Positions 1 through 64,000 of a stretch of DNA of 64,000 nucleotides are shown here, piece by piece. Positions within the stretch are counted from its first letter, which is position 1. Every line of letters starts with the position of its first letter. A program made the position numbers and the translations under genes. The stretch spans positions 62,001 to 126,000 of the forward strand of contig NZ_CP058532.1 in assembly GCF_013401515.1 (NCBI RefSeq), read 5' to 3'. The stretch comes from Halorarum halophilum. Its GTDB lineage: Archaea > Halobacteriota > Halobacteria > Halobacteriales > Haloferacaceae. Under the pieces are notes generated by a model. The model was not told the DNA's origin. It worked only from the letters and a program-made list of their open reading frames with translations, and made no database searches.

Positions 1-102
1 GTCACGGTCATGACTGGCGCGACGATCAAATCGAAAGCACGAGAGGCGATTCTGCGAATCACCGCGATCGACCCCGTTGACGCTGAGGTCGTTCAATCAT
101 GA
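1..102 (+). CDS. C-terminal end of a gene cut by the window start, function unknown
   Basis: Frame 1 is open from the first base to a TGA at 100-102, giving 33 residues that end in DAEVVQS. The stop overlaps the ATG of the next gene (ATGA), the coupling used through the whole window, which supports it being real coding sequence. Too little is present to name a function. Confidence 0.6.
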   Translation, partial: VTVMTGATIKSKAREAILRITAIDPVDAEVVQS

Positions 103-221
103 AACGGCCATCCCTCATCAACCCTCGCCGTGTCACTCTCGTGCGGTATTTCATCAATGACCTGGTGATGCTCCTCGGTGGCACCGTAATCGGCCTCATA
201 CTCGGGGCGGTGTTCCTATGA
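99..221 (+). CDS. 40-residue single-span membrane protein
   Basis: Starts MKRPSLINPRR and then has one hydrophobic stretch (about residues 17-40, containing DLVMLLGG and GLILGAVF) running to the end. The basic N-terminus suggests an N-in topology. The start overlaps the previous stop, and its own stop overlaps the ATG of the DNA polymerase at 218. Function is unknown. Small membrane proteins like this are scattered through the virus. Confidence 0.6.
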   Translation: MKRPSLINPRRVTLVRYFINDLVMLLGGTVIGLILGAVFL

Positions 222-2866
222 CCGAGGAACCGGTGTCGACGAGCTCCTCGGGCCATGACTCCCACCCTGACACGGCCGACATCGAGGTTACACCCGTGGA
301 GGATTCCGGGATGAAGCCGATGTTGATCACGCAGGTCGATTACACCACCACGACCACTCGTGGGGAGACGCCGGAGCCGGTGATGCACATCTTCGGTCGT
401 GATGCAGAGAACATCGTCCATCAGGTCGACGTGTACGGTCACGAGCCGTACTTCTACATCCCGACGGAGGCGACCGAAGAGCCCGGCTTCGGCTCAGAAG
501 AGATCGTATCGGTCCAGCCAGGGTACACATCCATCCGCGGTCGTGAGCTCTCTCGGGTCTACACGCACATCCCGAAGGAAGTCACGAGAATCAGGGACGA
601 CTACGAACACTACGAGGCGGACGTCGTGTTCCCGAACCGGCTCATGGTCGACTACGAGCTCAAGGACGGGATGCTGATCCCCGATCGTGGGACGCATCAC
701 ACGTTCGATAGCCCCGAAGAGATCGAGCCATGCACGCCGCCTACAGAGGCGGAGCTCCGTATCCACCACGTGGACATTGAGGTGAACGATCGGAACGGCT
801 TCCCCGAGAAGGGTGAAGAGCCGATCCTCTGTTTCACCACCTACGACTCGTACGACGAATCATATATCGTATGGTGGTGTAAGGAGAACGCCGACCAGGA
901 GCTCGACCCCGACCGGAAGGCCGAGCTACTCACCGACCAGGACGCGGGGACCGTCTCACTCCGGTCGTACACGGACGAGGCGAAGATGCTGGATGAGTAC
1001 CTCGACTACGTCGAGGAGACTGATCCCGACCTGATGACGGCGTGGAACATCCCTTTCGACATGCCGTACATCGTCGACCGGCTCAAGAAGCTCGACGCCA
1101 CGTCAATGCGGAATCTCTCGAGAGATCGCCTCTCACGCATCGATGAGGTGTGGGGCGGCCGCGACGTGCCGAACATCAAGGGCCGCGTCGTCTTCGACTT
1201 GCTCCGTGCGTACAAGTTCACGCACTTCAGTGAAGAGGAGAGCTACCGGCTCGAGGCGATCGGTCAGAAGGTGGTCGGCTTCGGCAAGGAGACGTACACT
1301 GGGAAGATCGGCGACCTGTGGGAAGAGGACCCAGACAAACTGCTCGAGTACTCGCTCCAAGACGTCGTGCTCACAGTCGAGATCGACAAGAAGACGGAGA
1401 CCATCGAGTACATCGACTCGCAACGCCGGTTCGTCGGCTCCCGTATCGAGGACTCGATCGTCGCGAACGAAGTCTGCGACATGTACATCCTGCACAAAGC
1501 GCGTGGGAGATTCGTCCTCCCGTCGAAGGGCTCTGAGGACTCCGAGGAATACAGTGGCGGCGCTGTATTCGACGCGTACAGTGGTATCGCCGACATGGTG
1601 GCGGTACTCGACTTGAAGTCGCTGTACCCGATGTGCATGGTCTCGATGAACCTCTCCCCCGAGACGTCGGTCGACCCCGACGTGTACGAGGGAGACACCT
1701 ACGAGTCACCGAACGGGCTCCACTTCCGCAAGGAACCGGACGGAATCATCCGAGAGATCGTCGACGAGCTCCTCGGCGAGCGGGAAGCGAAGAAGTCCGA
1801 GCGCGACGAGCACCACCCCGACTCGGATGCGTACAAGCGCCTCGATCGCCAGCAAGTGGCGGTGAAGGTCGTGATGAACAGCCTGTACGGTGTCCTGGGG
1901 TGGGAGCAGTTCCGCCTCTACGACAAGGACATGGGCGCCGCGGTCACCGCCACCGGACGGGGCGTGATCCAGTTCACCGAGGAGGTCGTCGAAGACCTGG
2001 GCTGGGAAGTGACGTACGGCGACACTGACTCGGTCATGCTCGAGCTCGGGAAAGACGTCTCCAAGGAGGAGGCGATCGAGATCGGGTTCCAGCTGGAGAA
2101 GGAGATCAACGCTCGCTACGACGAGTACGCGGAGACGCTCAACGCCGACGAACACCGGTTCCAGATCGAGTTCGAGAAGCTGTACAAGCGATACTTCCAG
2201 GGCGGCAAAAAGAAGCGGTACGCCGGCCACATCACCTGGAAGGAAGGGAAGGACGTCGACTCCGTCGACATCACCGGGTTCGAGTACAAACGCTCGGACA
2301 CCCCGCGATTCGTCAAAGAGACGCAGAAGGAAGTCCTGGACATGATCGTCCGCGGTGAAGAGGTCGATGCCATCAGGGACTACATCAAGGACCAGGTCGA
2401 CAAGGTGAAGAACGAGGAAGTCCCGCTCGACGAGATCGGTATCCCCGGCGGGATCGGCAAGAAGCTGGAGGGCTACAACCCGCCGAACGTCCACATCAAG
2501 GGCGCGATCTACGCGAACCTGCTGCTGGGGACGAACCTGGGGAAGGGATCGAAGCCGAAGCGGGTCTACCTCGAGCGCGTCCTCGACCAGTTCTACTTCA
2601 AAATCGAGCGGCGCCGGAAGTGGGAGCTCGAACGCGACGACTGGTACCGCCAGTTCAAGCAGGAGGTCGCCAGCAAGGACCCGAAGGAGGGCGCCATCTG
2701 CTTCGAGTACCCCGAGGAGATCCCGGACGATTTCATCATCGACTGGGATGTCCAGCTGGACAAGACGCTCAAGGGCCCGATTGAGCGGATCACGGAACCG
2801 CTCGGGCTCTCCTGGGACGACATCATCACTGGGACCGAGCAGACCGGCCTGGGGGCATGGGGATGA
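218..2866 (+). CDS. polB: Family B replicative DNA polymerase with 3'-5' exonuclease
   Basis: 882 residues. The exonuclease domain shows Exo I (DIE, D186 and E188), Exo II (WNIPFDMPYI, D281) and Exo III (YSLQD, D382). The polymerase domain shows motif A (LDLKSLYP, D465), motif B (VVMNSLYG) and motif C (YGDTDS, D602 and D604), followed by a KKKRY motif. All catalytic acids are present, so it should be an active proofreading polymerase that copies the viral genome. The first 40 residues are acidic, low complexity and probably disordered. The ATG at 218 overlaps the upstream stop. It is translationally coupled to the gene at 2863. Confidence 0.98.
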   Translation: MTEEPVSTSSSGHDSHPDTADIEVTPVEDSGMKPMLITQVDYTTTTTRGETPEPVMHIFGRDAENIVHQVDVYGHEPYFYIPTEATEEPGFGSEEIVSVQPGYTSIRGRELSRVYTHIPKEVTRIRDDYEHYEADVVFPNRLMVDYELKDGMLIPDRGTHHTFDSPEEIEPCTPPTEAELRIHHVDIEVNDRNGFPEKGEEPILCFTTYDSYDESYIVWWCKENADQELDPDRKAELLTDQDAGTVSLRSYTDEAKMLDEYLDYVEETDPDLMTAWNIPFDMPYIVDRLKKLDATSMRNLSRDRLSRIDEVWGGRDVPNIKGRVVFDLLRAYKFTHFSEEESYRLEAIGQKVVGFGKETYTGKIGDLWEEDPDKLLEYSLQDVVLTVEIDKKTETIEYIDSQRRFVGSRIEDSIVANEVCDMYILHKARGRFVLPSKGSEDSEEYSGGAVFDAYSGIADMVAVLDLKSLYPMCMVSMNLSPETSVDPDVYEGDTYESPNGLHFRKEPDGIIREIVDELLGEREAKKSERDEHHPDSDAYKRLDRQQVAVKVVMNSLYGVLGWEQFRLYDKDMGAAVTATGRGVIQFTEEVVEDLGWEVTYGDTDSVMLELGKDVSKEEAIEIGFQLEKEINARYDEYAETLNADEHRFQIEFEKLYKRYFQGGKKKRYAGHITWKEGKDVDSVDITGFEYKRSDTPRFVKETQKEVLDMIVRGEEVDAIRDYIKDQVDKVKNEEVPLDEIGIPGGIGKKLEGYNPPNVHIKGAIYANLLLGTNLGKGSKPKRVYLERVLDQFYFKIERRRKWELERDDWYRQFKQEVASKDPKEGAICFEYPEEIPDDFIIDWDVQLDKTLKGPIERITEPLGLSWDDIITGTEQTGLGAWG

Positions 2867-3300
2867 GCCTGATTCTCCCCACCGCAGTAGAACGGCTCGA
2901 ACGCCGTGGGTTCAGAGTCAGAGGTTCGATCACCGATGACGATGGGATGGTTGGAATGTGGCTCTCCCGACGAAGACAGCACTATGTGGTCGTCGCGAAA
3001 CGATACGCCCACCGAGGGAAAGCGTCGTTCATTACCCGTGCTGTCGAGGCCGCAACGGAATGGGACATGTACCTCGTGTTCTATCGTGCTGATGAAAACG
3101 ATTACACGGTCTTTGCCCACGAGATCGTCGATCAGTACGGTGCGGACTCAGACGGACCAAGTAAGAAGGGCCCAGCAACGTGGAGAGAACTATCGCTACG
3201 ATACGGTATCGCATTAGATGACCATCTCGATGGAGGAGACCCGTTCACCGATCACGAGCTGAGTGATATCTCCGACGATCTCCTGAGGACGTGGTCATGA
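2863..3300 (+). CDS. Hypothetical protein coupled to DNA polymerase
   Basis: 145 residues from the ATG at 2863, which overlaps the polymerase stop as ATGA. An in-frame ATG at 2857 is an alternative. It begins SLILPTAVERLERRGFRV, and the centre has alternating beta and alpha character (YVVVAKRYAHRGKASF, then MYLVFYRADENDYTVF). The pattern is loosely like a small nuclease fold, but no complete catalytic motif is visible. Because it is coupled to the polymerase, a replication or repair role is possible, but that is only inference from position. Confidence 0.75.
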   Translation: MSLILPTAVERLERRGFRVRGSITDDDGMVGMWLSRRRQHYVVVAKRYAHRGKASFITRAVEAATEWDMYLVFYRADENDYTVFAHEIVDQYGADSDGPSKKGPATWRELSLRYGIALDDHLDGGDPFTDHELSDISDDLLRTWS

Positions 3301-3488
3301 GCGACGACCTGGTCGAGATGGAGATGCCCCGATGGATGGTTCGCCAGATGCTCGGAGATGCGATCCAGAGCAAGCACACCGCATACACGGAGAGTGGACG
3401 CGACGACGCTGACCAGATCGCCAGACTACTCAGGTTCTATCTCGAGGAGTCCTCGACGAACCACGAGCCATCTCCAGGCCGTCGCTGA
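3297..3488 (+). CDS. Small acidic hypothetical protein
   Basis: 63 residues, starting MSDDLVEMEMPRWMVRQMLGD. The ATG overlaps the previous stop (ATGA). It is mostly predicted helix with a hydrophilic tail. It is the last gene of the polymerase transcription unit, since about 215 bases of non-coding DNA follow before the next promoter. Function unknown. Confidence 0.65.
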   Translation: MSDDLVEMEMPRWMVRQMLGDAIQSKHTAYTESGRDDADQIARLLRFYLEESSTNHEPSPGRR

Positions 3489-3666
3489 CGCAACCCCTCC
3501 AACCACTCACGTCGTCCCGCTTACCGGTTCTACGCGCCGCCCTCGCCCGTCCAGCAACGGTCTCCAGCCGCCTCCATCCTCCATGAATCCACGTGAAAGA
3601 TCCGAAGCTCCCTCACAGATCTCGACTCTGACATGCCACCACCAGCGGGTGCCCGAGAAGTTCAGG

Positions 3667-3678
3667 AAAACTGGTATG
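3667..3678 (+). promoter_or_regulatory. Leaderless-type promoter element (AAAACTGGTATG class)
   Basis: AAAACTGGTATG ends 26 bases before the ATG at 3704, the right distance for a TATA-like box serving a leaderless transcript. Close relatives with nearly the same spacing lie at 10737 and 45304, and looser ones at 18175 and 40337. Confidence 0.5.
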
Positions 3679-3703
3679 TTCACCATGGTACGTAGCCCGA
3701 CTG

Positions 3704-3862
3704 ATGAACGAACTAACTCTGTTCTGGTCGTTCCTGAGCATCGTACTGTTCACCTACTCGGTGTTCGTCCTGGTCGTGTACCGCGATATCTTCGGGTCGA
3801 TGTTCTTCTCGATACTGGCCGCGGTCGCGGCGTTCCTCTGGCTTCTGATGAGCGCACTGTGA
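3704..3862 (+). CDS. 52-residue protein with two membrane spans
   Basis: Starts MNELTLFWSFLSIVLFTY and has two hydrophobic segments (about residues 6-23 and 32-50) separated by VYRDIFGS. There is no ribosome binding site. The promoter-like AAAACTGGTATG box 26 bases upstream instead argues for a leaderless mRNA starting at or next to this ATG. It is monocistronic, since the helicase promoter follows. Function unknown. Confidence 0.6.
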   Translation: MNELTLFWSFLSIVLFTYSVFVLVVYRDIFGSMFFSILAAVAAFLWLLMSAL

Positions 3863-3884
3863 ACGTACCAAACATCTGTAGCTA

Positions 3885-3988
3885 TCAGAAATTTTAATAC
3901 TCCACCCTTCCTATCAAGAACCACACATACGGAACCGGAGTGTCGGACCAAATCGGTAGACCGGATGTGTGCTGAGCAACAGCTACCC
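3885..3988 (+). promoter_or_regulatory. Promoter and leader of the helicase gene
   Basis: A TTTTAATAC box at 3892-3900 is the likely TATA element. The mRNA would start near 3925, leaving a leader of about 60 bases. The leader ends in CAGCTACCC directly before the ATG at 3989, a motif shared with leaders at 46143 and 59157. Confidence 0.5.
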
Positions 3989-5806
3989 ATGTCACAGAAT
4001 CAGAAACTACCCCCTGAGGACCGTCTCACGGTCACGAAAGTGATCGGGGGCCCTGGCACCGGGAAGACGACCGCCGTGGTCGGGAACCCGGAGCTCGAGA
4101 TCGACGGCCTGTTCGTCCAGCACATGGACGAATACAGTCTCGGCGAGCAGCTCCTGGTGACGTTCACCAAAGCTGGCGTCGATGAGGCCGCCACTCGGCT
4201 CAAGAAGATGCTGGGCATCCCCAAGAAGGACCTCAAGAAACAGATCCGAACGATTCACAGCCACGCCTATCAGAAGATGGGCGTCGAGAACGGTCAGCTC
4301 GTCAGCTGGCGAAACAAGAAGAAGTGGTGCGAACGCCACAACCTCGAGTTCGAGTACGACGACGGGTCGGACGACCTGATGGGCTCCGAGGGCGTCGCCG
4401 ATGGCAACGCGTTCTTCCAGATCAACAGCTGGCTCAACGCCCACCGGCTCGGCCCCGAGGACCACCCGGAGTGTCCCGCTGACTGGACAGGCCACCAGAA
4501 CCTGGAGATGCTTCTCCACGACTGGAACACGTTCAAAGAAGAGTACGACAAGCTCGAGTTCGACGACATGATCGAAGGTGTCGTCCAGGAGTGCGTCTCC
4601 GTCCTCCGTGAGGGCGGATACGGCGACCCTGACATCGAGAGCGATCGCGAGTACCTCGAAACGTGCCGCTGGGACGAGGACCTCTCGCCCAAGGCGATTC
4701 GGAACCACCCGGCGTTCATCGACGAGCCGGTCATGTACGTCGACGAGTGTCAGGACCTGACCTACCTCCAGTGGGACTGGTACCTGTGCCAGAAGTTGGC
4801 ATGCGAGAAGGTCTTCCTCGGCGGCGACGACGACCAGGCGATCTACGGCTGGGCGGGAGCCGACCCCGAGCAACTGCTCGGCGAGGAAGGCGACGTCGAC
4901 GTCCTGGAGAAGACGTACCGCATTCCGGCGCAAGTCTGGAGTGCGTGTCAGGCTTGCATCGAGCAGGTCGACGTCCGCCAGGACAAGGATATCGAGCCCG
5001 TGGACGACGAAGGAGAGTTCGTCGCCCTCTCGAATCCGTACCCGGCGCAGGTGTGCGAACACATCACCGAGAGTGATGACACGCTGATCCTGTTCCGCGC
5101 CAAGTTCCACATCGACGAGTTCCGCAAGACGCTCCACGACCAGGGCATCCCGTACAAGAACATGTCCACGTACAACACGTGGAACGGGACCGTCGTGAAG
5201 ATGCGCGACATCCTCGCGTCCGTCTGGAACGGCGAGACACTCACCGCCGATGAGGTGAAGCGCCTGATCGAAGTGGCCGACGAGGGGATGATCGACGCGA
5301 GCAACCCCGGGATGGTGAAGTACCTCGTCGACGAGCCCGAGTACGAGGCGGTCGACGTCCTCGACTTCTTCAAGGTCCCGTCGTTCGACCAGAAGCAGTT
5401 CTGTCTCTGGTACCTCGACCGCTGCGGCAAGCGAGAGGCCGACTCGGACCTGAACTGGTACCAGACGAACGCGATCGCGGGCAACCTCCGACACGGTCTC
5501 ACTGACCGGGTTCCGGAGCAGGTCCGCATCGGGACCATTCACTCGGCCAAGGGGAAGGAGGCGGACACGGTCATCCTCGGAACGGATTCGACCGGGACGA
5601 TCCTTCGCAACATGGAAGTCGACGACACCGAACACGGTGCGCCGGCCTACCGCATGACTGGCTCGACGATCTCGGACGAAGAGCGCCGAGTCATCTACGT
5701 CGGGATGAGCCGCGCCAAGCGCAAGCTCGTCATGGCCGAGGGCCTCGTCACGCCGGAGACGACCCTGCGGATCAACGCGATCGTATCGGGTGAGCAGGAT
5801 GTGTGA
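3989..5806 (+). CDS. UvrD/Rep-type superfamily 1A DNA helicase
   Basis: 605 residues from ATG 3989. An in-frame ATG at 3965 would add 8 residues, but the DNA between is a leader motif repeated elsewhere, so 3989 is preferred. The helicase motifs occur in order: Walker A GGPGTGKTT, Ia TFTKAGVDEAA, TIHSHAY, motif II VDECQD, motif III GGDDDQAIYGWAGA, TYRIP, motif V GTIHSAKGKEADTVIL and motif VI VIYVGMSRAKRKL. It is shorter than cellular UvrD (about 720 residues), as is common in viruses. The expected role is ATP-driven 3'-5' unwinding during viral replication or recombination. Confidence 0.95.
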   Translation: MSQNQKLPPEDRLTVTKVIGGPGTGKTTAVVGNPELEIDGLFVQHMDEYSLGEQLLVTFTKAGVDEAATRLKKMLGIPKKDLKKQIRTIHSHAYQKMGVENGQLVSWRNKKKWCERHNLEFEYDDGSDDLMGSEGVADGNAFFQINSWLNAHRLGPEDHPECPADWTGHQNLEMLLHDWNTFKEEYDKLEFDDMIEGVVQECVSVLREGGYGDPDIESDREYLETCRWDEDLSPKAIRNHPAFIDEPVMYVDECQDLTYLQWDWYLCQKLACEKVFLGGDDDQAIYGWAGADPEQLLGEEGDVDVLEKTYRIPAQVWSACQACIEQVDVRQDKDIEPVDDEGEFVALSNPYPAQVCEHITESDDTLILFRAKFHIDEFRKTLHDQGIPYKNMSTYNTWNGTVVKMRDILASVWNGETLTADEVKRLIEVADEGMIDASNPGMVKYLVDEPEYEAVDVLDFFKVPSFDQKQFCLWYLDRCGKREADSDLNWYQTNAIAGNLRHGLTDRVPEQVRIGTIHSAKGKEADTVILGTDSTGTILRNMEVDDTEHGAPAYRMTGSTISDEERRVIYVGMSRAKRKLVMAEGLVTPETTLRINAIVSGEQDV

Positions 5807-5960
5807 GTACGCGCTCAACCACTGCATCTCCTGCGGTTCGGAGAACGTCGGCGGCTTCATGGCGACCGAGCGGATCGCGAGCGTGTCGTGTGACGACTGC
5901 GGCATCCGGTTCAACATCGACGACATCAACGGCGATCTCGAGTGGGGACGCGATGAGTAA
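5799..5960 (+). CDS. Small zinc-ribbon protein
   Basis: 53 residues with two CxxC knuckles (CISC and CDDC), so it probably binds one zinc ion. The ATG lies 8 bases inside the end of the helicase gene, and its stop overlaps the gene at 5953, so it belongs to the helicase operon. Function is unknown. It could contact nucleic acid or a protein partner. Confidence 0.7.
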   Translation: MCEYALNHCISCGSENVGGFMATERIASVSCDDCGIRFNIDDINGDLEWGRDE

Positions 5961-6144
5961 GTTCACCGCGACAGTCGAGGTCGAGCTCGAGAACCCAGAC
6001 GACAATCTCCACGACCTGACGATGAACGCTGCGGCAACGGTCGCCAAGTCCGCGGTCAAGCGAATGGTAGACGGCACGTTCGACATCCAGGATGCCACCA
6101 TCGTGGCGATCGAACGAGTCGACGACGATGAGGACGAACAATGA
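5953..6144 (+). CDS. Hypothetical acidic protein
   Basis: 63 residues, MSKFTATVEVELENPDDN and so on, with a predicted beta strand followed by a helix and an acidic tail (DDDEDEQ). It overlaps both neighbours by a few bases. Its arrangement resembles very small dimerising beta-alpha proteins, but no family is recognised. Confidence 0.65.
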   Translation: MSKFTATVEVELENPDDNLHDLTMNAAATVAKSAVKRMVDGTFDIQDATIVAIERVDDDEDEQ

Positions 6145-6380
6145 ACCCGACAACGAGAACGGAACGAGAAGGAGTACCGATCGACATCTACGATGAGCCA
6201 GAGCGAGTGACCGCATCGACCGGGTCGTACACGCACGGCCAGCCGGGTGTGCACCTCGCGCTCGCGCTCGACTACGTCGGAGAAGTGCCCGATGAAGTAG
6301 TCCACGAGGAGGTCGCGACCATCGTCGACGAACTGCTCGAACGTGGTCGTGCCGAGATCGAACGCCAGGAGGAGCAGTAA
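6141..6380 (+). CDS. Hypothetical protein
   Basis: 79 residues. ATGA overlap with the previous stop. The C-terminal half is a charged helix (VVHEEVATIVDELLERGR), possibly dimerising. The N-terminal half is basic-polar. Function unknown. Confidence 0.65.
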   Translation: MNPTTRTEREGVPIDIYDEPERVTASTGSYTHGQPGVHLALALDYVGEVPDEVVHEEVATIVDELLERGRAEIERQEEQ

Positions 6381-6381
6381 G

Positions 6382-6498
6382 ATGGGAGCAATCCTCGGCG
6401 GGATACTGATCGTTATCTTCGTCACGTGGCTGCTCGGCCCCGAGGTCGGCGTGGCACTCGGACTGATCCTGCTCCTGATCGGGCTCCTATCATCATGA
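6382..6498 (+). CDS. 38-residue membrane micro-protein
   Basis: MGAILGGILIVIFVTWLLG followed by a second hydrophobic stretch (VALGLILLLIGLL): two closely spaced membrane spans. It starts two bases after the previous stop and overlaps the next gene, which is also a membrane micro-protein. A pair of hydrophobic micro-proteins could act on the host membrane, but no function is visible. Confidence 0.6.
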   Translation: MGAILGGILIVIFVTWLLGPEVGVALGLILLLIGLLSS

Positions 6499-6635
6499 CG
6501 CCGCTCGCTGCGGCGATGGCCGGATGTCTGCTCCTGGCCTCGCCGATCGTGTTCATCGGATGCCTCGCCAACGGAAACGTAGTCGGCGCCCTGTGCATCC
6601 TCGCACTGTGGGCGGGCTTCTTCGGAGGGAGCTGA
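6495..6635 (+). CDS. 46-residue membrane micro-protein
   Basis: Two hydrophobic segments (GCLLLASPIVFIGCLA and VVGALCILALWAGFFG) separated by a short NGN loop. ATGA start overlap and TGATG junction with the following gene. Probably an integral membrane protein. No family recognised. Confidence 0.6.
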   Translation: MTPLAAAMAGCLLLASPIVFIGCLANGNVVGALCILALWAGFFGGS

Positions 6636-6928
6636 TGGCACGAGATGACCGCATCCGTATCGCGCTCGACAACGGTGAAGTGTTCGAGATCAGTGTCGCA
6701 GACGCGGCGTACGTCCTCGCCAAGCACAAGTACCCTGACAAGGGGGAATCGCACTACGATGAGCGCCGGTTCTTCGAAGAGGACCCGGAGGAAGCGAAGT
6801 GGGACCTTCCGAACACGGTCGGCTGGGACGAGCTCAGAGCGTTCGTCACCCGTGTGGAAGAGCCCGCGAAGACCGACTACGACGACCTGCTGATGAGTGC
6901 AGACCTGCGGGTGATCGCCAATGAGTAG
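6635..6928 (+). CDS. Hypothetical protein
   Basis: 97 residues. The N-terminus (DDRIRIALDNGEVFEISVADAAYVLA) looks like two beta strands and a helix, followed by an acidic region. The start is fixed by the TGATG junction at 6633-6637. Function unknown. Confidence 0.65.
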   Translation: MARDDRIRIALDNGEVFEISVADAAYVLAKHKYPDKGESHYDERRFFEEDPEEAKWDLPNTVGWDELRAFVTRVEEPAKTDYDDLLMSADLRVIANE

Positions 6929-7205
6929 ACGGCGTCACTGCGACATCTGCGACTCGGAGATCAAGAAAACGCACGGTCTCCCGAGCGGGCAAGTCAGAAA
7001 GGGCCGCGACTCGGCCCGCATCTTCGTCCCGCTCAGGTACCGGTTCTTCAGCTGGCTGCTCGGCCCGCCAATCATCTGGCGGCTCTGGGCGGATAAGAAA
7101 GGGAAGATCGGTGGCCATTGGTCGGCGATGGACCTGTGCAGCAGCTGTAGCTGGAAGGCCCGCCGGATGATCCGGGACATGTCCCAGGAGGAAGCCAATG
7201 AGTAG
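6921..7205 (+). CDS. Basic zinc-binding protein
   Basis: 94 residues with CDIC near the N-terminus and CSSC at about residue 76, which could together hold one zinc. The middle is unusually basic and aromatic for a halophile (RYRFFSWLLGPPIIWRLWADKK), suggesting membrane or nucleic-acid contact. It overlaps both neighbours. Function unknown. Confidence 0.65.
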   Translation: MSRRRHCDICDSEIKKTHGLPSGQVRKGRDSARIFVPLRYRFFSWLLGPPIIWRLWADKKGKIGGHWSAMDLCSSCSWKARRMIRDMSQEEANE

Positions 7206-7710
7206 AATCTACGACCGACACCGGTACGAGTACCCGAGTGGGAAAGTCTCGCTCGACTTCCGGCTCGACGTTCCGAAGGCACCCCACGAGGACTTGAAGA
7301 GTAGCGCCACCATGAAAGACGGACTCGTCGACGACTTCGAGCTCCGGCTTGGCCTGCTCTCACAGGAACAGTACACGGCCGACGAGATCCGTGAGACGAT
7401 GGAGGAGATCCTCCGACAGGCGGACTTGCCCCGGACTCGACACCGGGCCGAGCGCCAGAAGATCATCGACGAGGAAGTGGATGAGTACGGGCTCGACCCC
7501 GACAGAATCCCCGACGTCGAAGCAGAGGACGAGATCGACGTGAAGCTCGGGTATGATCCCCACTGGGGAGAGCTCGGCTTCTACCAGATCCACCTGAAGT
7601 GCCATTCGTTCTTCCCACCGGTCTGGCGGGAAGACGAGTTCATGGACTTCGTCGAGGAGTACACGGACCTGTTCGTCGACGCGTTCGACTGGGAGGAGAC
7701 CGATGGGTGA
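7198..7710 (+). CDS. Hypothetical protein
   Basis: 170 residues, acidic. A central helical region (EQYTADEIRETMEEILRQ) is followed by a beta-rich, aromatic C-terminus (HWGELGFYQIHLKCHSFF). It overlaps both neighbours by 8 bases. No family recognised. Confidence 0.7.
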   Translation: MSRIYDRHRYEYPSGKVSLDFRLDVPKAPHEDLKSSATMKDGLVDDFELRLGLLSQEQYTADEIRETMEEILRQADLPRTRHRAERQKIIDEEVDEYGLDPDRIPDVEAEDEIDVKLGYDPHWGELGFYQIHLKCHSFFPPVWREDEFMDFVEEYTDLFVDAFDWEETDG

Positions 7711-7948
7711 CCCGTTCAAGGACTACCACATCCGAGAGGCGGAGAAGCGCCGCCGGCTCGTCGCCGAGAAGTACATCCCGCTGGTCGTCTGGGTCAAGCC
7801 CAGTCACCACCTCGTCGACGACGACAATCTCGAGCTCGCGATCACGCAAGAGCTGCTCGAACGGGCGGCGACCATCCCGTGGGTGAAGTTCGCCGACAAG
7901 AACGCACCTCGCGTCCGCGATGTGATCACGGAGTTCGACGATGAGTGA
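7703..7948 (+). CDS. Hypothetical protein
   Basis: 81 residues. It has a charged N-terminal helix and then IPLVVWVKPSHH, a probable beta strand, and a second helix (LELAITQELLERAA). It overlaps both neighbours. Function unknown. Confidence 0.65.
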   Translation: MGDPFKDYHIREAEKRRRLVAEKYIPLVVWVKPSHHLVDDDNLELAITQELLERAATIPWVKFADKNAPRVRDVITEFDDE

Positions 7949-8018
7949 GCTCCTCAACCGGCTGGAGGCGACCAACTACGCGCTACAGACAATCAAAGAG
8001 GAAGAAGACAATGAGTGA
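7941..8018 (+). CDS. 25-residue helical micro-protein
   Basis: MSELLNRLEATNYALQTIKEE and a short acidic tail. It is a single amphipathic helix. It overlaps the stop of the previous gene and the start of the XRE-type regulator, so it may serve mainly to couple translation. Confidence 0.45.
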   Translation: MSELLNRLEATNYALQTIKEEEDNE

Positions 8019-8250
8019 AGCACAGACAGATCCAGTACATGCCACCACAATCGATGGATATCGCGTCCCGACCCCCGACGAGCTACGGATGCTCCGCCGG
8101 GATCTCGGCGTAACACAGACCCAGCTGGCGACCGCCGTCGGTTCAACACAGACGACGATCAGCCAGTTCGAGCTCGGGAACCACGACATCATGTCGTCGA
8201 CCCTGCGAGACGCGGTCGAGTTCCTCCAGGAGGAAGCCGATGGTGAGTAG
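8011..8250 (+). CDS. XRE/Cro-type helix-turn-helix regulator
   Basis: 79 residues. Residues 28-70 form a classic Cro/C1 HTH: LRRDLGVTQTQLATAVGSTQ followed by TTISQFELGNHDI. The recognition helix would be QTTISQFE. There is no other domain. It is a likely viral repressor or switch protein. The start at 8011 overlaps the preceding micro-gene. A copy of the ATGCCACCACA motif lies within its 5' coding part at 8039. Confidence 0.85.
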   Translation: MSEAQTDPVHATTIDGYRVPTPDELRMLRRDLGVTQTQLATAVGSTQTTISQFELGNHDIMSSTLRDAVEFLQEEADGE

Positions 8251-8641
8251 GCTGATCAACGCCGACGTCGAGCTCGACGACCTGGAACCGGAGGGCCGAC
8301 GAGCGTACGTCGACGCCCAACGGTGGATCGCCCTCTGGGACGGGATCGCTATCGGAATCGGCTTCGCCGGCATCGTCATCACAGTCGCGATGGGACACGG
8401 GCTGGTCGGTATCGGCTTTGTCGTGATGCTGGGCGTCGCCATCCACAGGTACCGGAACCCAGACGAGGAGTACGGGCTTGCGAAAGGACGGCTGGCCGAG
8501 ATGCCACCACCGCCAGAACCACTCAGCTGGGAAGAGCACGTCAAGAAGTACGGCCACCGTGACGGCGAGCCCCTCACCGACGCGGAAGAGCGAGCACTGA
8601 TCAACGGGCACGCAAGCGACCTGGGAGACGAGCATGCGTAA
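8240..8641 (+). CDS. Two-span membrane protein
   Basis: 133 residues. Two hydrophobic helices (IAIGIGFAGIVITVAMG and GLVGIGFVVMLGVAI) lie between a soluble N-terminus and a longer acidic C-terminal tail with a PPPPEP stretch. It is the first of two adjacent membrane genes. Function unknown. Confidence 0.7.
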   Translation: MVSRLINADVELDDLEPEGRRAYVDAQRWIALWDGIAIGIGFAGIVITVAMGHGLVGIGFVVMLGVAIHRYRNPDEEYGLAKGRLAEMPPPPEPLSWEEHVKKYGHRDGEPLTDAEERALINGHASDLGDEHA

Positions 8642-8882
8642 CAGCCATCGGGCGCTGCTCGACTCGAACGACGAGATCATCTTCGCAGCAGCAGCCATGA
8701 CCGGCGGCGCGTTCCTGCTCCTCTGGATCGTCGTCGGCGGGGTCACGGGGGTCCTGTTCAGCGGCGTGGTTGGCCTGTTCCTCGGCCTCGCGATCGCGCT
8801 CCTGGCGAGCCCGATCCTGTACTTCCGGTTCATGATCATGATCGCGGCCTACGTCGAATGGGAGATCGAGCGCCATGGGTGA
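8634..8882 (+). CDS. Two-span membrane protein
   Basis: 82 residues, mostly two glycine-rich hydrophobic segments (AFLLLWIVVGGVTGVLF and VVGLFLGLAIALLASPILYF). It overlaps its neighbours at both ends. It could be holin-like by size and topology, but position gives no further support. Confidence 0.65.
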   Translation: MRNSHRALLDSNDEIIFAAAAMTGGAFLLLWIVVGGVTGVLFSGVVGLFLGLAIALLASPILYFRFMIMIAAYVEWEIERHG

Positions 8883-9105
8883 GCTCACCGTCGACGAAGG
8901 AGCGGAAATCGGTGAATGCCCCACGTGTGGGATCATCACCGAGGACGACGTCGAGTTCAACTTCCCATGTCCAGCCACATGCAACCGGTGCGGTGCAACA
9001 CTCGACTCGGCCAGGATCGCGCCGATGACGATCACGATCGATAGTCAGCCGACGGGCGAGTCCCAAGCACATGACCCCCACCCCTCGGAGGCTGACAACG
9101 AATGA
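8875..9105 (+). CDS. Zinc-ribbon protein
   Basis: 76 residues with CPTC and CNRC knuckles 24 residues apart, a typical zinc ribbon. The tail (AHDPHPSEAD) is encoded by a copy of the dispersed CATGACYCCCACCC motif that also marks proteins at 55822 and 56845. Function unknown. Confidence 0.7.
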   Translation: MGELTVDEGAEIGECPTCGIITEDDVEFNFPCPATCNRCGATLDSARIAPMTITIDSQPTGESQAHDPHPSEADNE

Positions 9106-9458
9106 TCAAGCGGATACGGCGGCTATTCGGCCTTCCGCCGGATGATGGACTCGACGCTGCGGACACCGACTACCCAACGGGCGAGGACGGAGTGCCTCAA
9201 GTCCCCTCCTCGGTCGAGCTTCGTGGGGTGTTCCCCCGCGACGGCACCTGGGGTCACCGAATCGTCTTCGCTAACTACCCAGACCGGCGTGTGTACGGCT
9301 GGCTCACACCCCGCGCCCGAGAAGGCGATATGTTCGGCATCCAGATGGACAGCGGACGGATCGGCGTGTTCCAGATGGTCGACGTCGAGCGACCCGGGAA
9401 CCCGAACGACATGTTCTTCGCCACGGTGGAGGACATCGGCTATCTGAACGAGAACTGA
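9102..9458 (+). CDS. Hypothetical protein, probably a small beta-barrel
   Basis: 118 residues. A short basic N-terminus (MIKRIRRLFGL) precedes an acidic linker. The C-terminal two thirds (HRIVFANYPDRRVYGWL, MFGIQMDSGRIGVFQM) alternates strands. ATGA overlap with the previous gene. No family recognised. Confidence 0.65.
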   Translation: MIKRIRRLFGLPPDDGLDAADTDYPTGEDGVPQVPSSVELRGVFPRDGTWGHRIVFANYPDRRVYGWLTPRAREGDMFGIQMDSGRIGVFQMVDVERPGNPNDMFFATVEDIGYLNEN

Positions 9459-9476
9459 CATGACCCCAACACCCGC

Positions 9477-9623
9477 ATGGTCCCCTTCAGCCTGTACCCC
9501 TACCTCGACGCCCGATCCGTTCGAATGCCATCAGAATCGTCCGAGCACGAGTTCTGCATCACCTTCGGCTGCGAGATCATCGGTGATGAGTGCTTCCGCT
9601 GTGGACGGGCCGTAATCGAATGA
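9477..9623 (+). CDS. Small cysteine-rich protein
   Basis: 48 residues. The C-terminus holds four cysteines (FC, GC, EC and RC), with a CFRC knuckle, and probably binds zinc. An internal start at 9528 (MPSESSEHEF) is an alternative. Its stop overlaps the ATG at 9620. Confidence 0.5.
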   Translation: MVPFSLYPYLDARSVRMPSESSEHEFCITFGCEIIGDECFRCGRAVIE

Positions 9624-9721
9624 CACCCATCGAAGCCCAGATCGGCATGGTCATCTGGTTCTACTCGATGCTCCGTGTCGTCGAACATGGATACGAGTGG
9701 CTCAAACTGGCGAAGAAGTGA
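9620..9721 (+). CDS. 33-residue helical micro-protein
   Basis: MTPIEAQIGMVIWFYSMLRV and then a basic end (WLKLAKK). It is probably one amphipathic or membrane-associated helix. Its stop overlaps the ATG of the HNH nuclease. Confidence 0.5.
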   Translation: MTPIEAQIGMVIWFYSMLRVVEHGYEWLKLAKK

Positions 9722-10011
9722 TGGTCGACTACGGTCCGACCTGGGACGCTGCACGACTGGGCGAGCTCGAGCGATGCGACTACACCTGTCAGGGGTGCGG
9801 ACGCGAACACGATCCCGAGACGCTGGACGATGAGAACGGAGTCAAGATCCACGTCCACCACAAAGTGAAGGCGAGACTGTTCCCTCGAATCGAAGACGCT
9901 CACTACCCCGAGAACCTGATCGCGCTCTGCTCCAGGTGCCACGGTCGAGTCGAGAGCGGCAAGCTTCCGGACTCGCGTCCGGACGTACGGGACGACGTCA
10001 ATATGTACTGA
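9721..10011 (+). CDS. HNH endonuclease
   Basis: 96 residues, nearly the whole protein being the HNH fold. CQGCGREHDPETL supplies the first zinc knuckle, VHHKVKARLFPRI the catalytic histidines, NLIALC the asparagine, and SRCHGRV the second knuckle and final histidine. All core residues are present. Possible roles are homing-type mobility, host DNA breakdown or a packaging-associated nuclease. Nothing nearby decides between them. Confidence 0.9.
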   Translation: MVDYGPTWDAARLGELERCDYTCQGCGREHDPETLDDENGVKIHVHHKVKARLFPRIEDAHYPENLIALCSRCHGRVESGKLPDSRPDVRDDVNMY

Positions 10012-10042
10012 CCTTGAAGTGCCAGCAGAAGGAGTACGCAGT

Positions 10043-10291
10043 ATGGAACTCGACGATTCACGATCGTTCTACCTGGGATTGCTCGTTGGCGGATACACCG
10101 AGGAGATCAACGGCCGGACGTACACTGGACAGGACGTCATCGACGCCATGGGACGAACCGAGATCGACGTGACGCCGGAGCTCGCCCGGTTCATCCTGCA
10201 CGCGATCCACGAGCATCGGGACAGGCTGGATGATCCTGGGGACGTGAGAGGATTGGAAGCAGAGCTCCAGGCAATCAGCACTCAGGATTGA
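10043..10291 (+). CDS. Hypothetical protein
   Basis: 82 residues from ATG 10043, chosen because a GAAGGAG ribosome site lies about 9 bases upstream. An in-frame GTG at 10019 would add 8 residues. It has an acidic N-terminus, then YLGLLVGGYTEEINGRTY and a C-terminal helix. It is the last gene of the 5.8-10.3 kb chain. Confidence 0.65.
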   Translation: MELDDSRSFYLGLLVGGYTEEINGRTYTGQDVIDAMGRTEIDVTPELARFILHAIHEHRDRLDDPGDVRGLEAELQAISTQD

Positions 10292-10351
10292 ATGCCACCA
10301 CAATCGGCTGGGCGAGCAGGTGGTTGAGAGGATGTACATGTCAAGAAGTAC

Positions 10352-10387
10352 TGCACGTACGTACGTACGCGCACATATGTACGTGCA
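10352..10387. repeat. GTAC-rich palindromic intergenic element 1
   Basis: Runs of GTAC flanked by TGCACGTAC and GTACGTGCA, which form a 9-bp inverted repeat. One of seven related elements in the window, all in gaps between transcription units. Confidence 0.7.
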
Positions 10388-10499
10388 CAAACCCGTGACA
10401 TGTTACGGGGGTTCGCGGCATTGACCCAGATAGACCATATCGCCAGGGCGACCGCCTGACGGCTCCGCCCTGGATTGACCATATAGACCAGAATGAGCC

Positions 10500-10590
10500 A
10501 AAGATTTAAGTTTAGTATACGTTAGTACGACTCTCAGGGCGCTTACATGGGACGATTGGAATGCGAATGAGTGCGAAATGTTTATGTAGT
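10500..10590 (+). promoter_or_regulatory. Two promoter-like AT boxes
   Basis: GATTTAAGTTTAG at about 10503-10515 and TGTTTATGTAG at about 10579-10589 both look like haloarchaeal TATA boxes in GC-rich surroundings. The first could drive the structured region that follows, and the second sits about 25 bases before the ATG at 10609. Confidence 0.4.
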
Positions 10591-10700
10591 GGAACGGAGT
10601 AGTTACGCATGTCAAACGGGTCCTCCGCCCGCTTTGATGCCGGCGTTTCCAGCGTCGGACCGACACTCCGTTCCACGCCCGCCCTTCCTCTTCGAAGGGC
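10591..10700 (+). ncRNA. Candidate structured RNA
   Basis: GGAACGGAGT (10591-10600) is exactly complementary to ACTCCGTTCC (10665-10674). Inside it GGTCC (10619-10623) pairs with GGACC (10657-10661). A perfect 7-bp hairpin GCCCTTC/GAAGGGC (10681-10687, 10694-10700) follows and may be a terminator. It may be a small RNA or a structured leader. A short reading frame overlaps it. Confidence 0.4.
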
Positions 10701-10749
10701 GTTTCGACTGATCCTTGAGCGTGAGCGAGATGTGGGAAAACTGGTATGA
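10609..10749 (+). CDS. Questionable 46-residue reading frame
   Basis: ATG 10609 lies about 25 bases after a TATA-like box, as for a leaderless gene. It encodes a Ser/Arg-rich peptide that ends inside the next promoter. The composition is unlike the acidic viral proteins, and the same DNA folds into nested stems, so a non-coding role is at least as likely. Confidence 0.25.
   Translation: MSNGSSARFDAGVSSVGPTLRSTPALPLRRAFRLILERERDVGKLV
10737..10748 (+). promoter_or_regulatory. Leaderless-type promoter element (AAAACTGGTATG class)
   Basis: AAAACTGGTATG, identical to the box at 3667, ending 27 bases before the ATG at 10775. It supports that start codon and a transcript with essentially no leader. 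Confidence 0.55.
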
Positions 10750-10774
10750 CCTGGATAGTGCGTAGCACTACTTG

Positions 10775-11062
10775 ATGCCCGTCTGTGAGCTGTGTAATCG
10801 GTTCAACGCGTCCTGTATTCTCGGAGTCGACGAGGATCTGGCATACAGGAACACCGAGACATGGCTTCGGTTGGATCGAGGCCAGGTGCGCCTCGCGTGC
10901 GCCCAGTGCGCGGAGACGCTCGTAAGCCGAGGGAACGCCAGAGAAATGCCGATCGAGGATGGTAATGCCCACGAGATCTGGTACTCGAACTGTCTCGAGA
11001 TCACGGATGGAGAGGAGTCGATCTGGGCGAGATGGGCGCCGGATATGCTCGGCATGGCGTAA
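10775..11062 (+). CDS. Zinc-binding hypothetical protein
   Basis: 95 residues, MPVCELCNRFNASC followed later by CAQCAETL, giving two CxxC knuckles. The C-terminus (ESIWARWAPDML) is aromatic. It is the only gene of its unit: a strong leaderless-type promoter lies directly upstream and about 870 bases of non-coding DNA follow. Function unknown. Confidence 0.7.
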   Translation: MPVCELCNRFNASCILGVDEDLAYRNTETWLRLDRGQVRLACAQCAETLVSRGNAREMPIEDGNAHEIWYSNCLEITDGEESIWARWAPDMLGMA

Positions 11063-11859
11063 CTCGGTGCGGTGCGGCGGTTTTAGCCGAACGAAGTGAG
11101 GCTGAGTAGTACCAACTGAGTGGGAATAGGCGCAAGTTGGGTTGCGTACCTGTCCGGAGGACTGACTCGATTTGCTGAGGTAGGGAGAATCGATAGATGG
11201 AGGTGGAATTGGATAGGATAGATTAGCGGGCAAATTCGCGAGATTCTCGTTTTGAGAGACCGCTAAACAGTGGATACGAGCCTCCTACGTACACTCTGTG
11301 GGCACTTGGAAACCCATGAATTGGGCACATACGAGCCTCGTAGCCCCTGATTTCGACTGGAGAAGTTCCTTACGATGCTTTTCGACGCGATATTTGGCGG
11401 TCTGTCTCCATACCCGAACTGGTGGTGGCACCTGCGCGGAGTGCTCGTTACCGTTACACGCCTATCCCTGTGACGTGCGCTGTCAACGAGACTACCGGTT
11501 TCGCGCGCGACCCCGCCGTGCTCGTTATCCTGTCGAGCCTATCCCTGTCTTCAGGCTATGACCTCGAGCTCGCAGATCCATGACCCCAGACGAAGTCCCC
11601 TGCGCTGCTTTTCATGACCAGAGCGGATCTGGTGTCCGGGAAGGGCTCTCGTTATCGCCGTCGCGCTATCCCAGAGCTCGTTACTGTTCTCGCGCTATCC
11701 CGGGCCCGATCGTTCCTGTTATCTCCTGGAGCCTATCCCGGGCTCACGTCACACACTCACACGCGACGCTCTACCCGAAACGGACCCAGCGCGCCACGTC
11801 GCAGAAACCCGGCACGCGCGCCGCCGACCTCGCCCACGTCACGCGATTACACGCATGTC
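11063..11859. other. Long non-coding region, possible replication or regulatory hub
   Basis: About 800 bases with no reading frame that looks viral, since the frames present are Ser/Arg-rich. It contains an AT-richer tract near 11205-11275 with short inverted repeats, and then five copies of a 27-bp repeat. It lies just upstream of the hairpin-led gene array. An origin or a control region is possible, but only by inference. Confidence 0.4.
11444..11741 (+). repeat. Five copies of a 27-bp direct repeat
   Basis: Copies at 11444-11470, 11521-11547, 11648-11674, 11677-11703 and 11715-11741. Each has a left block like CTCGTTAYYG and a right block like CTATCCCKG, at constant 27-bp length. Spacings are uneven (50, 100, 2 and 11 bases). 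Degenerate copies occur at 20239, 22042 and 22087. The pattern suggests iterons or operators. Confidence 0.7.
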
Positions 11860-11871
11860 AGATAATAGAAA

Positions 11872-11946
11872 CACTTACTATCGCACCCCACCAAAGAAGA
11901 AGTAGGTCAGGAAAACTGGCCCACCCGAATGGAGAGTGACAACGCA
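11872..11946 (+). promoter_or_regulatory. Promoter with 5' hairpin, unit 1
   Basis: TATA box CACTTACTATC (11872-11882). The hairpin GGTCAG-GAAAA-CTGGCC (11905-11921, with one G-U pair) begins 33 bases later, near the expected mRNA start. CACCCGAATGGAG follows and provides a ribosome site for ATG 11947. Confidence 0.7.
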
Positions 11947-12267
11947 ATGGCAAGTCTGTACGAACCGGAAGAGGCCGAGAGCGCGAGAGAACACCTCGAC
12001 GAGATGGAGGCGACGATCGTCGAAGACGCGGTCGACCTGTACGACCTCGTCTCAGGCGTCGAGATGACCGCCGCTGACGTAGCCGCCGAGCTCGAGTTCG
12101 TCGACGAAGACGAAGGCTCGCTCGAAGACGTCGACCTGGCGGTCGAGATGCTGGACGAGCTGCTGGGCGACAAGATGCTGTACCTGAACCGCCAGAAGCG
12201 CCGCGTCGAAGGGCTGCTCGAGGAGTACCGCATGATCTCCGCGGATCTCGAGGAGGCTGGGTTCTGA
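11947..12267 (+). CDS. Acidic helical protein
   Basis: 106 residues from ATG 11947, chosen by alignment with sister leaders in which GGAG precedes the start. An in-frame ATG at 11929 is possible. It is almost entirely predicted helix with heptad-like spacing (LEDVDLAVEMLDELLGDKMLYL), so a coiled-coil dimer is likely. First gene of an operon running to 13906. Function unknown. Confidence 0.7.
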   Translation: MASLYEPEEAESAREHLDEMEATIVEDAVDLYDLVSGVEMTAADVAAELEFVDEDEGSLEDVDLAVEMLDELLGDKMLYLNRQKRRVEGLLEEYRMISADLEEAGF

Positions 12268-12431
12268 TGAGCGTCGGGAAGGAGTTCGAGGTCGAGCGCG
12301 AGCACTCGCGCTACGAGAACGCGCTCGAAGACATCGAGCAGCTCGCACAGGACGGCATCGAGATGTTCGACGTCGACTCGAAGAACGAGGCGCTGCGTCG
12401 CATCCGTGACCTCGCCGAGGAGGTGCGCTGA
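12267..12431 (+). CDS. Small acidic helical protein
   Basis: 54 residues, MSVGKEFEVEREHSRYENAL and so on, with long charged helices. TGATG junctions at both ends. Function unknown. Confidence 0.6.
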   Translation: MSVGKEFEVEREHSRYENALEDIEQLAQDGIEMFDVDSKNEALRRIRDLAEEVR

Positions 12432-12532
12432 TGTCGCCCTGGCTCGCAGAAGCACGCCGTCGGGCGTTCTGCGGTGCGTGCGAGGCCGGCGTCGAACACG
12501 GCGACTGCGCGCGGTCGGGAGGTGACCGCTGA
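12431..12532 (+). CDS. 33-residue cysteine-containing micro-protein
   Basis: An N-terminal basic helix (PWLAEARRRAF) is followed by CGAC and a third cysteine. It might bind zinc with a partner. Coupled by TGATG to both neighbours. Confidence 0.5.
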   Translation: MSPWLAEARRRAFCGACEAGVEHGDCARSGGDR

Positions 12533-12669
12533 TGGCCACCGTCGTGCACGACGGGGTCGAGTGCGAGGTCGTCGACGAAGAGACGCACTACGACAAGCGC
12601 ATGCTGCGAATCGAGGGACCCGACCGCCGTGGCTGGGTCTTCGACACCGACGTCGAGGAGGTGGCGTGA
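12532..12669 (+). CDS. Small beta-rich protein
   Basis: 45 residues (MATVVHDGVECEVVDEETHY and so on, with GWVFDTD near the end). It looks like a tiny antiparallel beta sheet. TGATG coupling on both sides. Function unknown. Confidence 0.6.
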   Translation: MATVVHDGVECEVVDEETHYDKRMLRIEGPDRRGWVFDTDVEEVA

Positions 12670-12914
12670 TGCGCCGAGTCCACGCCGAAGGGCTGCGCGA
12701 GCGGGCGAACATGCGCGAGGCGGCGCGAACCAGCGATGGTGGTCGCACCGACTACGTGTTCCTGTGCCGGCACTGCGGCGCGGAGCACGGCGAGAAGCGG
12801 CACTACGGCTCGTGCCCCGAGTGCGACGAGACGCCACCGACCGAGTGGTCGTCGACGATGGTGTTCCCAGAAGACGTCGCGGATCGCCAGGCGGAGATTC
12901 GGGGGGCCGCCTGA
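12669..12914 (+). CDS. Zinc-ribbon protein
   Basis: 81 residues. CRHCGAEHGEKRHYGSCPEC is a textbook zinc ribbon (CxxC, 13 residues, CxxC) in the middle, with a basic N-terminal helix. It is a candidate nucleic-acid or protein adaptor. Part of the 11.9-13.9 kb operon. Confidence 0.75.
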   Translation: MRRVHAEGLRERANMREAARTSDGGRTDYVFLCRHCGAEHGEKRHYGSCPECDETPPTEWSSTMVFPEDVADRQAEIRGAA

Positions 12915-13309
12915 TGGCCGACATCGCCGACCGCAAGGCGCGGGCGCTCGAGGAGATCGCCGAGGTGAAGATCGCCGAGGATGTGCCCGAGGAGCAGTAC
13001 CGTGACTCGTTCGTCGAGGCCGCGATGGACGTCCTGTGCACGATGGTGACGCAGGCGTCGATGGAGTGGGACGAAGAAGAGGGCGAAGGCGCGGGTGACG
13101 ACTACATGCATCCGATGGACGTCGTCGATGTCGAGAACGTGCAGAACGTGTACGTGACCGACGCGCCGTACCGGGCGCCGATGGTCGTGCTGCAAGTCGA
13201 GGAGTGCCCGACGTACGCGAAGCTGCTGACGGAGACTCGTGAAGTGTGGGTTCGAACGAAGCCGGCGCTCAGCTCCGAGAAGACGTGGGCGCGCTTCCAG
13301 GTGCGATAG
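12914..13309 (+). CDS. Hypothetical protein
   Basis: 131 residues. The helical N-terminal half contains AAMDVLCTMVTQASMEW. The C-terminal half has strands (NVYVTDAPYRAPMVVLQV) and a basic end (SSEKTWARFQVR). No family recognised. Confidence 0.7.
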   Translation: MADIADRKARALEEIAEVKIAEDVPEEQYRDSFVEAAMDVLCTMVTQASMEWDEEEGEGAGDDYMHPMDVVDVENVQNVYVTDAPYRAPMVVLQVEECPTYAKLLTETREVWVRTKPALSSEKTWARFQVR

Positions 13310-13348
13310 GATGCGCGGCCCGTCGCAGCAATCAGGTGGAGGGGTGAA

Positions 13349-13462
13349 GTGGTAGTGGCGTACCTGCTGACCGCACTCATCGTGTGGCTCGGCGGGTTCC
13401 TGCTCTGCGTCGCGATCTACAGGGCGCTGACCGCAACGGTAGACGATATGTTACAGCAATGA
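13349..13462 (+). CDS. 37-residue single-span membrane protein
   Basis: A GTG start at 13349 (or GTG 13355) follows a GGAGGGG ribosome site. The protein is one hydrophobic helix (YLLTALIVWLGGFLLCVAIY) with a short polar tail. Function unknown. Confidence 0.5.
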   Translation: MVVAYLLTALIVWLGGFLLCVAIYRALTATVDDMLQQ

Positions 13463-13515
13463 CGACACACGCAGTAGAAGACAAGCACGGCGATGAGCTC
13501 GAGGAGGCGGCCTGA
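13459..13515 (+). CDS. 18-residue coupling peptide
   Basis: MTTHAVEDKHGDELEEAA, overlapping the stop before it and the ATG after it. It carries GAGGAGG at its 3' end, the ribosome site for the next gene. It may exist only to link translation. Confidence 0.3.
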   Translation: MTTHAVEDKHGDELEEAA

Positions 13516-13700
13516 TGGCGTTCCTCGAAACGGAGAGCGACGCTCGCATCCACCTGGTTGGGTTCCCGAACCTCGCCGAGGTCGAGCTGTCGATACGGCC
13601 AGACGATCGCGACGAGAAGGCGCTGTTCGTCTCACTGAGTAGCGAGCAGGTGGACGAGCTCGTCGACCGACTCGAGTCGATGCAGGAGAAGGTGTGCTGA
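13515..13700 (+). CDS. Hypothetical protein
   Basis: 61 residues with strands (RIHLVGFPNLAEVELSI) and a C-terminal helix (SSEQVDELVDRLESMQEK). TGATG junctions at both ends. It resembles small alpha-beta dimerising proteins, but no family is recognised. Confidence 0.65.
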   Translation: MAFLETESDARIHLVGFPNLAEVELSIRPDDRDEKALFVSLSSEQVDELVDRLESMQEKVC

Positions 13701-13906
13701 TGCGGCGCCGAAGAACCCCGAGGATGGACCCGCCCGAACCGCCCGAGCCGGGCCCGCACCGCTACACCGTGCTGGTGGCGTACTGCTACGAATGTCGCGA
13801 GGTGTTCGGACCGACGCTGGCGGAGAACGTGGGCGAGGAGCTCGCGCGGAACCACCTGGGCCACCTGACGAAGACCATCGACGAGTGGGAGCACGTCGAG
13901 TACTGA
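13700..13906 (+). CDS. Possible single zinc-finger protein
   Basis: 68 residues. A proline-rich basic start (RRRRTPRMDPPEPPEPGP) is followed by CYEC and, 28 residues on, HLGH: a CxxC...HxxH arrangement like one zinc finger. Last gene of the operon. The shared GC-rich 3' element begins a few bases after the stop. Confidence 0.65.
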   Translation: MRRRRTPRMDPPEPPEPGPHRYTVLVAYCYECREVFGPTLAENVGEELARNHLGHLTKTIDEWEHVEY

Positions 13907-13914
13907 CTCCCGCG

Positions 13915-13937
13915 CTCCGCTTTTGCGCGCCGCCCCG
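13915..13937 (+). repeat. Shared 3' spacer element A, copy 1
   Basis: A GC-rich block built on CTCCGCTTTTGCGC followed by GCCGCCCCG, 8 bases after a stop codon. Its 23 bases are identical to the copy at 21506. Weaker copies are at 15523, 18537, 23597, 26275 and 27428. Confidence 0.65.
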
Positions 13938-14130
13938 CGCCTGATGCAGCCCCCTGCGTGGATCTTGTAGGGCACTGTCGTCGGCCGGTTCGGGCCATGA
14001 CTCCCACACTAATCAGTTATCTGGACAGTCGTTGAATCTGTGGGTACACGGGCGTGTATACACGAGGGCCTCACGCCGTCTCCTGGTTGTCCGCCGAGTC
14101 GTTGTGCCCCGTCATGTAAGATAATAGAAA

Positions 14131-14205
14131 TACTTAATATCGTATCACTCCTATGAAAGAATGGACACCGAGGAAAAACGGTGGCCATCTGGAGAGTGAC
14201 CAGAG
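14131..14205 (+). promoter_or_regulatory. Promoter with 5' hairpin, unit 2
   Basis: TATA box TACTTAATATC (14131-14141). Hairpin CACCG/CGGTG (14166-14170, 14179-14183), extended by GG/CC beyond a mismatch, with an A-rich loop. GGAG at 14191-14194 precedes ATG 14206. Confidence 0.7.
14161..14199 (+). CDS. 12-residue leader reading frame in the hairpin
   Basis: MDTEEKRWPSGE then TGA. The ATG is 30 bases from the TATA box start, so it would open the mRNA. It parallels the 11-residue leader frame at 25508. Whether it is translated is unknown. Confidence 0.3.
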   Translation: MDTEEKRWPSGE

Positions 14206-14673
14206 ATGACACAGCAGACCCAGGCGACTGACGCACAGACCACCCAGAAGCCGCTGACGCAGGTCGACGACTTCGACCCGACCCAGCACGTCGTGGGGTT
14301 CAACGCCGCGACGATGAAGCGCGCGAAGTGGGAGGAGTTCGAGTTCACCGTCCTCGAGAGCGGCAACGTCGAGGTGCGGAACGCCTCGCACGGGGACGAC
14401 GCAGACGCGCACGTGTACCACGTGGTGACCGACGCATCGGGCAACCCGAAGTGGTGCCTCCACGCGCTCGAAGACGACGTCGACGACGACTGGGAGCCGT
14501 GCCCAGCGATGGCGTTCCACGCGGCGCCGAAGAACCGTGCGACGGGCAAGGACACCGAGGACCTCATCGCCGACGGCGAGTACCGCGTGTGCAAGCACGC
14601 GCTCGCGTACGCTCGGAACGAAGCGATCGTCCGGACAGTGCGCCAGGTGAAGCGCGACGGTGGTGAGAACTGA
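14206..14673 (+). CDS. SWIM-like zinc-binding protein
   Basis: 155 residues. A beta-rich centre (EFTVLESGNVEVRNAS, VYHVVTDASGNPKWCLH) leads to CPAMAFH and finally YRVCKHALAYA. The CKHALA ending and the run of C and H residues resemble SWIM zinc fingers (CxC...CxH) of haloarchaea, with an acidic insertion. SWIM domains bind DNA or proteins. First gene of a unit that runs to about 15517. Confidence 0.6.
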   Translation: MTQQTQATDAQTTQKPLTQVDDFDPTQHVVGFNAATMKRAKWEEFEFTVLESGNVEVRNASHGDDADAHVYHVVTDASGNPKWCLHALEDDVDDDWEPCPAMAFHAAPKNRATGKDTEDLIADGEYRVCKHALAYARNEAIVRTVRQVKRDGGEN

Positions 14674-14864
14674 TGGAAGTCGCCGAGTCACTCGACGACG
14701 ACGCGCGCTACGCCCTGCGTGGTGACGACGTCACGGTCAAGTTCGACGACCTGCGGTGGGCCGGCGGGAGCTGGGTGCTCACCAACGATGACGTGGAGGT
14801 CGCGATTGTGCGGTACAACGCCGTACCTGAACTGAGCGAGCTGTACGAGGAGGTCGAGAACTGA
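14673..14864 (+). CDS. Hypothetical beta-rich protein
   Basis: 63 residues (YALRGDDVTVKFDDLRWAGG, SWVLTNDDVEVAIVRY). TGATG start junction, and its stop overlaps the next ATG. Function unknown. Confidence 0.65.
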   Translation: MEVAESLDDDARYALRGDDVTVKFDDLRWAGGSWVLTNDDVEVAIVRYNAVPELSELYEEVEN

Positions 14865-15118
14865 TGGCTTCGAGCATCGACGGCATCAAGAACGTGCTGT
14901 CGCTCGGCCGGGTGCGCTACATCGTGGTGCGCCCGCACCGTGGGATGCACGACGGGTACGAGGTAATCAACGCGTGGAACCAGGACCAGATGCGCGAGTT
15001 CGGCCCCGACCAGCTGGACGAAGCCATCGAGTACGCACAGGACCAGGCCGCGTACGGGACGTTCGACCAGGTGCTGGCCGTCTTCCCGCCGGAGCGGAAG
15101 GACGAGGAGGAGAACTGA
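14864..15118 (+). CDS. Hypothetical protein
   Basis: 84 residues with a strand (RVRYIVVRPHRG) and helices (FGPDQLDEAIEYAQDQAAY). Compact alpha-beta protein. TGATG coupling on both sides. Function unknown. Confidence 0.65.
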   Translation: MASSIDGIKNVLSLGRVRYIVVRPHRGMHDGYEVINAWNQDQMREFGPDQLDEAIEYAQDQAAYGTFDQVLAVFPPERKDEEEN

Positions 15119-15267
15119 TGCCCGTTCTTGGCGGCGGTCGCGTGGGCACGTACGAAATCACCTGCTGCGGAGAACGCCAGACGTGGCGGGGGACACCCGG
15201 GCCGTGGGGTGTGAACATGAAGTGCGAGGGCTGCGGATCGCACGTCACCGCGCGGAGGGTCGACTGA
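15118..15267 (+). CDS. Small zinc-binding protein
   Basis: 49 residues. YEITCCGERQTW supplies a CC pair and KCEGCGSH a CxxC knuckle, so one zinc site is likely. TGATG coupling. Confidence 0.65.
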   Translation: MPVLGGGRVGTYEITCCGERQTWRGTPGPWGVNMKCEGCGSHVTARRVD

Positions 15268-15416
15268 TGAAGTTCGCGATCGTCGAGCACCCGGGGACCG
15301 CCGATGAACGCCAGGTCGCCAGCGGATTCATCTCGCGCTACGCTGCGCTGAAGGCGATGAGCGAGCTCGGTCAGGACCCGGTGAAGCACGAAGTGATTCG
15401 CGACTACGCGTCGTGA
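15267..15416 (+). CDS. Hypothetical protein
   Basis: 49 residues (MKFAIVEHPGTADERQVASG, then an alanine-rich helix). It overlaps a possible GTG-started micro-gene at 15413. Function unknown. Confidence 0.6.
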   Translation: MKFAIVEHPGTADERQVASGFISRYAALKAMSELGQDPVKHEVIRDYAS

Positions 15417-15517
15417 CCCTGCTCAGCCAGTTCGTCCGGGCATGGCGCTGGCAACGCAGTCAGGAGTGCCACCACCGGCGCTGGCACGAGGACCCGCTGT
15501 TCGGGCCGCACCAGTAG
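15413..15517 (+). CDS. 34-residue basic micro-protein
   Basis: GTGA overlap with the previous stop. It is rich in Trp, Arg, Gln and His (FVRAWRWQRSQECHHRRW), which is unusual in this acidic proteome. The GTGCCACCAC motif lies inside at 15466. Real coding is uncertain. Confidence 0.35.
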   Translation: MTLLSQFVRAWRWQRSQECHHRRWHEDPLFGPHQ

Positions 15518-15522
15518 CCGGC

Positions 15523-15545
15523 TTCCGCTTTTGCGTCGGGCCCCG
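15523..15545 (+). repeat. Shared 3' spacer element A, copy 2
   Basis: TTCCGCTTTTGCG followed by a GGGCCCCG block, six bases after a stop codon. A diverged relative of the copies at 13915 and 21506. Confidence 0.5.
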
Positions 15546-15637
15546 TCGTCCTGCGGATCGGCGTCCCACGCGCCTGTCATGTCGCCCCCTCACCGCGCCG
15601 TGGTGCGGCAATCCGGCGCATGACAGATAATAGAAAT

Positions 15638-15706
15638 CTTTAATATCGTATCTCCCCTATGATAGGATAGGCCCTGGGGAAACTCAGGTCACCTGGAGTG
15701 AAGAAG
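15638..15706 (+). promoter_or_regulatory. Promoter with 5' hairpin, unit 3
   Basis: TATA box CTTTAATATC (15638-15647). Hairpin CCTGGG-GAAA-CTCAGG (15673-15688), a 6-bp stem with one G-U pair closed by a GNRA-type tetraloop. GGAG at 15695-15698 precedes ATG 15707. Confidence 0.75.
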
Positions 15707-17383
15707 ATGGCAAGTGACAACGCAGAGACGACGGAGTACAGCACGGGACAGATTGGCGTCGACGAAGAGCGCATCATCGACGAGCTGATTTTCAGCCAGG
15801 CCGAGGGGCTCCCGGACGGCATCCGGGAGGTGGCCCAGAACGGGCTCGATGCGCCCGGCTCGACCCGCGTCGAAATCGACGTGACGCCCGAGCGGACGGT
15901 GGTCACCGACGACGGTGATGGCATGGACCTGACCGACGAGAAGGTCCGGGAGTTCCTGACCCACCTCGGCAAGAGCACGAAGCGCGGCGACGACGAGACC
16001 ATCGGCCAGTTCGGAATCGGCTTCGGTCAGGCCCTCGCGAAGGGCAAGGTCACCGCCCAGAGCGGGAGCTCGAAGGTCGAGTTCGACGCGAAGAACTGGT
16101 ACCGCGACTACCGCCTGTACGAGACGGACGACTCGGTCTCGGGCTTCCGCGTCGAGATAGAGCACTACGAGGACGAAGTGCCCGCCGCCGACTCGAGCGA
16201 GTGGGACGACTACGTGGAGGACCTCGTCGACCGGTTCCAGTTCATGGAGCTGGTGAAGGACACCGAAGTCCACGTCAACGGCGAGCGCATCTCGGACAAG
16301 CGCCCCGAGGACGAGCAGGACGGCAACTACGAGATCGTCGACACCGACGTCGCGTACATGGTGCTGAAGCACTCCGGCTTCGACTGGGTCCGCATCTACA
16401 GCGCCGGGCTCTTCGTCACCGAGAACTCCGGGCTGGGGCTGGCGGGCACCGTCGTGACGAAGAAGAACCTGACGCTGAACACCGCGCGCAACTCGATTAC
16501 GTCGGGCTGTGAGGTGTGGGCCGACGTCGAAGAGGAGCTCGCCGAGGCGCGGGCGTCCATCCTCAGCGACGTGGGCGACGACAAGATTTCGAAGGCCGGG
16601 CGTCGCGCCATCGTCCGCATGTTCCGGGAAGGGCACGACGAGTTCCGCGACCGGGAAGTGCTGAAGAAGGCGAACGGCGAGATGACGACCATCGACGACG
16701 TGCTGAGCGCCGAGCGCGTGATGTTCGCCGACCAGTCGGACAAGGCGGGCGGGAAGCTGGCCGACCACGGCGAGCAAGTCCTGATGGTCACCGACAAGGC
16801 GACCCAGGAGCTGATTGCCGGCGCCGAGCGCGAGCAGCTGACGCTCCCGCCCGAGAAGAACGTGCAGGCGACCGCGGCGAGCCAGGGCATCAGCAACGGC
16901 TACGACCTGCTCCCGCTCGAGGAGTTCCACTCGAAGCCGCTGGTGATGGCTCGCATCCTGCGCGAGAAGATGGCGGGCTACAGCCCGTACAGCCTGAACC
17001 GGGAGATCGTGCCGGGCGACGACTCGAGCGCGAACGCCTGGACGCTCCCCGACCCCGACAAGGTCTCGCCCGCCGCGCAGAAGTACCTCGACTCGATAGA
17101 CAGCGACTACGACACGTACGTCGCGATCACCGACACCGCCTACAGCGCGCTGGCGTCGGAAGTCCTCGTTCTCGAGCTCTGGCGCATCCTGGCGCACGAG
17201 TTCGCGCACACGGACGACTCGACCGGCGAGCCGAACCACGGGACGGGCTTCCACCGCCGGTTCCGCGCCATCCTGGACGCGACCCAGCCGGCGGCCGTCG
17301 ACCTGATGAACGAGATTCGCAAGGACGGCGTGACCGACGTGTTCAGCCGGTACGACCACGGGGTCCCGCACGCCCGGGCCTGA
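15707..17383 (+). CDS. GHKL-type ATPase fused to an HExxH metal-binding domain
   Basis: 558 residues. The N-terminal third carries the Bergerat (GHKL) ATP fold: N-box EVAQNGLDA (residues ~41-49), DDGDGM (~68) and GQFGIGFG (~101-108), as in Hsp90, MutL and type II topoisomerase B subunits. About residues 490-520 contain AHEFAHTDDSTG (H497, E498, H501) and then HGTGFHRRF, a zinc-protease-like HExxH motif. The combination is unusual. It might be a chaperone-like or DNA-acting ATPase with protease activity. ATG 15707 has GGAG 8 bases upstream. It is the only gene of its unit. Confidence 0.85.
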   Translation: MASDNAETTEYSTGQIGVDEERIIDELIFSQAEGLPDGIREVAQNGLDAPGSTRVEIDVTPERTVVTDDGDGMDLTDEKVREFLTHLGKSTKRGDDETIGQFGIGFGQALAKGKVTAQSGSSKVEFDAKNWYRDYRLYETDDSVSGFRVEIEHYEDEVPAADSSEWDDYVEDLVDRFQFMELVKDTEVHVNGERISDKRPEDEQDGNYEIVDTDVAYMVLKHSGFDWVRIYSAGLFVTENSGLGLAGTVVTKKNLTLNTARNSITSGCEVWADVEEELAEARASILSDVGDDKISKAGRRAIVRMFREGHDEFRDREVLKKANGEMTTIDDVLSAERVMFADQSDKAGGKLADHGEQVLMVTDKATQELIAGAEREQLTLPPEKNVQATAASQGISNGYDLLPLEEFHSKPLVMARILREKMAGYSPYSLNREIVPGDDSSANAWTLPDPDKVSPAAQKYLDSIDSDYDTYVAITDTAYSALASEVLVLELWRILAHEFAHTDDSTGEPNHGTGFHRRFRAILDATQPAAVDLMNEIRKDGVTDVFSRYDHGVPHARA

Positions 17384-17714
17384 ACCGGCTCCGCCTCCGG
17401 GCGGGCCGTGGCGCAGCAATCCGGAACGAGCGTCGGATCGACAGCGTGACGCTGGCGGTCGAACCGCCCCGACGCCGTGGCGACCCGTGCTTCCGTTGGA
17501 GTGAAGTACGGATGTCGCCTATCACCGCCTGGACGGGCCGTAAGCTCGTCCCACTCCAGGTGGCCACTCGCCGCTCGTCGGGCTGCACCACTCGGTGTAA
17601 GTGGCGGACGGCGGCGGGGCTTCGGCCCCGTGTCACCGATTCGTGTACGTACGTACAGACGCGTGTGTATGTACAGACGCACTTTCACATCCCTGACTTG
17701 TCAGACAGTAGAAA
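17384..17714. other. Intergenic spacer
   Basis: About 330 bases with no gene I can support. It contains a copy of the GCCGTGGCGC/CCGG spacer element (about 17405-17425) and the GTAC-rich element at 17644, and ends at a promoter. Confidence 0.5.
17644..17682. repeat. GTAC-rich intergenic element 2
   Basis: CGTACGTACAGACGC is followed after GTGTG by TATGTACAGACGC, a direct duplication of a GTAC-plus-AGACGC unit. Related to the elements at 22682, 25397 and 28708. Confidence 0.65.
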
Positions 17715-17776
17715 TACTTATTATCCATACCAGAGAAGGATAGGACGGACCTCAGAAACAGAGGCCATCTGGAGAC
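17715..17776 (+). promoter_or_regulatory. Promoter with 5' hairpin, unit 4
   Basis: TATA box TACTTATTATCC (17715-17726). Hairpin CCTC/GAGG (17750-17753, 17761-17764) with loop AGAAACA. Start codon 17777 follows directly. Confidence 0.65.
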
Positions 17777-18088
17777 ATGACTGAAACAGCCAACCTGACG
17801 ATTACGGCCTGGAGTGACCCGACCGACCGAGTGCAAGAAGTCCGAAACATCCTGGGCCAGCTCCCCGGAGTGCCCAGCGGGAAGGAGTTCGCGTACCGCG
17901 GGATGACGATTCGCAAGCACGACGAGCACGCCCGCAGTCGTCGCCACCCCGCTATCGAAGTGTTCGACCCCGACGGCATCCGGCGAGCACGCATCCAGCC
18001 CGAAGAGAAGACGTCGGCCGAACTGACGATGGAGCTCGACGAGATCCGCACCGCCTGGGCACGCCAGGAGAGGGCCGAAGCGTTATAG
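17777..18088 (+). CDS. Hypothetical protein
   Basis: 103 residues. It begins with a strand (NLTITAWSDP) and helix (VQEVRNILGQLPG). The middle is basic (IRKHDEHARSRRHP) and the end helical and acidic. A short hydrophobic frame (18089-18168) follows but lacks a normal start codon. Function unknown. Confidence 0.65.
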   Translation: MTETANLTITAWSDPTDRVQEVRNILGQLPGVPSGKEFAYRGMTIRKHDEHARSRRHPAIEVFDPDGIRRARIQPEEKTSAELTMELDEIRTAWARQERAEAL

Positions 18089-18174
18089 TCGAGCTCGCGA
18101 TCGCGCTCACCGTCGTCGCGCTCGGGCTCGCTGGCTTTTTCGCCGCGCTCGAGTACCTCGACTGGTGACGCGCG

Positions 18175-18186
18175 AAAACTTGTATG
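18175..18186 (+). promoter_or_regulatory. Promoter element of the AAAACTGGTATG class, variant
   Basis: AAAACTTGTATG, 35 bases before ATG 18221. It differs by one base from the boxes at 3667 and 10737 and predicts a very short leader. Confidence 0.4.
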
Positions 18187-18220
18187 AAGTGTCCGTCGCC
18201 TACCGTGCGAGTGAGTACCA

Positions 18221-18535
18221 ATGGGTGCCATCGAACGGATGGGCTGCATCGCGGATCGCCTCTCGACCGAGTGGGAGCTCGACGACGTCGTTATCGAGAA
18301 GACAGCCACAGCAACCGCGATGTATCGACACGCCTCCGGCGCGATCGTCATGTGGAGCGCCGAGCCCGGACACACCGTCCAGCTGTGGGATGCCGACGGC
18401 GACGTAGAGACGTGGCTCGACGACGAGCACGCCTCGCTCGATGCCGCCTCGGAAGCCGTCCAGACCTGTATCGAGATGGTGGACTATGGCACCGACCAGC
18501 TCATGCCACCACAGGCGTCGACCCCGCGACCGTAA
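18221..18535 (+). CDS. Hypothetical protein
   Basis: 104 residues with an alpha-beta pattern (DDVVIEKTATATAMYRHASG, AIVMWSAEPGHTVQLWD) and a C-terminal helix. The last codons lie in a copy of the ATGCCACCACAGG motif (18503). Monocistronic, and followed by spacer element A. Function unknown. Confidence 0.65.
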   Translation: MGAIERMGCIADRLSTEWELDDVVIEKTATATAMYRHASGAIVMWSAEPGHTVQLWDADGDVETWLDDEHASLDAASEAVQTCIEMVDYGTDQLMPPQASTPRP

Positions 18536-18536
18536 C

Positions 18537-18557
18537 GCCGCTTTTCCGCACCGCCCT
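18537..18557 (+). repeat. Shared 3' spacer element A, copy 3
   Basis: CGCTTTTCCGCACCGCCC, identical over 18 bases to the copy at 23599. It starts within four bases of the stop codon. Confidence 0.6.
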
Positions 18558-18633
18558 GCGCCGTGTCAGACCGCGGCCACCGTTCGTCTCACCCGGGTCT
18601 GTCGATTATCAGCGATAGTATCGAAATAGCAAC

Positions 18634-18704
18634 ACTTAATATCGTATCACACCTCTAATAGAATGGACCTCGGCAAAACACGGTCCACCCGAATGGAGAA
18701 ACCG
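18634..18704 (+). promoter_or_regulatory. Promoter with 5' hairpin, unit 5
   Basis: TATA box CACTTAATATC (18634-18644). Hairpin TGGACC/GGTCCA (18664-18669, 18682-18687) with an A-rich loop. CACCCGAATGGAG follows, giving a ribosome site 6 bases before ATG 18705. Confidence 0.7.
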
Positions 18705-19133
18705 ATGAGTGACGACTACCCGACGACAGACGGTGGAGAACTGAACTATGAGCAGATGGTCGAAGACCTTGGCCTGGGCGACGTCTCCCCGGCGAACCCG
18801 ACCTTCGTGGCGGGCGAGACCGGCGAAGTGATGGAGGTGACGTCCATCGACATCGAGGTCGGCAAGGCGTACCTGCGTGACTCGTACGACGGGCGCGGGT
18901 TCGACGAGGACATCGCGGAGCTCTGGGGCGCGTGGATGTGGGACGACCTGATGTTCCGCCGCCGCGTGTTCCTCCGGGGCGACCAGGTCGTGGTCAGCCG
19001 CCGCGAGCTGGCGTGCCTGGCGGACGAGGTGAACGATGCAGCCGGCGGCCAGGAGACGAACGAGCTCGAACGGGCGGTCGGGCACGCGTATGAAGTGCTC
19101 GACTGCGACCACGAGGTGAGCGTCGATGAGTGA
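18705..19133 (+). CDS. Hypothetical protein
   Basis: 142 residues from ATG 18705. An in-frame ATG at 18663 inside the hairpin would add 14 residues (MDLGKTRSTRMEKP). The centre is beta-rich (VMEVTSIDIEVGKAYL) followed by a tryptophan-rich stretch (WGAWMWDDLMF). No family recognised. Confidence 0.7.
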   Translation: MSDDYPTTDGGELNYEQMVEDLGLGDVSPANPTFVAGETGEVMEVTSIDIEVGKAYLRDSYDGRGFDEDIAELWGAWMWDDLMFRRRVFLRGDQVVVSRRELACLADEVNDAAGGQETNELERAVGHAYEVLDCDHEVSVDE

Positions 19134-19644
19134 GCAGTTCGCGCTGGTCGACGCGGACGGCCGCGTGGTCCACGTCTACGACAAGGGAGACGAGCGCGTC
19201 GAGACCTGGGGTGGCGACATCGCGCAGGTCGTGATCGCGCCCACCGACATGACCGACCCCGTGCCGGTCCCGACCGACGCGGCGGAGGTCGCCCGGCGCG
19301 AGCTCGATATCCTCATCCGCCAGACGGGTGGCGATGCCGGGTTCGACGTCCCGGAGTACGACATCGTCGAGGAGTCGATGACGCCCCTGGCGATGCTGAA
19401 GCTCGCGCTCGAGTCCGAGGCGGAGAGCCTGGACGTCGGCGGCCAGTCCGACTTCGGCCGGGGGAAGCGGGCGGGCCTCGAGTACGCGGTCGAGCTCCTC
19501 GAGGGCGTGGCCGACGTGACCGGGTCCGAGACGAGTCGCATCGACCCGTTGCAGGACGACATCTTCCGGGCGCTCGGGGCGTTCAAGGACGTGACCGTCG
19601 ACCCAGATGAAATCGTCTACACGCTGTCCGGGGGTGAGGAGTGA
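19126..19644 (+). CDS. Hypothetical protein
   Basis: 172 residues. The N-terminal beta region (FALVDADGRVVHVYDKGDER) is followed by helices including GRGKRAGLEYAVELLEGVAD. It overlaps the previous gene by 8 bases and is coupled by TGATG to the next. Function unknown. Confidence 0.7.
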   Translation: MSEQFALVDADGRVVHVYDKGDERVETWGGDIAQVVIAPTDMTDPVPVPTDAAEVARRELDILIRQTGGDAGFDVPEYDIVEESMTPLAMLKLALESEAESLDVGGQSDFGRGKRAGLEYAVELLEGVADVTGSETSRIDPLQDDIFRALGAFKDVTVDPDEIVYTLSGGEE

Positions 19645-19904
19645 TGGGACTGTCCCGCCACGCCATCCACCAGCTGTACGGCGCGATCGCCGAAGCGCAC
19701 CCGGAGACTCCGTGGTGGCAAGTCCACTACGAGTCGGATGTGCACGAGAACGACTGGGTGCTCGTCGACGGCGAGACCGAGGCCGACGTCCGGGCACGCT
19801 GGGACGAGCTGAAGGAGAACGCGCGTGACCAGACCGACACCGAGATCGTGCGGATCGTCCCGCTGAACGACCTGGCGAAGGAGCAGGCCGGCGCGACAGC
19901 CTGA
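19644..19904 (+). CDS. Hypothetical protein
   Basis: 86 residues. HQLYGAIAEAHPETPWWQVHY suggests a helix and strand. The ending (IVRIVPLNDLAKEQ) is another strand and helix. Start set by the TGATG junction. Function unknown. Confidence 0.65.
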   Translation: MGLSRHAIHQLYGAIAEAHPETPWWQVHYESDVHENDWVLVDGETEADVRARWDELKENARDQTDTEIVRIVPLNDLAKEQAGATA

Positions 19905-20320
19905 CCCAGCCCGCCGGATCGTTACGCCGCCTTGGTGGTGCCCGTAGTCACGGGTACGGGGTTCGACTCCCCGACGGCGCATGGCTTCGACGCCCGTTAG
20001 CCCAGTCGATGGGTTGATAGGGTGAAGGAGCCTACCGTCGCCTGGCACCAGATGGTGCCGTTCCGTTCGGGTGGGATAGCACGCGTCGGGCTGCTCGGCA
20101 AGGCGCTTCGGCGTCACGTGAGTCGGGTCAGAGGCTCGTGCAGACCCGTGCCGGCCCCCAGTTTGGGGGTCCGGCGCCCTTTCACAGTTCTGAGCCATCG
20201 GCTTCGGTGCGCCGTGGCGCGGCTTCCCGGCACGAGTGCTTGTTATCGTCAGTAGAGTATCCTACACAAGCCGACCCTGCGACGTCTGTTGATTACCAGC
20301 AGTCCTATCAGATAATACAT
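19905..20320. other. Intergenic region with a tRNA-like fragment and a strong hairpin
   Basis: CGGGG-TTCGACT-CCCCG (about 19961-19977) is a perfect tRNA T-arm, and flanking CGCCG and CGGCG could be an acceptor stem. However, the D arm is missing and the anticodon loop would be only four bases, so it is a relic at best. GGCACC-AGAT-GGTGCC (20044-20059) is a perfect hairpin. A degenerate 27-bp repeat lies at 20239-20265. No gene is supported. Confidence 0.45.
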
Positions 20321-20371
20321 ATATTTATTATCGCCCCAGTCCAAGGATAAGATATGGGACAAAAAACCCAT
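20321..20371 (+). promoter_or_regulatory. Promoter with 5' hairpin, unit 6
   Basis: TATA box ATATTTATTATC (20321-20332). ATG 20354 is 33 bases after its first base and forms one arm of the hairpin ATGGG/CCCAT (20354-20358, 20367-20371) with loop ACAAAAAA. Confidence 0.7.
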
Positions 20372-20494
20372 TCCGAGACGGAACGCGTGAACAGCCAGCG
20401 GTACGAGGGGAGCGAGTCGACGAGCCTGGACCTGAGCACCGAGCTCGCGCGGCTGAAGGAGATGCGCGAACAGCAGGAGGACGACGATGACTGA
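20354..20494 (+). CDS. Small helical protein with hairpin-encoded N-terminus
   Basis: 46 residues, MGQKTHSETERVNSQRYEGS, then a leucine-spaced charged helix (LDLSTELARLKEMREQQ). The first residues are encoded by the leader hairpin. Leaderless start predicted. Coupled to the next gene by overlap. Confidence 0.6.
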   Translation: MGQKTHSETERVNSQRYEGSESTSLDLSTELARLKEMREQQEDDDD

Positions 20495-20705
20495 GCTGGC
20501 GCTGGTCCGAGCGATGCGGGCCACCCCGCGTCGGTGTGCGGAGTGCGGATCGACGACCGCCCGGCGCGTCCCGACGGTCCCGCACGACGTCCCGTCCCGA
20601 CGACGCTGCTCGGACTGTGGGACCGAGCGGCCGAACCCGAACGACGACCGCAACTGGCGGAAGGAAGACGGCGAGTGGGTCCTGCGGGGTGAGGACGATG
20701 AGTAA
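20487..20705 (+). CDS. Zinc-ribbon protein
   Basis: 72 residues. CAEC and CSDC knuckles 21 residues apart, in a basic region (RRVPTVPHDVPSRRR), followed by an acidic end. Probably binds nucleic acid or protein. Overlaps both neighbours. Confidence 0.7.
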   Translation: MTELALVRAMRATPRRCAECGSTTARRVPTVPHDVPSRRRCSDCGTERPNPNDDRNWRKEDGEWVLRGEDDE

Positions 20706-20880
20706 GCTGTTCGGCCCCGTGCTCGTCCGCTGGGAGGGACCCGGCGGCGACGTCCGGACCCGCGAGTTCGTCCACCACAGCCTGAGCCCGGGCTGGATCG
20801 TCGGCTACGACAAGAACGAGAACCCGGTGAAGAAGATTCCGCGCAACCGCGTCTACGAAGTGGAGGTGCTCGGCCGATGA
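20698..20880 (+). CDS. Small beta-rich basic protein
   Basis: 60 residues. GPVLVRWEGPGGDVRTREFV and NRVYEVEVLGR look like an SH3-like or OB-like mini barrel. ATGA coupling to both neighbours. Function unknown. Confidence 0.65.
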   Translation: MSKLFGPVLVRWEGPGGDVRTREFVHHSLSPGWIVGYDKNENPVKKIPRNRVYEVEVLGR

Positions 20881-21500
20881 GCTTCGAGGACGACCGGGAA
20901 GAGGCGATGGACTCGTTCAACGACATGTCGCCCGCCGAGCTGGAGGAGTTGCTGCACGTCGAGCCCGAGTTCGACCCCGAGCACCAGATAGAGATGCTGC
21001 GCGAAGAAGTCGAGAGCCTCGCATACGACGCCGACGTTCTGGACGATGGAGCGACGTTCGAGGTCGTCGAGAAGGCGCTGCTGCACCCCGACCCGCTATG
21101 GGAGGAAGACACGGTGTGGTGGTTCGAGTACGACGGCGACGAAGGGTTCGCGGTCCGTGACCCCGAGGGGACGGTGCGCGGCGAGGTCGAGGGTGAGGAC
21201 GCGTTCGACCAGTTCGGCGAGATCGCGTCGGAGTACCACCGCGAAGAGCAGATTCGCCGGTTCAAGGCGCGGGTGAAGGCGGGCCGCGCTGACGAGGGCG
21301 AGATGTGCCTGCTCCCGAACGGGAAGCTCGAGCTCACCGAGGACGGGATGGTCGCCGTGTTCGACCCGCAGCGTGAGCTGGCTGAAGTCGCGCACATCGA
21401 CGACCCGCTCGATGAGATCGTGGTCGGTGTGATTGACGACTGGAAGCAGCAGATGCGCGCGAAGTACGCGGGAACGCCGATGGAGGAGCACTGGGATTGA
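20877..21500 (+). CDS. Hypothetical acidic protein
   Basis: 207 residues. It has a helical N-terminus (PAELEELLHVEPEFDPEHQ), a beta-rich middle (WWFEYDGDEGFAVRDPEG) and a C-terminal region with VIDDWKQQMRAKYAG. Last gene of its unit, directly followed by spacer element A. No family recognised. Confidence 0.7.
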   Translation: MSFEDDREEAMDSFNDMSPAELEELLHVEPEFDPEHQIEMLREEVESLAYDADVLDDGATFEVVEKALLHPDPLWEEDTVWWFEYDGDEGFAVRDPEGTVRGEVEGEDAFDQFGEIASEYHREEQIRRFKARVKAGRADEGEMCLLPNGKLELTEDGMVAVFDPQRELAEVAHIDDPLDEIVVGVIDDWKQQMRAKYAGTPMEEHWD

Positions 21501-21505
21501 GCGCG

Positions 21506-21528
21506 CTCCGCTTTTGCGCGCCGCCCCG
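21506..21528 (+). repeat. Shared 3' spacer element A, copy 4
   Basis: Its 23 bases are identical to the copy at 13915, although the genes before them are unrelated. It begins 5 bases after the stop. Confidence 0.65.
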
Positions 21529-21571
21529 TGCCCGACGGAGTTATCGCTCCGTAGATAGTACCAGTAGACTG

Positions 21572-22030
21572 ATGGAAGAGCCGTGGCGCAACGTCGTAAC
21601 GCTCGCCAGGGCGTACGAGAAGTACGGGTCAGCAGAAGGAGTCGCCGAGGCGTGGGGTTGTAGTGAACGGACGATTCGGACGTGGCTGCACAAGCACGAC
21701 GAAATCGAAGTCCAGCGCCAGGGCCGGCGCCCGTCGTGGGAAGACACCGAGCCGCCGAACCACGTGCTCGAGGACGACGAGGGCTACGAGATCGTCGAGT
21801 CGTTCTGTCCCGTTCGCGATGAGACGGGTGAGCTCGTGAAGATAGAGCGGAAGGCGGTGCGAATCCACCGCCTCGTGATGGTCGCGTACTGGGGGTTCGA
21901 CGCTGTGAAGGACGCCGAAGTGCATCACCGCAACGGCGGGAAGATAGACAACCGTCCGAGCAATCTCGTGCCGCTCGACCCGCTGCGCCACGCGTACGTC
22001 GGGTCGAAGTACCGCGACAAGTGGGACTGA
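21572..22030 (+). CDS. HTH-HNH endonuclease, homing-type
   Basis: 152 residues. An N-terminal helix-turn-helix (AEGVAEAWGCSERTIRTWLH) is followed by an HNH_3-type nuclease core: HRLVMVAYWG, then VHHRNGGKIDNRPSNLVPL. This order (HTH then HNH) is typical of free-standing phage homing nucleases. ATG 21572 is chosen because the upstream frame is the GC-rich spacer. It stands alone in an otherwise operonic array, as expected for a mobile gene. Confidence 0.85.
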   Translation: MEEPWRNVVTLARAYEKYGSAEGVAEAWGCSERTIRTWLHKHDEIEVQRQGRRPSWEDTEPPNHVLEDDEGYEIVESFCPVRDETGELVKIERKAVRIHRLVMVAYWGFDAVKDAEVHHRNGGKIDNRPSNLVPLDPLRHAYVGSKYRDKWD

Positions 22031-22041
22031 CGTCGAGCGTT

Positions 22042-22113
22042 CTCGTTAGTGTAGAATCGCGTATCCCGGGCCCGCGTTAGTGCGTTCTTGTTATCCAGGC
22101 TCGAGTATCCCTT
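22042..22113 (+). repeat. Two further copies of the 27-bp repeat
   Basis: Copies at 22042-22069 (28 bases) and 22087-22113. Left blocks CTCGTTAG and CTTGTTATC, right blocks GTATCCCGG and GTATCCC, matching the cluster at 11444-11741. Confidence 0.6.
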
Positions 22114-22277
22114 GCGGTTACCGCAAGTCCACTCCCCCAGTAGAGGTACGAGCCCTTCGCACATCAATTGTGTCAAGTAAGAAACTATTGCCGCATCAAG
22201 CGCCCACGCGCGGCATCCCGGCAATTCCTCACGCTAATCGACAGACGGCATCGACATGCCTCATGTTAAACTGTAAA

Positions 22278-22326
22278 CACTTATTACCCTACCCAACGAA
22301 GGATAAGATATGGGACAAAAATCCCA
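22278..22326 (+). promoter_or_regulatory. Promoter with 5' hairpin, unit 7
   Basis: TATA box CACTTATTACCC (22278-22289). ATG 22310 is 32 bases on. Hairpin TGGGA/TCCCA (22311-22315, 22322-22326) with an A-rich loop. Confidence 0.75.
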
Positions 22327-22573
22327 CCCAGCGGAATGCGGTTCGAGCAGTAGCGGCAACCTCGCGGCCCCAGTGAAAGTGAATGTGGGCCTCTGGAAAT
22401 GGGACGCGGATCTCGAGAAGCGCATCGCCCTCGAGTCAGTCAAGTGCCACCTCACGGACATCTCACCCGACGGAGAATTTGGCCTCGTCGAGGTCGCGGA
22501 AGACGCGGACTTCTTCGACGAGTGGAGAGTGGGTGAAATAAAAGAGATCGAGATGGGCCAGTTGCACTGGTAA
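22310..22573 (+). CDS. Hypothetical protein with MGQKSHP N-terminus
   Basis: 87 residues. The first residues come from the hairpin. The rest is beta-rich (KVNVGLWKWDADLEKRIALE, VKCHLTDISPDGEFGLVEV). Leaderless start predicted. Followed by a membrane micro-gene. Function unknown. Confidence 0.65.
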   Translation: MGQKSHPAECGSSSSGNLAAPVKVNVGLWKWDADLEKRIALESVKCHLTDISPDGEFGLVEVAEDADFFDEWRVGEIKEIEMGQLHW

Positions 22574-22581
22574 GCGGGCTC

Positions 22582-22659
22582 ATGCTAAGCCTTCTCATCG
22601 CGCTCGGCGTGTGCGGTGCGGGGCTCGGGGCCTTCTGGGTGCTGGCGCGGCACCTCTGA
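22582..22659 (+). CDS. 25-residue membrane micro-protein
   Basis: MLSLLIALGVCGAGLGAFWV and a short basic end. One glycine-rich membrane span. It is the second gene of its unit, like the similar micro-gene at 24640 that also ends a unit. Confidence 0.45.
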   Translation: MLSLLIALGVCGAGLGAFWVLARHL

Positions 22660-23066
22660 CGGCTCGGGCCCCCTCCGGCGACGCGTGTGTATGTACGTAC
22701 GTGTCTGTACGTACGGACGTCTTCCGCATTCCCGCCGCGTCCCCGTCGACTGTCGTTTCCTCTCCGTCCACTCCGTCACCTCCAACGCGGATTAGTAGAG
22801 GATTTTACTATCTGCACGAACTGGGACGCGAATACAACTCGCCTACGTGAGATCCACAGGCACTACACGTCGACGAGTTTCAGACGGCATGACTCCTACC
22901 CCCTGTGGCCACATTCGGATCGTTCGAGCCCTGTGCTCACCGTCTCACACGCGCGGATTCGGGCGTCTCATATTTGCCGGCTCGAACCCCCATTTCCACT
23001 CCGCGACCCGGCGCGGCAACCCGGTGATCGTCGGCGTTTCTCTCATGAGTCATGTTGATAAAGAAA
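22660..23066. other. Intergenic spacer
   Basis: About 400 bases with no supported gene. It holds the GTAC element at 22682, a promoter-like GATTTTACTATC near 22801 without an obvious downstream start, a CATGACTCCTACCC motif at 22888, and a GCGCGG/CCCGG spacer block near 23010. Confidence 0.5.
22682..22722. repeat. GTAC-rich intergenic element 3
   Basis: CGTGTGTATGTACGTACGTG followed by TCTGTACGTACGGACGTC. Same design as the elements at 25397 and 28708. Confidence 0.65.
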
Positions 23067-23114
23067 CACTTATACTCGCTTCCCTCCTATCATAGAATGA
23101 GGACCAAAATCCTC
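23067..23114 (+). promoter_or_regulatory. Promoter with 5' hairpin, unit 8
   Basis: TATA box CACTTATACTC (23067-23077), preceded by GTTGATAAAGAAA. Hairpin GAGGA/TCCTC (23099-23103, 23110-23114) with loop CCAAAA: all five pairs differ from the GGGA/TCCC type but are complementary. Confidence 0.75.
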
Positions 23115-23127
23115 ACCCAACGGAACA

Positions 23128-23223
23128 ATGGACTACGTGACCCACCTACGGCAACGGAAAATGGCGCGAGCGCGAGACGAGTGTGTGTGGCCTTCGGACC
23201 TCAACGAGGACGACGAGCGATGA
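23128..23223 (+). CDS. 31-residue basic-to-acidic peptide
   Basis: MDYVTHLRQRKMARARDECV and so on, with its stop overlapping ATG 23220 as ATGA, the coupling typical here. The alternative is that the frame from ATG 23097 reads straight through into the gene at 23220. Confidence 0.35.
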   Translation: MDYVTHLRQRKMARARDECVWPSDLNEDDER

Positions 23224-23555
23224 GCTTCACACCTACCCACGAGCTGGCGGAGCGCCTCGCGGATCACCTTGCCCCCATCTCAAGCGACGAGGGGCAAGCG
23301 AAAATCGCGGACTCATCCCACGTCTACGAGGTGTGGGAGGACGGGGAAGTGACCCTCACCAAAGCGGGTCAATTCTTTCGGAAGCGGACGATGAAGCAGG
23401 CCCAAGAGCCGTGGCTCCCACGCAACCAACAACTCTGGGACGTGCCGGAGGGGAAGGACCACCAATCCTACGTGCTGCTGTCGAGGGAGGGACTCACGGT
23501 CATCAAAGAGTACATGGAGGAAGGCGACTTCGGGTATTGCTACCTCACGCCGTGA
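23220..23555 (+). CDS. Hypothetical protein
   Basis: 111 residues. The frame is open back to ATG 23097 in the hairpin, which would give a 152-residue protein starting MRTKILTQ. The region with viral composition starts at 23220. An N-terminal helix (HELAERLADHLAPI) precedes a charged alpha-beta region ending in GDFGYCYLTP. No family recognised. Confidence 0.6.
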   Translation: MSFTPTHELAERLADHLAPISSDEGQAKIADSSHVYEVWEDGEVTLTKAGQFFRKRTMKQAQEPWLPRNQQLWDVPEGKDHQSYVLLSREGLTVIKEYMEEGDFGYCYLTP

Positions 23556-23838
23556 CCTAACACGGCTCACATGCCACCACGGACGGTGGCTCGTGTTACG
23601 CTTTTCCGCACCGCCCCGCCGCTCGTGACCATTGCTTCCACTCCGATCGCGAGCTCGACGAGCATCGTCTCACCGCATGACCCCTACACTCGATGCGGAT
23701 TTCGACCCTGTCTGCGGGTTGTGACCGGGCCCATATCCCCTGTTTCCGCTCCGCACCCCGCGCGACACCGCTCGGCTATCCGGCACGCACGCCGCTAATC
23801 GCACGACGTGGCGGACATGAGTTATGATGATAAAGAAA
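23556..23838. other. Intergenic spacer
   Basis: About 280 bases without a supported gene. ATGCCACCAC motif at 23571, spacer element A at 23597, CATGACCCCTACACT at 23676. Confidence 0.5.
23597..23618 (+). repeat. Shared 3' spacer element A, copy 5
   Basis: Contains CGCTTTTCCGCACCGCCC, the same 18 bases as the copy at 18539. Confidence 0.6.
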
Positions 23839-23889
23839 CACTTATACTTGTATGCATCCTATCAAGAAGTATGGAACCAAAAATTCCAT
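23839..23889 (+). promoter_or_regulatory. Promoter with 5' hairpin, unit 9
   Basis: TATA box CACTTATACTTG (23839-23850), preceded by GATGATAAAGAAA. Hairpin ATGGAA/TTCCAT (23871-23876, 23884-23889), 6 bp, loop CCAAAAA. The start codon is the 5' arm. Confidence 0.8.
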
Positions 23890-24131
23890 CCCGAGCGGAG
23901 AGCGACGGCAACGAGGCCACCGCGACTGTCGAGATAACGCTGGGCCACGTGGCCGAGTCGGGCGAGTTGGCCCTGGCGCTGGCCGAGAAGGCCCGCGAGC
24001 TGGAGGAGTGCGCGGAGACGGACGTCCCGAACCGCCAGCCAGTGCACGAGCTGCACGCGGCGATTTGCCGCGGGGCGAGCGAGGAGTTCCAGCGAGTGTA
24101 CAGCGAATGGCGCGAGGAGCGGAGGGCCTGA
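23871..24131 (+). CDS. Hypothetical protein with hairpin-encoded N-terminus
   Basis: 86 residues, MEPKIPSRAESDGN and then mostly helix (ELALALAEKARELEECAE). Leaderless start predicted 32 bases after the TATA box. It is followed by three short zinc or acidic genes and a membrane micro-gene in one unit. Function unknown. Confidence 0.65.
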   Translation: MEPKIPSRAESDGNEATATVEITLGHVAESGELALALAEKARELEECAETDVPNRQPVHELHAAICRGASEEFQRVYSEWREERRA

Positions 24132-24132
24132 G

Positions 24133-24294
24133 ATGTACGACCGAGACAGCCCTGTCGAGTGGACGGGGGAAGCGCACCTGGTGACGGTCTCGTGCGACGC
24201 TGGATGCGGGAAGTCGCTGACGGTAGCCGAGGAAGCCGCGGTCGACGGGCCAGTCACGTGCAACGACTGCGAGCGGAAGGAGGAGCTGTACTGA
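24133..24294 (+). CDS. Zinc-binding protein
   Basis: 53 residues. CDAGC near the middle and CNDC near the end form a likely zinc site. TGATG coupling to the next gene. Function unknown. Confidence 0.65.
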   Translation: MYDRDSPVEWTGEAHLVTVSCDAGCGKSLTVAEEAAVDGPVTCNDCERKEELY

Positions 24295-24455
24295 TGGCGA
24301 GTTGCAATGCCGACCCGTTCTGCTCGGAAGAGGGGACGCGGGTCGTCGAGTTCGACCCGGCGCAGTGGGAGCACGACGAGCTCCGCATGTGCCCGCCCTG
24401 CGCGAAGGGTGTCGAGCGCCTCGATGGGGTCCGCCGGGTCCGGGTGATCGCATGA
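24294..24455 (+). CDS. Zinc-binding protein
   Basis: 53 residues with early cysteines (C4 and C10) and a later CPPC knuckle, so probably one zinc site. It ends in basic RRVRVIA. ATGA coupling to the next gene. Confidence 0.65.
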   Translation: MASCNADPFCSEEGTRVVEFDPAQWEHDELRMCPPCAKGVERLDGVRRVRVIA

Positions 24456-24643
24456 GGACGTACGTCGGGTTCGAGGAGCCGCGCGAGGGAGAGCTGGTGT
24501 GGGACGAGGAAGTCGCGTACGCGATGGAGGGGCCGAGGGGGATGCGCCGGGCGAAGGCCGCGATCCGCGAGGCGCTCGATGATGGGGCCGTGATGGGAAC
24601 GGTCGTGCTCGTCGACGGGAAGGTCGATGAGGTGCGCGTGTGA
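24452..24643 (+). CDS. Hypothetical protein
   Basis: 63 residues. A strand (MRTYVGFEEP) and helix (RAKAAIREALDDGAV) lead to a final strand (TVVLVDGKVDEVRV): a small alpha-beta protein. Function unknown. Confidence 0.65.
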   Translation: MRTYVGFEEPREGELVWDEEVAYAMEGPRGMRRAKAAIREALDDGAVMGTVVLVDGKVDEVRV

Positions 24644-24717
24644 TAACGATCGTCGTCGCCATGCTGGTGCTGGCATGCGGACTGAAGATGTTCACCGTGG
24701 CGGCCGAGGTGATGTAA
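24640..24717 (+). CDS. 25-residue membrane micro-protein
   Basis: GTGA overlap with the previous stop. MITIVVAMLVLACGLKMFTV and a short tail form one membrane span. Comparable to the unit-ending micro-gene at 22582. Confidence 0.45.
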   Translation: MITIVVAMLVLACGLKMFTVAAEVM

Positions 24718-24781
24718 CCCGCCCGGCTCCCGCGTGCCGTGGCGCGGTTACCCGGTGAGATGCTTCATGTTGATAAAGATA

Positions 24782-24831
24782 CACTTATACCTGCTTACAC
24801 CAATCATCAATTATGGATTCAAAAAATCCAT
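24782..24831 (+). promoter_or_regulatory. Promoter with 5' hairpin, unit 10
   Basis: TATA box CACTTATACC (24782-24791). Hairpin ATGGATT-CAAAA-AATCCAT (24813-24831) is a perfect 7-bp stem whose sequence differs from neighbouring units at paired positions. Confidence 0.85.
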
Positions 24832-25325
24832 CTGAGCGGGACGAGCGAGTCGACGTCGAAGTCGGTGACGTGTGGGTAGCGCGTCGCGACGACGTGAGCG
24901 AAGCCGAGAAGCTGTCGTTGTGCGACGACGCGCCGCTGCTGAAGTCGTTGTGGGAAGACGAAGACGTCGTGCGACGAGCGTGTGAAGTCGGGCTGCGGGA
25001 CGAAGAAGTCGGGCGAGCGACGAAGCCGCAGATGGAGTGCGTAGAGGGCGACGCGTGGGCGCAGATGTGGGTCGACGTCGTCGCCGTCGATGGGACGTGG
25101 GCGGGAAGCGTCGTCGTGACGATGTCGACGTCGTTGGAGCCGTGGGGCGGAGACGTGAGTGGGTGGGCGAGCGAGATGGGCGAAGTCGAAGCGGGAGGGC
25201 GAGAGTGGGTCGTGACGCGCGAGACGTTGAGTGAAGACGACGTGTGGGTAGCGACGGGCGAGTGGCAAAGAGAAGTGTTGAGCGAAGCCGGGCTGAGCGA
25301 GAGCGACGTGTTGGGCGACGAGTAG
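24813..25325 (+). CDS. Acidic protein A of a divergent paralogue pair, unusual composition
   Basis: 170 residues. A paralogue of the gene at 27548: both share a PL-K--W---DVV core (PLLKSLWEDEDVV here, PLKQMWRSDDVV there), then a LRD(D/E)E motif and a later VDVV/VDLV strand block. The codons differ from neighbours: GAAGTC and GACGTC strings and few CTC or GAGCTC words, with a purine-rich coding strand. The spacer after it also resembles that after 28039, so a whole unit was probably duplicated or imported. Function unknown. Confidence 0.7.
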   Translation: MDSKNPSERDERVDVEVGDVWVARRDDVSEAEKLSLCDDAPLLKSLWEDEDVVRRACEVGLRDEEVGRATKPQMECVEGDAWAQMWVDVVAVDGTWAGSVVVTMSTSLEPWGGDVSGWASEMGEVEAGGREWVVTRETLSEDDVWVATGEWQREVLSEAGLSESDVLGDE

Positions 25326-25473
25326 CGCGCGACGCGTCGTCGCCGCCGTCGTCGTGGGTCGGTTTAGGGCCGGGCCCCGTCGCCTTGCGGATCAGCGTAC
25401 GTACGTACCGACGCGTGTGTACGTACGGACGACCGACGATCGCCCCGTTCACGGGCTGCTCTTGCCGGTCAGG
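25326..25473. other. Spacer after paralogue A
   Basis: Holds CGTCGTCGCCGCCGTCGTCG, GTCGGTTTAGGGCCGGGCCCCG and a GTAC element. The GTCGGTT...GCCGGGCCCCG part is repeated in the same order after the paralogous gene at 27548. Confidence 0.5.
25397..25432. repeat. GTAC-rich intergenic element 4
   Basis: GCGTACGTACGTACCGACGC followed by GTGTGTACGTACGGACGA. Two GTAC clusters separated by GACGCGTGTG. Confidence 0.65.
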
Positions 25474-25545
25474 GCATATTTACATTCGCTTGGCTCCAAG
25501 ATAAAGTATGGCACGAAAAGGCCACCCGACGGAGGAGCGGTGAGC
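25474..25545 (+). promoter_or_regulatory. Promoter with 5' hairpin, unit 11
   Basis: TATA box GCATATTTACATTC (25474-25487). Hairpin TGGC/GCCA (25509-25512, 25521-25524) with loop ACGAAAAG. CACCCGACGGAGGAG follows, a strong ribosome site about 9 bases before ATG 25546. Confidence 0.7.
25508..25543 (+). CDS. 11-residue leader reading frame
   Basis: MARKGHPTEER then TGA, in the position where sister units encode the N-terminus of the main protein. Here it is a separate frame followed by a ribosome site and the real gene. It may control translation, or it may be a fossil of the fused state. Confidence 0.4.
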   Translation: MARKGHPTEER

Positions 25546-25824
25546 ATGCCGGTGAAGAGTGCGGTGTGTGGCGGCTGTGACAGAGCGACGCGGATCGCGT
25601 ACGAGCTCGAGGGCCGGCGGCCGGGCGAGGAGAAGGAGATCGGGCCCGACGTCCGCTGGGAGTGCAAGTGCGGGACGACCGGCCGACTGTGGTACGACTG
25701 GGTCGAGAGCGAGTGGCGCATGTGGGAGGGCTGGCGCCTGGCCGAGCCGAGTTCCGTCCGGGATGTCCAGCGCAGAGACGTCGGTCGAGGAGTGAGCGCC
25801 AGGGCGGGCCACCCGCTCGGATAG
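25546..25824 (+). CDS. Zinc-ribbon protein
   Basis: 92 residues. CGGC near the N-terminus and CKC at residue ~44 with a tryptophan-rich stretch (LWYDWVESEWRMWEGW) after it. Probably a zinc ribbon with an aromatic surface. Start set by the GGAGGAG ribosome site. Function unknown. Confidence 0.7.
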   Translation: MPVKSAVCGGCDRATRIAYELEGRRPGEEKEIGPDVRWECKCGTTGRLWYDWVESEWRMWEGWRLAEPSSVRDVQRRDVGRGVSARAGHPLG

Positions 25825-25893
25825 GCCGTTACCCCGCGCGGCGTGGCGCGGTATCCCGGCGCGATCGCTGCATGCATCATGTTGATAAAGCAA

Positions 25894-25944
25894 CACTTAT
25901 TATCGTATCCAGAGTAGGATAAAATATGGGAACCAAAAATCCCA
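25894..25944 (+). promoter_or_regulatory. Promoter with 5' hairpin, unit 12
   Basis: TATA box CACTTATTATCG (25894-25905), preceded by GTTGATAAAGCAA. Hairpin TGGGA/TCCCA (25927-25931, 25940-25944). ATG 25926 is 32 bases after the TATA start. A GTGGCGCGG/ATCCCGGC spacer block lies at 25843-25860. Confidence 0.75.
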
Positions 25945-26264
25945 CCCGAGAGGAATACAGCGAGCCGCCCATCGACCTGCGCCCCCGAATCACGCGGGGT
26001 CAGCACCTGCACCTCGAGGGCGCGGGCGAGGGAGTCGTGGATAGCGTCAACGTGGGCTACCCCCTCGAGCAGCGCGACGAGGGGATCGTCGTGAACCGTG
26101 AACAGCTGGTGACCCGCGTCGATATCGTGCGAGAGGGCGAGTGCATCGTCATGGGCCTCGCGGAACTCGAGGACCGCCTCGAGCGTGGCACCGTCGAAGT
26201 ACTGACGTGGAGTGACCGCGATGCCGAGCTCCACGAGGCGTTCCTGCGAGGCGAGCTGCTGTAG
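25926..26264 (+). CDS. Hypothetical protein with hairpin-encoded N-terminus
   Basis: 112 residues, MGTKNPTREEYSEPP and then a beta-rich domain (RGQHLHLEGAGEGVVDSVNV, ECIVMGLAEL) and a C-terminal helix. It could be an OB- or PUA-like small domain, but no signature is clear. Monocistronic, followed by spacer element A. Confidence 0.65.
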   Translation: MGTKNPTREEYSEPPIDLRPRITRGQHLHLEGAGEGVVDSVNVGYPLEQRDEGIVVNREQLVTRVDIVREGECIVMGLAELEDRLERGTVEVLTWSDRDAELHEAFLRGELL

Positions 26265-26274
26265 TCGCCCCGCG

Positions 26275-26297
26275 TTCCGTTTTTCCGCCGCGCCCCG
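26275..26297 (+). repeat. Shared 3' spacer element A, copy 6
   Basis: TTCCGTTTTTCCGCCGCGCC then CCG, about 10 bases after a stop. Diverged copy. Confidence 0.5.
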
Positions 26298-26337
26298 TCG
26301 ATCGCGACCCTTGTTTCCGGTACGCTTGTTATCAGAA

Positions 26338-26387
26338 TCTTTATACTTGCATCCTGAGTAGGTTAAGATATGGGACAAAAAATCCCC
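26338..26387 (+). promoter_or_regulatory. Promoter with 5' hairpin, unit 13
   Basis: TATA box TCTTTATACTTG (26338-26349). ATG 26370 is 32 bases on. Hairpin GGGA/TCCC (26372-26375, 26383-26386). The loop has one more A than in units 7 and 14, which shifts the encoded frame. Confidence 0.7.
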
Positions 26388-27176
26388 ACCCGAACGACGC
26401 GACGCCGATTCCTGGGAGGAGTCGGCGCTGGCCTGGCGGCGACGCTGGCGGGGAGCGTTCCCGCGGCGGCTGAGCCGGGACTGCTGGGAGTACCGCGTGG
26501 GAGGACGTGCGGATCGCCGACGGACGCCGACTCGCTGGAGCTGCGCGACGCCGAGCGTAGCACGAGCGAGTACGCCTGGAGCGAGCCGAAGCCGGGACGG
26601 ACGAAGTTCGAGGTCGTGGTGTACCAGACGAGCGCGGTCGCCGAGACAGCAGCCGAACAGGGCGTCCCGGAGAGCATGCCTATCGACCTCGTCCGCATGC
26701 ACCTCGAGCTGGCGGAGCCGTACGCATTCCGCACGCGCCGCGGTGGGACGCTGGAGTACGAGGAGCCTGGCGGGATGCACGAGACCTGGGACGACCTGTA
26801 CGAGCAGGGTGTCCAGGACGTCGACGCGGATGGGGTGCTCGTCCTGACGGGCGACGTCGACCCGGAGCTCGCAGGACACGGCAAGCAGGGCCTCGGGGTG
26901 TCGGAAGCAGGACGCATTGCCGAGCTCAAGTGGCGCCGAATCGGGAAGGCGTACTCGCGCGGAGAGAATCAGCTCGTCACCGCCATGCACGAGGTCGGCC
27001 ACGTGTTCGGGCTGGAGCACGACGACTACGAGTTCACGGAGCGGGAGACGTCGCGGGGCCTCGAGGAGTACTGGGCGACGGCGATGGTCCGGACTGACCT
27101 GGTGGAGGAGGCGTACGGGAAGCAAGCCCAGTTCAGCACGCGATCGCGCGGGAAACTGCTGGCCCGCCTCGACTGA
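26370..27176 (+). CDS. Tat-exported metzincin-like zinc metalloprotease
   Basis: 268 residues. Residues ~8-33 are a twin-arginine signal peptide (TRRRFLGGVGAGLAATLAGS then VPAAAEP). The catalytic site is HEVGHVFGLEH (H207, E208, H211, H217), the full HExxHxxGxxH metzincin motif, with a downstream methionine (ATAMVRTD, M239) as a possible Met-turn. It should be folded in the cytoplasm, exported by Tat and act outside the cell, perhaps on the S-layer during exit or entry. The N-terminal MGQKIPT is encoded by the leader hairpin. It is the only gene of its unit. Family assignment is from motifs alone. Confidence 0.85.
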   Translation: MGQKIPTRTTRRRFLGGVGAGLAATLAGSVPAAAEPGLLGVPRGRTCGSPTDADSLELRDAERSTSEYAWSEPKPGRTKFEVVVYQTSAVAETAAEQGVPESMPIDLVRMHLELAEPYAFRTRRGGTLEYEEPGGMHETWDDLYEQGVQDVDADGVLVLTGDVDPELAGHGKQGLGVSEAGRIAELKWRRIGKAYSRGENQLVTAMHEVGHVFGLEHDDYEFTERETSRGLEEYWATAMVRTDLVEEAYGKQAQFSTRSRGKLLARLD

Positions 27177-27191
27177 GGAATGTTATCAGAA

Positions 27192-27240
27192 TCTTTATAT
27201 CTGCATACTGAGAAGATAGAAGTATGGGACAAAAATCCCA
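27192..27240 (+). promoter_or_regulatory. Promoter with 5' hairpin, unit 14
   Basis: TATA box TCTTTATATCTG (27192-27203). Hairpin TGGGA/TCCCA (27225-27229, 27236-27240). It lies only 15 bases after the protease stop codon. Confidence 0.75.
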
Positions 27241-27418
27241 CCCAACGGACGAGCGGGTAGTCAAGGACTCGCTGTGGTACGACGAGGAGTACGAGGAGGT
27301 CGTGCGAGTCGTGAGCGTGAACCGAAACAGTGCGACAGTCGAGGGGCCGAGCGGGATGAGCTGTGCCCCGTTCTCGTGCTTCGGCGAGTCGCTGCGGTAC
27401 GAGGAGTTCGACGGGTAG
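27224..27418 (+). CDS. Small protein with MGQKSHP N-terminus
   Basis: 64 residues. The first residues come from the hairpin. The rest (EEVVRVVSVNRNSATVEGPS) looks like a small beta barrel ending in an acidic patch. Function unknown. Monocistronic and followed by spacer element A. Confidence 0.65.
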   Translation: MGQKSHPTDERVVKDSLWYDEEYEEVVRVVSVNRNSATVEGPSGMSCAPFSCFGESLRYEEFDG

Positions 27419-27427
27419 GCGGAGCAG

Positions 27428-27450
27428 TTCCGCTTTCGCGCAGCGCCCCG
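27428..27450 (+). repeat. Shared 3' spacer element A, copy 7
   Basis: TTCCGCTTTCGCGCAGCGCC then CCG, within 10 bases of a stop. Confidence 0.5.
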
Positions 27451-27514
27451 CCACCGACCGCCCGGATCTCCATGCGACGCCCGGAGATTACCAGCAGTTA
27501 CAGCAATCTGACAT

Positions 27515-27564
27515 ACCTTTATTATTGTACCCTGAGAAGTTCAAGATATGGGACCAAAATCCCA
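27515..27564 (+). promoter_or_regulatory. Promoter with 5' hairpin, unit 15
   Basis: TATA box ACCTTTATTATTG (27515-27527). ATG 27548 is 33 bases on. Hairpin TGGGA/TCCCA (27549-27553, 27560-27564), loop CCAAAA. Confidence 0.75.
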
Positions 27565-28039
27565 CCCAGACGGAGAAGAAGTAGAAGTGAGAGATGACGT
27601 CGTCGTCGCGTTGCAGTGCGATGAAGCGTCGTGGAAAATCAATTCAGAGCGCGATGACGATGTCGTGATGAGCGAAGTCGAGAGCGCGGAGCCGCTGAAG
27701 CAGATGTGGAGAAGCGATGATGTCGTCGCCGCCGTCGTGTCGTTGATGCTGCGGGATGACGAAGAAGCAGTGCGAGCGTGGGCGACCCAGTCTTTTGTGG
27801 AGGGTCCAGTCGAAGCGTTGGGTCGTGAAGTGAGTTGGGCGAGTGTGTGCGTGGATCTTGTTGACGACGCGGGCGAAGAAGATGCAGCCTGTGTCGCGGT
27901 GGTGCTGAAGCGCGAGTGGGAGGAGATGTGGGAAGCGCGCGGGAAGTCGGAGATGCCGGTGCCGAAGGAGCAAGTCGCTGTCGAAGATGTCGAGTGGAAG
28001 GGGGAAGTGTGGATGGTGGAGAGATGTGAAGTGATGTAG
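27548..28039 (+). CDS. Acidic protein B of a divergent paralogue pair
   Basis: 163 residues, MGPKSHPDGEEVEVRDD. Paralogue of the gene at 24813, with the same GTC/GAC/GAA-rich, purine-rich coding strand. An in-frame GTG at 27587 after GGAG could be an alternative start. It contains three cysteines that the sister copy lacks. Mostly helical with a VCVDLV strand. Function unknown. Confidence 0.7.
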   Translation: MGPKSHPDGEEVEVRDDVVVALQCDEASWKINSERDDDVVMSEVESAEPLKQMWRSDDVVAAVVSLMLRDDEEAVRAWATQSFVEGPVEALGREVSWASVCVDLVDDAGEEDAACVAVVLKREWEEMWEARGKSEMPVPKEQVAVEDVEWKGEVWMVERCEVM

Positions 28040-28150
28040 AGCGGGTAGCGTCGCCGTCGGGCGACGTTGTCGTGTGTCGGTTCAGCGCCGGGCCCCGCCG
28101 ATCGCCGATGATCGTCACGTTCGTTTCCATGCCTAACGCTGATAAAGAAA

Positions 28151-28200
28151 CCTATATATCTGTCAGATGAGAAGTAAGAAGTATGGGACAAAAAATCCCA
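28151..28200 (+). promoter_or_regulatory. Promoter with 5' hairpin, unit 16
   Basis: TATA box CCTATATATCTG (28151-28162), preceded by GCTGATAAAGAAA. Hairpin TGGGA/TCCCA (28184-28188, 28196-28200) with a loop one base longer than in unit 14. Confidence 0.75.
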
Positions 28201-28422
28201 ACCCGAGCCGAGCTCGCCAAGAAACGCCGCAGCCTCGTGAACGAGTTCCCGTTCTCCGTGCCAGTCGAGAAGGAGCGCCGGATCGAGATGTCCGTGCCAG
28301 AGCGACAGCAGGAGAAGCTCGAGCAGATCGCCGCCGACCTGGAGCTCGAGATCGTGAACATGCGCCCTGACGGGAAGTCGATGCAAGGCTACCGCGACCG
28401 ATTCACGCTGGAGGTGCAGTAG
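28183..28422 (+). CDS. Small protein, possible ribbon-helix-helix fold
   Basis: 79 residues, MGQKIPTRAELAKKRRS. Residues ~35-62 (RRIEMSVPERQQEKLEQIAA) resemble the strand and first helix of an RHH regulator. A second helix is short. It could be a DNA-binding autoregulator. This is a weak call. Confidence 0.55.
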   Translation: MGQKIPTRAELAKKRRSLVNEFPFSVPVEKERRIEMSVPERQQEKLEQIAADLELEIVNMRPDGKSMQGYRDRFTLEVQ

Positions 28423-28445
28423 GGCCTTCGCGGGCCCGTACCGCC

Positions 28446-28658
28446 ATGGAGTTGCAGTTCGATACCGTCGTCGACGATGGACGCGTGGATGAGTGTGAGG
28501 AGGTCGAACCGCGGCTGGGTGCGGATCGATCGTTCGAGACCGTGCGGACCGGGGGACCGTCGTTTCACCTGATGCCCGATGGGACGCTGACGCTGGAGTC
28601 GGAGAGTGGGAACGTCGCTGTCCCGGAGTTCGGAACGAACGTGACCGTTCTGGACTGA
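28446..28658 (+). CDS. Hypothetical beta-rich protein
   Basis: 70 residues (MELQFDTVVDDGRVDECEEV, then LMPDGTLTLESESGNVAVPE). It looks like a small antiparallel sheet. 23 bases separate it from the gene before. Function unknown. Confidence 0.6.
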   Translation: MELQFDTVVDDGRVDECEEVEPRLGADRSFETVRTGGPSFHLMPDGTLTLESESGNVAVPEFGTNVTVLD

Positions 28659-28707
28659 CCGGCTCTCGCCCGATACCCCGCGCGGCAAGTCGCTGCATCC
28701 CGGTAAC

Positions 28708-28742
28708 GTGTGGGTACGTATGTACGTGTCAGTACGTACAGA
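28708..28742. repeat. GTAC-rich intergenic element 5
   Basis: CGTGTGGGTACGTATGTACG followed by TGTCAGTACGTACAGAT. The GTGCCACCACAG motif follows at 28769. Confidence 0.6.
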
Positions 28743-28870
28743 TGCCCTGACCCCGAACAGGAGTTCAGTGCCACCACAGCCGTCAGTCCACGCCACTATT
28801 CTGCACGTAATCAGCTATGCAATTCACAAACGCACGTCTCACGCTGTCTACGGGCCGATTACGACCAGAA

Positions 28871-28921
28871 CCTATATATCTGCTACGTGACAAGATTAGG
28901 ATGAGATGGAACAAAAATCCA
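28871..28921 (+). promoter_or_regulatory. Promoter with 5' hairpin, unit 17
   Basis: TATA box CCTATATATCTG (28871-28882), identical to that of unit 16. Hairpin TGGA/TCCA (28907-28910, 28918-28921). Both arms have lost one base pair relative to the consensus. Confidence 0.65.
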
Positions 28922-29031
28922 ACTCGAACGGCTTCGATATGGCGCGGTACAAGCAGCAGCTCGACGAGATCGTCGTCTCAGTCTCGCCGAACGGCGCGGC
29001 GGCGGAGCGGCTCGCGGAGGGCGAGTACTGA
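28906..29031 (+). CDS. 41-residue protein with hairpin-encoded N-terminus
   Basis: MEQKSNSNGFDMARYKQQLD followed by DEIVVSVSPNGAAAERLAEG. Another ATG at 28901 is out of frame. Coupled to the next gene by TGATG. Function unknown. Confidence 0.55.
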   Translation: MEQKSNSNGFDMARYKQQLDEIVVSVSPNGAAAERLAEGEY

Positions 29032-29201
29032 TGGAAGTCGAGTGCAAGCGAGCGGGCTGCACGAACAGTTTCGCGAGTAGCGTGGAGAACCAGGGACGCG
29101 GGTTCGACAAGTACTGCTCTTTCGAGTGCCGAGACGAAGCGATGCCGTCGCTCGAGGACCTGCGCCACAGAGAGGAGAAGCGACGCTGGGGCGGGTACTG
29201 A
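29031..29201 (+). CDS. Zinc-finger protein
   Basis: 56 residues. C5, C10, then CSFEC further on: four cysteines able to bind one zinc, then a basic helix (LRHREEKRRWGGY). Last gene of the hairpin-led array. Confidence 0.65.
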   Translation: MEVECKRAGCTNSFASSVENQGRGFDKYCSFECRDEAMPSLEDLRHREEKRRWGGY

Positions 29202-30095
29202 GACCAGCTGTAGCCGACACCGTTTTTCAAGTGTAGTGTCACGAGTTGACGGTTAAGCGCGCCGTATGCGCCGACTGACGTTTCCACTCCGACCGGTCCG
29301 CTGGAGCTCGGTGCTGGTGTCCGTCGATGGCGCGTGATGCTGGTGTCGATCGTCGCCGTTGCCGGTGCGCGATGTTGTCAGTTTCCATGCAGAGCCGGGT
29401 GGGTTTAATTGCACCCCCCTGATTGGAGCCCCTAAAAGAGCTTTTTGTGAGGTACGTCCGAGAACGACCTCAATTATAGGGCACACGTTGTCGAGAGGTG
29501 TGTACCGCTCACTATGCATTCTATCACTCTCTCACTGAACGCCTACTACCCCCCGTCCTTAGGACGAGGGTTTTCGGACGCGTTTAACTGACCTGTCCCG
29601 ACTGGCCGGCCCTCCAGGTGTCGTCCGCCCATCCTGCGGTAGCACGATGGAAATCATCCGTGCCCCCTGCAATAGGGTTTCTGACGAGGCCCTCGATCGG
29701 TATTGGAGAAGCTCCCGGTTGTCGACAGTTGTCCCGTCTCACGGGCTCCTCAGTACGGAGATCCCAATTACGGAGGCGACGGAAAATCGTCTCCACCCGG
29801 GCCTTCGCCCGGTGAGATACTTCGGTTATCCTATGGACCGTACAGGTCGCGTGGAGCGCACCCACGATAGTTTTGATTACCTATGCACCTGACTTGAAAG
29901 TATCGAACCCCCTCCCGATCAGCGCCCCACAACCCAGTTTCGTCAGGCTCCGCCAGGATCAGCCCTCCTGTGACGCACACACCCGCTTTCAGGCTGTCGC
30001 CTGTGGTGGCATCTGATAGACTGAGTATATCGGTAGTCTGGTAGTAATAGAAATAACCCATAGACCCGGATGAACCCTAATGACTACGAAATACG
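29202..30095. other. Long region without a confident gene
   Basis: About 900 bases, less GC-rich than the surroundings. A minus-strand frame at 29831-30061 (76 codons) is the only candidate and matches no family I know. It contains a strong hairpin at 29550, a reverse copy of the ATGCCACCACAGGCGAC motif at 29998-30012, and a promoter at its right end. It may be the remnant of an inserted element. Confidence 0.4.
29550..29574 (+). terminator. Hairpin followed by a T run
   Basis: CCCCCGTCC-TTA-GGACGAGGG (one mismatch) followed by TTTT. It could terminate transcription from the array. Read on the minus strand, it also resembles the end hairpin of IS200/IS605-type elements of haloarchaea. Confidence 0.4.
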
Positions 30096-30128
30096 AAAAC
30101 TATATCTCTTTACCCTGAGAAGTTACAT
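30096..30128 (+). promoter_or_regulatory. Promoter
   Basis: AAAACTATATCTCTTTACCC (30096-30115) with a strong TATA core. It lies 22 bases before an ATG at 30129 that opens a 15-codon frame ending in ATGA at 30173. Confidence 0.5.
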
Positions 30129-30176
30129 ATGTCACTTCGACCCATGGCGTGGGACGGAGGTGACGTCAACGCATGA
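30129..30176 (+). CDS. 15-residue leader frame
   Basis: MSLRPMAWDGGDVNA. It would begin the mRNA and overlaps the next frame by ATGA. It contains GGAGGTGA, the ribosome site for the frame at 30173. Confidence 0.3.
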   Translation: MSLRPMAWDGGDVNA

Positions 30177-30265
30177 AGCGAACGGAGGACCGGCCGGCCT
30201 GGAGACCCGGCCAGCAAACGATAGACGAATCGACCGCAGTTCATTCTGGAGGCGATCGGCCGTGA
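30173..30265 (+). CDS. 30-residue peptide
   Basis: MKRTEDRPAWRPGQQTIDES and so on, with a GGAGGTGA ribosome site 9 bases upstream. Its stop overlaps a GTG start at 30262. The strong ribosome site is the main support. Confidence 0.45.
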   Translation: MKRTEDRPAWRPGQQTIDESTAVHSGGDRP

Positions 30266-30558
30266 CTCGGCTCGTTGCCCAGGATGTCTCGCGAGAGCAG
30301 GCGTACGATCTGCACCACGCAGCTACGCTCAACAGTCACCCGTACTCGAACTGGGTGAAGTACGAGTCAGAGTCCCTGTTCCGACGACTGGACTGGGGCG
30401 ACTCAGGCGAGCTGAAGCTCGAAGAGCCCGAGCGATCCCGAGCGATCTCGATCGTCGAGGACAAGATCGCCCACGAGAACGACCAGCTCCACCCGAATCG
30501 GGTGGACGCCTGGGAGGACCTGCTCGACAAGCTGGAGAACGCGCAGGTGCCCCCGTGA
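30262..30558 (+). CDS. Hypothetical protein
   Basis: 98 residues from GTG 30262, which has GGAGG 10 bases upstream and GTGA coupling. The frame is open further upstream, but that part is arginine-rich and unlike viral protein. Helical and acidic (VEDKIAHENDQLHPNRVDAW). Function unknown. Confidence 0.6.
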   Translation: MTRLVAQDVSREQAYDLHHAATLNSHPYSNWVKYESESLFRRLDWGDSGELKLEEPERSRAISIVEDKIAHENDQLHPNRVDAWEDLLDKLENAQVPP

Positions 30559-30734
30559 AGATCGAAGAGCGAGTCACCAGTGCCGGCCTCATTCGGCCCG
30601 ACCGGTTCGAGGTAACCATCGAGGCCGACGGGAATGGTGACGGTGCCCGTGCCTGGGAGTCGACAATCCGTCTCAAGCGCGCGATCCAGAAGGAGCTCGA
30701 GGCGATCGCGGAGGACTCCTACTCCGAGATGTAG
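30555..30734 (+). CDS. Hypothetical small protein
   Basis: 59 residues, GTG start in a GTGA overlap. A strand (DRFEVTIEADGNGDGARA) and a helix (IRLKRAIQKELEAIAEDS). Function unknown. Confidence 0.55.
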   Translation: MKIEERVTSAGLIRPDRFEVTIEADGNGDGARAWESTIRLKRAIQKELEAIAEDSYSEM

Positions 30735-30805
30735 GAACTGTCACGATTAAACATGATAAACAAAGGTAAGAAGTCTGACATGACCCCAAACGTTGGAGTG
30801 TTACG

Positions 30806-31291
30806 ATGACGCTCGCACAGAGCATGTCCGAGCTTCCGCAACAGCTCCAGGACTTGAAGAATGACAACCGGCTCGGACTGGTCAGCGTTCGTCCGGGTGG
30901 AGACGGTATCCTCCCGTACACGTCGGTCTCGCGGCTTCCGTTCGACACGGCGGCGCTGGAGATCCCGCACGAGGACCCGTACCTCACCGAGAATCCGGGC
31001 ATCACGTTCGACCAGCTCCTCGCCGAGTACGGCTGTACGTCCACGACGGCGGGTGAGTGTACCTACGTCTTCCCGGTCGAGACGGACGACTCGCTCGAGC
31101 AGCGGGCGTTCGAAGATCTGGACGTGATCTACGGTCTCGCCGACGCCGGCTTGGTGGCAATGGCCATCGACGACGTTGACCGAGTCGAAGACGCGCTCAC
31201 GGGAATCCGTGACCTGGCCGAGGAGTGGCACGATCCCGACTCGGACGCCTGGGAGACCTACGACCAGGAGATTGACGGAGCGTCGCGATGA
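30806..31291 (+). CDS. Hypothetical protein
   Basis: 161 residues. GGAG lies about 9 bases before the ATG, and a CCAA-ACG-TTGG hairpin and a CATGACCCCAAACG motif lie in the leader. The protein is acidic, with an alpha-beta N-terminal half and helical end (VEDALTGIRDLAEEW). First gene of a chain of overlapping genes that runs to 33533. Confidence 0.7.
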   Translation: MTLAQSMSELPQQLQDLKNDNRLGLVSVRPGGDGILPYTSVSRLPFDTAALEIPHEDPYLTENPGITFDQLLAEYGCTSTTAGECTYVFPVETDDSLEQRAFEDLDVIYGLADAGLVAMAIDDVDRVEDALTGIRDLAEEWHDPDSDAWETYDQEIDGASR

Positions 31292-31482
31292 GTGACGATC
31301 CGATCACGGTCGACGTGAACGGCGAGGAGTACGCCGACGTTCGCATCGACGGAGAGCTGGCCGCATCGGTGGTGATCGTCGACGAGGACCAGGTGAAGGT
31401 TCGGCTGCACGACCCGCAGGTTTCGGGCGACACGATCGACGTGTGGTTCCTCGACCGCCCGCAGGAGGACGACGATGCCTGA
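31288..31482 (+). CDS. Small beta-barrel-like protein
   Basis: 64 residues. Repeating short strands (ITVDVNGEEYADVRIDGELA, ASVVIVDEDQVKVRL). ATGA coupling on both sides. Function unknown. Confidence 0.65.
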   Translation: MSDDPITVDVNGEEYADVRIDGELAASVVIVDEDQVKVRLHDPQVSGDTIDVWFLDRPQEDDDA

Positions 31483-31636
31483 AACCTACGTCAGGGAGGA
31501 AGAACAGGAGATCGTCGTCAAGACCGATCCCGGCGGGGAGTTTCTCACGCTGGGACAGGCCAAGCGGTTCGCCGAGTCGATGCAGACGCGTATCGACTAC
31601 CTCAGCCGGCTCAAGGAGGGTGAGCTCGATGTCTGA
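31475..31636 (+). CDS. Hypothetical small protein
   Basis: 53 residues. MPETYVREEEQEIVVKTDPG and then a helix (LGQAKRFAESMQTRIDYLSR). Overlaps both neighbours. Function unknown. Confidence 0.6.
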   Translation: MPETYVREEEQEIVVKTDPGGEFLTLGQAKRFAESMQTRIDYLSRLKEGELDV

Positions 31637-32054
31637 GTGGACGGCAACGTACGACGTCGAGCTGAATCGGTACACCGACGCGGACGTGACGATTTGGTAC
31701 CAGACGACTGTCGAGGCGCCACTCGAGTGCGACGACGACGTGCTCCACGAGATGGCGGTCGAGAAGGCACTTGAGGCCGAGCCGAATGTTCCGCCGTCAG
31801 AGTTGGAGCTGGCGTTCGTCGAGCGGACTGCGGTCGAGTCGGATGAACACCGGTTCGAGTTCACCGAGCGCGTGTCGTACCACGTTGGCGAGCAGGACCG
31901 ACTTGGTCTCATGTTCGGTGTCACCGAACAAGACGGAGAGGTACGGTTCCTGGTGCTGGTCGACGAAGTGAACGGTGAGCACCAGGAGGGTGACACCGTC
32001 GACGAGGTGCCGTTCGACGCGATCTGTGAGATCGTGGAGGATGACGATGAGTGA
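31629..32054 (+). CDS. Hypothetical beta-rich protein
   Basis: 141 residues. Starts WTATYDVELNRYTDADVTIW and later has LGLMFGVTEQDGEVRFLVLV: two beta regions around a helix. Overlaps both neighbours by 8 bases. No family recognised. Confidence 0.7.
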   Translation: MSEWTATYDVELNRYTDADVTIWYQTTVEAPLECDDDVLHEMAVEKALEAEPNVPPSELELAFVERTAVESDEHRFEFTERVSYHVGEQDRLGLMFGVTEQDGEVRFLVLVDEVNGEHQEGDTVDEVPFDAICEIVEDDDE

Positions 32055-32319
32055 GGCCGCTGAGACGGCGGCGTTCGACGCACTCCGCGAGATGTACGCA
32101 GAGGCGGAACCGTCGCTGGACTTCGACGACGTACTCGACAACCCGGAGGAGTACGGCGACGGCTGGTACTCAGAGCACTATCTCGACGGCGATCGCCAGC
32201 AGGAGATCGTGGAGAAACACTGCGATAAGCACCGCCTGCGGAGTGCAGAGCGGATGCAGGTTTCAATGACGGCCATCCTCAACTATGGCCCATCATCGGT
32301 GAAGGACAATGGAAGATGA
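32047..32319 (+). CDS. Hypothetical acidic protein
   Basis: 90 residues, mainly helical (MSEAAETAAFDALREMYAEA), with a tyrosine- and histidine-containing centre (YSEHYLDGDRQQEIVEKHCD). Function unknown. Confidence 0.65.
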   Translation: MSEAAETAAFDALREMYAEAEPSLDFDDVLDNPEEYGDGWYSEHYLDGDRQQEIVEKHCDKHRLRSAERMQVSMTAILNYGPSSVKDNGR

Positions 32320-32590
32320 AGACCCGATCACGCTGGTCGAGCTCCTCAGCGCCGAGGAGGAGACCGAGTTCGTGATCTTCAACGATGGAACGGAGGTACA
32401 GGCATACGACACCTACGGGGAAGCGATCGACGCGGTCCTGGAGACGGTCGGCCTGGAGGTCGGCATCGTCCAGGGCGTCGACGGCGGGGCATCCCGCCCC
32501 GTGTACCTCTCGGCGGCTGGCGTGATCGAGACACTGCTCGAGAAGATCCCCGACGACGCGAACACCGACGTGGAGGCTGTCGATGAGTGA
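32309..32590 (+). CDS. Hypothetical acidic protein
   Basis: 93 residues. ITLVELLSAEEETEFVIFND then an alpha-beta region. It overlaps the previous gene by 11 bases and the next by 8. Function unknown. Confidence 0.65.
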   Translation: MEDEDPITLVELLSAEEETEFVIFNDGTEVQAYDTYGEAIDAVLETVGLEVGIVQGVDGGASRPVYLSAAGVIETLLEKIPDDANTDVEAVDE

Positions 32591-32882
32591 CGACGAACGC
32601 CAGCAGACAGACGATGAGAAGCTGGAGGCGGCTGGGCGGGTCTCTCGGAAGATCTTCATCCAGCTGCTCAAGGCTCGCCAGTCGACTGACCGGGACTGGC
32701 CGACCGAGTCGAAGGCGATGGTCCGCGCGGCGGTCGCCGGAGGCTACCGGTTCACGGAGGACGAGCTCGAGAAACTCGCGGCGGTCGACGACGATCTGGT
32801 AGACGAGTACAATCGCATGGTGAAAGGGGAGACAATCAACTACGACGGCCCGACGCTCGAGGAGATGATGGACGATGAGTAA
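32583..32882 (+). CDS. Hypothetical helical protein
   Basis: 99 residues, nearly all helix (AAGRVSRKIFIQLLKARQST, FTEDELEKLAAVDDDLVDEY). Overlaps both neighbours. Function unknown. Confidence 0.65.
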   Translation: MSDDERQQTDDEKLEAAGRVSRKIFIQLLKARQSTDRDWPTESKAMVRAAVAGGYRFTEDELEKLAAVDDDLVDEYNRMVKGETINYDGPTLEEMMDDE

Positions 32883-33225
32883 CGCTGCTCACACGCGGAT
32901 GCGCGGTCAGGCGAAGCCGACCACGTCCCGGTTCAGCAAGGTCGAGCTCGATCTGGAGATCCCGATGGACGTCGCACTCGACGCGTACTTCGTGTTCCGT
33001 GAGTCCAAGAACCGCTGCTCGGACATCATGGCCGACGCGCTGTACTACGGCATCAAGGAGGCGAATCACGAGCGATCGGACGTCGTGAAGGTCGAGACGA
33101 ACTACAACGATCGGGCCTGGAAGTCCTGGCTCGTGAAGATCTGTGGCGAGCGACCGTGGTGTGCCACCAACGACGAACAGATCGAGAACCTGGAGGCGCT
33201 CGCCGACTTCCTGGAGGGACTCTGA
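32875..33225 (+). CDS. Hypothetical protein with ribbon-helix-helix-like segment
   Basis: 116 residues. VELDLEIPMDVALDAYFVFR followed by CSDIMADALYYGI has the strand-helix-helix order of RHH DNA-binding proteins, though larger. The N-terminus is basic. It could be a regulator of this operon. This is a weak call. Confidence 0.6.
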   Translation: MSNAAHTRMRGQAKPTTSRFSKVELDLEIPMDVALDAYFVFRESKNRCSDIMADALYYGIKEANHERSDVVKVETNYNDRAWKSWLVKICGERPWCATNDEQIENLEALADFLEGL

Positions 33226-33533
33226 TGGAGCGTCTCAACTCCGGGCATCTCCAATGGAACGTCGGTCGTGGTGAAGTCTGGGAGGCGGTCGGCGCCGTCC
33301 ATCGGAACGCCAAGACTGACGATGAGCGGGAGCTCTGGGAGTGGATGGTCGCCGAGCTCTCGGATATCGACCCGCCACAGTTGAACTACCCGCAGCTGGA
33401 CGATGACGGGCTGGAGCTTCTGATGAAGATCCTCGAGGCCGAGTGTGATGCGATCCACGGCCAGTCGTACCCGTACCACTCGCTGAACAACGTTCGTCGG
33501 GAGATAGAGTACTTCCTGTCGGGAAATCCGTAG
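33225..33533 (+). CDS. Hypothetical helical protein
   Basis: 102 residues, TGATG start. Tryptophan-containing helices (GEVWEAVGAVHRNAKTDDER, LWEWMVAELSDI). Function unknown. Confidence 0.65.
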   Translation: MERLNSGHLQWNVGRGEVWEAVGAVHRNAKTDDERELWEWMVAELSDIDPPQLNYPQLDDDGLELLMKILEAECDAIHGQSYPYHSLNNVRREIEYFLSGNP

Positions 33534-33589
33534 AGGACTCTGGCCGATGTCCATACTGCAATGGGAACCTGAATCGAGAAGGGACAGCC

Positions 33590-33688
33590 ATGGCCGCGAA
33601 CGGCCCGATGGCGGCGCAGTACACGCTCGAGGGACATCTACTGTACGAGTGTCCGGACGTGCCGGATGGATACCTGGAGTCCTACTGA
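33590..33688 (+). CDS. 32-residue hypothetical protein
   Basis: MAANGPMAAQYTLEGHLLYE, then CPDVPDGYLESY. A GAAGGGA ribosome-like site lies just upstream. It would be the last gene of the unit. Uncertain. Confidence 0.4.
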   Translation: MAANGPMAAQYTLEGHLLYECPDVPDGYLESY

Positions 33689-33694
33689 GGGGAA

Positions 33695-33727
33695 AGGGTA
33701 ATATCTCCGTGAGATGAAATGTCAGAT
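33695..33727 (+). promoter_or_regulatory. Promoter
   Basis: GGTAATATCTCC (about 33697-33708) is centred about 26 bases before ATG 33728, so the transcript is probably leaderless. Confidence 0.45.
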
Positions 33728-34105
33728 ATGAGTTTCGAAAAATACGATGGGTCGAGCAGGGGCCGGAAGGTGACCCATCAGCCCGGCGTCAAGATGTGGG
33801 CGTCGGGCAAGATCGCCTTCAACGAGGCGGCCGTCGACGACTGGTTCGGCGATGCGGAGTACGTCGCGCTGTTCACCCACAGCACGGAACCGTGGGTCGG
33901 CTTCGCGGCGACGACCGAGGAGCACGCGGGCGAGACCAACGTGTACGTCCTGCACACGACCGGGTCGTACACGGGCAAGCTCCTCCAGGTGAAGAAGCTG
34001 CTTCGCGATCTTGAATGCACGCGACCGGACGAGTCGCTCTCGCTCGACGCGGAGTTCGATGCTGAAGAAGGGATGGTGATCGTCGACTTCGACCCCCTCA
34101 CCTGA
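33728..34105 (+). CDS. Hypothetical protein, small globular
   Basis: 125 residues from ATG 33728 (MSFEKYDG), with ATG 33719 as an alternative. The fold looks beta-rich with one helix: AEYVALFTHSTEPWVGFAAT, TNVYVLHTTGSYTGKLLQVK. It resembles small DNA- or protein-binding domains, but no family is recognised. Monocistronic. Confidence 0.7.
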   Translation: MSFEKYDGSSRGRKVTHQPGVKMWASGKIAFNEAAVDDWFGDAEYVALFTHSTEPWVGFAATTEEHAGETNVYVLHTTGSYTGKLLQVKKLLRDLECTRPDESLSLDAEFDAEEGMVIVDFDPLT

Positions 34106-34205
34106 GCTGTGTCCCGTTGGAGTAGACGGTGTTCGATTCCCGTCCGGGATTTCAGCGTCCCCACGCCGGCGCTCTACAAACGAGGCGTGAACGGAGTGTA
34201 ACCCA

Positions 34206-34520
34206 ATGGAAGCGAAAGACATCGACGACATCCCCGACGAGTTGATCGAGAAGGTGATCAACACGCAGGGGTTCCAGAAGATGGTAAAGTACAGCCAGCT
34301 GGCTGACAGCGTAGAAGTCCTGGAGGACGACGACTCGCTGTTCAACTCGCTGGTGAAGAACATCACGAGCAAGCACAAGAACGGGATCAGCGAAGAGTCG
34401 ACCCGCGAGTTCTTCGCCCTGTTCGTCGAGGAAGTCCAGACGTTCACGGAGCCGCTGGTCGACGACGACGGCGGGGAGATCGACTCGGCCGAGCTCGAAG
34501 ATCTCTACGTGGAGGAGTAA
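34206..34520 (+). CDS. Hypothetical helical acidic protein
   Basis: 104 residues. Long helices (DIPDELIEKVINTQGFQKMV, STREFFALFVEEVQTF). In the gap before it, GTTCGATTC flanked by ACGG and CCGT resembles a broken tRNA T-arm (34123-34141). Coupled to the next gene by TAATG. Function unknown. Confidence 0.65.
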   Translation: MEAKDIDDIPDELIEKVINTQGFQKMVKYSQLADSVEVLEDDDSLFNSLVKNITSKHKNGISEESTREFFALFVEEVQTFTEPLVDDDGGEIDSAELEDLYVEE

Positions 34521-34930
34521 TGGAGCTCGTCGTAACGGCCTACGGTCAGAGCCCGAAGCTGGTCACGAAGCCCGATTCACTCGTTCGTGACGGCTATGCC
34601 GCCGACGCCTGGGTGCTGTGTACGCAGCTGCTCGGCCAGCGCGACGATGAGATGCTCGTCCAGCTCAGGAACGATGAGGGCGACAACTGGCTGGTCGACG
34701 AGAAGGGGCTCAAGTCGGCGGTGCTCCAGCAAGACTGCGTCTACCTCACGGTCGGACACCGAACGGACAACGCGATCCTCGTCGACCAGTTCGGCGTCGG
34801 CACCCCGAGCGGTGTTTCGATGCGGTACCCGGTCGGCGATCTCTGGCTCCCGAAGAGTCAGATCACGATGTTCGAACCGAAAACACCCAGCACTGACTCA
34901 GACCGAGCAGGTGCCACCACAACCGAATGA
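34520..34930 (+). CDS. Hypothetical protein
   Basis: 136 residues, beta-rich (LVVTAYGQSPKLVTKPDSLV, CVYLTVGHRTDNAILVDQFG). Its 3' end carries GTGCCACCACAACCGAATGA, so a copy of the dispersed motif spans its last codons and the next start. Confidence 0.7.
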   Translation: MELVVTAYGQSPKLVTKPDSLVRDGYAADAWVLCTQLLGQRDDEMLVQLRNDEGDNWLVDEKGLKSAVLQQDCVYLTVGHRTDNAILVDQFGVGTPSGVSMRYPVGDLWLPKSQITMFEPKTPSTDSDRAGATTTE

Positions 34931-35589
34931 CCCAGAATCCCACCCAGATGGAAGCAACCGAGCCGATAGCCCGCGTCAACGAGCTCAATCTGACGCTCGA
35001 CAAGCACGAACCAATGGAACAGCTGATGACCATGCTCGAGGCCGCTGGGATCGACGATGATCAGATCGTCAGCGCCCACATCTCGATCGAGTTCGTCGAT
35101 CAGAGTGGACTCCCGACCCTCGGCGAAGCCGACCAGCTCGATGGGATCGATACCAAATCGCAGCACACGCGATACACGATCGACGACTTCGAAGCGGACA
35201 TGGCGGACGTGGCCGACGACACCGATGCCAAGCAGTCGGAGACAGAACAACCGGAGCCGCAGGCGGAGGTCGCGTTGAACGTGGCTCCGTACGCCGACGT
35301 GCCGACGGTCGAATACGGCTCACAGCGGTACGCCATCCTGAAACACGCGGAGAAGCTGACTGACGAGGGTGAGTGGGCGATCCCGGGAGAGATCGCCGAC
35401 CAGCTCGACATCCCGCACGCGTCGGTCAGTTCGTCGTTCGGCAAGTACGCCGACAAGGAGATCGTCGAACGTGCGGAACGAGAGGGAATGCAACAGCCCG
35501 CCTACAAGTACCAGATCACGCTTCTCGGTCGCGAGATGCTCCGCCGGTCGGAGTTCGCAGAAGAGCAGCGCCAGAACGAGGGTGAATGA
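34927..35589 (+). CDS. Winged-helix protein, probable DNA-binding regulator
   Basis: 220 residues. The N-terminal half is acidic and helical with a low-complexity linker (SETEQPEPQAEV). The C-terminal ~85 residues read as a winged helix: YAILKHAEKLTDEGEWAIPG, EIADQLDIPHASVSSSFGKY, then a basic wing ending LGREMLRR. It probably regulates viral transcription. No exact family assigned. Confidence 0.7.
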   Translation: MTQNPTQMEATEPIARVNELNLTLDKHEPMEQLMTMLEAAGIDDDQIVSAHISIEFVDQSGLPTLGEADQLDGIDTKSQHTRYTIDDFEADMADVADDTDAKQSETEQPEPQAEVALNVAPYADVPTVEYGSQRYAILKHAEKLTDEGEWAIPGEIADQLDIPHASVSSSFGKYADKEIVERAEREGMQQPAYKYQITLLGREMLRRSEFAEEQRQNEGE

Positions 35590-35864
35590 CGAAACGAGCC
35601 GCACTCTCACCGGCACAGCTCGGGGCACTCACTCGGGGCGCACTGGTCGAGATCGACGATGGGACGCGCCGGTCGGTCGAGCTCTACTGTGCGAGTTCGA
35701 ACGCTGAGATCTGGACGCGTATCGCGACGGACGACGATGGGAACGAGTTTACTGTGCTCTCGTTTCCAGCGAGCGTCTGGCCCGACGTCTTGGAGGCGAT
35801 CGGGGCGGACCCGGACCAGGACAAGCTCAAGATCGGCGGGATGATCTGGCTGTGCCACCCGTAA
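35586..35864 (+). CDS. Hypothetical protein
   Basis: 92 residues, ATGA coupled. Beta-rich (GALVEIDDGTRRSVELYCAS, EFTVLSFPASVWPDV). A reverse-oriented ATGCCACCACAGGCGACC motif follows its stop (35877-35892). Function unknown. Confidence 0.65.
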   Translation: MTKRAALSPAQLGALTRGALVEIDDGTRRSVELYCASSNAEIWTRIATDDDGNEFTVLSFPASVWPDVLEAIGADPDQDKLKIGGMIWLCHP

Positions 35865-36004
35865 CGGAAGCAGGTCGCCTGTGGTGGCATGTTCGAGATA
35901 GGTCGGTATTAATAATTCTTACATAATTGCCCCTGTGTGGGTACAGGGCTGTGGGTACAGCCGTGGAGACCTGTCTGTGCGCGCTATCTGTTGAACCTTC
36001 GAAA

Positions 36005-36013
36005 GTTATAATG
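36005..36013 (+). promoter_or_regulatory. Promoter
   Basis: GTTATAATG, a TATA box 32 bases before ATG 36045. Confidence 0.45.
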
Positions 36014-36044
36014 GTCTGTGGTGCTCTGTGTAAGATAGGCGAAT

Positions 36045-36182
36045 ATGCACCTTGACGACTACCTCGTGAACACGATGGTCATCCGGCCACGGTCGTTCGA
36101 TCTTCGGACGCACTACCAGCTGCTCGAGTTCGGCCGAGCCCACCACGAGGGCACCGTCACGGTCGTGGGCCTCGCATCGTAA
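36045..36182 (+). CDS. 45-residue hypothetical protein
   Basis: MHLDDYLVNTMVIRPRSFDL and then a histidine-containing helix and strand (HHEGTVTVVGLAS). Composition fits viral genes. Short leader predicted from the TATA box. Function unknown. Confidence 0.5.
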   Translation: MHLDDYLVNTMVIRPRSFDLRTHYQLLEFGRAHHEGTVTVVGLAS

Positions 36183-36645
36183 CATCTGTCGCCTGTCGAC
36201 CAGCTCTCGACGATATGACCCCTACCCTCGACGTGGAGACAATGACGAATCCGGAGGTTAGATATAACTATCCTTCACGAATCAACATTATTCCTGGCGT
36301 TTTTTGCCAATGGTCCCAAGTTAATGTCACCGTGCCTATCCTTTTAGGCATACTAACTAAGTACTTAGCCTCCATGTGGTCATATACGGGGAGATTGACC
36401 GGCTGGTTAACATACCGGCTCAAGAACCCGTGCAACTGGGTAGCTGTAAGCGACCCCACTCTGGGAAACGATCTGGGTACCTGGGGAGGTCTCAGATCAA
36501 TCTCGCTTTCGGCTTTTGTAATCCAACTCTTGAATCCAACAGCCGTCGTTGTTGGACAACACAACTCAACTCGCGAGACTGGTGTCTGTGACTCCTGTTC
36601 GATTCAGGACGCGAGCGTCACCCGTGTCTGGGTGAGGAATCTACG
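36183..36645. other. AT-richer compositional island without a supported gene
   Basis: About 460 bases with low GC and many TA and AA steps, unlike the rest. No frame has viral codon usage. TCCTG-TTCGATT-CAGGA (about 36594-36610) is a perfect tRNA T-arm flanked by CTCGCG and CGCGAG, but no D or anticodon arm is found. It begins after a TATGACCCCTACCCT motif. It may be an inserted fragment or the remnant of a tRNA-bearing segment. Confidence 0.45.
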
Positions 36646-37053
36646 ATGGACGACGAACAACCAACTACGCACGGGGTCGCCCCGGCACAAGAGCGGGAGT
36701 ACAACGTCAAGATGCCGTCCGAGAAGATCGTCTACTTCGACAAGCTCAAAGACGAGACGATCACGGTGCGCGACGTCGACGACGATGAAGACTTCGTCAC
36801 GTATGCGGTCGAGAACGACGTCGAGAGCATGCACACCGAGCCGATGCAGCAGTTCCTGGCGTACCTGGCCGCCGGGCGCTTCGTGAAGCTGGGAGACCGG
36901 CGTCAGCCCCACGGCGTGACCACCACGAACGAAGACATCGCGAACGTCTTCGCCGAAGCGTACGGGTACGACCCGCGCGACTTCCGGCCGCTCGAGCTCG
37001 CGCGGTTCCTGCTGAGCGAACGCCTCGATGAGACCATCGGACTGGATGAGTAA
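36646..37053 (+). CDS. Hypothetical acidic protein
   Basis: 135 residues. The central region (MPSEKIVYFDKLKDETITVR) is followed by helices (DFRPLELARFLLSERLDETI). Coupled to the next gene by overlap. Lies upstream of the packaging genes. Function unknown. Confidence 0.7.
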   Translation: MDDEQPTTHGVAPAQEREYNVKMPSEKIVYFDKLKDETITVRDVDDDEDFVTYAVENDVESMHTEPMQQFLAYLAAGRFVKLGDRRQPHGVTTTNEDIANVFAEAYGYDPRDFRPLELARFLLSERLDETIGLDE

Positions 37054-37246
37054 GACGATCATCGGCTTCGACCAGTTCGAAGTCCCGGACGACGACCGGT
37101 GGCACCACATGGAGGTGACCATGTCAGGGACGACGATCGAGGGGATCGTCTTCGACGGCGACATCATGTACGCGACCCAGGAGTATATGGAGGGCCGAGA
37201 CGACCTGGACGGTATCGATGATGGGCGGGCCCCACAGCTCGGGTGA
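37046..37246 (+). CDS. Small beta-rich protein
   Basis: 66 residues. RWHHMEVTMSGTTIEGIVFD suggests a beta hairpin. It overlaps the next gene by 29 bases. Function unknown. Confidence 0.65.
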   Translation: MSKTIIGFDQFEVPDDDRWHHMEVTMSGTTIEGIVFDGDIMYATQEYMEGRDDLDGIDDGRAPQLG

Positions 37247-37493
37247 TCACATCGCCTGGTACGAGTACGACGTTCCCGGTCCCGACGGGTCGGTGATCGT
37301 TGCCCGTGGTGACATCCTTCGCGAACGTACGTTGTTCGGCCACAGTGTCACGTGGGTCATTGAATCGATAGATAGCGAGAGCTTAATCCTCTCTCGCGGT
37401 GCGACACGTCGAAAGGTTGAACATAACGTGGTGCGTACTGGATTCAACGATGGACTCGTCGTCGTCGGGGGACCAGATACACACGCCGAGTAG
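37218..37493 (+). CDS. Hypothetical protein
   Basis: 91 residues. Beta-rich: GSVIVARGDILRERTLFGHS, VTWVIESIDSESLILS. It starts inside the previous gene and its end overlaps the next frame. Function unknown. Confidence 0.6.
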   Translation: MMGGPHSSGDHIAWYEYDVPGPDGSVIVARGDILRERTLFGHSVTWVIESIDSESLILSRGATRRKVEHNVVRTGFNDGLVVVGGPDTHAE

Positions 37494-37866
37494 CACCGCC
37501 AGCGATATCTCGCTGACCGTCACTACGGACGCGGGAACGTCGACGCACGCTATCGAGAGCGTCCGGCTTACCCTCTCGCGCGGGTGTACACTCACTGAAC
37601 ACCGCGAGCTCGAGGATGCTGTGATCCGATGGGTCGTCGACGAGATCCACCGTGTAGACGGATCGGTGATCGGCTATACGTTCAAGGTAGAGGAGGGAGA
37701 GCACCGGGAGTACTTCGATGCTGACATAGTAGATGAACTGATGGATGAGCGCGTCCTCAGAATGGAACGCTCGGAGATTAGCAAGGCGTGGACCGCCACA
37801 GACTCGACGTCGTCTGGCACTTTCACGTCGAACGTTCCCGTCTCGATCGGCTTCAATCGTACTTAA
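37450..37866 (+). CDS. Hypothetical protein
   Basis: 138 residues from ATG 37450. The N-terminus is serine/threonine-rich, followed by a helix (LEDAVIRWVVDEIHRVDGSV) and strands. Part of a group of overlapping genes before the terminase operon. Function unknown. Confidence 0.6.
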   Translation: MDSSSSGDQIHTPSSTASDISLTVTTDAGTSTHAIESVRLTLSRGCTLTEHRELEDAVIRWVVDEIHRVDGSVIGYTFKVEEGEHREYFDADIVDELMDERVLRMERSEISKAWTATDSTSSGTFTSNVPVSIGFNRT

Positions 37867-37875
37867 GGGCACCGG

Positions 37876-37912
37876 AACACTTTTCTGATAGAACAGCCCA
37901 ATTATCAATTGA
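37876..37912 (+). promoter_or_regulatory. Promoter of the packaging genes
   Basis: ACACTTTTCTGATAG begins at 37878, 35 bases before ATG 37913. It is AT-rich against a GC-rich background. No hairpin of the 11.9-29 kb type is present. Confidence 0.4.
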
Positions 37913-38587
37913 ATGAGTAGTGGTCGCCGTCCGGACATCGACAGATCTCCCTTCCGCGATGAGATCCGGATGCTCCTCAAGAACAAGGGCCGGTCGCACG
38001 ACCCGACGTACGACGAGCTCCGTGAGCAGATCCTGGAGCGGTACGGCGAGGAGTTCACCGTCCGCCAGCTTCGCGACTACATGAACAAGGAGATCCTCCC
38101 CGAGGAGATGATGCCCGCGAAAGAGGCACAACAGGAACTGGAGAAGCGACGCGAGACGATCGATATCGCCGCGAAGCGCCAGGACCTCGTTGAACTTCAG
38201 GAGTCGCGGCTCGGCAAGGCCGTCGAGACTGAAGAGCAGATGGGCGGCATGCTCCTCGACCAGGTGAACGAGCAGATCGTCCTCAAGGACAAACTGCTGG
38301 AATCGCTCTCGAAGGACTACGAACGACTTGGCGTCCTCCAGTCCACGAGCCAGATCGACATCGACGTCAACCAGGTGCAGGCTGACCCGTTCAGCAAGAT
38401 GCTCGCCGAATCGCTCGAGATCGAGCTCGCAGACCCCAGCGACGACGAACACTCGGACTACCGTGACGACGACGACATCCGCAATCTGGCGGAGTCGGAC
38501 GACGAGTACGACGAGGGCGAAGAAGAGGACGCCTGGATGGACAAAGACCCCGACGAGATCACCTTCGACGACCTCCCGGACGAGTAG
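37913..38587 (+). CDS. Candidate small terminase subunit
   Basis: 224 residues directly before the large terminase. An N-terminal helix-turn-helix-like segment (YDELREQILERYGEEFTVRQ, LRDYMNKEIL) is followed by long coiled-coil helices (residues ~80-150) and an extremely acidic tail. DNA-binding head, oligomerising helices and acidic tail is the usual layout of TerS. The assignment rests on position and architecture, not on a sequence signature. Confidence 0.65.
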   Translation: MSSGRRPDIDRSPFRDEIRMLLKNKGRSHDPTYDELREQILERYGEEFTVRQLRDYMNKEILPEEMMPAKEAQQELEKRRETIDIAAKRQDLVELQESRLGKAVETEEQMGGMLLDQVNEQIVLKDKLLESLSKDYERLGVLQSTSQIDIDVNQVQADPFSKMLAESLEIELADPSDDEHSDYRDDDDIRNLAESDDEYDEGEEEDAWMDKDPDEITFDDLPDE

Positions 38588-38609
38588 ACCTGTGCCACCA
38601 CACTCGTCT

Positions 38610-38641
38610 GCACGTACATATCCGTACGTACGTACGTACGC
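38610..38641. repeat. GTAC-rich intergenic element 6
   Basis: TGCACGTACATATCC followed by GTACGTACGTACGTACGCC, between the small and large terminase genes, next to a GTGCCACCACACTCG motif at 38592. Confidence 0.65.
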
Positions 38642-38684
38642 CCTCTGACACCCCCGGCCCGCCCCCGCTACCCAGCCCCTCCCC

Positions 38685-40316
38685 ATGACGCAAGCAGACA
38701 TACTGAACGCCAAAGCCGGTCGGTTTGGCAACGTCCCCGGTGCCGCCTCTCGTGCTCGGATGTCCGAGTTGGTCGAGGGCAAAGGCGCGATCGACCTTCG
38801 AAACTACAAGCCGCATTTCACAGCCGGGATCGCTGACCCGGTCGAGGCGCACAAGACGTTCGAGAACTGGTGTTGCCGGGTCAAAGACCAGTTGATCGAA
38901 GCGTCCGGCATCACACTCCGGCCGTACCAGAAGGAGTTCTCCGACCGCATCGTCAAGAGCGTCGTCCGCAAGGACGGACAGACGTTCTTCGCTGAGTGGG
39001 CTCGTCAGTCAGGGAAGACGGAGACGCTCGCGTCGACGGCGTATGCGATCTCCGTCCTGTTCGCTCCCATCCGCATCGGGATTTTCGGCCCGAAGCAGCG
39101 TCAGGCCGAGATCATGTGGGACCGCGTCAAGGAACGGTACAACCAGCGGCTCCTTGACGGGCTCGGGCTCGAGATCGAGACGTACGGCGGGAACACGTTC
39201 AAATTGTCGTCCGGTTCTGTGGTCCAGGCAATCACCGCGGGCTCAGGGAACATTGAGGGGGAGACGTTCGACCTGATCCTGATCGACGAGACGCAGAAGA
39301 TCAGCCGGCGGATGCTGCTTGCCGAGATCTGGCCGATGGGCGCTGAGACGAACGCAACGAAGTGCTGTATCGGCACGCCGCACTTCCAGGACTGCTGGTT
39401 CCGCGAGCAGCTCGAACGGCTCAAGGGAACGCCGTTCTGCATGATCTACGACTGGCGGACGCCCGCGAAGTACTCGAAGAACTACCGGCGCTCGATCGCG
39501 AGACAGCTCGAGCAGATGAGCCCAGAGTCCGACGAGTTCCGGACCCAGTACGAGCTCGAGTGGATTCTGGAGGCCGGGATGTTCATCACGTACGAGGACT
39601 GGCGGCGGATGAACCCACCGCCGCTGATGGCACCCTACGTCACCAAGGATGACTTGCACCGGGATGGGTCCCTTCAGGACAAGTGGCAAATCCGCGCCGG
39701 ACTGGACCTCGCGAAGACGCAGGACTCGACCGTACTGACGGTCACGGGCAAGTACTTCGGTTCGTGGGACCCGTACCACGACAACTTCAGCACCGAGACG
39801 ATCGTGCTCCTGGACATCGTGGAGATGCAGAACGTCGAGTATCCCGACCAGATGGACGTGATCAAAGCGGAACTCGACCGATGGGGAGCGGACGTCGTCG
39901 GGGTGGACTCGAACGGCGTGGGTGACCCGATGACGGACATGCTCAAGCGGGAGCTGAGCCAGCACGTCGAAGGTATCAAGTTCAGCTCGTCGTCGAAGCA
40001 CGACCTGTACAAGCACGTCGAGCGGAAGATCAAGGTCGAGGAGGAGTGGGACTACTGCGACTTCGTGATCCCGAAGCAGATCCACGAGTACGAGCACCTG
40101 GAGGTACCCATGCGGAAGATGGAGCAGCAGTGGCTCGAGCTGATCAAGGATTACAACGGGTCGCGGATGAAGGTCGAGGCGAAGGAGGGCGGGCACGACG
40201 ACTTCCCGGACTCGGCCGCGCTCGCCATGTGGGTCCAGGACGCCGACTACAACATCGACCAGAAGCACATGACGTCGCCGACCCCGGTGCTCGGTTCGTT
40301 CAACGTCGGCTACTGA
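38685..40316 (+). CDS. terL: Large terminase subunit (packaging ATPase and nuclease)
   Basis: 543 residues. Walker A is WARQSGKTET (K111), Walker B LILIDE (D201, E202), and the coupling region follows. The C-terminal RNase H-like nuclease shows AGLDLAKTQDSTVL, VVGVDSNGVGDP and a final acidic/aliphatic block (DFPDSAALAMW), providing the metal-binding aspartates. It drives genome packaging into the prohead and cuts the concatemer. Adjacent portal and small terminase candidates agree. Confidence 0.95.
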   Translation: MTQADILNAKAGRFGNVPGAASRARMSELVEGKGAIDLRNYKPHFTAGIADPVEAHKTFENWCCRVKDQLIEASGITLRPYQKEFSDRIVKSVVRKDGQTFFAEWARQSGKTETLASTAYAISVLFAPIRIGIFGPKQRQAEIMWDRVKERYNQRLLDGLGLEIETYGGNTFKLSSGSVVQAITAGSGNIEGETFDLILIDETQKISRRMLLAEIWPMGAETNATKCCIGTPHFQDCWFREQLERLKGTPFCMIYDWRTPAKYSKNYRRSIARQLEQMSPESDEFRTQYELEWILEAGMFITYEDWRRMNPPPLMAPYVTKDDLHRDGSLQDKWQIRAGLDLAKTQDSTVLTVTGKYFGSWDPYHDNFSTETIVLLDIVEMQNVEYPDQMDVIKAELDRWGADVVGVDSNGVGDPMTDMLKRELSQHVEGIKFSSSSKHDLYKHVERKIKVEEEWDYCDFVIPKQIHEYEHLEVPMRKMEQQWLELIKDYNGSRMKVEAKEGGHDDFPDSAALAMWVQDADYNIDQKHMTSPTPVLGSFNVGY

Positions 40317-40336
40317 GTCGCCCCCGAATATACCAC

Positions 40337-40395
40337 AAAACTGGTATTACCAATTCATCAATACACTTAAGCGTTGGTAGTACCAGATTTGTGAT
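40337..40395 (+). promoter_or_regulatory. Promoter region between terL and portal
   Basis: AAAACTGGTATT (40337-40348) belongs to the AAAACTGGTATG class but lies 47 bases from the next start. A second box, ACACTTAAG (40363-40371), is better placed (about 25 bases) for ATG 40396. Confidence 0.4.
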
Positions 40396-40527
40396 ATGGG
40401 AACTTCGGTAGAGACTGGCGCAGTCACGCAGCGCCCTGAAGACCTCCGGCAAGACGGCCAGTGCGTTCGCTGTGGTGCCGAGGTCGAGGCGGCTGATGAC
40501 GAACACGAGTGCGACGACCACGAGTAG
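40396..40527 (+). CDS. Small zinc-finger protein in the packaging region
   Basis: 43 residues. CVRCGAEVEAADDEHECDDH gives a CxxC followed by HxC and H: one compact zinc site. It sits between terL and the portal gene with its own promoter, an odd place for a regulator. It may act on late transcription or head assembly. Confidence 0.6.
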   Translation: MGTSVETGAVTQRPEDLRQDGQCVRCGAEVEAADDEHECDDHE

Positions 40528-40543
40528 GTAGGAGATCACGTGA

Positions 40544-42274
40544 ATGAGTGAGTCAGAGACACCCCCAGACGAGAGCTCGGACGGGGTCGAGATAACCGCG
40601 GAAGTCGATTCAGTCGACTCGACCAGTGCGACGGTCGCCAGATCAGCCTCGCTCGCCGAGGTCGTCTCCGAGCCGCGTGAAATCCTCGAGAAGCAAAAGT
40701 TCGAGACAGACTTCGATCTGTACGAGCGGCTGCTCGAAATCGACCCGGAGCTCGCAGGAACTGTTCGTGCACAGGCACAGATGGCGTCCGGTTTCCACCT
40801 GACGCACCCCACCACTGAGGGTGATCAGGAGGAGCCGACTGAAGACGACGCTGAGGCGCTCAAGGACTGTCAACAGATGGTCCAGGACCTCGACCTCGAC
40901 CTTTCGCAGCCGTCGATGTTCAAGTACATGATCGCCATGGGGAACGACGTCTCCAAGATCGTCTACAAGGACGGGACCGGGATTACCGGCCTCCAGTCAC
41001 TTCCCCTTCGGTCGCTCACGATCATCGACGAGAAGACGAAGCCTGAGATAGAGCGTGCGTTCGCGGCCGCGAAGAAGGAGGCCAAGACCGCGGACGCCGA
41101 CGACGAAATCGATCTCACCACGTACACGGACAACATCCCGGACGCAGTCGTCCAGTCGGCCGACTACTACCTGCTCAACGAGGGCACGGAGGATATGAAG
41201 ACGATCGAGGCGTGGAAGATCCTTCACCTCGGGACCGAGCGCCGTGGCAACTGGTTCACGGACAAGTTCGGTCGGAAGACGTACGGTGTGTGGGGCGCTC
41301 CCCGCATCGAGCCGACCAAGTTCGCACTTCAGGCGAAGCACAACACGCTCACGAACAAGGTCGCGATGGACGACTCCCTGATCGCCCGGGAGATCTACCA
41401 CATCGACGTCGCCACGCTGTTCGGTCACATCAGCAACGACGACCTGCGTGAAGATAAGGCCAAGAAGTACGCGTCCGACCTGAAGGAGACGCTCGAGGGC
41501 ATGAAGCCCGACGAGAAGCCGATCCTTCCGAACGAAGTGACCGTCGACGTTCAGGGCCCCGAGGGGAAGGCGAAAGAACACGGCGACTTCCTCGACCTGA
41601 TGAACGATTCCATCATGCACGCGCTCACGTTCAACGTGAGTGGCGTCGGGCGCGACGCTGGTGGGCCCTACATTGGGAACCGCCCGGCGAAGGACTCCTC
41701 GCTCAACAACGTTCGTCACCTTCGCGAGACGATGGGGCGTCAGCTCCGCAAGCTGTTCCGGATGCACCTCCTGCTCAAGCACCCCGAGTGGCGGGCGGAG
41801 ATGCCCGATAAGGAGGACATCTCGACGTGGAAGCTCCGCGACGACATCGTTCTCCCGACGGTCGAGTGGTCGAATCTGGAAGATGGCGACGTTGAACGGA
41901 TCGTCAACTCCGCGACGAAGGCGTACGAAGCGAAGCTCATTACCCGGAACGAAGGCCGGGAAATGATCGGACTCGACCCGGTCCCGGACGAGCAGCTCGA
42001 CCGGATGTTCCAGGACCAGCGGATGAACATGGAGATCCAGGACGAGTTCAACCGCCGCCAGCAGGAACGCCAGCAGGAGAACGAGCCCGACGAGACCGAT
42101 GACGACTCTGATGAGGACGAAGCCAGTCTCGCTCGGGTCGCAAGCACTCGCCCGGAAGAAGCGAGCACGCGCCGGGGTGATCAGCTCAACGGGCCGTTCC
42201 GCGATGACCTGGTGGTGGCACTCGACGATGCCGTGACGAAACTGACCGCGACGCTGAGCCAGGAGGACACCTAA
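40544..42274 (+). CDS. Portal protein
   Basis: 576 residues immediately after terL. It begins with an acidic tail, then helices around LAEVVSEPREILEKQKFETD, a wing-like region, and a C-terminal part with polar helices (EIQDEFNRRQQERQQENEPD). The block AWKILHLGTERRGNWFTDKF and the following EIYHIDVATLFG resemble phage portals. It would form the 12-subunit channel through which DNA enters the head. Assignment by position plus general portal-like pattern. Confidence 0.85.
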   Translation: MSESETPPDESSDGVEITAEVDSVDSTSATVARSASLAEVVSEPREILEKQKFETDFDLYERLLEIDPELAGTVRAQAQMASGFHLTHPTTEGDQEEPTEDDAEALKDCQQMVQDLDLDLSQPSMFKYMIAMGNDVSKIVYKDGTGITGLQSLPLRSLTIIDEKTKPEIERAFAAAKKEAKTADADDEIDLTTYTDNIPDAVVQSADYYLLNEGTEDMKTIEAWKILHLGTERRGNWFTDKFGRKTYGVWGAPRIEPTKFALQAKHNTLTNKVAMDDSLIAREIYHIDVATLFGHISNDDLREDKAKKYASDLKETLEGMKPDEKPILPNEVTVDVQGPEGKAKEHGDFLDLMNDSIMHALTFNVSGVGRDAGGPYIGNRPAKDSSLNNVRHLRETMGRQLRKLFRMHLLLKHPEWRAEMPDKEDISTWKLRDDIVLPTVEWSNLEDGDVERIVNSATKAYEAKLITRNEGREMIGLDPVPDEQLDRMFQDQRMNMEIQDEFNRRQQERQQENEPDETDDDSDEDEASLARVASTRPEEASTRRGDQLNGPFRDDLVVALDDAVTKLTATLSQEDT

Positions 42275-42275
42275 G

Positions 42276-43148
42276 ATGGCGCTGGAAGATCGGCTCGAGG
42301 ACCACCTCGACGAACTACGAGCAACGCACGAAGAGCAGATCGACGAGTACGTTCGCGCGGCCTACGACGAAGGGCTGTACCACGAAGCAGTCTGGCTTCG
42401 GAACCTCGGCGCTCAGCTGTCGAACCCGACGCCCGACCCCGATGGCGCACTCGAGCGCATCCGCTACCGGACGCAGGCTCGCGTCGAATGGTACGATGAG
42501 GCGCTCCGGACGGCTGTCCTCGACAACGTCGACTCGGACGATGAGAGCGCCTACGAGACGCTCGCGTCCCTGTACGACGATGGGCTCACTGTCGACCGAC
42601 GTGGAGAGTCGGAGGAGATCAAGTGGGTGAACCCGGACGGATCTGCGGTGCTCCAGGACCGCGAGGTGTTCTACCTGCTGACCGTCACGCCCGAGACGTA
42701 CTACGACTGGGCGACGGCGATCGCGGTCATCGAGGCACGGAACGTCGGCCGTGTCGCGATTCAGCTGGAGTGCGAGGAAGTCATGGGCCACGTATGGGTC
42801 GACCCGCTCGACGAGTCGACGACGCCCATGGCCGCCCGACTCCACGGCGAAACGTACGGACGCGACGGCGTTCCGTTCTACCCACCCGTGACGGAGCACG
42901 GTCGGTCACGCGTGTGGCCACTGTTCCAGGCGGGGTCGGGCCCGGCCGAACAGCTCCCCAGTGTAGATGAGCTCGTGGACCAGCGCGAACGCTGGTTCGT
43001 GAACTACTCGCGGATGCAGAAGGGTGAGCTCCTCTCGGACGACTGGGCGGACGAGCCAGTCGACCTCTCCGAGCACAACGTGGAGTTCATCTACCGACAG
43101 TTGCTCCCGCGCAACCTCGACCAATACCTCCCCAGCCATGCCGAATAA
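42276..43148 (+). CDS. Putative head morphogenesis or minor head protein
   Basis: 290 residues, one base after the portal stop. The helical N-terminus (LEDHLDELRATHEEQIDEYV) and mixed centre (YLLTVTPETYYDWATAIAVI, then RNVGRVAIQLECEE) recall minor head proteins that follow portals in many tailed viruses. No motif proves it. Confidence 0.6.
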   Translation: MALEDRLEDHLDELRATHEEQIDEYVRAAYDEGLYHEAVWLRNLGAQLSNPTPDPDGALERIRYRTQARVEWYDEALRTAVLDNVDSDDESAYETLASLYDDGLTVDRRGESEEIKWVNPDGSAVLQDREVFYLLTVTPETYYDWATAIAVIEARNVGRVAIQLECEEVMGHVWVDPLDESTTPMAARLHGETYGRDGVPFYPPVTEHGRSRVWPLFQAGSGPAEQLPSVDELVDQRERWFVNYSRMQKGELLSDDWADEPVDLSEHNVEFIYRQLLPRNLDQYLPSHAE

Positions 43149-43401
43149 ACCACTCGCAGACTGGCAAAAGATCATCATCATGGCCGCCGCGCCGTACCGC
43201 GGCAACCGCTCGGTCGCGAAGAAAGCCGAGTGCTCCGTGTGGGCCGTCCGGAAGTACCGCAATCAGATGAAAGACGAAGGCCGCTCACTCGACGTGGGTG
43301 TCACCGACGAGTACGGTGACCCGCTCGTGAGCGAGGCGGCAATGGCGATCCTCGACGACGTCGTCGCGGACGGACTCAGCCAGGACCGGGGGCGCATCTG
43401 A
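43138..43401 (+). CDS. Small helix-turn-helix protein
   Basis: 87 residues. AAPYRGNRSVAKKAECSVWA then VRKYRNQMKDEG matches a DNA-binding HTH of the resolvase or transposase type. It starts inside the previous gene and is coupled to the next. Possibly a late regulator. Confidence 0.65.
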   Translation: MPNKPLADWQKIIIMAAAPYRGNRSVAKKAECSVWAVRKYRNQMKDEGRSLDVGVTDEYGDPLVSEAAMAILDDVVADGLSQDRGRI

Positions 43402-43619
43402 TGGCACCTCGGATGAAGGATGTCGCAAGTGTCGTCCTGGTCGGCGCCCTGACTGCGGTCTGGCTCCACCAGACGCTCACTCCCGGCGTCGAAGTCGACT
43501 TCGCCGTCAAGACGCTGGTCCTCACGTTCGCCATGGCCGGCGGAATCACCCTGTTCGGGAAAGGGACGGTGCAGGCGGCTCGCGAGTTCGTCGGAAACGG
43601 GTCCTCGAACGACGAATGA
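43401..43619 (+). CDS. Two-span membrane protein, holin-like
   Basis: 72 residues. Two hydrophobic helices (VASVVLVGALTAVWL and TLVLTFAMAGGITLFG) joined by a short loop, with a charged C-terminus. Size and topology fit holins. The next gene is a peptidase, which makes a lysis pair conceivable. Haloarchaeal virus lysis is poorly known, so this stays inference. Confidence 0.65.
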   Translation: MAPRMKDVASVVLVGALTAVWLHQTLTPGVEVDFAVKTLVLTFAMAGGITLFGKGTVQAAREFVGNGSSNDE

Positions 43620-44023
43620 ACCACGTCCCCCAGGAGAGCTGGAACGACTGCGCTCCGGCGTGTTTGGCGATGGTGACCGATCTCCCGCTCGCGACCGTCA
43701 GGGATGAAGTATCGGTTCCAACGTCGCACGCAGAGATCCACGGATTCCTGCTTCGCCACACGAACGGGTCCCGCCTGATTACGATTCTGGACCCGCTCCC
43801 CGTCGGCGAGCTCCGTGATCATGCTGACCTGTTCGCCGACGACCGACCGTTCGATGAGCGAACCCTGATCCTGACCGTCGAATCGCCGAACCCCGAAGTG
43901 GAGTGGCACGCGGTCGTCGTCCACGAAGGTGAGCTCATGGACCCACAGCTGTACTGGGAGGAGCTCAGCGAGATCGACGACGTCCTCTGCACGTGGGGAT
44001 TCGAAGTCGACCTGCGCGAGTAG
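43616..44023 (+). CDS. Papain/C39-like cysteine peptidase
   Basis: 135 residues. VPQESWNDCAPACLAM matches the active-site entry of C39/papain-like peptidases (Q6 oxyanion, C12 nucleophile). WHAVVVHEGELMDP supplies the catalytic histidine (H98) and aspartate (D109). All four expected residues are in order. It could process head proteins, cleave a host surface protein or act in release with the upstream membrane protein. ATGA coupling to the latter. Confidence 0.8.
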   Translation: MNHVPQESWNDCAPACLAMVTDLPLATVRDEVSVPTSHAEIHGFLLRHTNGSRLITILDPLPVGELRDHADLFADDRPFDERTLILTVESPNPEVEWHAVVVHEGELMDPQLYWEELSEIDDVLCTWGFEVDLRE

Positions 44024-44071
44024 CTATTACCTGTCACTGATACGTTCAAGTCCGACTGGCTTACAGGTACC

Positions 44072-44078
44072 CTTATGG
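44072..44078 (+). promoter_or_regulatory. Promoter
   Basis: CTTATGG, 27 bases before ATG 44102, consistent with leaderless transcription. Confidence 0.35.
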
Positions 44079-44101
44079 TTGTGTAAGCTATCTGTTTATT
44101 C

Positions 44102-45157
44102 ATGCAGGCTGTTATAGATGCGACGGGCAACGTGTCCTCGCTGTCCCCGATCAACGACCGGCGGTCGCACTTCACCCTCCCCGTGGCTGGAAAGACCGTG
44201 ATCGAACACGTCGTCGACACTCTCGTCGAGATCGGCGTCGAACGAATCGCCATCGTCACTGACGAGGATTCACTCCGGACCGTCTTCGGCGCAGAACGCG
44301 GTGTCGACCGGCTCGCAACCGAAGACGTCGAGCTGTGTTTCGTCAAGCACTACTACGTCGACCGAGCCGCGAAGACGAACGGACTCGCCAGTGACTCGGG
44401 GTTCCTCTGGGTCCGCGGCGACATCCTGTACGACCAGGAGTCGCTCGCCGAGCTCGCCGAACACGACGCGGCGATCGGTCACGTGAACCTCCCGACAGCC
44501 GGTGTTCACGGACGCCTCGAGTTCAACGGTGACCGCGTCCGCGCTCGGCCTGGGGATATCGAACACTCGGGAGCGCACATGGCGTACGCGTACAAGTTCC
44601 CGGCTGAGGCTCACGAGTGGGACTACGGCATCGACCCCATGACGATCGAGCTCGCAGACACGCACAGCCCGGAGGCGGTGCTCGTCGACTGGACGCCGAT
44701 CACGAACCCGAACGACTACCTGGAGGCGAACCTCGCGTTCGCCGCTCGCCAGGAGGGTGGCGACATCGTCTGGGCGGAGTCCAGCCTCGACGAGGGGCTC
44801 GCTCAGAACTGCGTCATCACGGGCCCGTGTGTGATCGGGGAGGACGTGACCATCGAACCCGGGGCGATCGTCGAATCATCCGTCATCCTCGACGGTGCCA
44901 CCATCGGGGCTGGCTCGTACGTCGGCCACTCGGTGATCGGCGAGGGGGCAACGGTCGAGCAGAACGTCACCACGAACACGCGAGCGGCCAGTGGCGAGAC
45001 GATCGTCGCTGAGTTCGACGGTGAGCGGATCGACACGGGGCGGACTGAGTTCGGCGCGATCGTCGGTCCGGGCGCGACGGTCCAGGCGGGCGTCACCATC
45101 CGCCGAGGGACGACGGTCGACACTGGGCTCACTGTCGATCCCGGCGAGACGGTCTGA
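44102..45157 (+). CDS. Sugar-phosphate nucleotidyltransferase-like protein with left-handed beta-helix
   Basis: 351 residues. The N-terminal ~220 residues follow the Rossmann-like nucleotidyltransferase plan (LPVAGKTVIEHVVDTLVEIG, ERIAIVTDED, WVRGDILYDQ). Residues ~230-350 are hexapeptide repeats (CVIGEDVTIEPGAIVESSVI, then ILDGATIGAGSYVGHSVIGE) forming a left-handed beta-helix, as in GlmU-type enzymes. The usual GxGTRLxPLT loop is replaced by DATGNVSSLSPI, so activity is uncertain. It may make a nucleotide sugar for glycosylation of virions, DNA or host surface. Confidence 0.8.
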   Translation: MQAVIDATGNVSSLSPINDRRSHFTLPVAGKTVIEHVVDTLVEIGVERIAIVTDEDSLRTVFGAERGVDRLATEDVELCFVKHYYVDRAAKTNGLASDSGFLWVRGDILYDQESLAELAEHDAAIGHVNLPTAGVHGRLEFNGDRVRARPGDIEHSGAHMAYAYKFPAEAHEWDYGIDPMTIELADTHSPEAVLVDWTPITNPNDYLEANLAFAARQEGGDIVWAESSLDEGLAQNCVITGPCVIGEDVTIEPGAIVESSVILDGATIGAGSYVGHSVIGEGATVEQNVTTNTRAASGETIVAEFDGERIDTGRTEFGAIVGPGATVQAGVTIRRGTTVDTGLTVDPGETV

Positions 45158-45161
45158 ACTG

Positions 45162-45311
45162 ATGGGACGCGACCTACTCTTGTTCGCAGCCGGCTACGCG
45201 CTGGTCGCAGTCGCGTTCTACCAGACGCCAGTGGGAATGCTCCTCGCGGCGCTGTATGGGGCTGGCGCGTTCGCCTGTGTCAGTGTGTGGGTCCAGTATC
45301 GGGAAAACTGA
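45162..45311 (+). CDS. 49-residue two-span membrane protein
   Basis: LLLFAAGYALVAVAFYQTPV and then GMLLAALYGAGAFACVSVWV: two close membrane helices. Four bases after the previous stop. Function unknown. Confidence 0.6.
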   Translation: MGRDLLLFAAGYALVAVAFYQTPVGMLLAALYGAGAFACVSVWVQYREN

Positions 45312-45315
45312 TATA
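45304..45315 (+). promoter_or_regulatory. Leaderless-type promoter element, variant
   Basis: AAAACTGATATA, ending 27 bases before the GTG start at 45342, the same spacing as at 3667 and 10737. It overlaps the end of the previous gene. Confidence 0.5.
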
Positions 45316-45341
45316 ACCTATTTGATACGTATCGCCTGATA

Positions 45342-45656
45342 GTGTACGTCGAACACCTGTCTCCCGGCTACTGGGTGACGGAACTCGACGTCGTGGAGTG
45401 GGACGACGAATACGCGGTGATGGACACCGCCGACCACGCCGCGCTCGCCGAGTTCGTCTATGGATGCAGTAACCACCCGCTCCTCGTGAAGGAACACCGG
45501 AACACGAACGTCCACCTCCCGGTGTACCCCGAGAGCTCGATCCCGGAGGGGACGATCGTCGTCCCAGCAGAGAAACCAGCGTTCGAATCCTCCCGCGAGA
45601 TCGTCCTCATCGTGAAGGAGAACTTCGCCAAGAAGCTGTTCAGGCTGATGGGCTAA
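45342..45656 (+). CDS. Hypothetical protein
   Basis: 104 residues with a GTG start supported by the promoter spacing. Beta-rich N-terminal half (YVEHLSPGYWVTELDVVEWD) and strands near VHLPVYPESSIPEGTIVVPA. Basic C-terminal end. Function unknown. Confidence 0.65.
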   Translation: MYVEHLSPGYWVTELDVVEWDDEYAVMDTADHAALAEFVYGCSNHPLLVKEHRNTNVHLPVYPESSIPEGTIVVPAEKPAFESSREIVLIVKENFAKKLFRLMG

Positions 45657-45682
45657 TCGGGACTGACCCCTTCCGAACCCCT

Positions 45683-45716
45683 GTATGTACGTACATACGC
45701 GTATGTACGTACGTGC
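45683..45716. repeat. GTAC-rich intergenic element 7
   Basis: GTATGTACGTACATAC is a perfect palindrome, followed by GCG and TATGTACGTACGTGC. Confidence 0.7.
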
Positions 45717-46056
45717 AAAAAGTTTTGAATACCGACAGGCCCGCTGTAGAGGTTCAGACACTACCAGGGCCTCGACGACCCACTTCTGACGCCATAACCC
45801 CCACCCTACACGGGGGTAACATGCCCTTCCACGCGTTTCGCCCGAAATTGGCCCATACACGAGCGCCTCAAGCCTCCTACCTCCTGAATACGCAATGTTG
45901 AGCGAACCTTCGACGTTACCCGAGAGGTTTCCTCCCACGAACCATTCATCTCGGATGGCCCAGAGTATTCTTCATGACACATTCTCACTCATGCCACCAC
46001 CAGCGTTTCTTCAGGTATTCTATGAAGGCCATCCGAATAATAGGCTTGCAAGGTCG

Positions 46057-46078
46057 CCCACGTAACTGGGTTTTTCTT
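46057..46078 (+). terminator. Terminator-like hairpin
   Basis: CCCA-CGTAAC-TGGG followed by TTTTTCTT. It is placed between the 45.3 kb gene and the next promoter. Confidence 0.45.
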
Positions 46079-46138
46079 GTATAAGAAATCTGATGTAGAT
46101 GGAAATACTTAATAACGCTTACAGTTTACATTAGAATA

Positions 46139-46230
46139 CCCACAGCTACCCAGTGGGCCCCGCGCTTGACGCGCGGAACGGAGTAATCAATGAAAGGAGA
46201 TCGACACGGTTCGGAACGGAGGTACCGCTA
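46139..46230 (+). promoter_or_regulatory. Structured leader of the SPFH operon
   Basis: Two hairpins, CCCAC/GTGGG (46139-46143, 46153-46157) and CCGCGC/GCGCGG (46160-46165, 46171-46176), followed by GGAACGGAG and a 13-codon frame (46190-46231) whose stop overlaps ATG 46231. GGAGG at 46218 serves that ATG. Contains CAGCTACCCA. Confidence 0.55.
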
Positions 46231-46231
46231 A
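46190..46231 (+). CDS. 13-residue leader peptide
   Basis: MKGDRHGSERRYR, ending in TAATG shared with the SPFH start. GGAACGGAG lies 8 bases before its ATG. It probably couples or regulates translation. Confidence 0.35.
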   Translation: MKGDRHGSERRYR

Positions 46232-47088
46232 TGGAGACGTTCGACGTTCTGCGAGGAGGGTTCACGATTCTGGTCGTGATCGGCCTGGTTGTATCGGCGG
46301 TCGGCGCCGCCTCGATCGAAACTGTCGACGAGGGTCACGTGAAAGTGGTCAAGTACAAAGGTGAAGCCCGCGGGACGTTCACGCCCGGCGACTGGTACTT
46401 CATCAATCCAGCCACCCAGAGCACGGTCAGTATCAACACTCGGCCACAGAAGATGACGTTCTCGGACCAACCGGGTGAGGGTGAGAAAAACCGGGACGAT
46501 TCGATCAAAGTGATCACGCACGACGACGTTCGTGTCCCGGTCAATCTGCAAGTCACGTACAAGGTCACCGATGCTCGCCAGTTCTACGAGACCTGGCAAA
46601 CACACGAAAACTTCCGTGCTCGTGTCCTCTACCCCGGCGTCGAGGACGGCGTGCTCGAAGTCGGTGGTGGCACTGAGTCGACTGTGATCGCAACTGACGA
46701 AGGGCGATCCGTGATGCGCAAAGCAGCCTTCGATGAGCTCCAGGAGCGAGCCGAAGGAACGGGTGCCGTGATCATGTCGGTGTCGATCAAGAAGGTCAAC
46801 CTTCCGAGCGACATCACCCACGCAGCGGCCCAGGCCCAGGCGATGGAGCAGCAGAAGGTCGCCAAGCAGAAGGAGATCGAGATCGCCGAGCTCGAAGCCG
46901 AGCGGAAGCTGATCGAAGCCCGTGGTGACAAGGAAGCGGCGCTCGAGCGCGCCGAGGCGTACCAGCACGAGGGCGTGATCGAGGCGATGTACATCGAGAA
47001 GCTCGATGAGACGGACACGGTCTACATCCCCGTTGGCGCTGACGGCCTCCCAACGCACCTCGACGTGAACACAGACGAGGACGAGTAA
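46231..47088 (+). CDS. SPFH/prohibitin (Band 7) family membrane protein
   Basis: 285 residues from ATG 46231 (GGAGG 8 bases upstream). It has one N-terminal membrane anchor (FTILVVIGLVVSAVG), the SPFH core (HVKVVKYKGEARGTFTPGDW, then DDVRVPVNLQVTYKV) and a long C-terminal coiled coil (QAMEQQKVAKQKEIEIAELE onward). SPFH proteins form ring-like membrane scaffolds. Here one may organise viral assembly or host membrane sites. Rare in viruses, so possibly of host origin. Coupled to a second membrane coiled-coil gene. Confidence 0.88.
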   Translation: METFDVLRGGFTILVVIGLVVSAVGAASIETVDEGHVKVVKYKGEARGTFTPGDWYFINPATQSTVSINTRPQKMTFSDQPGEGEKNRDDSIKVITHDDVRVPVNLQVTYKVTDARQFYETWQTHENFRARVLYPGVEDGVLEVGGGTESTVIATDEGRSVMRKAAFDELQERAEGTGAVIMSVSIKKVNLPSDITHAAAQAQAMEQQKVAKQKEIEIAELEAERKLIEARGDKEAALERAEAYQHEGVIEAMYIEKLDETDTVYIPVGADGLPTHLDVNTDEDE

Positions 47089-47091
47089 GTC

Positions 47092-47259
47092 ATGTCCGCG
47101 TTCGTCTACGTTGGCCTGATCCTGTTCTGGGTCTCGCTGCTGATCGTCGGTGTCGTGCTGTACCGACACATGAACCAGCGGGCTGAGAACCGCCACGAAC
47201 AGACCATGAAGAAGCTCGAAAACCAGGAGAAGCTGTTCGAGCACGAGGACGAGCTATGA
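47092..47259 (+). CDS. Membrane-anchored coiled-coil micro-protein
   Basis: 55 residues. One membrane span (YVGLILFWVSLLIVGVVLY) and then a charged helix (QRAENRHEQTMKKLENQEKL). It lies between the SPFH and thyX genes. A partner of the SPFH coiled coil is plausible. Confidence 0.65.
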   Translation: MSAFVYVGLILFWVSLLIVGVVLYRHMNQRAENRHEQTMKKLENQEKLFEHEDEL

Positions 47260-48173
47260 GCTCGGTGAGTGTCGGTCGAATCGACGACCGGTACACGCCC
47301 GAAGAGCTCGTCTGCGTCGGCGCACGCAACGACTACCGCGACGAGGGCGTCCTCGAGTACGAGTACGCCGAGATCATGGACGGCGCGTCCTGCAATCTCG
47401 ACCACCTGTACGACGAGGCATCCGACGCCGGCCAGGTCGTGCTCGTCGACGACTCGATCCCACCAAAGGCGGAGGGTGTCGTCGAGAAGCGTGAGAAGAA
47501 TGGCGAGGACGAGTACGAGACGCACCGCTACTGGGTCTCTGACTCGGGCGTGCGGACGCGAGCTCGCCAGAAGACGCTCCTCGACCACCTGATGCAGGGT
47601 GGGCACTGGGGCCCGTTCGAACACCCGGCGTGTACGATCGCGATCGAGGGGATCTCGCGAACGGCGATGGCCCAGCTCCGGACGCACCGGCACTTCACGT
47701 TCGACGTGATGTCGCTCCGGTACGTCCGCGTCGACACGGGCGAGCTCCTGGAGACGCTGGACTTCGAACACGACCCCAAGCCGTTCGAGGACCTGTTCGA
47801 GTACCCGGAGGCGTTCACCGCCGACGAGGTGGCAACGCGCCACGGCGTCGAGAAGGTCGAAGCCACCGCAGAGATGCGCCTCCGCGCAGTGAACCACGCC
47901 TACAGCCAGGCGGCGGACGTCTACAACGAGCTCGTCGACTGGAAGGTGCCGCAGGAGGAAGCACGGAAGATCCTCCCGATGGCGACGAAGGTGAACATGG
48001 TCGTGAGCGGGAACGCTCGCGCCTGGATGCACCTGATCAATATCCGCGGGAAAGCGAACGTGCAGGGAGAAGCCCGCGAGATCGTGGACGGCTGCTTCAA
48101 CGAGTGCAAGCAGTGGATGCCGTACACGTTCACTCGATACGACGAGATGCTCCCGATGCCGCTCACACCATAA
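47256..48173 (+). CDS. thyX: Flavin-dependent thymidylate synthase ThyX
   Basis: 305 residues. The ThyX signature is present as LRTHRHFTFDVMSLRY (the RHR...S pattern), followed by R/Y-rich FAD- and dUMP-binding blocks (NVYNELVDWK-like region, FLNIR-like LINIRGKANVQGEARE). It makes dTMP from dUMP with methylene-THF and FADH2. It is longer than typical ThyX (220-250 residues) by N-terminal and internal insertions. Together with nrdJ it supplies DNA precursors. Confidence 0.93.
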   Translation: MSSVSVGRIDDRYTPEELVCVGARNDYRDEGVLEYEYAEIMDGASCNLDHLYDEASDAGQVVLVDDSIPPKAEGVVEKREKNGEDEYETHRYWVSDSGVRTRARQKTLLDHLMQGGHWGPFEHPACTIAIEGISRTAMAQLRTHRHFTFDVMSLRYVRVDTGELLETLDFEHDPKPFEDLFEYPEAFTADEVATRHGVEKVEATAEMRLRAVNHAYSQAADVYNELVDWKVPQEEARKILPMATKVNMVVSGNARAWMHLINIRGKANVQGEAREIVDGCFNECKQWMPYTFTRYDEMLPMPLTP

Positions 48174-48189
48174 CGGAGACACGAAACCA

Positions 48190-48660
48190 ATGAGTAACAC
48201 AGCAACTGACGCAACGATCGACAGCAGAGACGACATCCCGGACCGCGACGAGCTCGTCGAGCTTCGCCGCAACCAGGGACTCACGAATGAAGACATCGCG
48301 GAGCGCCACATCACGGAGTTCAGCCCCCGTCAGATCGGGATCTTCGCATCGATGTACGGTATCAAGAAGGGCTGGAAGGACGCGGAGTATCTCCGCGAAC
48401 AGATCGAGAACGGGGTGACCGTCGAAGAGCTGGCCGAGCAGTGGCCCGTCACCGAGAACACGGTCCGCAACTGGCTCCGCGAGTACGACATCGACGAGAA
48501 CCCGCTCCCGGACGCGTTCACCGACGCGATCGAGGCGCTCGAAGCCCTCCAGGACGCAGCCGAGGAATACGGTGGGGACGACCTGAAGCGCAACTACGAC
48601 GAGTACGTCGAGATCGCCAACCAGCTCCAGGACGACTTCGACGACTGGAAGAACGCATGA
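48190..48660 (+). CDS. Protein with two helix-turn-helix motifs
   Basis: 156 residues. LRRNQGLTNEDIAERHITEF and then FSPRQIGIFASMYGI form the first, and VTVEELAEQWPVTENTVRNW the second HTH. The C-terminal ~50 residues are a helical acidic tail. Likely DNA-binding. Coupled to the next gene. Confidence 0.75.
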   Translation: MSNTATDATIDSRDDIPDRDELVELRRNQGLTNEDIAERHITEFSPRQIGIFASMYGIKKGWKDAEYLREQIENGVTVEELAEQWPVTENTVRNWLREYDIDENPLPDAFTDAIEALEALQDAAEEYGGDDLKRNYDEYVEIANQLQDDFDDWKNA

Positions 48661-48821
48661 GCGACCCGCAGTACGAGATCCGTGTGGACGACGACCGCTC
48701 GTGGACGACGAACAGCGAGTTCGCCGAGTACGATGCGACGCACTTCGTCGCGGGGGCGCTACTGGGCGGTGCCGAGCACGTGACGATCCGCCAGGTCGAG
48801 GGCTTCGACGACGATGAGTGA
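48657..48821 (+). CDS. Hypothetical small protein
   Basis: 54 residues (YEIRVDDDRSWTTNSEFAEY, DATHFVAGALLGGAEHVTIR). Alpha-beta, acidic. ATGA overlap on both sides. Function unknown. Confidence 0.65.
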   Translation: MSDPQYEIRVDDDRSWTTNSEFAEYDATHFVAGALLGGAEHVTIRQVEGFDDDE

Positions 48822-49116
48822 GGACGAACCCGAGCCGTCGATCCTCGCGAAGGCGGACGAGACGGTCGGTCAACGCGCCAGGGAGTACGGCCCGCCCACG
48901 GAGAACTTCCAGGTGATCGCGGACATGTGGTCTGGCTACCTGGGCATCGAGATCACGGCGTACGACTACAGCCAGATGATGCAGCTCGCCAAGATCGGGC
49001 GGACGAAGACGGGGTCGCCTGACCGCGACACCCACCTCGATCAGGCCGGCTACGCCCAGTGTACGGACCTGGTGTACCAGGACGGGTCGCGCCCTTCGCC
49101 ACCGCAGTTCGGCTAA
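48814..49116 (+). CDS. DUF6378-like phage protein
   Basis: 100 residues. RAREYGPPTENFQVIADMWS, then YSQMMQLAKIGRTKTGS and DRDTHLDQAGYAQC match the pattern of the phage DUF6378 family, helical proteins resembling MazG-type nucleotide hydrolases. The function of the family is unproven, and a link to nucleotide metabolism is suggested by thyX upstream. Confidence 0.65.
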   Translation: MSEDEPEPSILAKADETVGQRAREYGPPTENFQVIADMWSGYLGIEITAYDYSQMMQLAKIGRTKTGSPDRDTHLDQAGYAQCTDLVYQDGSRPSPPQFG

Positions 49117-49231
49117 GGGCGAACCCCTCACGTTTCATACACATACGAATGCGGCCACGAATCATACACCGAAGAGGCGGAGCCTCACGGTTTCGAGAAC
49201 AGTATAGAGTCTGACTTATCAGCTAAAAGAA

Positions 49232-49271
49232 ACTTATATAATCGCTCCCTGTCAACTATAGGTAAAGAAAA
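49232..49271 (+). promoter_or_regulatory. Promoter
   Basis: ACTTATATAATC (49232-49243), a strong TATA box, about 30 bases before ATG 49272. Confidence 0.55.
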
Positions 49272-50252
49272 ATGTCCACCCAAACTTCCGTCGTGGAGAA
49301 CAGCAAGCGCCACTGGGCGCTCCTCTGTCTCGCGCTCTATCAGGACGCGAACGGAGACGGCGCGACGACCAGAGAACTGTACGATGCCGCCGAGGGCGTG
49401 TTCGATGACGCCAAGGACGTTTCGTACACGTGCCGCGATCTGTTCGACGAACGCGGCATCGTCGAGCGAGAGCCCGACCCGAACACGCACAGAGCGTACC
49501 GGTACTACCTCAACGAACAGGGCTGGGGCGCGCTCAAGAGAGCGGGTGAGCCGACGCAGACGGCCGATGGCCAACCCATCGGTCGGGGCGTCGTTTCACT
49601 CCCGGCGAAGCCGCCAGCCGTCAAAGCACCGACTACGAAACAGACGATCGACGTCGCGATCGATGAGACCGGAGAAGATCCCGGCCCGTTCGCTTCGGCC
49701 AAAGCCCGTCGACGCTACTTCGCCGAGAAGCGGGACGAAGATTATATCGAGTGGCTGGAATCCGAGTGGCGACCGGAGAACACGGTCGACGACGGTGACG
49801 ACCAGTCAGAGTCGGTGACTGACGAGCTCGACGAAGCGATCGCACTCAACAAGCGAGCGGACGCTGGCGGTGAGATCCAGTTTGAAGGGCTCGACGAGAT
49901 GATGAACGACGTCCTCGGCCAGGATGACTCCGACGAGCTGCGCGACCTTCCCGAGACGATCGATCTCTCGCCCGACTGGGACTGGCTCGGCACCCAGCTC
50001 GTCAAGCTCGGCTTCGTCGGGTTGGCTCGTGAAGCGTTCGAGGGCAAGCTCTCGCCGACGATCGTCCACAACGACATCCTGGATACGATCTACAAGCACG
50101 CGAACGATCCGGACGTCGACCTGGACTTGGAAGCGCCCACCGACGGCGCCCTGACGCTGGTCGAGTCCGCTCCCGACCCGGAGGAGGTCGCCCAGTTCAA
50201 GCAGGCACTCGGCATCGACACCGAGTCCAGCGACACTGCGACCGCATCCTGA
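49272..50252 (+). CDS. Winged-helix DNA-binding protein
   Basis: 326 residues. The N-terminal ~85 residues form a winged helix (HWALLCLALYQDANGDGATT, TRELYDAAEGVF, then HRAYRYYLNEQGWGALKRAG). The rest is acidic with helices and no recognised domain. Monocistronic from a strong promoter, so it may be an abundant regulator or replication protein. Confidence 0.7.
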   Translation: MSTQTSVVENSKRHWALLCLALYQDANGDGATTRELYDAAEGVFDDAKDVSYTCRDLFDERGIVEREPDPNTHRAYRYYLNEQGWGALKRAGEPTQTADGQPIGRGVVSLPAKPPAVKAPTTKQTIDVAIDETGEDPGPFASAKARRRYFAEKRDEDYIEWLESEWRPENTVDDGDDQSESVTDELDEAIALNKRADAGGEIQFEGLDEMMNDVLGQDDSDELRDLPETIDLSPDWDWLGTQLVKLGFVGLAREAFEGKLSPTIVHNDILDTIYKHANDPDVDLDLEAPTDGALTLVESAPDPEEVAQFKQALGIDTESSDTATAS

Positions 50253-50362
50253 CATGCCACCAGCAACAGCTGACCCACTTGGACTTCGCCGGGGTTCGAC
50301 TCCTCGGGTGGGCGTGCGCTCCCCACAGGCGCCTACCAAATGCTGTGGGATGGACGAAAGAA
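50253..50362. other. Short spacer with a tRNA T-arm-like sequence
   Basis: CGGGG-TTCGACT-CCTCG (about 50292-50308, one G-T pair) after an ATGCCACCAG motif at 50254. No other tRNA arms are found. Confidence 0.35.
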
Positions 50363-50563
50363 ATGCAAGCAGCTACCCAAACTGACTCCCCAGAGCCCGT
50401 CGCGCTCGACGAGGAAGATGAGTTGTCCATCCGTGAAATGGACGATGCGGATCTCGTCGTCGAGTACGCCCGGGCTCACCAACGAATCGAGAACGAATTA
50501 GAACGGATGGATAGTCTGTTCGAAGAACTACGCTTCCGCTCGAAACACGGAGACCGCCCATGA
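50363..50563 (+). CDS. Acidic coiled-coil protein
   Basis: 66 residues from ATG 50363. After an acidic stretch comes a heptad-like helix (LVVEYARAHQRIENELERMD). CAGCTACCCA, elsewhere a leader motif, here lies in codons 3-6. Coupled by ATGA to the next gene. Confidence 0.6.
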   Translation: MQAATQTDSPEPVALDEEDELSIREMDDADLVVEYARAHQRIENELERMDSLFEELRFRSKHGDRP

Positions 50564-50985
50564 CGGTGCGGTCGCTCACGATCGACGGATTCGGGCACGA
50601 TGATGGCGAGCCGGTCCTTCGCGTGTCGGCTGTAACGGACGCTGATCCGTGGGGCCGATTCGACCTACAGTACATGGTCCTCCCCGCGTCGGCGCTCGAT
50701 GACGCGCTCCTCCCCCGCGGAGAGCCGGACGAGCAGTTCGACCCCGGACAACCGGTGTTCGTCGTCCGTGATCGGCGAGAGATCCGTGCCGTGTGGGAGT
50801 ACGACGCGCCACTGGCCGAGTGGATGGATGCGGTGATCGACGCCCGCGGCTACCGGTGCGTGATCGAGTACAACCCGCGAGAGGGCGACCAGTTGACGTC
50901 GGTCGCCGGTCATACCGTTCGGCTCCGGTCGAACGACGTGAGCGCCTTTCGCCAGATGCGGTCCATCCTGGGGGCCGAGTCATGA
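50560..50985 (+). CDS. Hypothetical protein
   Basis: 141 residues, beta-rich (LTIDGFGHDDGEPVLRVSAV, PVFVVRDRREIRAVWEYDAP) with a helix near WMDAVIDARG. Overlaps both neighbours. Function unknown. Confidence 0.65.
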   Translation: MTVRSLTIDGFGHDDGEPVLRVSAVTDADPWGRFDLQYMVLPASALDDALLPRGEPDEQFDPGQPVFVVRDRREIRAVWEYDAPLAEWMDAVIDARGYRCVIEYNPREGDQLTSVAGHTVRLRSNDVSAFRQMRSILGAES

Positions 50986-51251
50986 TCGACCCGAACTTCC
51001 TGTTCGTCCTGGACGACGACAGTGAGGTGTTCGAAGACGGGTACGGTCACCAGCCCGCCAGCCGAGTCGCGGTGGCCAGCTACTACTCGGACTTCTGGTT
51101 CCCGAGCAACAGTCACCCCCGGACGTACCCGACGTACAAGGCGACGGGCGCGAACGGCCAGGTGTACATCCGAGAGAAGGACGTGCAGTACATCGTCGAG
51201 CTCACGAGTGACGAGTTCCGCCCGCTCGATGGCGACGGAGTAGAGGCATGA
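50982..51251 (+). CDS. Hypothetical protein
   Basis: 89 residues. Aromatic, beta-rich (NFLFVLDDDSEVFEDGYGHQ, VAVASYYSDFWFPSNSHPRT). Overlaps both neighbours. Function unknown. Confidence 0.65.
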   Translation: MIDPNFLFVLDDDSEVFEDGYGHQPASRVAVASYYSDFWFPSNSHPRTYPTYKATGANGQVYIREKDVQYIVELTSDEFRPLDGDGVEA

Positions 51252-51775
51252 CCGACGAGTTCGTTCCTGTCCGCCGCGAGGTCGCCGTACGCGCCGCGAG
51301 AGAGCTCGGAGAGACGGCCGAGTACTGTGACTCGTCTGAGCAGATGGAGCGCATAGCGCAGCTGCTGGAGGCCGTAGAATCGATTCAGCGGTCACTCGAT
51401 GGTGACCATGAGGGGAAGCTCAGTCACCCCGACCAGGAGACGTGCGTTCGCGAAGAGGCGTTCCTGGACCGAGACTCGGTTATCGAGGAGATGGACGGCG
51501 TGGGCTGGTACGTCACTCGCTCGTGCCCAGTGTGCAATCGGTGCTTCGTATACGTCTACGAGTTCGAGGGCATCTTCGACACTGACGAGCAGGAGTACGT
51601 CGACCACCAGACGTACCACGAGTACGGTCTCGGCGACATGGACTGGGACACGGACGAGGGGTACTACGGCGACTTGGATTACTCCATCCCGGCCACCGAC
51701 AACGCACGATTCGAGCGCGTGTACATCATGGACCGCATTCTGAACGAGCACGACGAGCTCGTGAGGTCGATATGA
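51248..51775 (+). CDS. Hypothetical protein with cysteine cluster
   Basis: 175 residues. A helical N-terminus (EQMERIAQLLEAVESIQRSL) leads to CPVCNRCFVYVYEFEG, a possible metal site, and then a very acidic aromatic stretch (YGLGDMDWDTDEGYYGDLDY). Function unknown. Confidence 0.65.
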   Translation: MTDEFVPVRREVAVRAARELGETAEYCDSSEQMERIAQLLEAVESIQRSLDGDHEGKLSHPDQETCVREEAFLDRDSVIEEMDGVGWYVTRSCPVCNRCFVYVYEFEGIFDTDEQEYVDHQTYHEYGLGDMDWDTDEGYYGDLDYSIPATDNARFERVYIMDRILNEHDELVRSI

Positions 51776-52254
51776 GCATCGACTTCTCTCACCAGGAAGC
51801 CGAGGTGGAGCGTCTCACCGCTCGCGGCGAGGAGATCGGCGTGGAGTGGTCGCCGAGACTCAGCAAGTGGTCGCTCATTCCTCCGGAGTGGATTTTCGAC
51901 TACGCAGAACACGTAGTAGACGTACCACACGGGAAAGACGCGTATATCCAGCCGATCGTCCGCTGGAACTACAACCGGGGTAAAGACTGGATGGTGTACG
52001 ATGGTCGGTGGTATCTCAAGATTCGGTACGCCGCGAACGTCGCGTCGGTCTGGAGGTACCTTCACCGCCAACTCGCAACTCTGGGCCCTCTCACGTACAT
52101 CGCGAGCGGGACTACACCCAACATACGGTCGCAGTCCCCGGGCACGCCTCTCAAGCCACCTACGACTGAGTATCACTTCGAATGGGCACACCGAGACGAT
52201 AACCACGAGGGGATCACGGTAAACACGCTCTCGATCGCGCCGATGGAGGAGTAG
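51772..52254 (+). CDS. Hypothetical protein
   Basis: 160 residues. Rich in W, Y and H (SPRLSKWSLIPPEWIFDYAE, WNYNRGKDWMVYDGRWYLKI). It directly precedes the TGT-like pair and may belong to the same pathway, but no domain is recognised. Confidence 0.65.
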   Translation: MSIDFSHQEAEVERLTARGEEIGVEWSPRLSKWSLIPPEWIFDYAEHVVDVPHGKDAYIQPIVRWNYNRGKDWMVYDGRWYLKIRYAANVASVWRYLHRQLATLGPLTYIASGTTPNIRSQSPGTPLKPPTTEYHFEWAHRDDNHEGITVNTLSIAPMEE

Positions 52255-52255
52255 G

Positions 52256-53308
52256 ATGGCCGTCGACGACGTGCCGGATGCGAACGCGGCCACTCCGGAT
52301 GAACGCCTCGAACGGGCGATCTACGACCAGGAGCTCGACGCTCGCGAGGACATCATCGAAGCGTGCCCCATCGACATCTACGTCTCGTCGATCAACCCGT
52401 ACTGGGGCTACCCACACAAGCTCATGTCGTACTACGAGACGCGGCCTGGCGTCCGTGATTCGACTCGCCAGGTGATCATCGACTCGGGCAAGCGCAAGAT
52501 CGGCAACATGAGCGAGATCAAGCAAGCGGCTCGCGACATGCATGCCCATCAGATGATTCCGCCGGACCCGACGCCGTACACCGACGGGTACGATGAGCTC
52601 ACGCCAGAATCGCACGCTGAAGAGCTGGCCGAGCACTACTGGGACTGGTACACAGACGACATCGACACGCGGTTGTTGATGCCGATTCACCCGCCGTTCA
52701 CTCACTTCGTCGACGAGCTCCGTCACTGGGACCCAGGGCGTATCCTCGGCTTCGAAGACGACCCGTACTTCGACTACCCGAAGACGGCGGCCGAAGAAGA
52801 ACGGTACCTCGCTGGCGTAGAGCACTTCTCGCTGACGTACGACCTGATCGATGCGGTCGATGGGGTAGCTGTTGGCGGGCTCTTGAGCCTGGGCGTCCAC
52901 GAGCAGATTGCGGCGCTGAAAGCCGTCCGGAACGCGGTCGGCCCCGACAGCCACGTTCACGCACTCTCCCCGACGCCACGCCCGGAGATGCTCCTGTTCT
53001 TACGCAAGAACCCGGGAGTGATCGACTCGTTCGATCTCTCGACGCCCGAGACGGCACCTGGTGGGAACAAGCTCCCGGACGTTCGGTTCTACCCGCAGAT
53101 CGAATATCTGTTCCCGCCAGCCCATGCCAACATCACGCCGATCCGTGGCGTGGCCTCGACGATGATCGCCCTCCTGCTCAACTTCTGGCTGAGCCCGTGG
53201 GTGAAAGAGGAGGCGCTGATGGAGATGCTCGACGAGCACTACGAGTGGGTCGAGCCAGAACCGGATGGACAGACCGATCTCGACGGGTTCGACAATGGGG
53301 ACGACTGA
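52256..53308 (+). CDS. TGT/DpdA-like protein, copy 1 (divergent)
   Basis: 350 residues. It follows the TIM-barrel plan of tRNA-guanine transglycosylases: IYVSSINPYWG, then IIDSGKRKIGN (D76, at the place of the DSGG motif), then VAVGGLLSLGVHEQIAALKA and VGPDSHVHALSPTPRPEMLL, matching the GIGG and HLLG blocks. The DSGG glycine and other active-site positions are changed, so it may be a partner or an enzyme of altered specificity. Its end overlaps the start of copy 2. Both probably act in 7-deazaguanine DNA modification. Confidence 0.65.
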   Translation: MAVDDVPDANAATPDERLERAIYDQELDAREDIIEACPIDIYVSSINPYWGYPHKLMSYYETRPGVRDSTRQVIIDSGKRKIGNMSEIKQAARDMHAHQMIPPDPTPYTDGYDELTPESHAEELAEHYWDWYTDDIDTRLLMPIHPPFTHFVDELRHWDPGRILGFEDDPYFDYPKTAAEEERYLAGVEHFSLTYDLIDAVDGVAVGGLLSLGVHEQIAALKAVRNAVGPDSHVHALSPTPRPEMLLFLRKNPGVIDSFDLSTPETAPGGNKLPDVRFYPQIEYLFPPAHANITPIRGVASTMIALLLNFWLSPWVKEEALMEMLDEHYEWVEPEPDGQTDLDGFDNGDD

Positions 53309-54557
53309 CGCTCGCCCGGCCCTCCCGGTCGACGATCGGCCTGAGCCGAGTCGAGAGCCCGACCCGGCCGCGGTGACTCGCTTCTGGATGGGTGAGAGTA
53401 AGCCGTGGGTCGTCCTCGAACGACTTGCAGGGACGCGACTGACCGCGGGCGACGTTCTCTCCGAACACGACTACTACTCGGATGCGTACCAGTGTCTCCT
53501 CGAGTACGAGCAGGAGTGTGACGTTGACGAGTGTGTCCACGAGATCGGCGGCCGGTGTGCCACGTGTGGAACGCTCCGCATCGTCATGGACCCGATCGAA
53601 GAGCCGCTTTGTTTGGAGTGTGGCGAGCTCCTGTTCCGCGACGTCTACCAGCGGACGCTCGAGGAGTTCGTTCGGGAGACGCTGGCGTTCGATATGTTCT
53701 GGGGCGTCTCCTCCGGCGCCCAGCGAAAGGCGATCCGTGTCCTCTCACATGGGTTCGACGAACGCGAGCCGGACGAGCTGGCGGTCATGCTGAACTACGC
53801 GACGAAGAACAACCAGTTGCTCACCCCGAAGGGGCTCGAACTACTGCTGAACGTCGACGCCATGTTCATCGACTCGGGTGGCTACTCGTTCTTCGAATCC
53901 AAGGGCGAGTACACGACAAGCGACGAAGCCTACCTGCGATACGTCGCTCGCGCCCAGCCCGACTACTTCGCCCTGCGAGACTACCCGTGTGAGCCGGACA
54001 TCTTGGATGAACGGGACACGACCGTCACATGCCACCAACAGCTCACGACCGAGAAGGCCCAGATCCTCCTGGAGTTGATGGACGAGTTCGAGATTCAGGC
54101 GATGCCGGTCGCGGTCGTCCAGGGCTGGGCTCCCTCGGACTACCAGGACCATCTGCGCCAGCTGTACCGTGCAGGTGTCCTCGATCAGGTGGAGTACATC
54201 GGCATCGGAACGCTCTGCTGTCGAGAAGACGTTGGTCAGATCGCGACGATCGTCAAGGCCGTCCGTGATAGCGTTGGCCCGGACTTCAAGATCCACGGCT
54301 TTGGCGTCAAGCGAGAGGCGTTAGAGCGACCGGACGTCGTCGAGAATCTGGACTCGGCGGACACACTCGCGTATTCGATGAAACCGATGTACGATTCCAT
54401 CGCGACTGGTGGCATCGTCTCGAACACCTGGAAACACGAGGCGCGTGGGTTCCTGGACTACTACGCGACCGTCCACCACTCACTCAACATGATCGAGGCG
54501 GGCGAGGCGGACGATGATGTCGTCGCACAACAGACGTTCTCCTCCTATGGGGACTGA
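53295..54557 (+). CDS. dpdA: DpdA-like DNA 7-deazaguanine transglycosylase, copy 2
   Basis: 420 residues. Residues ~85-120 hold a zinc ribbon (CATCGTLRIVMDPIEEPLCL, then ECG). The TGT-type barrel follows: FIDSGGYSFFES (D193), QPDYFALRDYPCEPDIL, MPVAVVQGWAPSDYQDHLRQ, YIGIGTLCC and FKIHGFGVKREALE, then LDSADTLAYSMKP. DpdA proteins of phages and archaeal viruses exchange guanine for preQ0 or related bases in DNA, blocking host restriction. Haloarchaeal hosts make preQ0 for archaeosine, which could supply the substrate. Assignment to DpdA rather than cellular TGT rests on the divergent motifs and viral context. Confidence 0.78.
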   Translation: MGTTDARPALPVDDRPEPSREPDPAAVTRFWMGESKPWVVLERLAGTRLTAGDVLSEHDYYSDAYQCLLEYEQECDVDECVHEIGGRCATCGTLRIVMDPIEEPLCLECGELLFRDVYQRTLEEFVRETLAFDMFWGVSSGAQRKAIRVLSHGFDEREPDELAVMLNYATKNNQLLTPKGLELLLNVDAMFIDSGGYSFFESKGEYTTSDEAYLRYVARAQPDYFALRDYPCEPDILDERDTTVTCHQQLTTEKAQILLELMDEFEIQAMPVAVVQGWAPSDYQDHLRQLYRAGVLDQVEYIGIGTLCCREDVGQIATIVKAVRDSVGPDFKIHGFGVKREALERPDVVENLDSADTLAYSMKPMYDSIATGGIVSNTWKHEARGFLDYYATVHHSLNMIEAGEADDDVVAQQTFSSYGD

Positions 54558-54612
54558 TACAAACGAGGGACACCCGGCCCAGTCTTGCGATTTAGATAGG
54601 TAAGAAAACAGA

Positions 54613-54688
54613 AACTTATTTACTCTCACCCTGCTTACTAATAGGTACCACTCAGCGTGGAACCTGGGTGATGTGGAACGGAGTTCCT
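54613..54688 (+). promoter_or_regulatory. Promoter with structured leader
   Basis: AACTTATTTAC (54613-54623) is the TATA box. A hairpin formed by GGT-CCAC and GTGG-ACC (54644-54664, bulged A on each side) lies near the mRNA start. GGAACGGAG at 54675-54683 precedes ATG 54689. Confidence 0.55.
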
Positions 54689-55822
54689 ATGGAGAGAGAA
54701 GGACCAGATACGTACGACGAGCCCGGTCACGACCGGGCAACAGGTATCGACGATCCGGTGACTGACGCCGAGTATGGCGATCAGGGTTACCGGCCGGAAG
54801 ACGACATCGACCCGAGCGAGGGCGACCCGTTCGAGTACTCAATGGAGGATGAGTACGCGGTCGACGCCGATGAGTTCGGTCCCGGAAACGAGAACTACGG
54901 AACGTACTGTGCCGACGATCACGAGCACGCGGCTCGCCAGGCGCAGGACGAGCACCCGGACGAGGACCTGAGTAGCGTGTACGTCACGCACGTCGAGACG
55001 GGTGAGGCCAAGCGCGTCGAGCTCGGCTCGTCTGATGAGGATGACGGAATGTTGGGTGACGAGTTCGTCGAGAACCTCGAGCAGAACGCAGAAGACCCGC
55101 TTCTGGAGCTCCTCGACGAGGCACCCGAGTCGAACGTGACGCTGACCACGTGCGAGGCGTACATGGAGGCGCACGACGACCAGTGGACGCTCCTCTCGGT
55201 CACGGACGAGGGTGATAGCCTGTTCTACCTGCGCGACACCGAGCAGGCGTTCAGCAACGTGCTCAACGCCGCCCGCGCGCTCGCCGAGTACAACCAGTAC
55301 CCGAAGGAGCGCGTCGGGATCGTGACCGTCACGCTCGCTGTCCCGTACCTTCAGGCGCGGAACGACGAGCGAGAAGACGAAGAGTCGATCGTCCGAAGCA
55401 CGGTGATCGATCAGCTCGACGGAGGCGTTCACCCGTCGATCGTCACTGATTTCAGCATCGTCGAACGCGTCGACGGGGTTGAGTTCGATGCGGAGGATAT
55501 CGAGGGAAACTCGTTCGACGTCCGGACCGCCCTCGACGCGATCCACCGATCCCCGGAGCCGTCTGGTGCGGGTGGGGATGGGCCTTCGCTGGCCCCTGAG
55601 CCCCAGGACTCGGTCCCGGACATGCTCGACATCGTCACCTGGCATGATGGCTCCAGCGCCCGCAAGGGTGAGGTCGTCTCGATCGATCTCGACGGAGGTG
55701 AGCCCACCGTCATGGTCGACGACTACTACACGAAGGCCAGTGACAGGGTGCTGGTCAGCGACATCGAAGACATCGAAACGCCAGAGTACAAAGAGACGCC
55801 CGACCACGAGGTGTTCAACTGA
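54689..55822 (+). CDS. Large acidic hypothetical protein
   Basis: 377 residues from ATG 54689, which has a GGAACGGAG ribosome site. The first ~110 residues are strongly acidic. A globular middle (NVTLTTCEAYMEAHDDQWTL, SLFYLRDTEQAFSNVLNAAR) and a C-terminal small beta domain (IVTWHDGSSARKGEVVSIDL) follow. First of five coupled genes. No family recognised. Confidence 0.7.
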   Translation: MEREGPDTYDEPGHDRATGIDDPVTDAEYGDQGYRPEDDIDPSEGDPFEYSMEDEYAVDADEFGPGNENYGTYCADDHEHAARQAQDEHPDEDLSSVYVTHVETGEAKRVELGSSDEDDGMLGDEFVENLEQNAEDPLLELLDEAPESNVTLTTCEAYMEAHDDQWTLLSVTDEGDSLFYLRDTEQAFSNVLNAARALAEYNQYPKERVGIVTVTLAVPYLQARNDEREDEESIVRSTVIDQLDGGVHPSIVTDFSIVERVDGVEFDAEDIEGNSFDVRTALDAIHRSPEPSGAGGDGPSLAPEPQDSVPDMLDIVTWHDGSSARKGEVVSIDLDGGEPTVMVDDYYTKASDRVLVSDIEDIETPEYKETPDHEVFN

Positions 55823-56202
55823 TGGGGTTGCTCGTTCGGCTCTGGCACTCGGTGACGGGCTCTTCGGGGTCTGACTCCCACTCCTCGAAGGCTGACCAGC
55901 AGAGCTCGGAGCCCGAGACGGACTCCCCGCCGGAACCAACGATGGTCAGGACGCCCGACGTGGGCGATATCGTCACTGGTGAGACGGAACAGGGACAGGT
56001 CGAGGCGATCGTCGAGCGGATCGACTACCCCGACGCGGGCGCTCCGATCGTCTACATCGACGAATACCCGTACGCACTCCCGCTCGACAACTTCACCAGT
56101 GTTCACACGCCGGGCGAGAAGACCCTCCCCGAGCATGCTGTGTTCGGAACTGACCCACCGGAGCACCCGGTGTTCGAACCCGACGATGAGGTACCGGCAT
56201 GA
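55822..56202 (+). CDS. Hypothetical acidic protein
   Basis: 126 residues. It has a short hydrophobic start (MGLLVRLWHSVTG), a serine/glutamate-rich linker that includes a copy of the TGACTCCCACTCC motif (SDSHSSKAD), and a beta-rich end (GAPIVYIDEYPYALPLDNFT). Function unknown. Confidence 0.65.
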   Translation: MGLLVRLWHSVTGSSGSDSHSSKADQQSSEPETDSPPEPTMVRTPDVGDIVTGETEQGQVEAIVERIDYPDAGAPIVYIDEYPYALPLDNFTSVHTPGEKTLPEHAVFGTDPPEHPVFEPDDEVPA

Positions 56203-56525
56203 GCAACGTCATCCAGCGAGTCGAGCGTCGGGAGGTCGACGACTGGGGGTTCATCGTTGGCTTCAGCCACGCGTTGTACGGGGCGCTCACGCCCGACGGG
56301 AAGATTATCGCCTTCATCGGGTGGTGGCAATCCACGTATGCGACGCAGGCGCACTTGGCGACTGTTCGTGGAATCGCGGATGAGGAATACCGAGGGCGAC
56401 CGCAACTCGACGGTGACACGGTCGTCGTCAACACGGCCTCGAGCCAGGTTCCAGAAGTGCTCCCGCCGTCCATGTACGAGTTCGCAACTCACGAGACAGC
56501 CGCGGCTCACGGGGTGGTGGCATAA
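56199..56525 (+). CDS. Hypothetical protein
   Basis: 108 residues. WGFIVGFSHALYGALTPDGK followed by IIAFIGWWQSTYATQAHLAT: hydrophobic strands rather than clear membrane spans. Overlaps both neighbours. Function unknown. Confidence 0.65.
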   Translation: MSNVIQRVERREVDDWGFIVGFSHALYGALTPDGKIIAFIGWWQSTYATQAHLATVRGIADEEYRGRPQLDGDTVVVNTASSQVPEVLPPSMYEFATHETAAAHGVVA

Positions 56526-56845
56526 TGGGGTCTGTCGAGTTCGGTGAAGTCGAGTCGGTCAACGACGCCGCAGACAAGCAACCCGACGACACGGTCGACC
56601 ACGTCCCTGACAACATGGCGCCGCACTTCGCTGGCGCGTACAAGAAGGGCGCACTGGCTCGCCGTGCTGGAGAGAGTAAGACGGCGAACCCGTACGACGC
56701 CCGGTACAACCCGAACTCGTGTATGGGCGGAGAGTGGGGTCACGTCTGGTCGAACGCCTGGCGACTCGGCTACAAGAACGAGAGCCGGAAGGAGGACGGC
56801 GACCGACTGATCGGCTACAACAAAGCATGGAAGATGGGGCGCTGA
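56525..56845 (+). CDS. Hypothetical protein
   Basis: 106 residues. An acidic start is followed by a basic aromatic end (HFAGAYKKGALARRAGESKT, WSNAWRLGYKNESRKEDGDR), an unusual charge split. TGATG coupling to the next gene. Function unknown. Confidence 0.65.
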   Translation: MGSVEFGEVESVNDAADKQPDDTVDHVPDNMAPHFAGAYKKGALARRAGESKTANPYDARYNPNSCMGGEWGHVWSNAWRLGYKNESRKEDGDRLIGYNKAWKMGR

Positions 56846-57048
56846 TGGCGTCGGCTGATTCGGTCCCTGACTCCCACCCTCCGGAGGCCGACACCGAGGA
56901 TTCGGAGGCCGTGCCGGACGAGCTCAAGTGCTACAACTTCGACGCGTGCGGAAACGCGACTCCAGGCCCGTCTAACGGGTCGTGTGACGAGTGTATCGAC
57001 GAGGCTCGCACCCGTGGACGGGGTCACGAGCTGGGATCGGACGAGTAA
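56845..57048 (+). CDS. Small zinc-binding protein
   Basis: 67 residues from ATG 56845, with 56827 as an alternative. DSHPPEAD near the start is encoded by a TGACTCCCACCCT motif copy. CYNFDACGNATPGPSNGSCD then EC offers four cysteines for zinc. Last gene of the unit. Confidence 0.6.
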   Translation: MASADSVPDSHPPEADTEDSEAVPDELKCYNFDACGNATPGPSNGSCDECIDEARTRGRGHELGSDE

Positions 57049-57189
57049 CCATGACACACATTGAACAGCGGCCCTCACCGCCGGGGCGGGGTGCAACAGC
57101 CACGCGAACTGAATCGACTGAACTGTGCTGGTCGCTCACGCGATCGGCCCGAACTGAATCGAATCCCTGTACCAAGGTGAAAAACACAT

Positions 57190-57642
57190 ATGGCGCAACA
57201 CACTCGCCCGTATCCCTACGTAGAGTCTCGCCGGAACAAACAGCTCATGGCCCTGCACGAGAAGGGGCCGCTACTCGGAGACGAGCTCCCGAACGGCGCA
57301 CGATTTACCCCGCAGGCCCGCCGGTACGTCGGTGGACTGCACCCGCCCTGGGGTCGGGGCCAGTCGGTATGGTACCTCTGGGGCGACGAGCGAGCCGCAA
57401 TGAAGCGGTTCGTTCAACAGTACGAAGACGAGATACGGGAGACAATGGATGCGAAGAACAACGCGCTATCGACGCGGCTCGACGACGCGCTCTGGCGGAT
57501 GCTCTGCGAAGAGTTCTTCTGGCTGGTATCGACCGAAGACGAGCGAACGGAGATAGCGAAGCAACAACGAAAGACCAGATCCAAGCAGATCCAGGACGAG
57601 ATCGACGCGGAAGCCGACGAGGTGGAGGAAGTCGATGTCTGA
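57190..57642 (+). CDS. Hypothetical protein
   Basis: 150 residues. A basic aromatic N-terminal half (ARRYVGGLHPPWGRGQSVWY) and a long charged helix at the end (EIAKQQRKTRSKQIQDEIDA). The 140-base gap before it contains a GAACTGAATCGA direct repeat. Function unknown. Confidence 0.65.
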   Translation: MAQHTRPYPYVESRRNKQLMALHEKGPLLGDELPNGARFTPQARRYVGGLHPPWGRGQSVWYLWGDERAAMKRFVQQYEDEIRETMDAKNNALSTRLDDALWRMLCEEFFWLVSTEDERTEIAKQQRKTRSKQIQDEIDAEADEVEEVDV

Positions 57643-58063
57643 CGACGATGCGGAGGTCGAGTTCGACGACTCGCTCGACCCTGGGAACCGAACGGTGTAC
57701 TTCGAACGAAGTCAAGACGACGAGAAGGAGTACCCGGACACGTACCGGAAGGCATCCGTCACGGAGTTGGCATCGGGACGGGAAGTACTCAGAGTCGGTC
57801 TCACTGCGCGGCAACTCCAGGGATGGGCCGATACGCTCGGGGCAAAGCTCTCGGATGATCGGCGTCGGGTCGGTGAGGATCTTGCGACGGTCGACGAGGT
57901 GTACGTGCTGTACCTCACGCGTGATGGTGCACACGTCGAATCGAAGGGTGTCGCGTTCACGTTCAACGCGGCGAAGAAGGCGCAAGCCCGCCTGAGAGAC
58001 GACCTGGAGATGCCGTGGTCTGAGGAGATCGAGATCGAGACGATCCCGTTCTTCACTGACTGA
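57635..58063 (+). CDS. Hypothetical protein
   Basis: 142 residues. Alternating strands and helices (GREVLRVGLTARQLQGWADT, VDEVYVLYLTRDGAHVESKG, VAFTFNAAKKAQARLRDDLE). Coupled to the gene before. Function unknown. Confidence 0.65.
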   Translation: MSDDDAEVEFDDSLDPGNRTVYFERSQDDEKEYPDTYRKASVTELASGREVLRVGLTARQLQGWADTLGAKLSDDRRRVGEDLATVDEVYVLYLTRDGAHVESKGVAFTFNAAKKAQARLRDDLEMPWSEEIEIETIPFFTD

Positions 58064-58190
58064 CCACGGTGCCCGACCTTGCAGTAGATCAGTCAGCATA
58101 CTAATCAATTGTGATTCATTCTAAATACGGGTGACACCTACCCTGTATCTATATGTCTGTATAGTGTAATCGACGGGTGACCGACACCTA

Positions 58191-58862
58191 ATGACATTAA
58201 TTGCCGAATTTACGATGACGACGCCGTTGCTCCGAGAGGCGGGACAAATGTCATCAGGGACGCGTGTGACGTTCGAGGACTTCGCGATCAATACGAACTC
58301 GGTCGGGGATGCGCGTGAAACGGTGATATTCTGGGGAGAAGGGGAGAATCTCAACAGCTTCGAAGAGGGGCTCCGCTCGAACGGGTACATCGAAAGTTAC
58401 GAGATCCTCGCTGATGTGCCACCCGACCATCGACTGTATCGAGTGACGTTCACGCCGGAAGCGATGTGTCTCTCATCGTATGCGCTCGTCATGAAGCACA
58501 ATCTCGTCTTTACCGATGTTCACGGAGAGAACGGGACGATCCACGCCAGGGCACGTGTGCATGACCGCGATCGACTCAAGGGATTTCTCGCAGATATGGG
58601 CGACATCCCCGAGCTCACGATCGAAGTAGATGGGCTCTACGACGAAGTAGCAAACGCGGACACGTACACGAGTGGCCGGTTCAAGATCTCACCTGCACAG
58701 CGGAAGGCGTTGGAACTCGCCCTCGATACCGGGTACTTCGAAGAGCCTCGAGAGACGACGCTCGAGGAGCTCGGAGATGAGCTGGGCGTCTCCGAAGGGG
58801 CGGTGGGTGGTCGCATTCGTCGTGGAGTACGGGCGCTCGTCGAGTATTATCTAAAACAGTAA
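58191..58862 (+). CDS. Bacterio-opsin-activator-type (HTH-10) transcription regulator
   Basis: 223 residues. The last ~55 residues form the HTH-10 domain typical of haloarchaea: ISPAQRKALELALDTGYFEE, then TTLEELGDELGVSEGAVGGR and IRRGVRALVEYYL. The N-terminal ~150 residues match the sensory part usual in this family. It is monocistronic, with TATA-like boxes at 58146-58166. Such genes are abundant in host chromosomes, so acquisition from a host is likely. It may switch viral or host transcription. Confidence 0.88.
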   Translation: MTLIAEFTMTTPLLREAGQMSSGTRVTFEDFAINTNSVGDARETVIFWGEGENLNSFEEGLRSNGYIESYEILADVPPDHRLYRVTFTPEAMCLSSYALVMKHNLVFTDVHGENGTIHARARVHDRDRLKGFLADMGDIPELTIEVDGLYDEVANADTYTSGRFKISPAQRKALELALDTGYFEEPRETTLEELGDELGVSEGAVGGRIRRGVRALVEYYLKQ

Positions 58863-59177
58863 TTGGGCCGATACGGTATTTAAAAGCTCTAACAGTAGAG
58901 GCCCAGGTTTAGTGTCTCACTGAGAGTGTGTTTACTCGGAAACGTGTCTCTGCACCAGAGCGTCCGGTTTGGTGTGAGGTCGGGGTAGAGATATCCCTCG
59001 GCGTGTATGTCCAGAATTTCTATGGGACATCGAAAATCACGAAGACGGTAGTGTGAATTTCAATATAAGACTTCATACATATCCGAAGGTTTAACTTCTA
59101 TTCGCGTATAGGTACCACTACCCCTTCAGATAGGGGTCGTTGCCCTACCCAGGCAACAGCTACCCACACCTCCCCAG
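58863..59177. other. Intergenic region with structured leader
   Basis: About 315 bases. Apart from AT-rich boxes (GGTATTTAAAAGC near 58874, GGTTTAACTTC near 59089), it holds two hairpins before the next gene, CCCCT/AGGGG (59121-59136) and GTTGCC/GGCAAC (59139-59157), then CAGCTACCCA (59157-59166). Confidence 0.5.
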
Positions 59178-59555
59178 ATGTCGACCGCCCCCGATGCACG
59201 ACCGGTGTCACCGGTCCGTGCAGAGACGAAACCGCTGGTCCGCCCCACCGCCATCGCTGGCGATAGTGAGTACGTGGTCCAGTTCGAGATCGATCGTTCG
59301 GTTAGCTCGCACTCAGCGATTCAGGAGCGAGCTCGAACGATCTGGTCATCCCCTGAGGCGCTTCGCAACGACAGGTTCAGCGAGCGCCTCATCGCGTCCG
59401 AGTCGGGAGTAATCGATGGGATTTGTGGTGGCGTCCTCCGGCACTCGCCCGAGCAGACGCTGTGGTGCGATAAGTACCGCGGTGTCCACCTCCTCGCAGG
59501 AGCATGGGCTGGATACGTCGAGGGATGCCAGCGTCACCACATCGAAGAACCATGA
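59178..59555 (+). CDS. Hypothetical protein
   Basis: 125 residues. YVVQFEIDRSVSSHSAIQER and a later aromatic stretch (LWCDKYRGVHLLAGAWAGYV). First gene of a unit with the DUF1599-like gene. Function unknown. Confidence 0.65.
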   Translation: MSTAPDARPVSPVRAETKPLVRPTAIAGDSEYVVQFEIDRSVSSHSAIQERARTIWSSPEALRNDRFSERLIASESGVIDGICGGVLRHSPEQTLWCDKYRGVHLLAGAWAGYVEGCQRHHIEEP

Positions 59556-59995
59556 ACACCGAACCCAACGACATACTCGAAGAACAGAAGGAGATGTTCA
59601 CCGCCAAGAACGACGACTACCGCGACACCTGGATCGTGTCGGGGATGGCGCTCTCGGCGCTGCACAGCGAGCCGGTCACGCTCGAAACAGACATCGACCA
59701 CATCGTGAACGGGAACGTTCACCGCCTGCTCGACAAGATCCTCCGCGGCTACAGCACCGCGGTCATCAACGACGACGTGAACTTCGAAGCGGCCGTGGAC
59801 TCGTTCCGCGACGCGGCCACCTACGCGGCGATGATCGCGTCCGCGCTCGAAGGAGAACCGACGACTCGCCTCCAGACCGCCTACGACAACGCGCTGGGAG
59901 AAACGCCCGGCGTCCGCGAAGAGACGGTCAAGATCACGGCGCACGACGAAGCGTCGACCAATGGAACGGCATCGGACACGGAGGCGGAACAATGA
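59552..59995 (+). CDS. DUF1599-like nucleotide-metabolism protein
   Basis: 147 residues from ATG 59552 (ATGA overlap). EMFTAKNDDYRDTWIVSGMA followed by a helix with VHRLLDKILRG resembles the KNxDYGxxW...R.DK pattern of DUF1599, a helical MazG-related domain often found near nucleotide-modification genes in phages. The tail is acidic and disordered. It lies upstream of nrdJ. Role in base modification or dNTP control is inference. Confidence 0.6.
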   Translation: MNTEPNDILEEQKEMFTAKNDDYRDTWIVSGMALSALHSEPVTLETDIDHIVNGNVHRLLDKILRGYSTAVINDDVNFEAAVDSFRDAATYAAMIASALEGEPTTRLQTAYDNALGETPGVREETVKITAHDEASTNGTASDTEAEQ

Positions 59996-60333
59996 GCTGG
60001 GAGACCGCGTTCGACGACCGCTACCAGGAGATGGCCTGGGTCGTCGCCGACCAGCAGGAGATGCTCCCCGAGTACACCGGCCAGAACGACTACCAGCTCC
60101 AGCTCGACGCGATCCGGGCGGGGACGCTCGACCTGTCGGCTGCGATCCGCGGCGTCGGTCGCCACGACGAGGACGCGCTCGGGACGGAACTCGCCCGCCT
60201 GCTCGTCGCCGTCCACCAGCTCTCGGTCTCCCTCGATGTCAGCCCGTGGGAGTACTACCGAGATGAGCAGAAAAACAACATGAACAAAACGGGCGTAACG
60301 GCCGCCAGCGGGTCTCTCGGCAACGACCAGTAA
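59992..60333 (+). CDS. Helical hypothetical protein, possibly MazG-like
   Basis: 113 residues. Helices GRHDEDALGTELARLLVAVH and then QLSVSLDVSPWEYYRDEQKN recall small all-alpha nucleotide hydrolases, but the metal-binding ExxE pattern is not clear. Coupled to the DUF1599-like gene. Confidence 0.6.
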   Translation: MSWETAFDDRYQEMAWVVADQQEMLPEYTGQNDYQLQLDAIRAGTLDLSAAIRGVGRHDEDALGTELARLLVAVHQLSVSLDVSPWEYYRDEQKNNMNKTGVTAASGSLGNDQ

Positions 60334-60360
60334 AACCGCAAGCAGGCGGCTACGTATAGA

Positions 60361-60429
60361 CTTATAACCCTTCGTCGATTACTCACAAGGTACCCACTCC
60401 TGGAACGGAGTGTATCAGATTAGCCGAAT
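60361..60429 (+). promoter_or_regulatory. Promoter with hairpin leader of nrdJ
   Basis: CTTATAACCC (60361-60370) as TATA box. A perfect hairpin CACTCC-TGGAAC-GGAGTG (60395-60412) begins about 34 bases later. It contains GGAACGGAG, the ribosome-site block of other leaders, so the stem could hide it. Confidence 0.6.
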
Positions 60430-63426
60430 ATGAGCAAACCAGACATGAGTGTGCGCCTCCCCAAGAAGCGAACGAACGGTGCCACCCTCGCCGACAACCT
60501 AACCGAGAACGCCTACGACCGAATCATCCCGCCACGCTATCTCAAGAAAGACGCAGACGGGAACCTCCTCGAAGAGACCGAAGATCTGTTCGAACGCGTC
60601 GCCAAGAACATCGCCGTCGCCGAAGCCGTCTACACGGCTGACGACGTCCAGATCCAGCCAAAGCACATCAAGCCCGACCACCCCCGACGCGCCGACATCG
60701 TCGACGACGTGTTCGGCTGTGGTGACGGATGCCCGCTCGACGAGTCCGTCCCCCTCACCGAAGAGAACGCCAAATGGGTCGACTACGATGCCCTCATCGA
60801 CGGTCTCCCGGATGCCACCACAAAGGTCGTCGAAGGGATGCAAACCCAGTTCCAGATCCTGATGGAACAGCTGGACTTCGTTCCGAACAGCCCGACGCTC
60901 GCGAACGCCGGCGACGAGCTCCAGCAGCTCAGCGCCTGCTTCGTCATGAGCCCGCAGGACGATCTCGATGACATCCACAACACGCTCACGGACGCGGCGC
61001 TGACGTTCCAGTCCGGCGGCGGCGTTGGCTACGCGTTCTCGTACCTGCGCCCGTACGGTGACACGGTCGGCTCGACTGGTGGCATCGCCTCTGGTCCGCT
61101 GACGTTCATGCGGACGTACGACCAGATGTGCCAGACGATCGCCCAGGGCGGCATGCGCCGTGGGGCGCAGATGGGCGTCATGCGCGTGACTCACCCCGAC
61201 GTCATCTTCTTCATCCACAGCAAGAACAAGGACGTCAGTCTGGCCCAGGCGCTCCGCCTGGACGACCCGAAGGACTACACGAACACCTCCTACGGCGAGG
61301 CACTCGCGGAAGCACGCCAGATCCTCGACCGGTTCACCACCGACGACGGCCAGATCGACCCGCACCTCCGGAACGCGGTCGAAGCACAGCTCGCCAACTT
61401 CAACATCAGCGTCACCGTGACGGACGAGTTCATGGAGGCCGTCAAGAACGACGACATCCACACGTTCATCAACCCGCGCACGGGCGAGCCGCACATCGCG
61501 ACCGCAGAGACCGAGGAGATGTACGGGTGGTTCGATCTCGACGAGTACGTCACCGTGGGCGAACCGCTCGCGATCCCCGCCCGGGAGATCTGGGAAGACA
61601 TCATCGAAGGCGCTCACGAGAACGGCGAGCCGGGCGTCCTGTTCATCGATGCTGCGAACCACGACCACTCGTTTCCGACCGAGTCGACGCCGACGTGGAA
61701 CGGGGATGCAGACCCGTTCGAGATGTCCACCACGAACCCGTGTGGCGAGCAGTGGCTCATGGAGAACGAGGCGTGCAACCTCGGTCACATCAACCTCAGC
61801 ACGATCGTCGACGAAGACGCCCTCGACTGGCGCGAGTGGGTGGACGACGAGTACCCCTTCGGCATGTCGGACGACGCCGAAGAGCTCCGGCTGGCGATCC
61901 GTGACTTCCTCGACGACGCGATCGACTGGGGCGAGCTCAACTCACGCGTGGAGCTCGGAACGCGGTTCCTCGACAACGTCGTCACCATGTCGGCGTTCCC
62001 CACCCCCGAGATCGAAGAGACGGTCCGGAAGAACCGCAAGATCGGCCTCGGCGTCATGGGGCTGGCTCAGCTGTTCGTCCAGCTCGGGACCAAGTACGGC
62101 TCCGACACGTCGAACGAGGTTACCCGTCAGGTGATGCGCCACATCAACCAGCGGTCGAAGAAGGCGAGCCGTGACCTCGCTCGTGACCGGGGCGCGTTCG
62201 AGAACTGGCGGCACAGTAAGTACGCTGACGTGGCGAACCACGCCGACTGGTTCGAACGCCAGACCGGGGAGAGCGCCGGCGACTGGTACGACGAAGGCGG
62301 CTACCCGATTCGCAATCACAACACGACGACGATCGCGCCCACGGGGACGACCGGGATGATCGGTAACACCAGCGGCGGCTGTGAACCCATCTACCAAGTC
62401 GCGTACAAGAAGAACGTCAGTCAGGACATCCAGGGAGACGAGCAGCTCGTCGAGTTCGACGACTACTTCCTGCGCGTGCTCGAGGCGAACGACATCGACG
62501 TCGAGGCGGCCAAGCAGGAGGCGCTCGACCAGATGAACGCAAACGAGTTCGAGGGTGTCCAGTCGCTCGAGACGGTTCCAGACGCGATCGGCGAGCTATT
62601 CGTCACCACGGACATGCTCACCGGGAAGGAGCACGCTGCGATCCAGTGTGCCGCCCAGGAGGGAGTCGACTCGGCCATCTCGAAGACGGTCAACTTCCCG
62701 AACGACGCCACGCGAGAAGACGTCGCCGAGGTGTACGAGTACCTCTGGGAGAACGGTGCCAAGGGCGGAACCGTCTACCGTGACGGCTCGCGCTCGAAGC
62801 AGGTGCTCTCGACTCGCGCGGATCACGGCATGGGAGCCGACACGAGTGATCTCTCGCGCGAGGAGGCCGAAGAGCTGATCGATGAGATCGCGGACGAACA
62901 CGGCATCCCGCTCGTCCCGAGTACGGTCAATGCCGACGGTGAGGCGGTCGCTGAACCGAGGGACCCCGGCAAGGTGCTGGAGGCTCGGCGAGAACGCATC
63001 AAGACCGGGTACGGACAGATGTACGTCAACATCGGCTTCGACGAGGAAGGACGCCCGGTCGAGACGATCTGCAACATCGGGAAGTCGGGCGGGTTCACCA
63101 ACTCGATGGTCGAGGCGATCGGCAAGTTGTCCTCGCTCGCGCTCCAGGCTGGTGTCCCAGCCGAGGAAGTGATCGAGAAGCTGGACGGGATCAGCTCACC
63201 GGACATCGCGTTCGACGACGGCGAGCAGATCGCCTCCCTTCCCGACGGGATCGCGGCGGCGCTCCAGCGGGCGATCGAGTCCCGCCAGGATGCAACGCTC
63301 CAGATCAACGCGTACGATGACCACAATCCGAACGATCAGTCGTGTGCCGACTGTGGCGCGGCGGTCGTCATGATCGGTGGCTGTCCAGCCTGTGCAGAAG
63401 AGTGCGGCTGGTCGAAGTGCGGGTAA
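60430..63426 (+). CDS. nrdJ: Adenosylcobalamin-dependent (class II) ribonucleotide reductase
   Basis: 998 residues. NSPTLANAG and SACFV (C170) open the barrel, FQSGGGVGYAFSYLRP is the substrate loop, and NPCGEQ holds the radical cysteine and glutamate (C438, E440). NLGHINLS and APTGTTGMIGNTSGGCEP complete the core. The C-terminus has a zinc-ribbon-like tail (CADCGAAVVMIGGCPACAEE then CGWSKCG) with the redox-active cysteines. It reduces ribonucleotides for viral DNA synthesis and depends on host cobalamin. No intein is seen. Confidence 0.96.
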   Translation: MSKPDMSVRLPKKRTNGATLADNLTENAYDRIIPPRYLKKDADGNLLEETEDLFERVAKNIAVAEAVYTADDVQIQPKHIKPDHPRRADIVDDVFGCGDGCPLDESVPLTEENAKWVDYDALIDGLPDATTKVVEGMQTQFQILMEQLDFVPNSPTLANAGDELQQLSACFVMSPQDDLDDIHNTLTDAALTFQSGGGVGYAFSYLRPYGDTVGSTGGIASGPLTFMRTYDQMCQTIAQGGMRRGAQMGVMRVTHPDVIFFIHSKNKDVSLAQALRLDDPKDYTNTSYGEALAEARQILDRFTTDDGQIDPHLRNAVEAQLANFNISVTVTDEFMEAVKNDDIHTFINPRTGEPHIATAETEEMYGWFDLDEYVTVGEPLAIPAREIWEDIIEGAHENGEPGVLFIDAANHDHSFPTESTPTWNGDADPFEMSTTNPCGEQWLMENEACNLGHINLSTIVDEDALDWREWVDDEYPFGMSDDAEELRLAIRDFLDDAIDWGELNSRVELGTRFLDNVVTMSAFPTPEIEETVRKNRKIGLGVMGLAQLFVQLGTKYGSDTSNEVTRQVMRHINQRSKKASRDLARDRGAFENWRHSKYADVANHADWFERQTGESAGDWYDEGGYPIRNHNTTTIAPTGTTGMIGNTSGGCEPIYQVAYKKNVSQDIQGDEQLVEFDDYFLRVLEANDIDVEAAKQEALDQMNANEFEGVQSLETVPDAIGELFVTTDMLTGKEHAAIQCAAQEGVDSAISKTVNFPNDATREDVAEVYEYLWENGAKGGTVYRDGSRSKQVLSTRADHGMGADTSDLSREEAEELIDEIADEHGIPLVPSTVNADGEAVAEPRDPGKVLEARRERIKTGYGQMYVNIGFDEEGRPVETICNIGKSGGFTNSMVEAIGKLSSLALQAGVPAEEVIEKLDGISSPDIAFDDGEQIASLPDGIAAALQRAIESRQDATLQINAYDDHNPNDQSCADCGAAVVMIGGCPACAEECGWSKCG

Positions 63427-63502
63427 TCAGGTAGATCGACCACCTGCTGTTTTTGGCACTGCTTGCGAATCGATGCAGGGGGAGTGGTAAGCTACAAAAC
63501 AC

Positions 63503-63549
63503 GTAAATACTGATAGTACCAACTTTCTGATAACCTCCCCGGGTATCTC
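63503..63549 (+). promoter_or_regulatory. Promoter
   Basis: GTAAATACTGATAG starting at 63503, about 40 bases before ATG 63550, in an AT-rich gap of about 120 bases. Confidence 0.4.
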
Positions 63550-64000
63550 ATGGAAAAGGAGACTGCGGAAGTGTCGTCGACCACCAACTGGCTGCACCCG
63601 CAGCTCCGAAGCGCAGGTCTCGACATCTACGACATCGAAGGGTACAGTCTGGACGAAGACACCGAGTCGGTCGAGCTCCTGATCGACAGAGTCCGCGTCG
63701 ACGACGTTCGCGGCTACAACCCAGGGCGTGTCTGGCGCGAGTACCAGGGAATGGCTGACGACGACGAGGTTCACGCCAAGCACATGCTCGCACGACGGGC
63801 CGACTGTGACTACACGGTCGCGTTGTACGACGACGAGCGCGTTCGGGTGTACTTCATTTCCGAACACACGGCCAAGCCCCTGACGGACGAGCTCACGTTC
63901 CCTGAGTTCGGCGTGTGGGTGTTCTCGCACAATTCGACCACGGAGCTGAGCAAGGAGTTCATCCACGACGAGCAGTTCCCCAGCCTGGACGCGGCCCTCC
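63550..64000 (+). CDS. Hypothetical protein, cut by the window end
   Basis: 150 residues visible, MEKETAEVSSTTNWLHPQLR and so on, with no stop before 64000. Alpha-beta and acidic (ESVELLIDRVRVDDVRGYNP, YTVALYDDERVRVYFISEHT). No family recognised from the part present. Confidence 0.7.
   Translation, partial: MEKETAEVSSTTNWLHPQLRSAGLDIYDIEGYSLDEDTESVELLIDRVRVDDVRGYNPGRVWREYQGMADDDEVHAKHMLARRADCDYTVALYDDERVRVYFISEHTAKPLTDELTFPEFGVWVFSHNSTTELSKEFIHDEQFPSLDAAL

Follow-up and report, generated by a model that had tools for sequence, protein, structure and literature searches.

The 17 transcription units of one viral array, between positions 11,872 and 28,921 of the window (the whole 64,000-nucleotide stretch of DNA that was analysed), share a covarying, RNA-level hairpin at the predicted 5' end of the mRNA, as the preliminary description had claimed, and hairpins with other stems occupy the same place in the arrays of related viruses. 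The hairpin was read directly at the predicted transcription start of all 17 sites, each with a stem of 4-7 bp starting 30-36 bases past the listed TATA start (Table 1), and every arm pair named in that description is present, with one G-U pair in GGTCAG/CTGGCC and one in CCTGGG/CTCAGG. Each unit is predicted to have its own TATA promoter, with start sites placed by TATA spacing, and it is strongly supported that the first ~15-25 nt of each array mRNA fold into a hairpin from about +1 of this predicted start.

A promoter-anchored scan for A-loop hairpins recovered 16 of the 17 array sites, all on the plus strand, and missed the 18634 site because its loop of 12 nt exceeds the loop limit. The scan gave one extra match on each strand (51975, plus strand, spurious; 36350, minus strand), no match in the remaining 85 kb of the 148,857-bp replicon, and eight matches in 600 kb of host strand, or ~0.2 per 17 kb. 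The strength of the array stems is by itself unremarkable, with a summed stem score of 220 versus 156 ± 8.5 (maximum 183) for dinucleotide shuffles and a mean of 193 ± 12.6 for random windows of the same GC-rich genome. The strong evidence lies in the fixed position, the A-rich and near-U-free loops, and the covariation. In a curated set of 49 sites from the present virus and two distinct relatives (R and Q), the stem begins at −2 to +4 relative to the start predicted via TATA spacing at all 49, with a mode of +1. The loops are 76% A and 0.6% T, range from 4 to 12 nt and have no fixed sequence, and this variation in length and sequence suggests that it is the shape that matters. No Rfam family matched positions 11800-29000 above its gathering score, and no DNA similarity to named phages was found.

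Table 1. Predicted promoters and 5' hairpins of the 17 array units (loops in lower case; positions within the window).
Site (strand)	Promoter and unit type	Hairpin	Start codon and adjoining elements	Orthologous stems and remarks
11872..11921 (+)	TATA CTTACTAT; SD-leader type	11905-11921 GGTCAG-gaaaa-CTGGCC	CACCCGAATGGAG, then ATG 11947	
14131..14183 (+)	promoter; leader	14166-14183 CACCG-aggaaaaa-CGGTG	CTGGAG, then ATG 14206	GG/CC extension beyond A.G mismatch; two relatives: CACCGGT/ACCGGTG, CATCG/CGATG
15638..15688 (+)	promoter; leader	15673-15688 CCTGGG-gaaa-CTCAGG	CCTGGAGTGA, then ATG	CACTGGG/CCCGGTG, TACTGAGG/CCTCGGTG
17715..17764 (+)	promoter; leader	17750-17764 CCTC-agaaaca-GAGG	CTGGAG, then ATG 17777	CCTCG/CGAGG, CTTCG/CGAAG
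18634..18687 (+)	promoter; leader	18664-18687 TGGACC-(12 nt)-GGTCCA	ATGGAG, then ATG 18705; additional 5' ATG, in-frame open	weakest loop
20321..20371 (+)	promoter	20354-20371 ATGGG-acaaaaaa-CCCAT	ATG 20354, at the predicted start (MGQK...); in-frame GTG 3' of downstream box	
22278..22326 (+)	promoter; leaderless	22311-22326 TGGGA-caaaaa-TCCCA	ATG 22310	
23067..23115 (+)	promoter	23098-23115 TGAGGA-ccaaaa-TCCTCA	ATG at 5' base; likely gene start is downstream ATG 23128 instead	
23839..23889 (+)	promoter; leaderless	23871-23889 ATGGAA-ccaaaaa-TTCCAT	ATG 23871	
24782..24831 (+)	promoter; leaderless	24813-24831 ATGGATT-caaaa-AATCCAT	ATG 24813	
25474..25524 (+)	promoter	25509-25524 TGGC-acgaaaag-GCCA	ATG 25508, starting 11-codon frame MARKGHPTEER-stop; stop overlaps GTG start	
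25894..25944 (+)	promoter; leaderless	25927-25944 TGGGA-accaaaaa-TCCCA	ATG 25926	relative R: GGAAC/GTTCC
26338..26386 (+)	promoter; leaderless	26372-26386 GGGA-caaaaaa-TCCC	ATG 26370	gene with Tat-like signal and metalloprotease match
27192..27240 (+)	promoter; leaderless	27225-27240 TGGGA-caaaaa-TCCCA	ATG 27224	
27515..27564 (+)	promoter; leaderless	27549-27564 TGGGA-ccaaaa-TCCCA	ATG 27548	
28151..28200 (+)	promoter; leaderless	28184-28200 TGGGA-caaaaaa-TCCCA	ATG 28183	
28871..28921 (+)	promoter; leaderless	28907-28921 TGGA-acaaaaa-TCCA	ATG 28906	GAG/CTC outside

Covariation and conservation of the stems

That paired positions change together, as first noted, is supported by a chimera test within the virus, which gave z = 10.7, or 7.8 once the common GGGA stems were left out; the input was sites picked for having stems. 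Twenty-six different inner stems occur among the 49 sites, every one of the four Watson-Crick pair types turns up at each of the five innermost positions, and arms swapped among distinct stems paired fully in 24 of 650 cases; the sites are partly kin to one another. Since loop lengths vary, a MAFFT alignment of all sites was too poor for counting pairs, and the stems were aligned by hand.

Orthologous genes of the three viruses keep the hairpin while their stems differ (e.g., CCTC/GAGG, CCTCG/CGAGG and CTTCG/CGAAG), and TGGGA/TCCCA is replaced by GGAAC/GTTCC in orthologues with differing encoded N-termini (MGTKNPTREEYSEPPI, MEPKSSHRAEYSEPPI). With a promoter model trained on the upstream sequence of the present virus, array promoters were found in both relatives, 15 of them in R and 11 in Q, and each has a hairpin; the one at 31206 in Q is irregular, was judged by eye and is not counted among the 49. 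What selection has kept is the shape of the hairpin, and structure is conserved over sequence. A DNA operator is ruled out because the arms vary in concert.

The genes behind the hairpins had been described as unrelated, and most of those scanned indeed have no Pfam or PHROG match, but the genes at 24813 and 27548 both match one gene of a relative and are probably paralogues. Searching viral contigs with a GGGA-type stem pattern gave 41 stretches, which were real only in the known relatives; the best of the remainder lie in AT-richer phages and appear to be chance matches. The R1 search of 391 Halobacteria genomes returned the present genome only, and the hairpin is absent from nine GHKL-ATPase homologues in other Halobacteria.

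Start codons and host genes

An ATG lies at the 5' base of the hairpin, partly within the stem, in 12 of the 17 units, and in most of these it is the start codon, giving predicted leaderless mRNAs with a structured start, while the other five hairpins are 5' of a Shine-Dalgarno-like GGAG. Among the 49 sites, 37 have a 5' ATG (23 at the predicted start, the others within 1-3 nt), from which 33 frames are open for at least 30 codons. As the hairpin is kept in leaderless and leader-type units alike, it is anchored to the 5' end of the mRNA and not to the start codon. It is extremely improbable that the hairpin is the by-product of a conserved N-terminal peptide (M-x-x-K) or of a recent cassette duplication: 28 of the 33 open frames encode Lys at codon 4 and the promoter plus 5' segment resemble a repeated cassette, but 12 of the 49 hairpins lack a 5' ATG and are hence non-coding, the frame of the 3' arm differs between sites (SHP versus IPT), and the arms co-change between orthologues. 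The first two of these objections rule out a peptide-only reading.

Start-site stems are present at 31 of 38 array starts versus 8 of 76 leaderless-type starts of the host (p = 5e-14); the comparable host genes that were sampled avoid structure at the start, the opposite of the arrays. It seems, then, that the virus labels or shields the 5' ends of these messages. The hairpin is missing from several other promoters of this type on the replicon, so viral mRNAs do not need it in general. This lack also tells against a role at the level of transcription, in which the nascent hairpin would prevent backtracking or aid promoter escape of the archaeal RNA polymerase; such a role would account for a sequence-independent element at a fixed position versus the predicted start, but we know of no archaeal precedent and consider it highly unlikely.

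Possible functions of the hairpin

We propose, with a probability of roughly 0.45, that the best-fitting function of the sequence-independent 5'-terminal hairpin would be to shield the array mRNAs from 5'-end-dependent decay, one of the two functions suggested in the preliminary description. The TATA promoter of each unit would give an mRNA starting at about the hairpin base, and the near-blunt hairpin would block a 5'-3' exonuclease of the RNase J/aCPSF2 type, aCPSF2 being the archaeal 5'-3' exonuclease orthologous to RNase J (PMC10663502), as well as any 5'-end-processing step that requires unpaired nucleotides. Where the ATG is leaderless, initiating ribosomes would melt the hairpin. Two observations sit uneasily with end protection, as a stem over a leaderless start codon should cost translation, and the conserved downstream box CCGAACGGAG is left unexplained.

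The position of the ATG in or beside the stem base in 12 units, where host starts avoid such structure, could also point to translational control, with the hairpin occluding the leaderless start codon and acting as an operator through which an RNA-binding protein of the virus or the host, or else a modified ribosome, switches the whole array. Such a switch might suit an array whose small genes form one coherent block and whose loops are A-rich and almost devoid of U. Yet both the Shine-Dalgarno-like site and the ATG of the leader-type units are unpaired in the hairpin, the range of loop lengths (4-12 nt) and the lack of a fixed loop sequence speak against a specific binding site, and no candidate binding protein was identified; we regard this alternative as possible but doubtful. 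A box resembling CCGAACGGAG is present 3' of most hairpins, and most leaderless sites have the order AUG, hairpin and GGAGG-like box within the coding region. Recruitment of the ribosome to the 5' end by a hairpin and such a Shine-Dalgarno-like box is an old proposal for the bacterio-opsin (bop) mRNA of Halobacterium, and it could enhance translation here: the box is similar to the GGAG found in leader-type units, and the layout recurs at the start of a bop-like gene in a Halobacteria genome (ATGTTGGAGCTACTACCAACAGCAGTGGAGG). However, a Shine-Dalgarno sequence 3' of the start codon cannot, by the usual geometry, bring that codon into the P site, and some sites have no box; we consider enhancement quite unlikely.

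End protection bears on a wider problem, as the protection and translational selection of leaderless archaeal mRNAs are poorly understood, and here the predicted 5' end has retained a single shape across dozens of sequences against the host rule of an unstructured start. It is rather unlikely, though worth stating, that large haloarchaeal tailed viruses tag an mRNA regulon with a sequence-free 5'-terminal hairpin, unlike the unstructured leaderless mRNAs of the host, so that these messages survive decay or are selectively translated during host message shut-off. The compensatory stems are ready-made natural variants for reporter tests, and HGTV-1 has been isolated and its host, Halogranum, is known, which opens the way to infection experiments. 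If confirmed, these would be, to our knowledge, the first described family of structured 5' ends in archaeal viruses.

Comparison with known systems

The earlier statement that no haloviral equivalent has been described is true of the literature found, but the genome of HGTV-1 has a looser version. Its right-end array (NC_021328, about 128-143.8 kb, minus strand) is likewise built of numerous small genes that have individual TATA elements, a leaderless ATG and hairpins over the start (e.g., TGGAG-caaaa-CTCCA and TGGC-agaaa-GCCA), and 16 of its 35 starts pass the stem threshold versus 19 of 161 elsewhere. It differs in that the loops are less A-rich, the arms are less varied (10 of 72 swaps still pair) and the terminase identity is only 25.5%. 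HVTV-1, HCTV-2, HHTV-1, HSTV-1, HSTV-2, HHTV-2 and 46 kb of HF2 gave no match to the hairpin model, and their start-site stems, 14 of 80 taken together, show no clear excess.

In the Haloferacalesvirus HF2, intergenic repeats (IR classes I and II) carry promoters that drive early-middle and late units, with the TATA about 26 bp 5' of mapped starts (PMC8707807). These are likewise repeated, promoter-bearing intergenic elements of a haloarchaeal tailed virus, but they are conserved by sequence and not by structure. Six HF2 repeats inspected by eye have no comparable 5' hairpin, and the class I/II core (e.g., TCTTTAAGTC) is absent from the 17 upstream sequences. The HF2 repeat IR4.5 contains a 9-bp inverted repeat.

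The bop mRNA of Halobacterium has its start codon near the 5' end and, as checked in the sequence, a GTTGG/CCAAC hairpin over the first codons with GGAGG within the coding region. The leaderless array units, with a predicted start near the 5' end, a hairpin and in most a GGAGG-like box, resemble it in layout, but bop is a single cellular gene with no array and no covarying family, and its loop is not A-rich. Stabilizing 5'-terminal stem-loops are also known in bacteria, including those of E. coli ompA and papA and B. subtilis aprE; Bacillus mRNAs are stabilized by a hairpin near the 5' end, as is the E. coli bla mRNA by a 5' hairpin, and B. subtilis RppH requires at least two unpaired 5' nucleotides (PMC3997798). 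Like the hairpins described here, for which the start is predicted, they have a stem at or near +1 and a proposed block to 5'-end-dependent decay, but they lie in the untranslated leaders of individual genes, whereas the present ones are archaeal, array-wide and usually overlap an ATG where the mRNA is predicted to begin.

Hairpins in the array and their covariation

The window belongs to a 148,857-bp contig (C4) of a haloarchaeal genome assembly, taken here to be a tailed virus or the episomal form of one, and its products include a T4-type terminase large subunit, ThyX, a UvrD-like helicase and a DpdA-like protein; long ORFs also resemble family B DNA polymerase and ribonucleotide reductase, a likeness in sequence rather than a family-library match. 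Over most of its length the terminase shares 25-31% identity with its counterparts in Streptomyces phages, Bacillus phage G and the isolated virus HGTV-1 (NC_021328); identity rises to 82-85% for the terminases of three IMG/VR contigs. Two of these contigs, G001 and G002, carry the same hairpin sites in their overlap, and we therefore count two distinct relatives, R (G002) and Q (G003). The DpdA match (window 53265-54557; PF23859, E 1.2e-18) suggests that the viral DNA carries a 7-deazaguanine modification. The adjoining ORF (52256-53308) looks similar by eye and is without a Pfam match.

A hairpin behind each of the 17 array promoters, as the preliminary description had it, was confirmed by eye and by script. 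Stem strength by itself is modest for a GC-rich genome, and it is position, loop and covariation together that are not chance. A promoter-anchored scan for A-loop hairpins recovered 16 of the 17 sites (missing 18634, named by its TATA start, which has a 12-nt loop). It gave two spurious matches in the rest of the window, one on each strand, no match in the remaining 85 kb of C4 and eight in 600 kb of host strand. The genes behind the promoters are unrelated, as described, except for 24813-25325 and 27548-28039, which match the same R gene and are probably paralogues. Window 26370-27176, behind a leaderless hairpin, encodes a Tat-like signal peptide and a reprolysin-type metalloprotease match. 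Alternating TACGTACGTAC-type stretches recur between array units and are possibly terminators or recombination sites.

The claim that paired positions change together was borne out in a curated set of 49 sites (17 window, 19 R and 13 Q), which hold 29 distinct stems and 26 distinct inner four-pair stems, with GC, CG, AT and TA all occurring at each of the five innermost pairs. Exchanging arms among distinct stems gave full pairing in just 24 of 650 combinations. When each site was cut in its A-run and the 3' halves were exchanged within each virus, the summed best crossing stem was 489.5 +/- 16.9, against 670.5 for native sites (z 10.7, or 7.8 without the common GGGA-type stems). Because these sites had been picked for possessing stems, a promoter matrix was also trained with nothing but upstream sequence from the window. 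It found 15 array promoters in R and 11 in Q. The 15 and ten of the 11 are curated hairpin sites, and by eye the remaining one (Q 31206) forms an irregular hairpin, GGT-A-TGG/CCA-A-ACC. The reverse matrix, trained on R and Q, found 15 promoters in the window array, all hairpin sites. Orthologues paired by protein similarity retain the hairpin with differing stems: CCTC/GAGG, CCTCG/CGAGG and CTTCG/CGAAG before gene 17777 (genes are named by start codon), and TGGGA/TCCCA versus GGAAC/GTTCC before gene 25926, whose orthologous proteins match only beyond the hairpin-coded part (MGTKNPTRE-EYSEPPI, MEPKSSHRA-EYSEPPI).

Position, layouts and possible function

That the mRNA begins at the stem agrees with the start predicted from the TATA position, which falls on the stem base at all 49 sites (stem start -2 to +4 relative to it, mode +1). 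In 37 sites an ATG lies at the stem's 5' base, opening at least 30 codons in 33, and these units are predicted to be leaderless. In the other 12, which lack an ATG at the 5' end, the hairpin sits inside a short leader. GG/CC pairs often flank it on the outer side of an A.G mismatch, and CTGGAG(TGA) or CCGAAYGGAG comes next, before the ATG. The first five window sites were assigned to the leader type, 18634 among them also having an open 5' ATG; the remaining twelve have the 5' ATG, most without a fitting downstream start. The likely start codon at 23067 lies downstream of the hairpin, the 5' ATG frame at 25474 runs to 11 codons, and 20321 has an in-frame GTG that could serve as start instead. 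Hairpin ATGs opening merely 10-11 codons (MARKGHPTEER* in the window) may encode leader peptides. Since both layouts place the stem at the predicted start, their common anchor is the RNA 5' end, not the start codon. Start codons of leader-type units stay free, which rules out start-codon occlusion as the function shared by both layouts.

A CCGAACGGAG-like box lies 3' of most hairpins. The loops are 4-12 nt long and 76% A, with almost no T; a protein binding a specific loop is less likely, as loop length and sequence vary, and a binder of A-rich loops is a candidate. What our analysis shows is the structure, position and selection of the hairpin: at every site it is near-blunt, 5'-terminal and free in sequence. 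Such a hairpin may protect the mRNA 5' end, and it fits what such protection would need: RppH of B. subtilis acts only where two or more 5' nucleotides are unpaired, and bacterial mRNAs are stabilised by 5' hairpins (PMC3997798), while archaea possess RNase J/aCPSF2 5'-3' exonucleases (PMC10663502).

Non-array promoters are followed by a leader of another kind, in which GGAAC and a Shine-Dalgarno-like GGAG are frequent, and several pair GGAG in a hairpin (CACTCC-TGGAAC-GGAGTG near 60400). At C4 72590 (window 10590) and two loci in the relatives, the TGGAACGG motif is present without a clear hairpin.

Coordinates of leaders, short frames, intergenic stretches and related arrays
Feature	Location	Strand
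Non-array promoter leaders	window 3890-3965, 30098-30175, 54614-54700, 60358-60430; C4 18450, 61009	
Orthologues of the 30098 leader	L025:17997, L027:12261	
Hairpin ATG frames of 10-11 codons	window 25508-25543; L027:6814, L027:7484	
Alternating stretches between array units	window 17640-17690, 22687-22720, 25397-25435, 28710-28745	
HGTV-1 right-end array of leaderless single-gene units, looser start-codon hairpin	128000-143800 (L231)	minus
HGTV-1 relative's right-end array of leaderless single-gene units, looser start-codon hairpin	L235:1-5100	minus

The host, other viruses and known systems

ATGs preceded by a TATA at leaderless spacing were compared for stems that begin at -1 to +3: 31 of 38 have one in the arrays of the window virus, R and Q, against 8 of 76 across 300 kb of the host chromosome (p 5e-14). 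Host start-site stems are rarer than stems further downstream in the same genes, and the arrays thus break the host's rule. In the right-end array of HGTV-1, made up of small single-gene units, 16 of 35 ATGs have start-site stems (e.g., TGGAG-caaaa-CTCCA), against 19 of 161 in the rest of the genome (p 1.7e-5); the contrast to other haloviruses (14/80, p 0.0025) is smaller. A 16.3-kb contig whose terminase is 72% identical to that of HGTV-1 has a similar array (6/16). The model built from R and window sites recovered five HGTV-1 right-end-array hairpins at E <0.02 and had zero matches in six other haloviruses or 46 kb of HF2. The HGTV-1 arms are less varied (10 of 72 swaps still pair), which makes covariation there weaker evidence.

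In line with the preliminary description, a literature search of partial coverage gave no such hairpin family in archaeal viruses. The nearest haloviral element is the intergenic promoter repeats of HF2, which differ from the array hairpins. The bacterio-opsin (bop) mRNA of Halobacterium is reportedly a leaderless haloarchaeal mRNA with a start-region hairpin, and its sequence, as checked here, has a hairpin over the first codons followed by GGAGG, so a hairpin of this kind is possible on a leaderless mRNA in haloarchaea.
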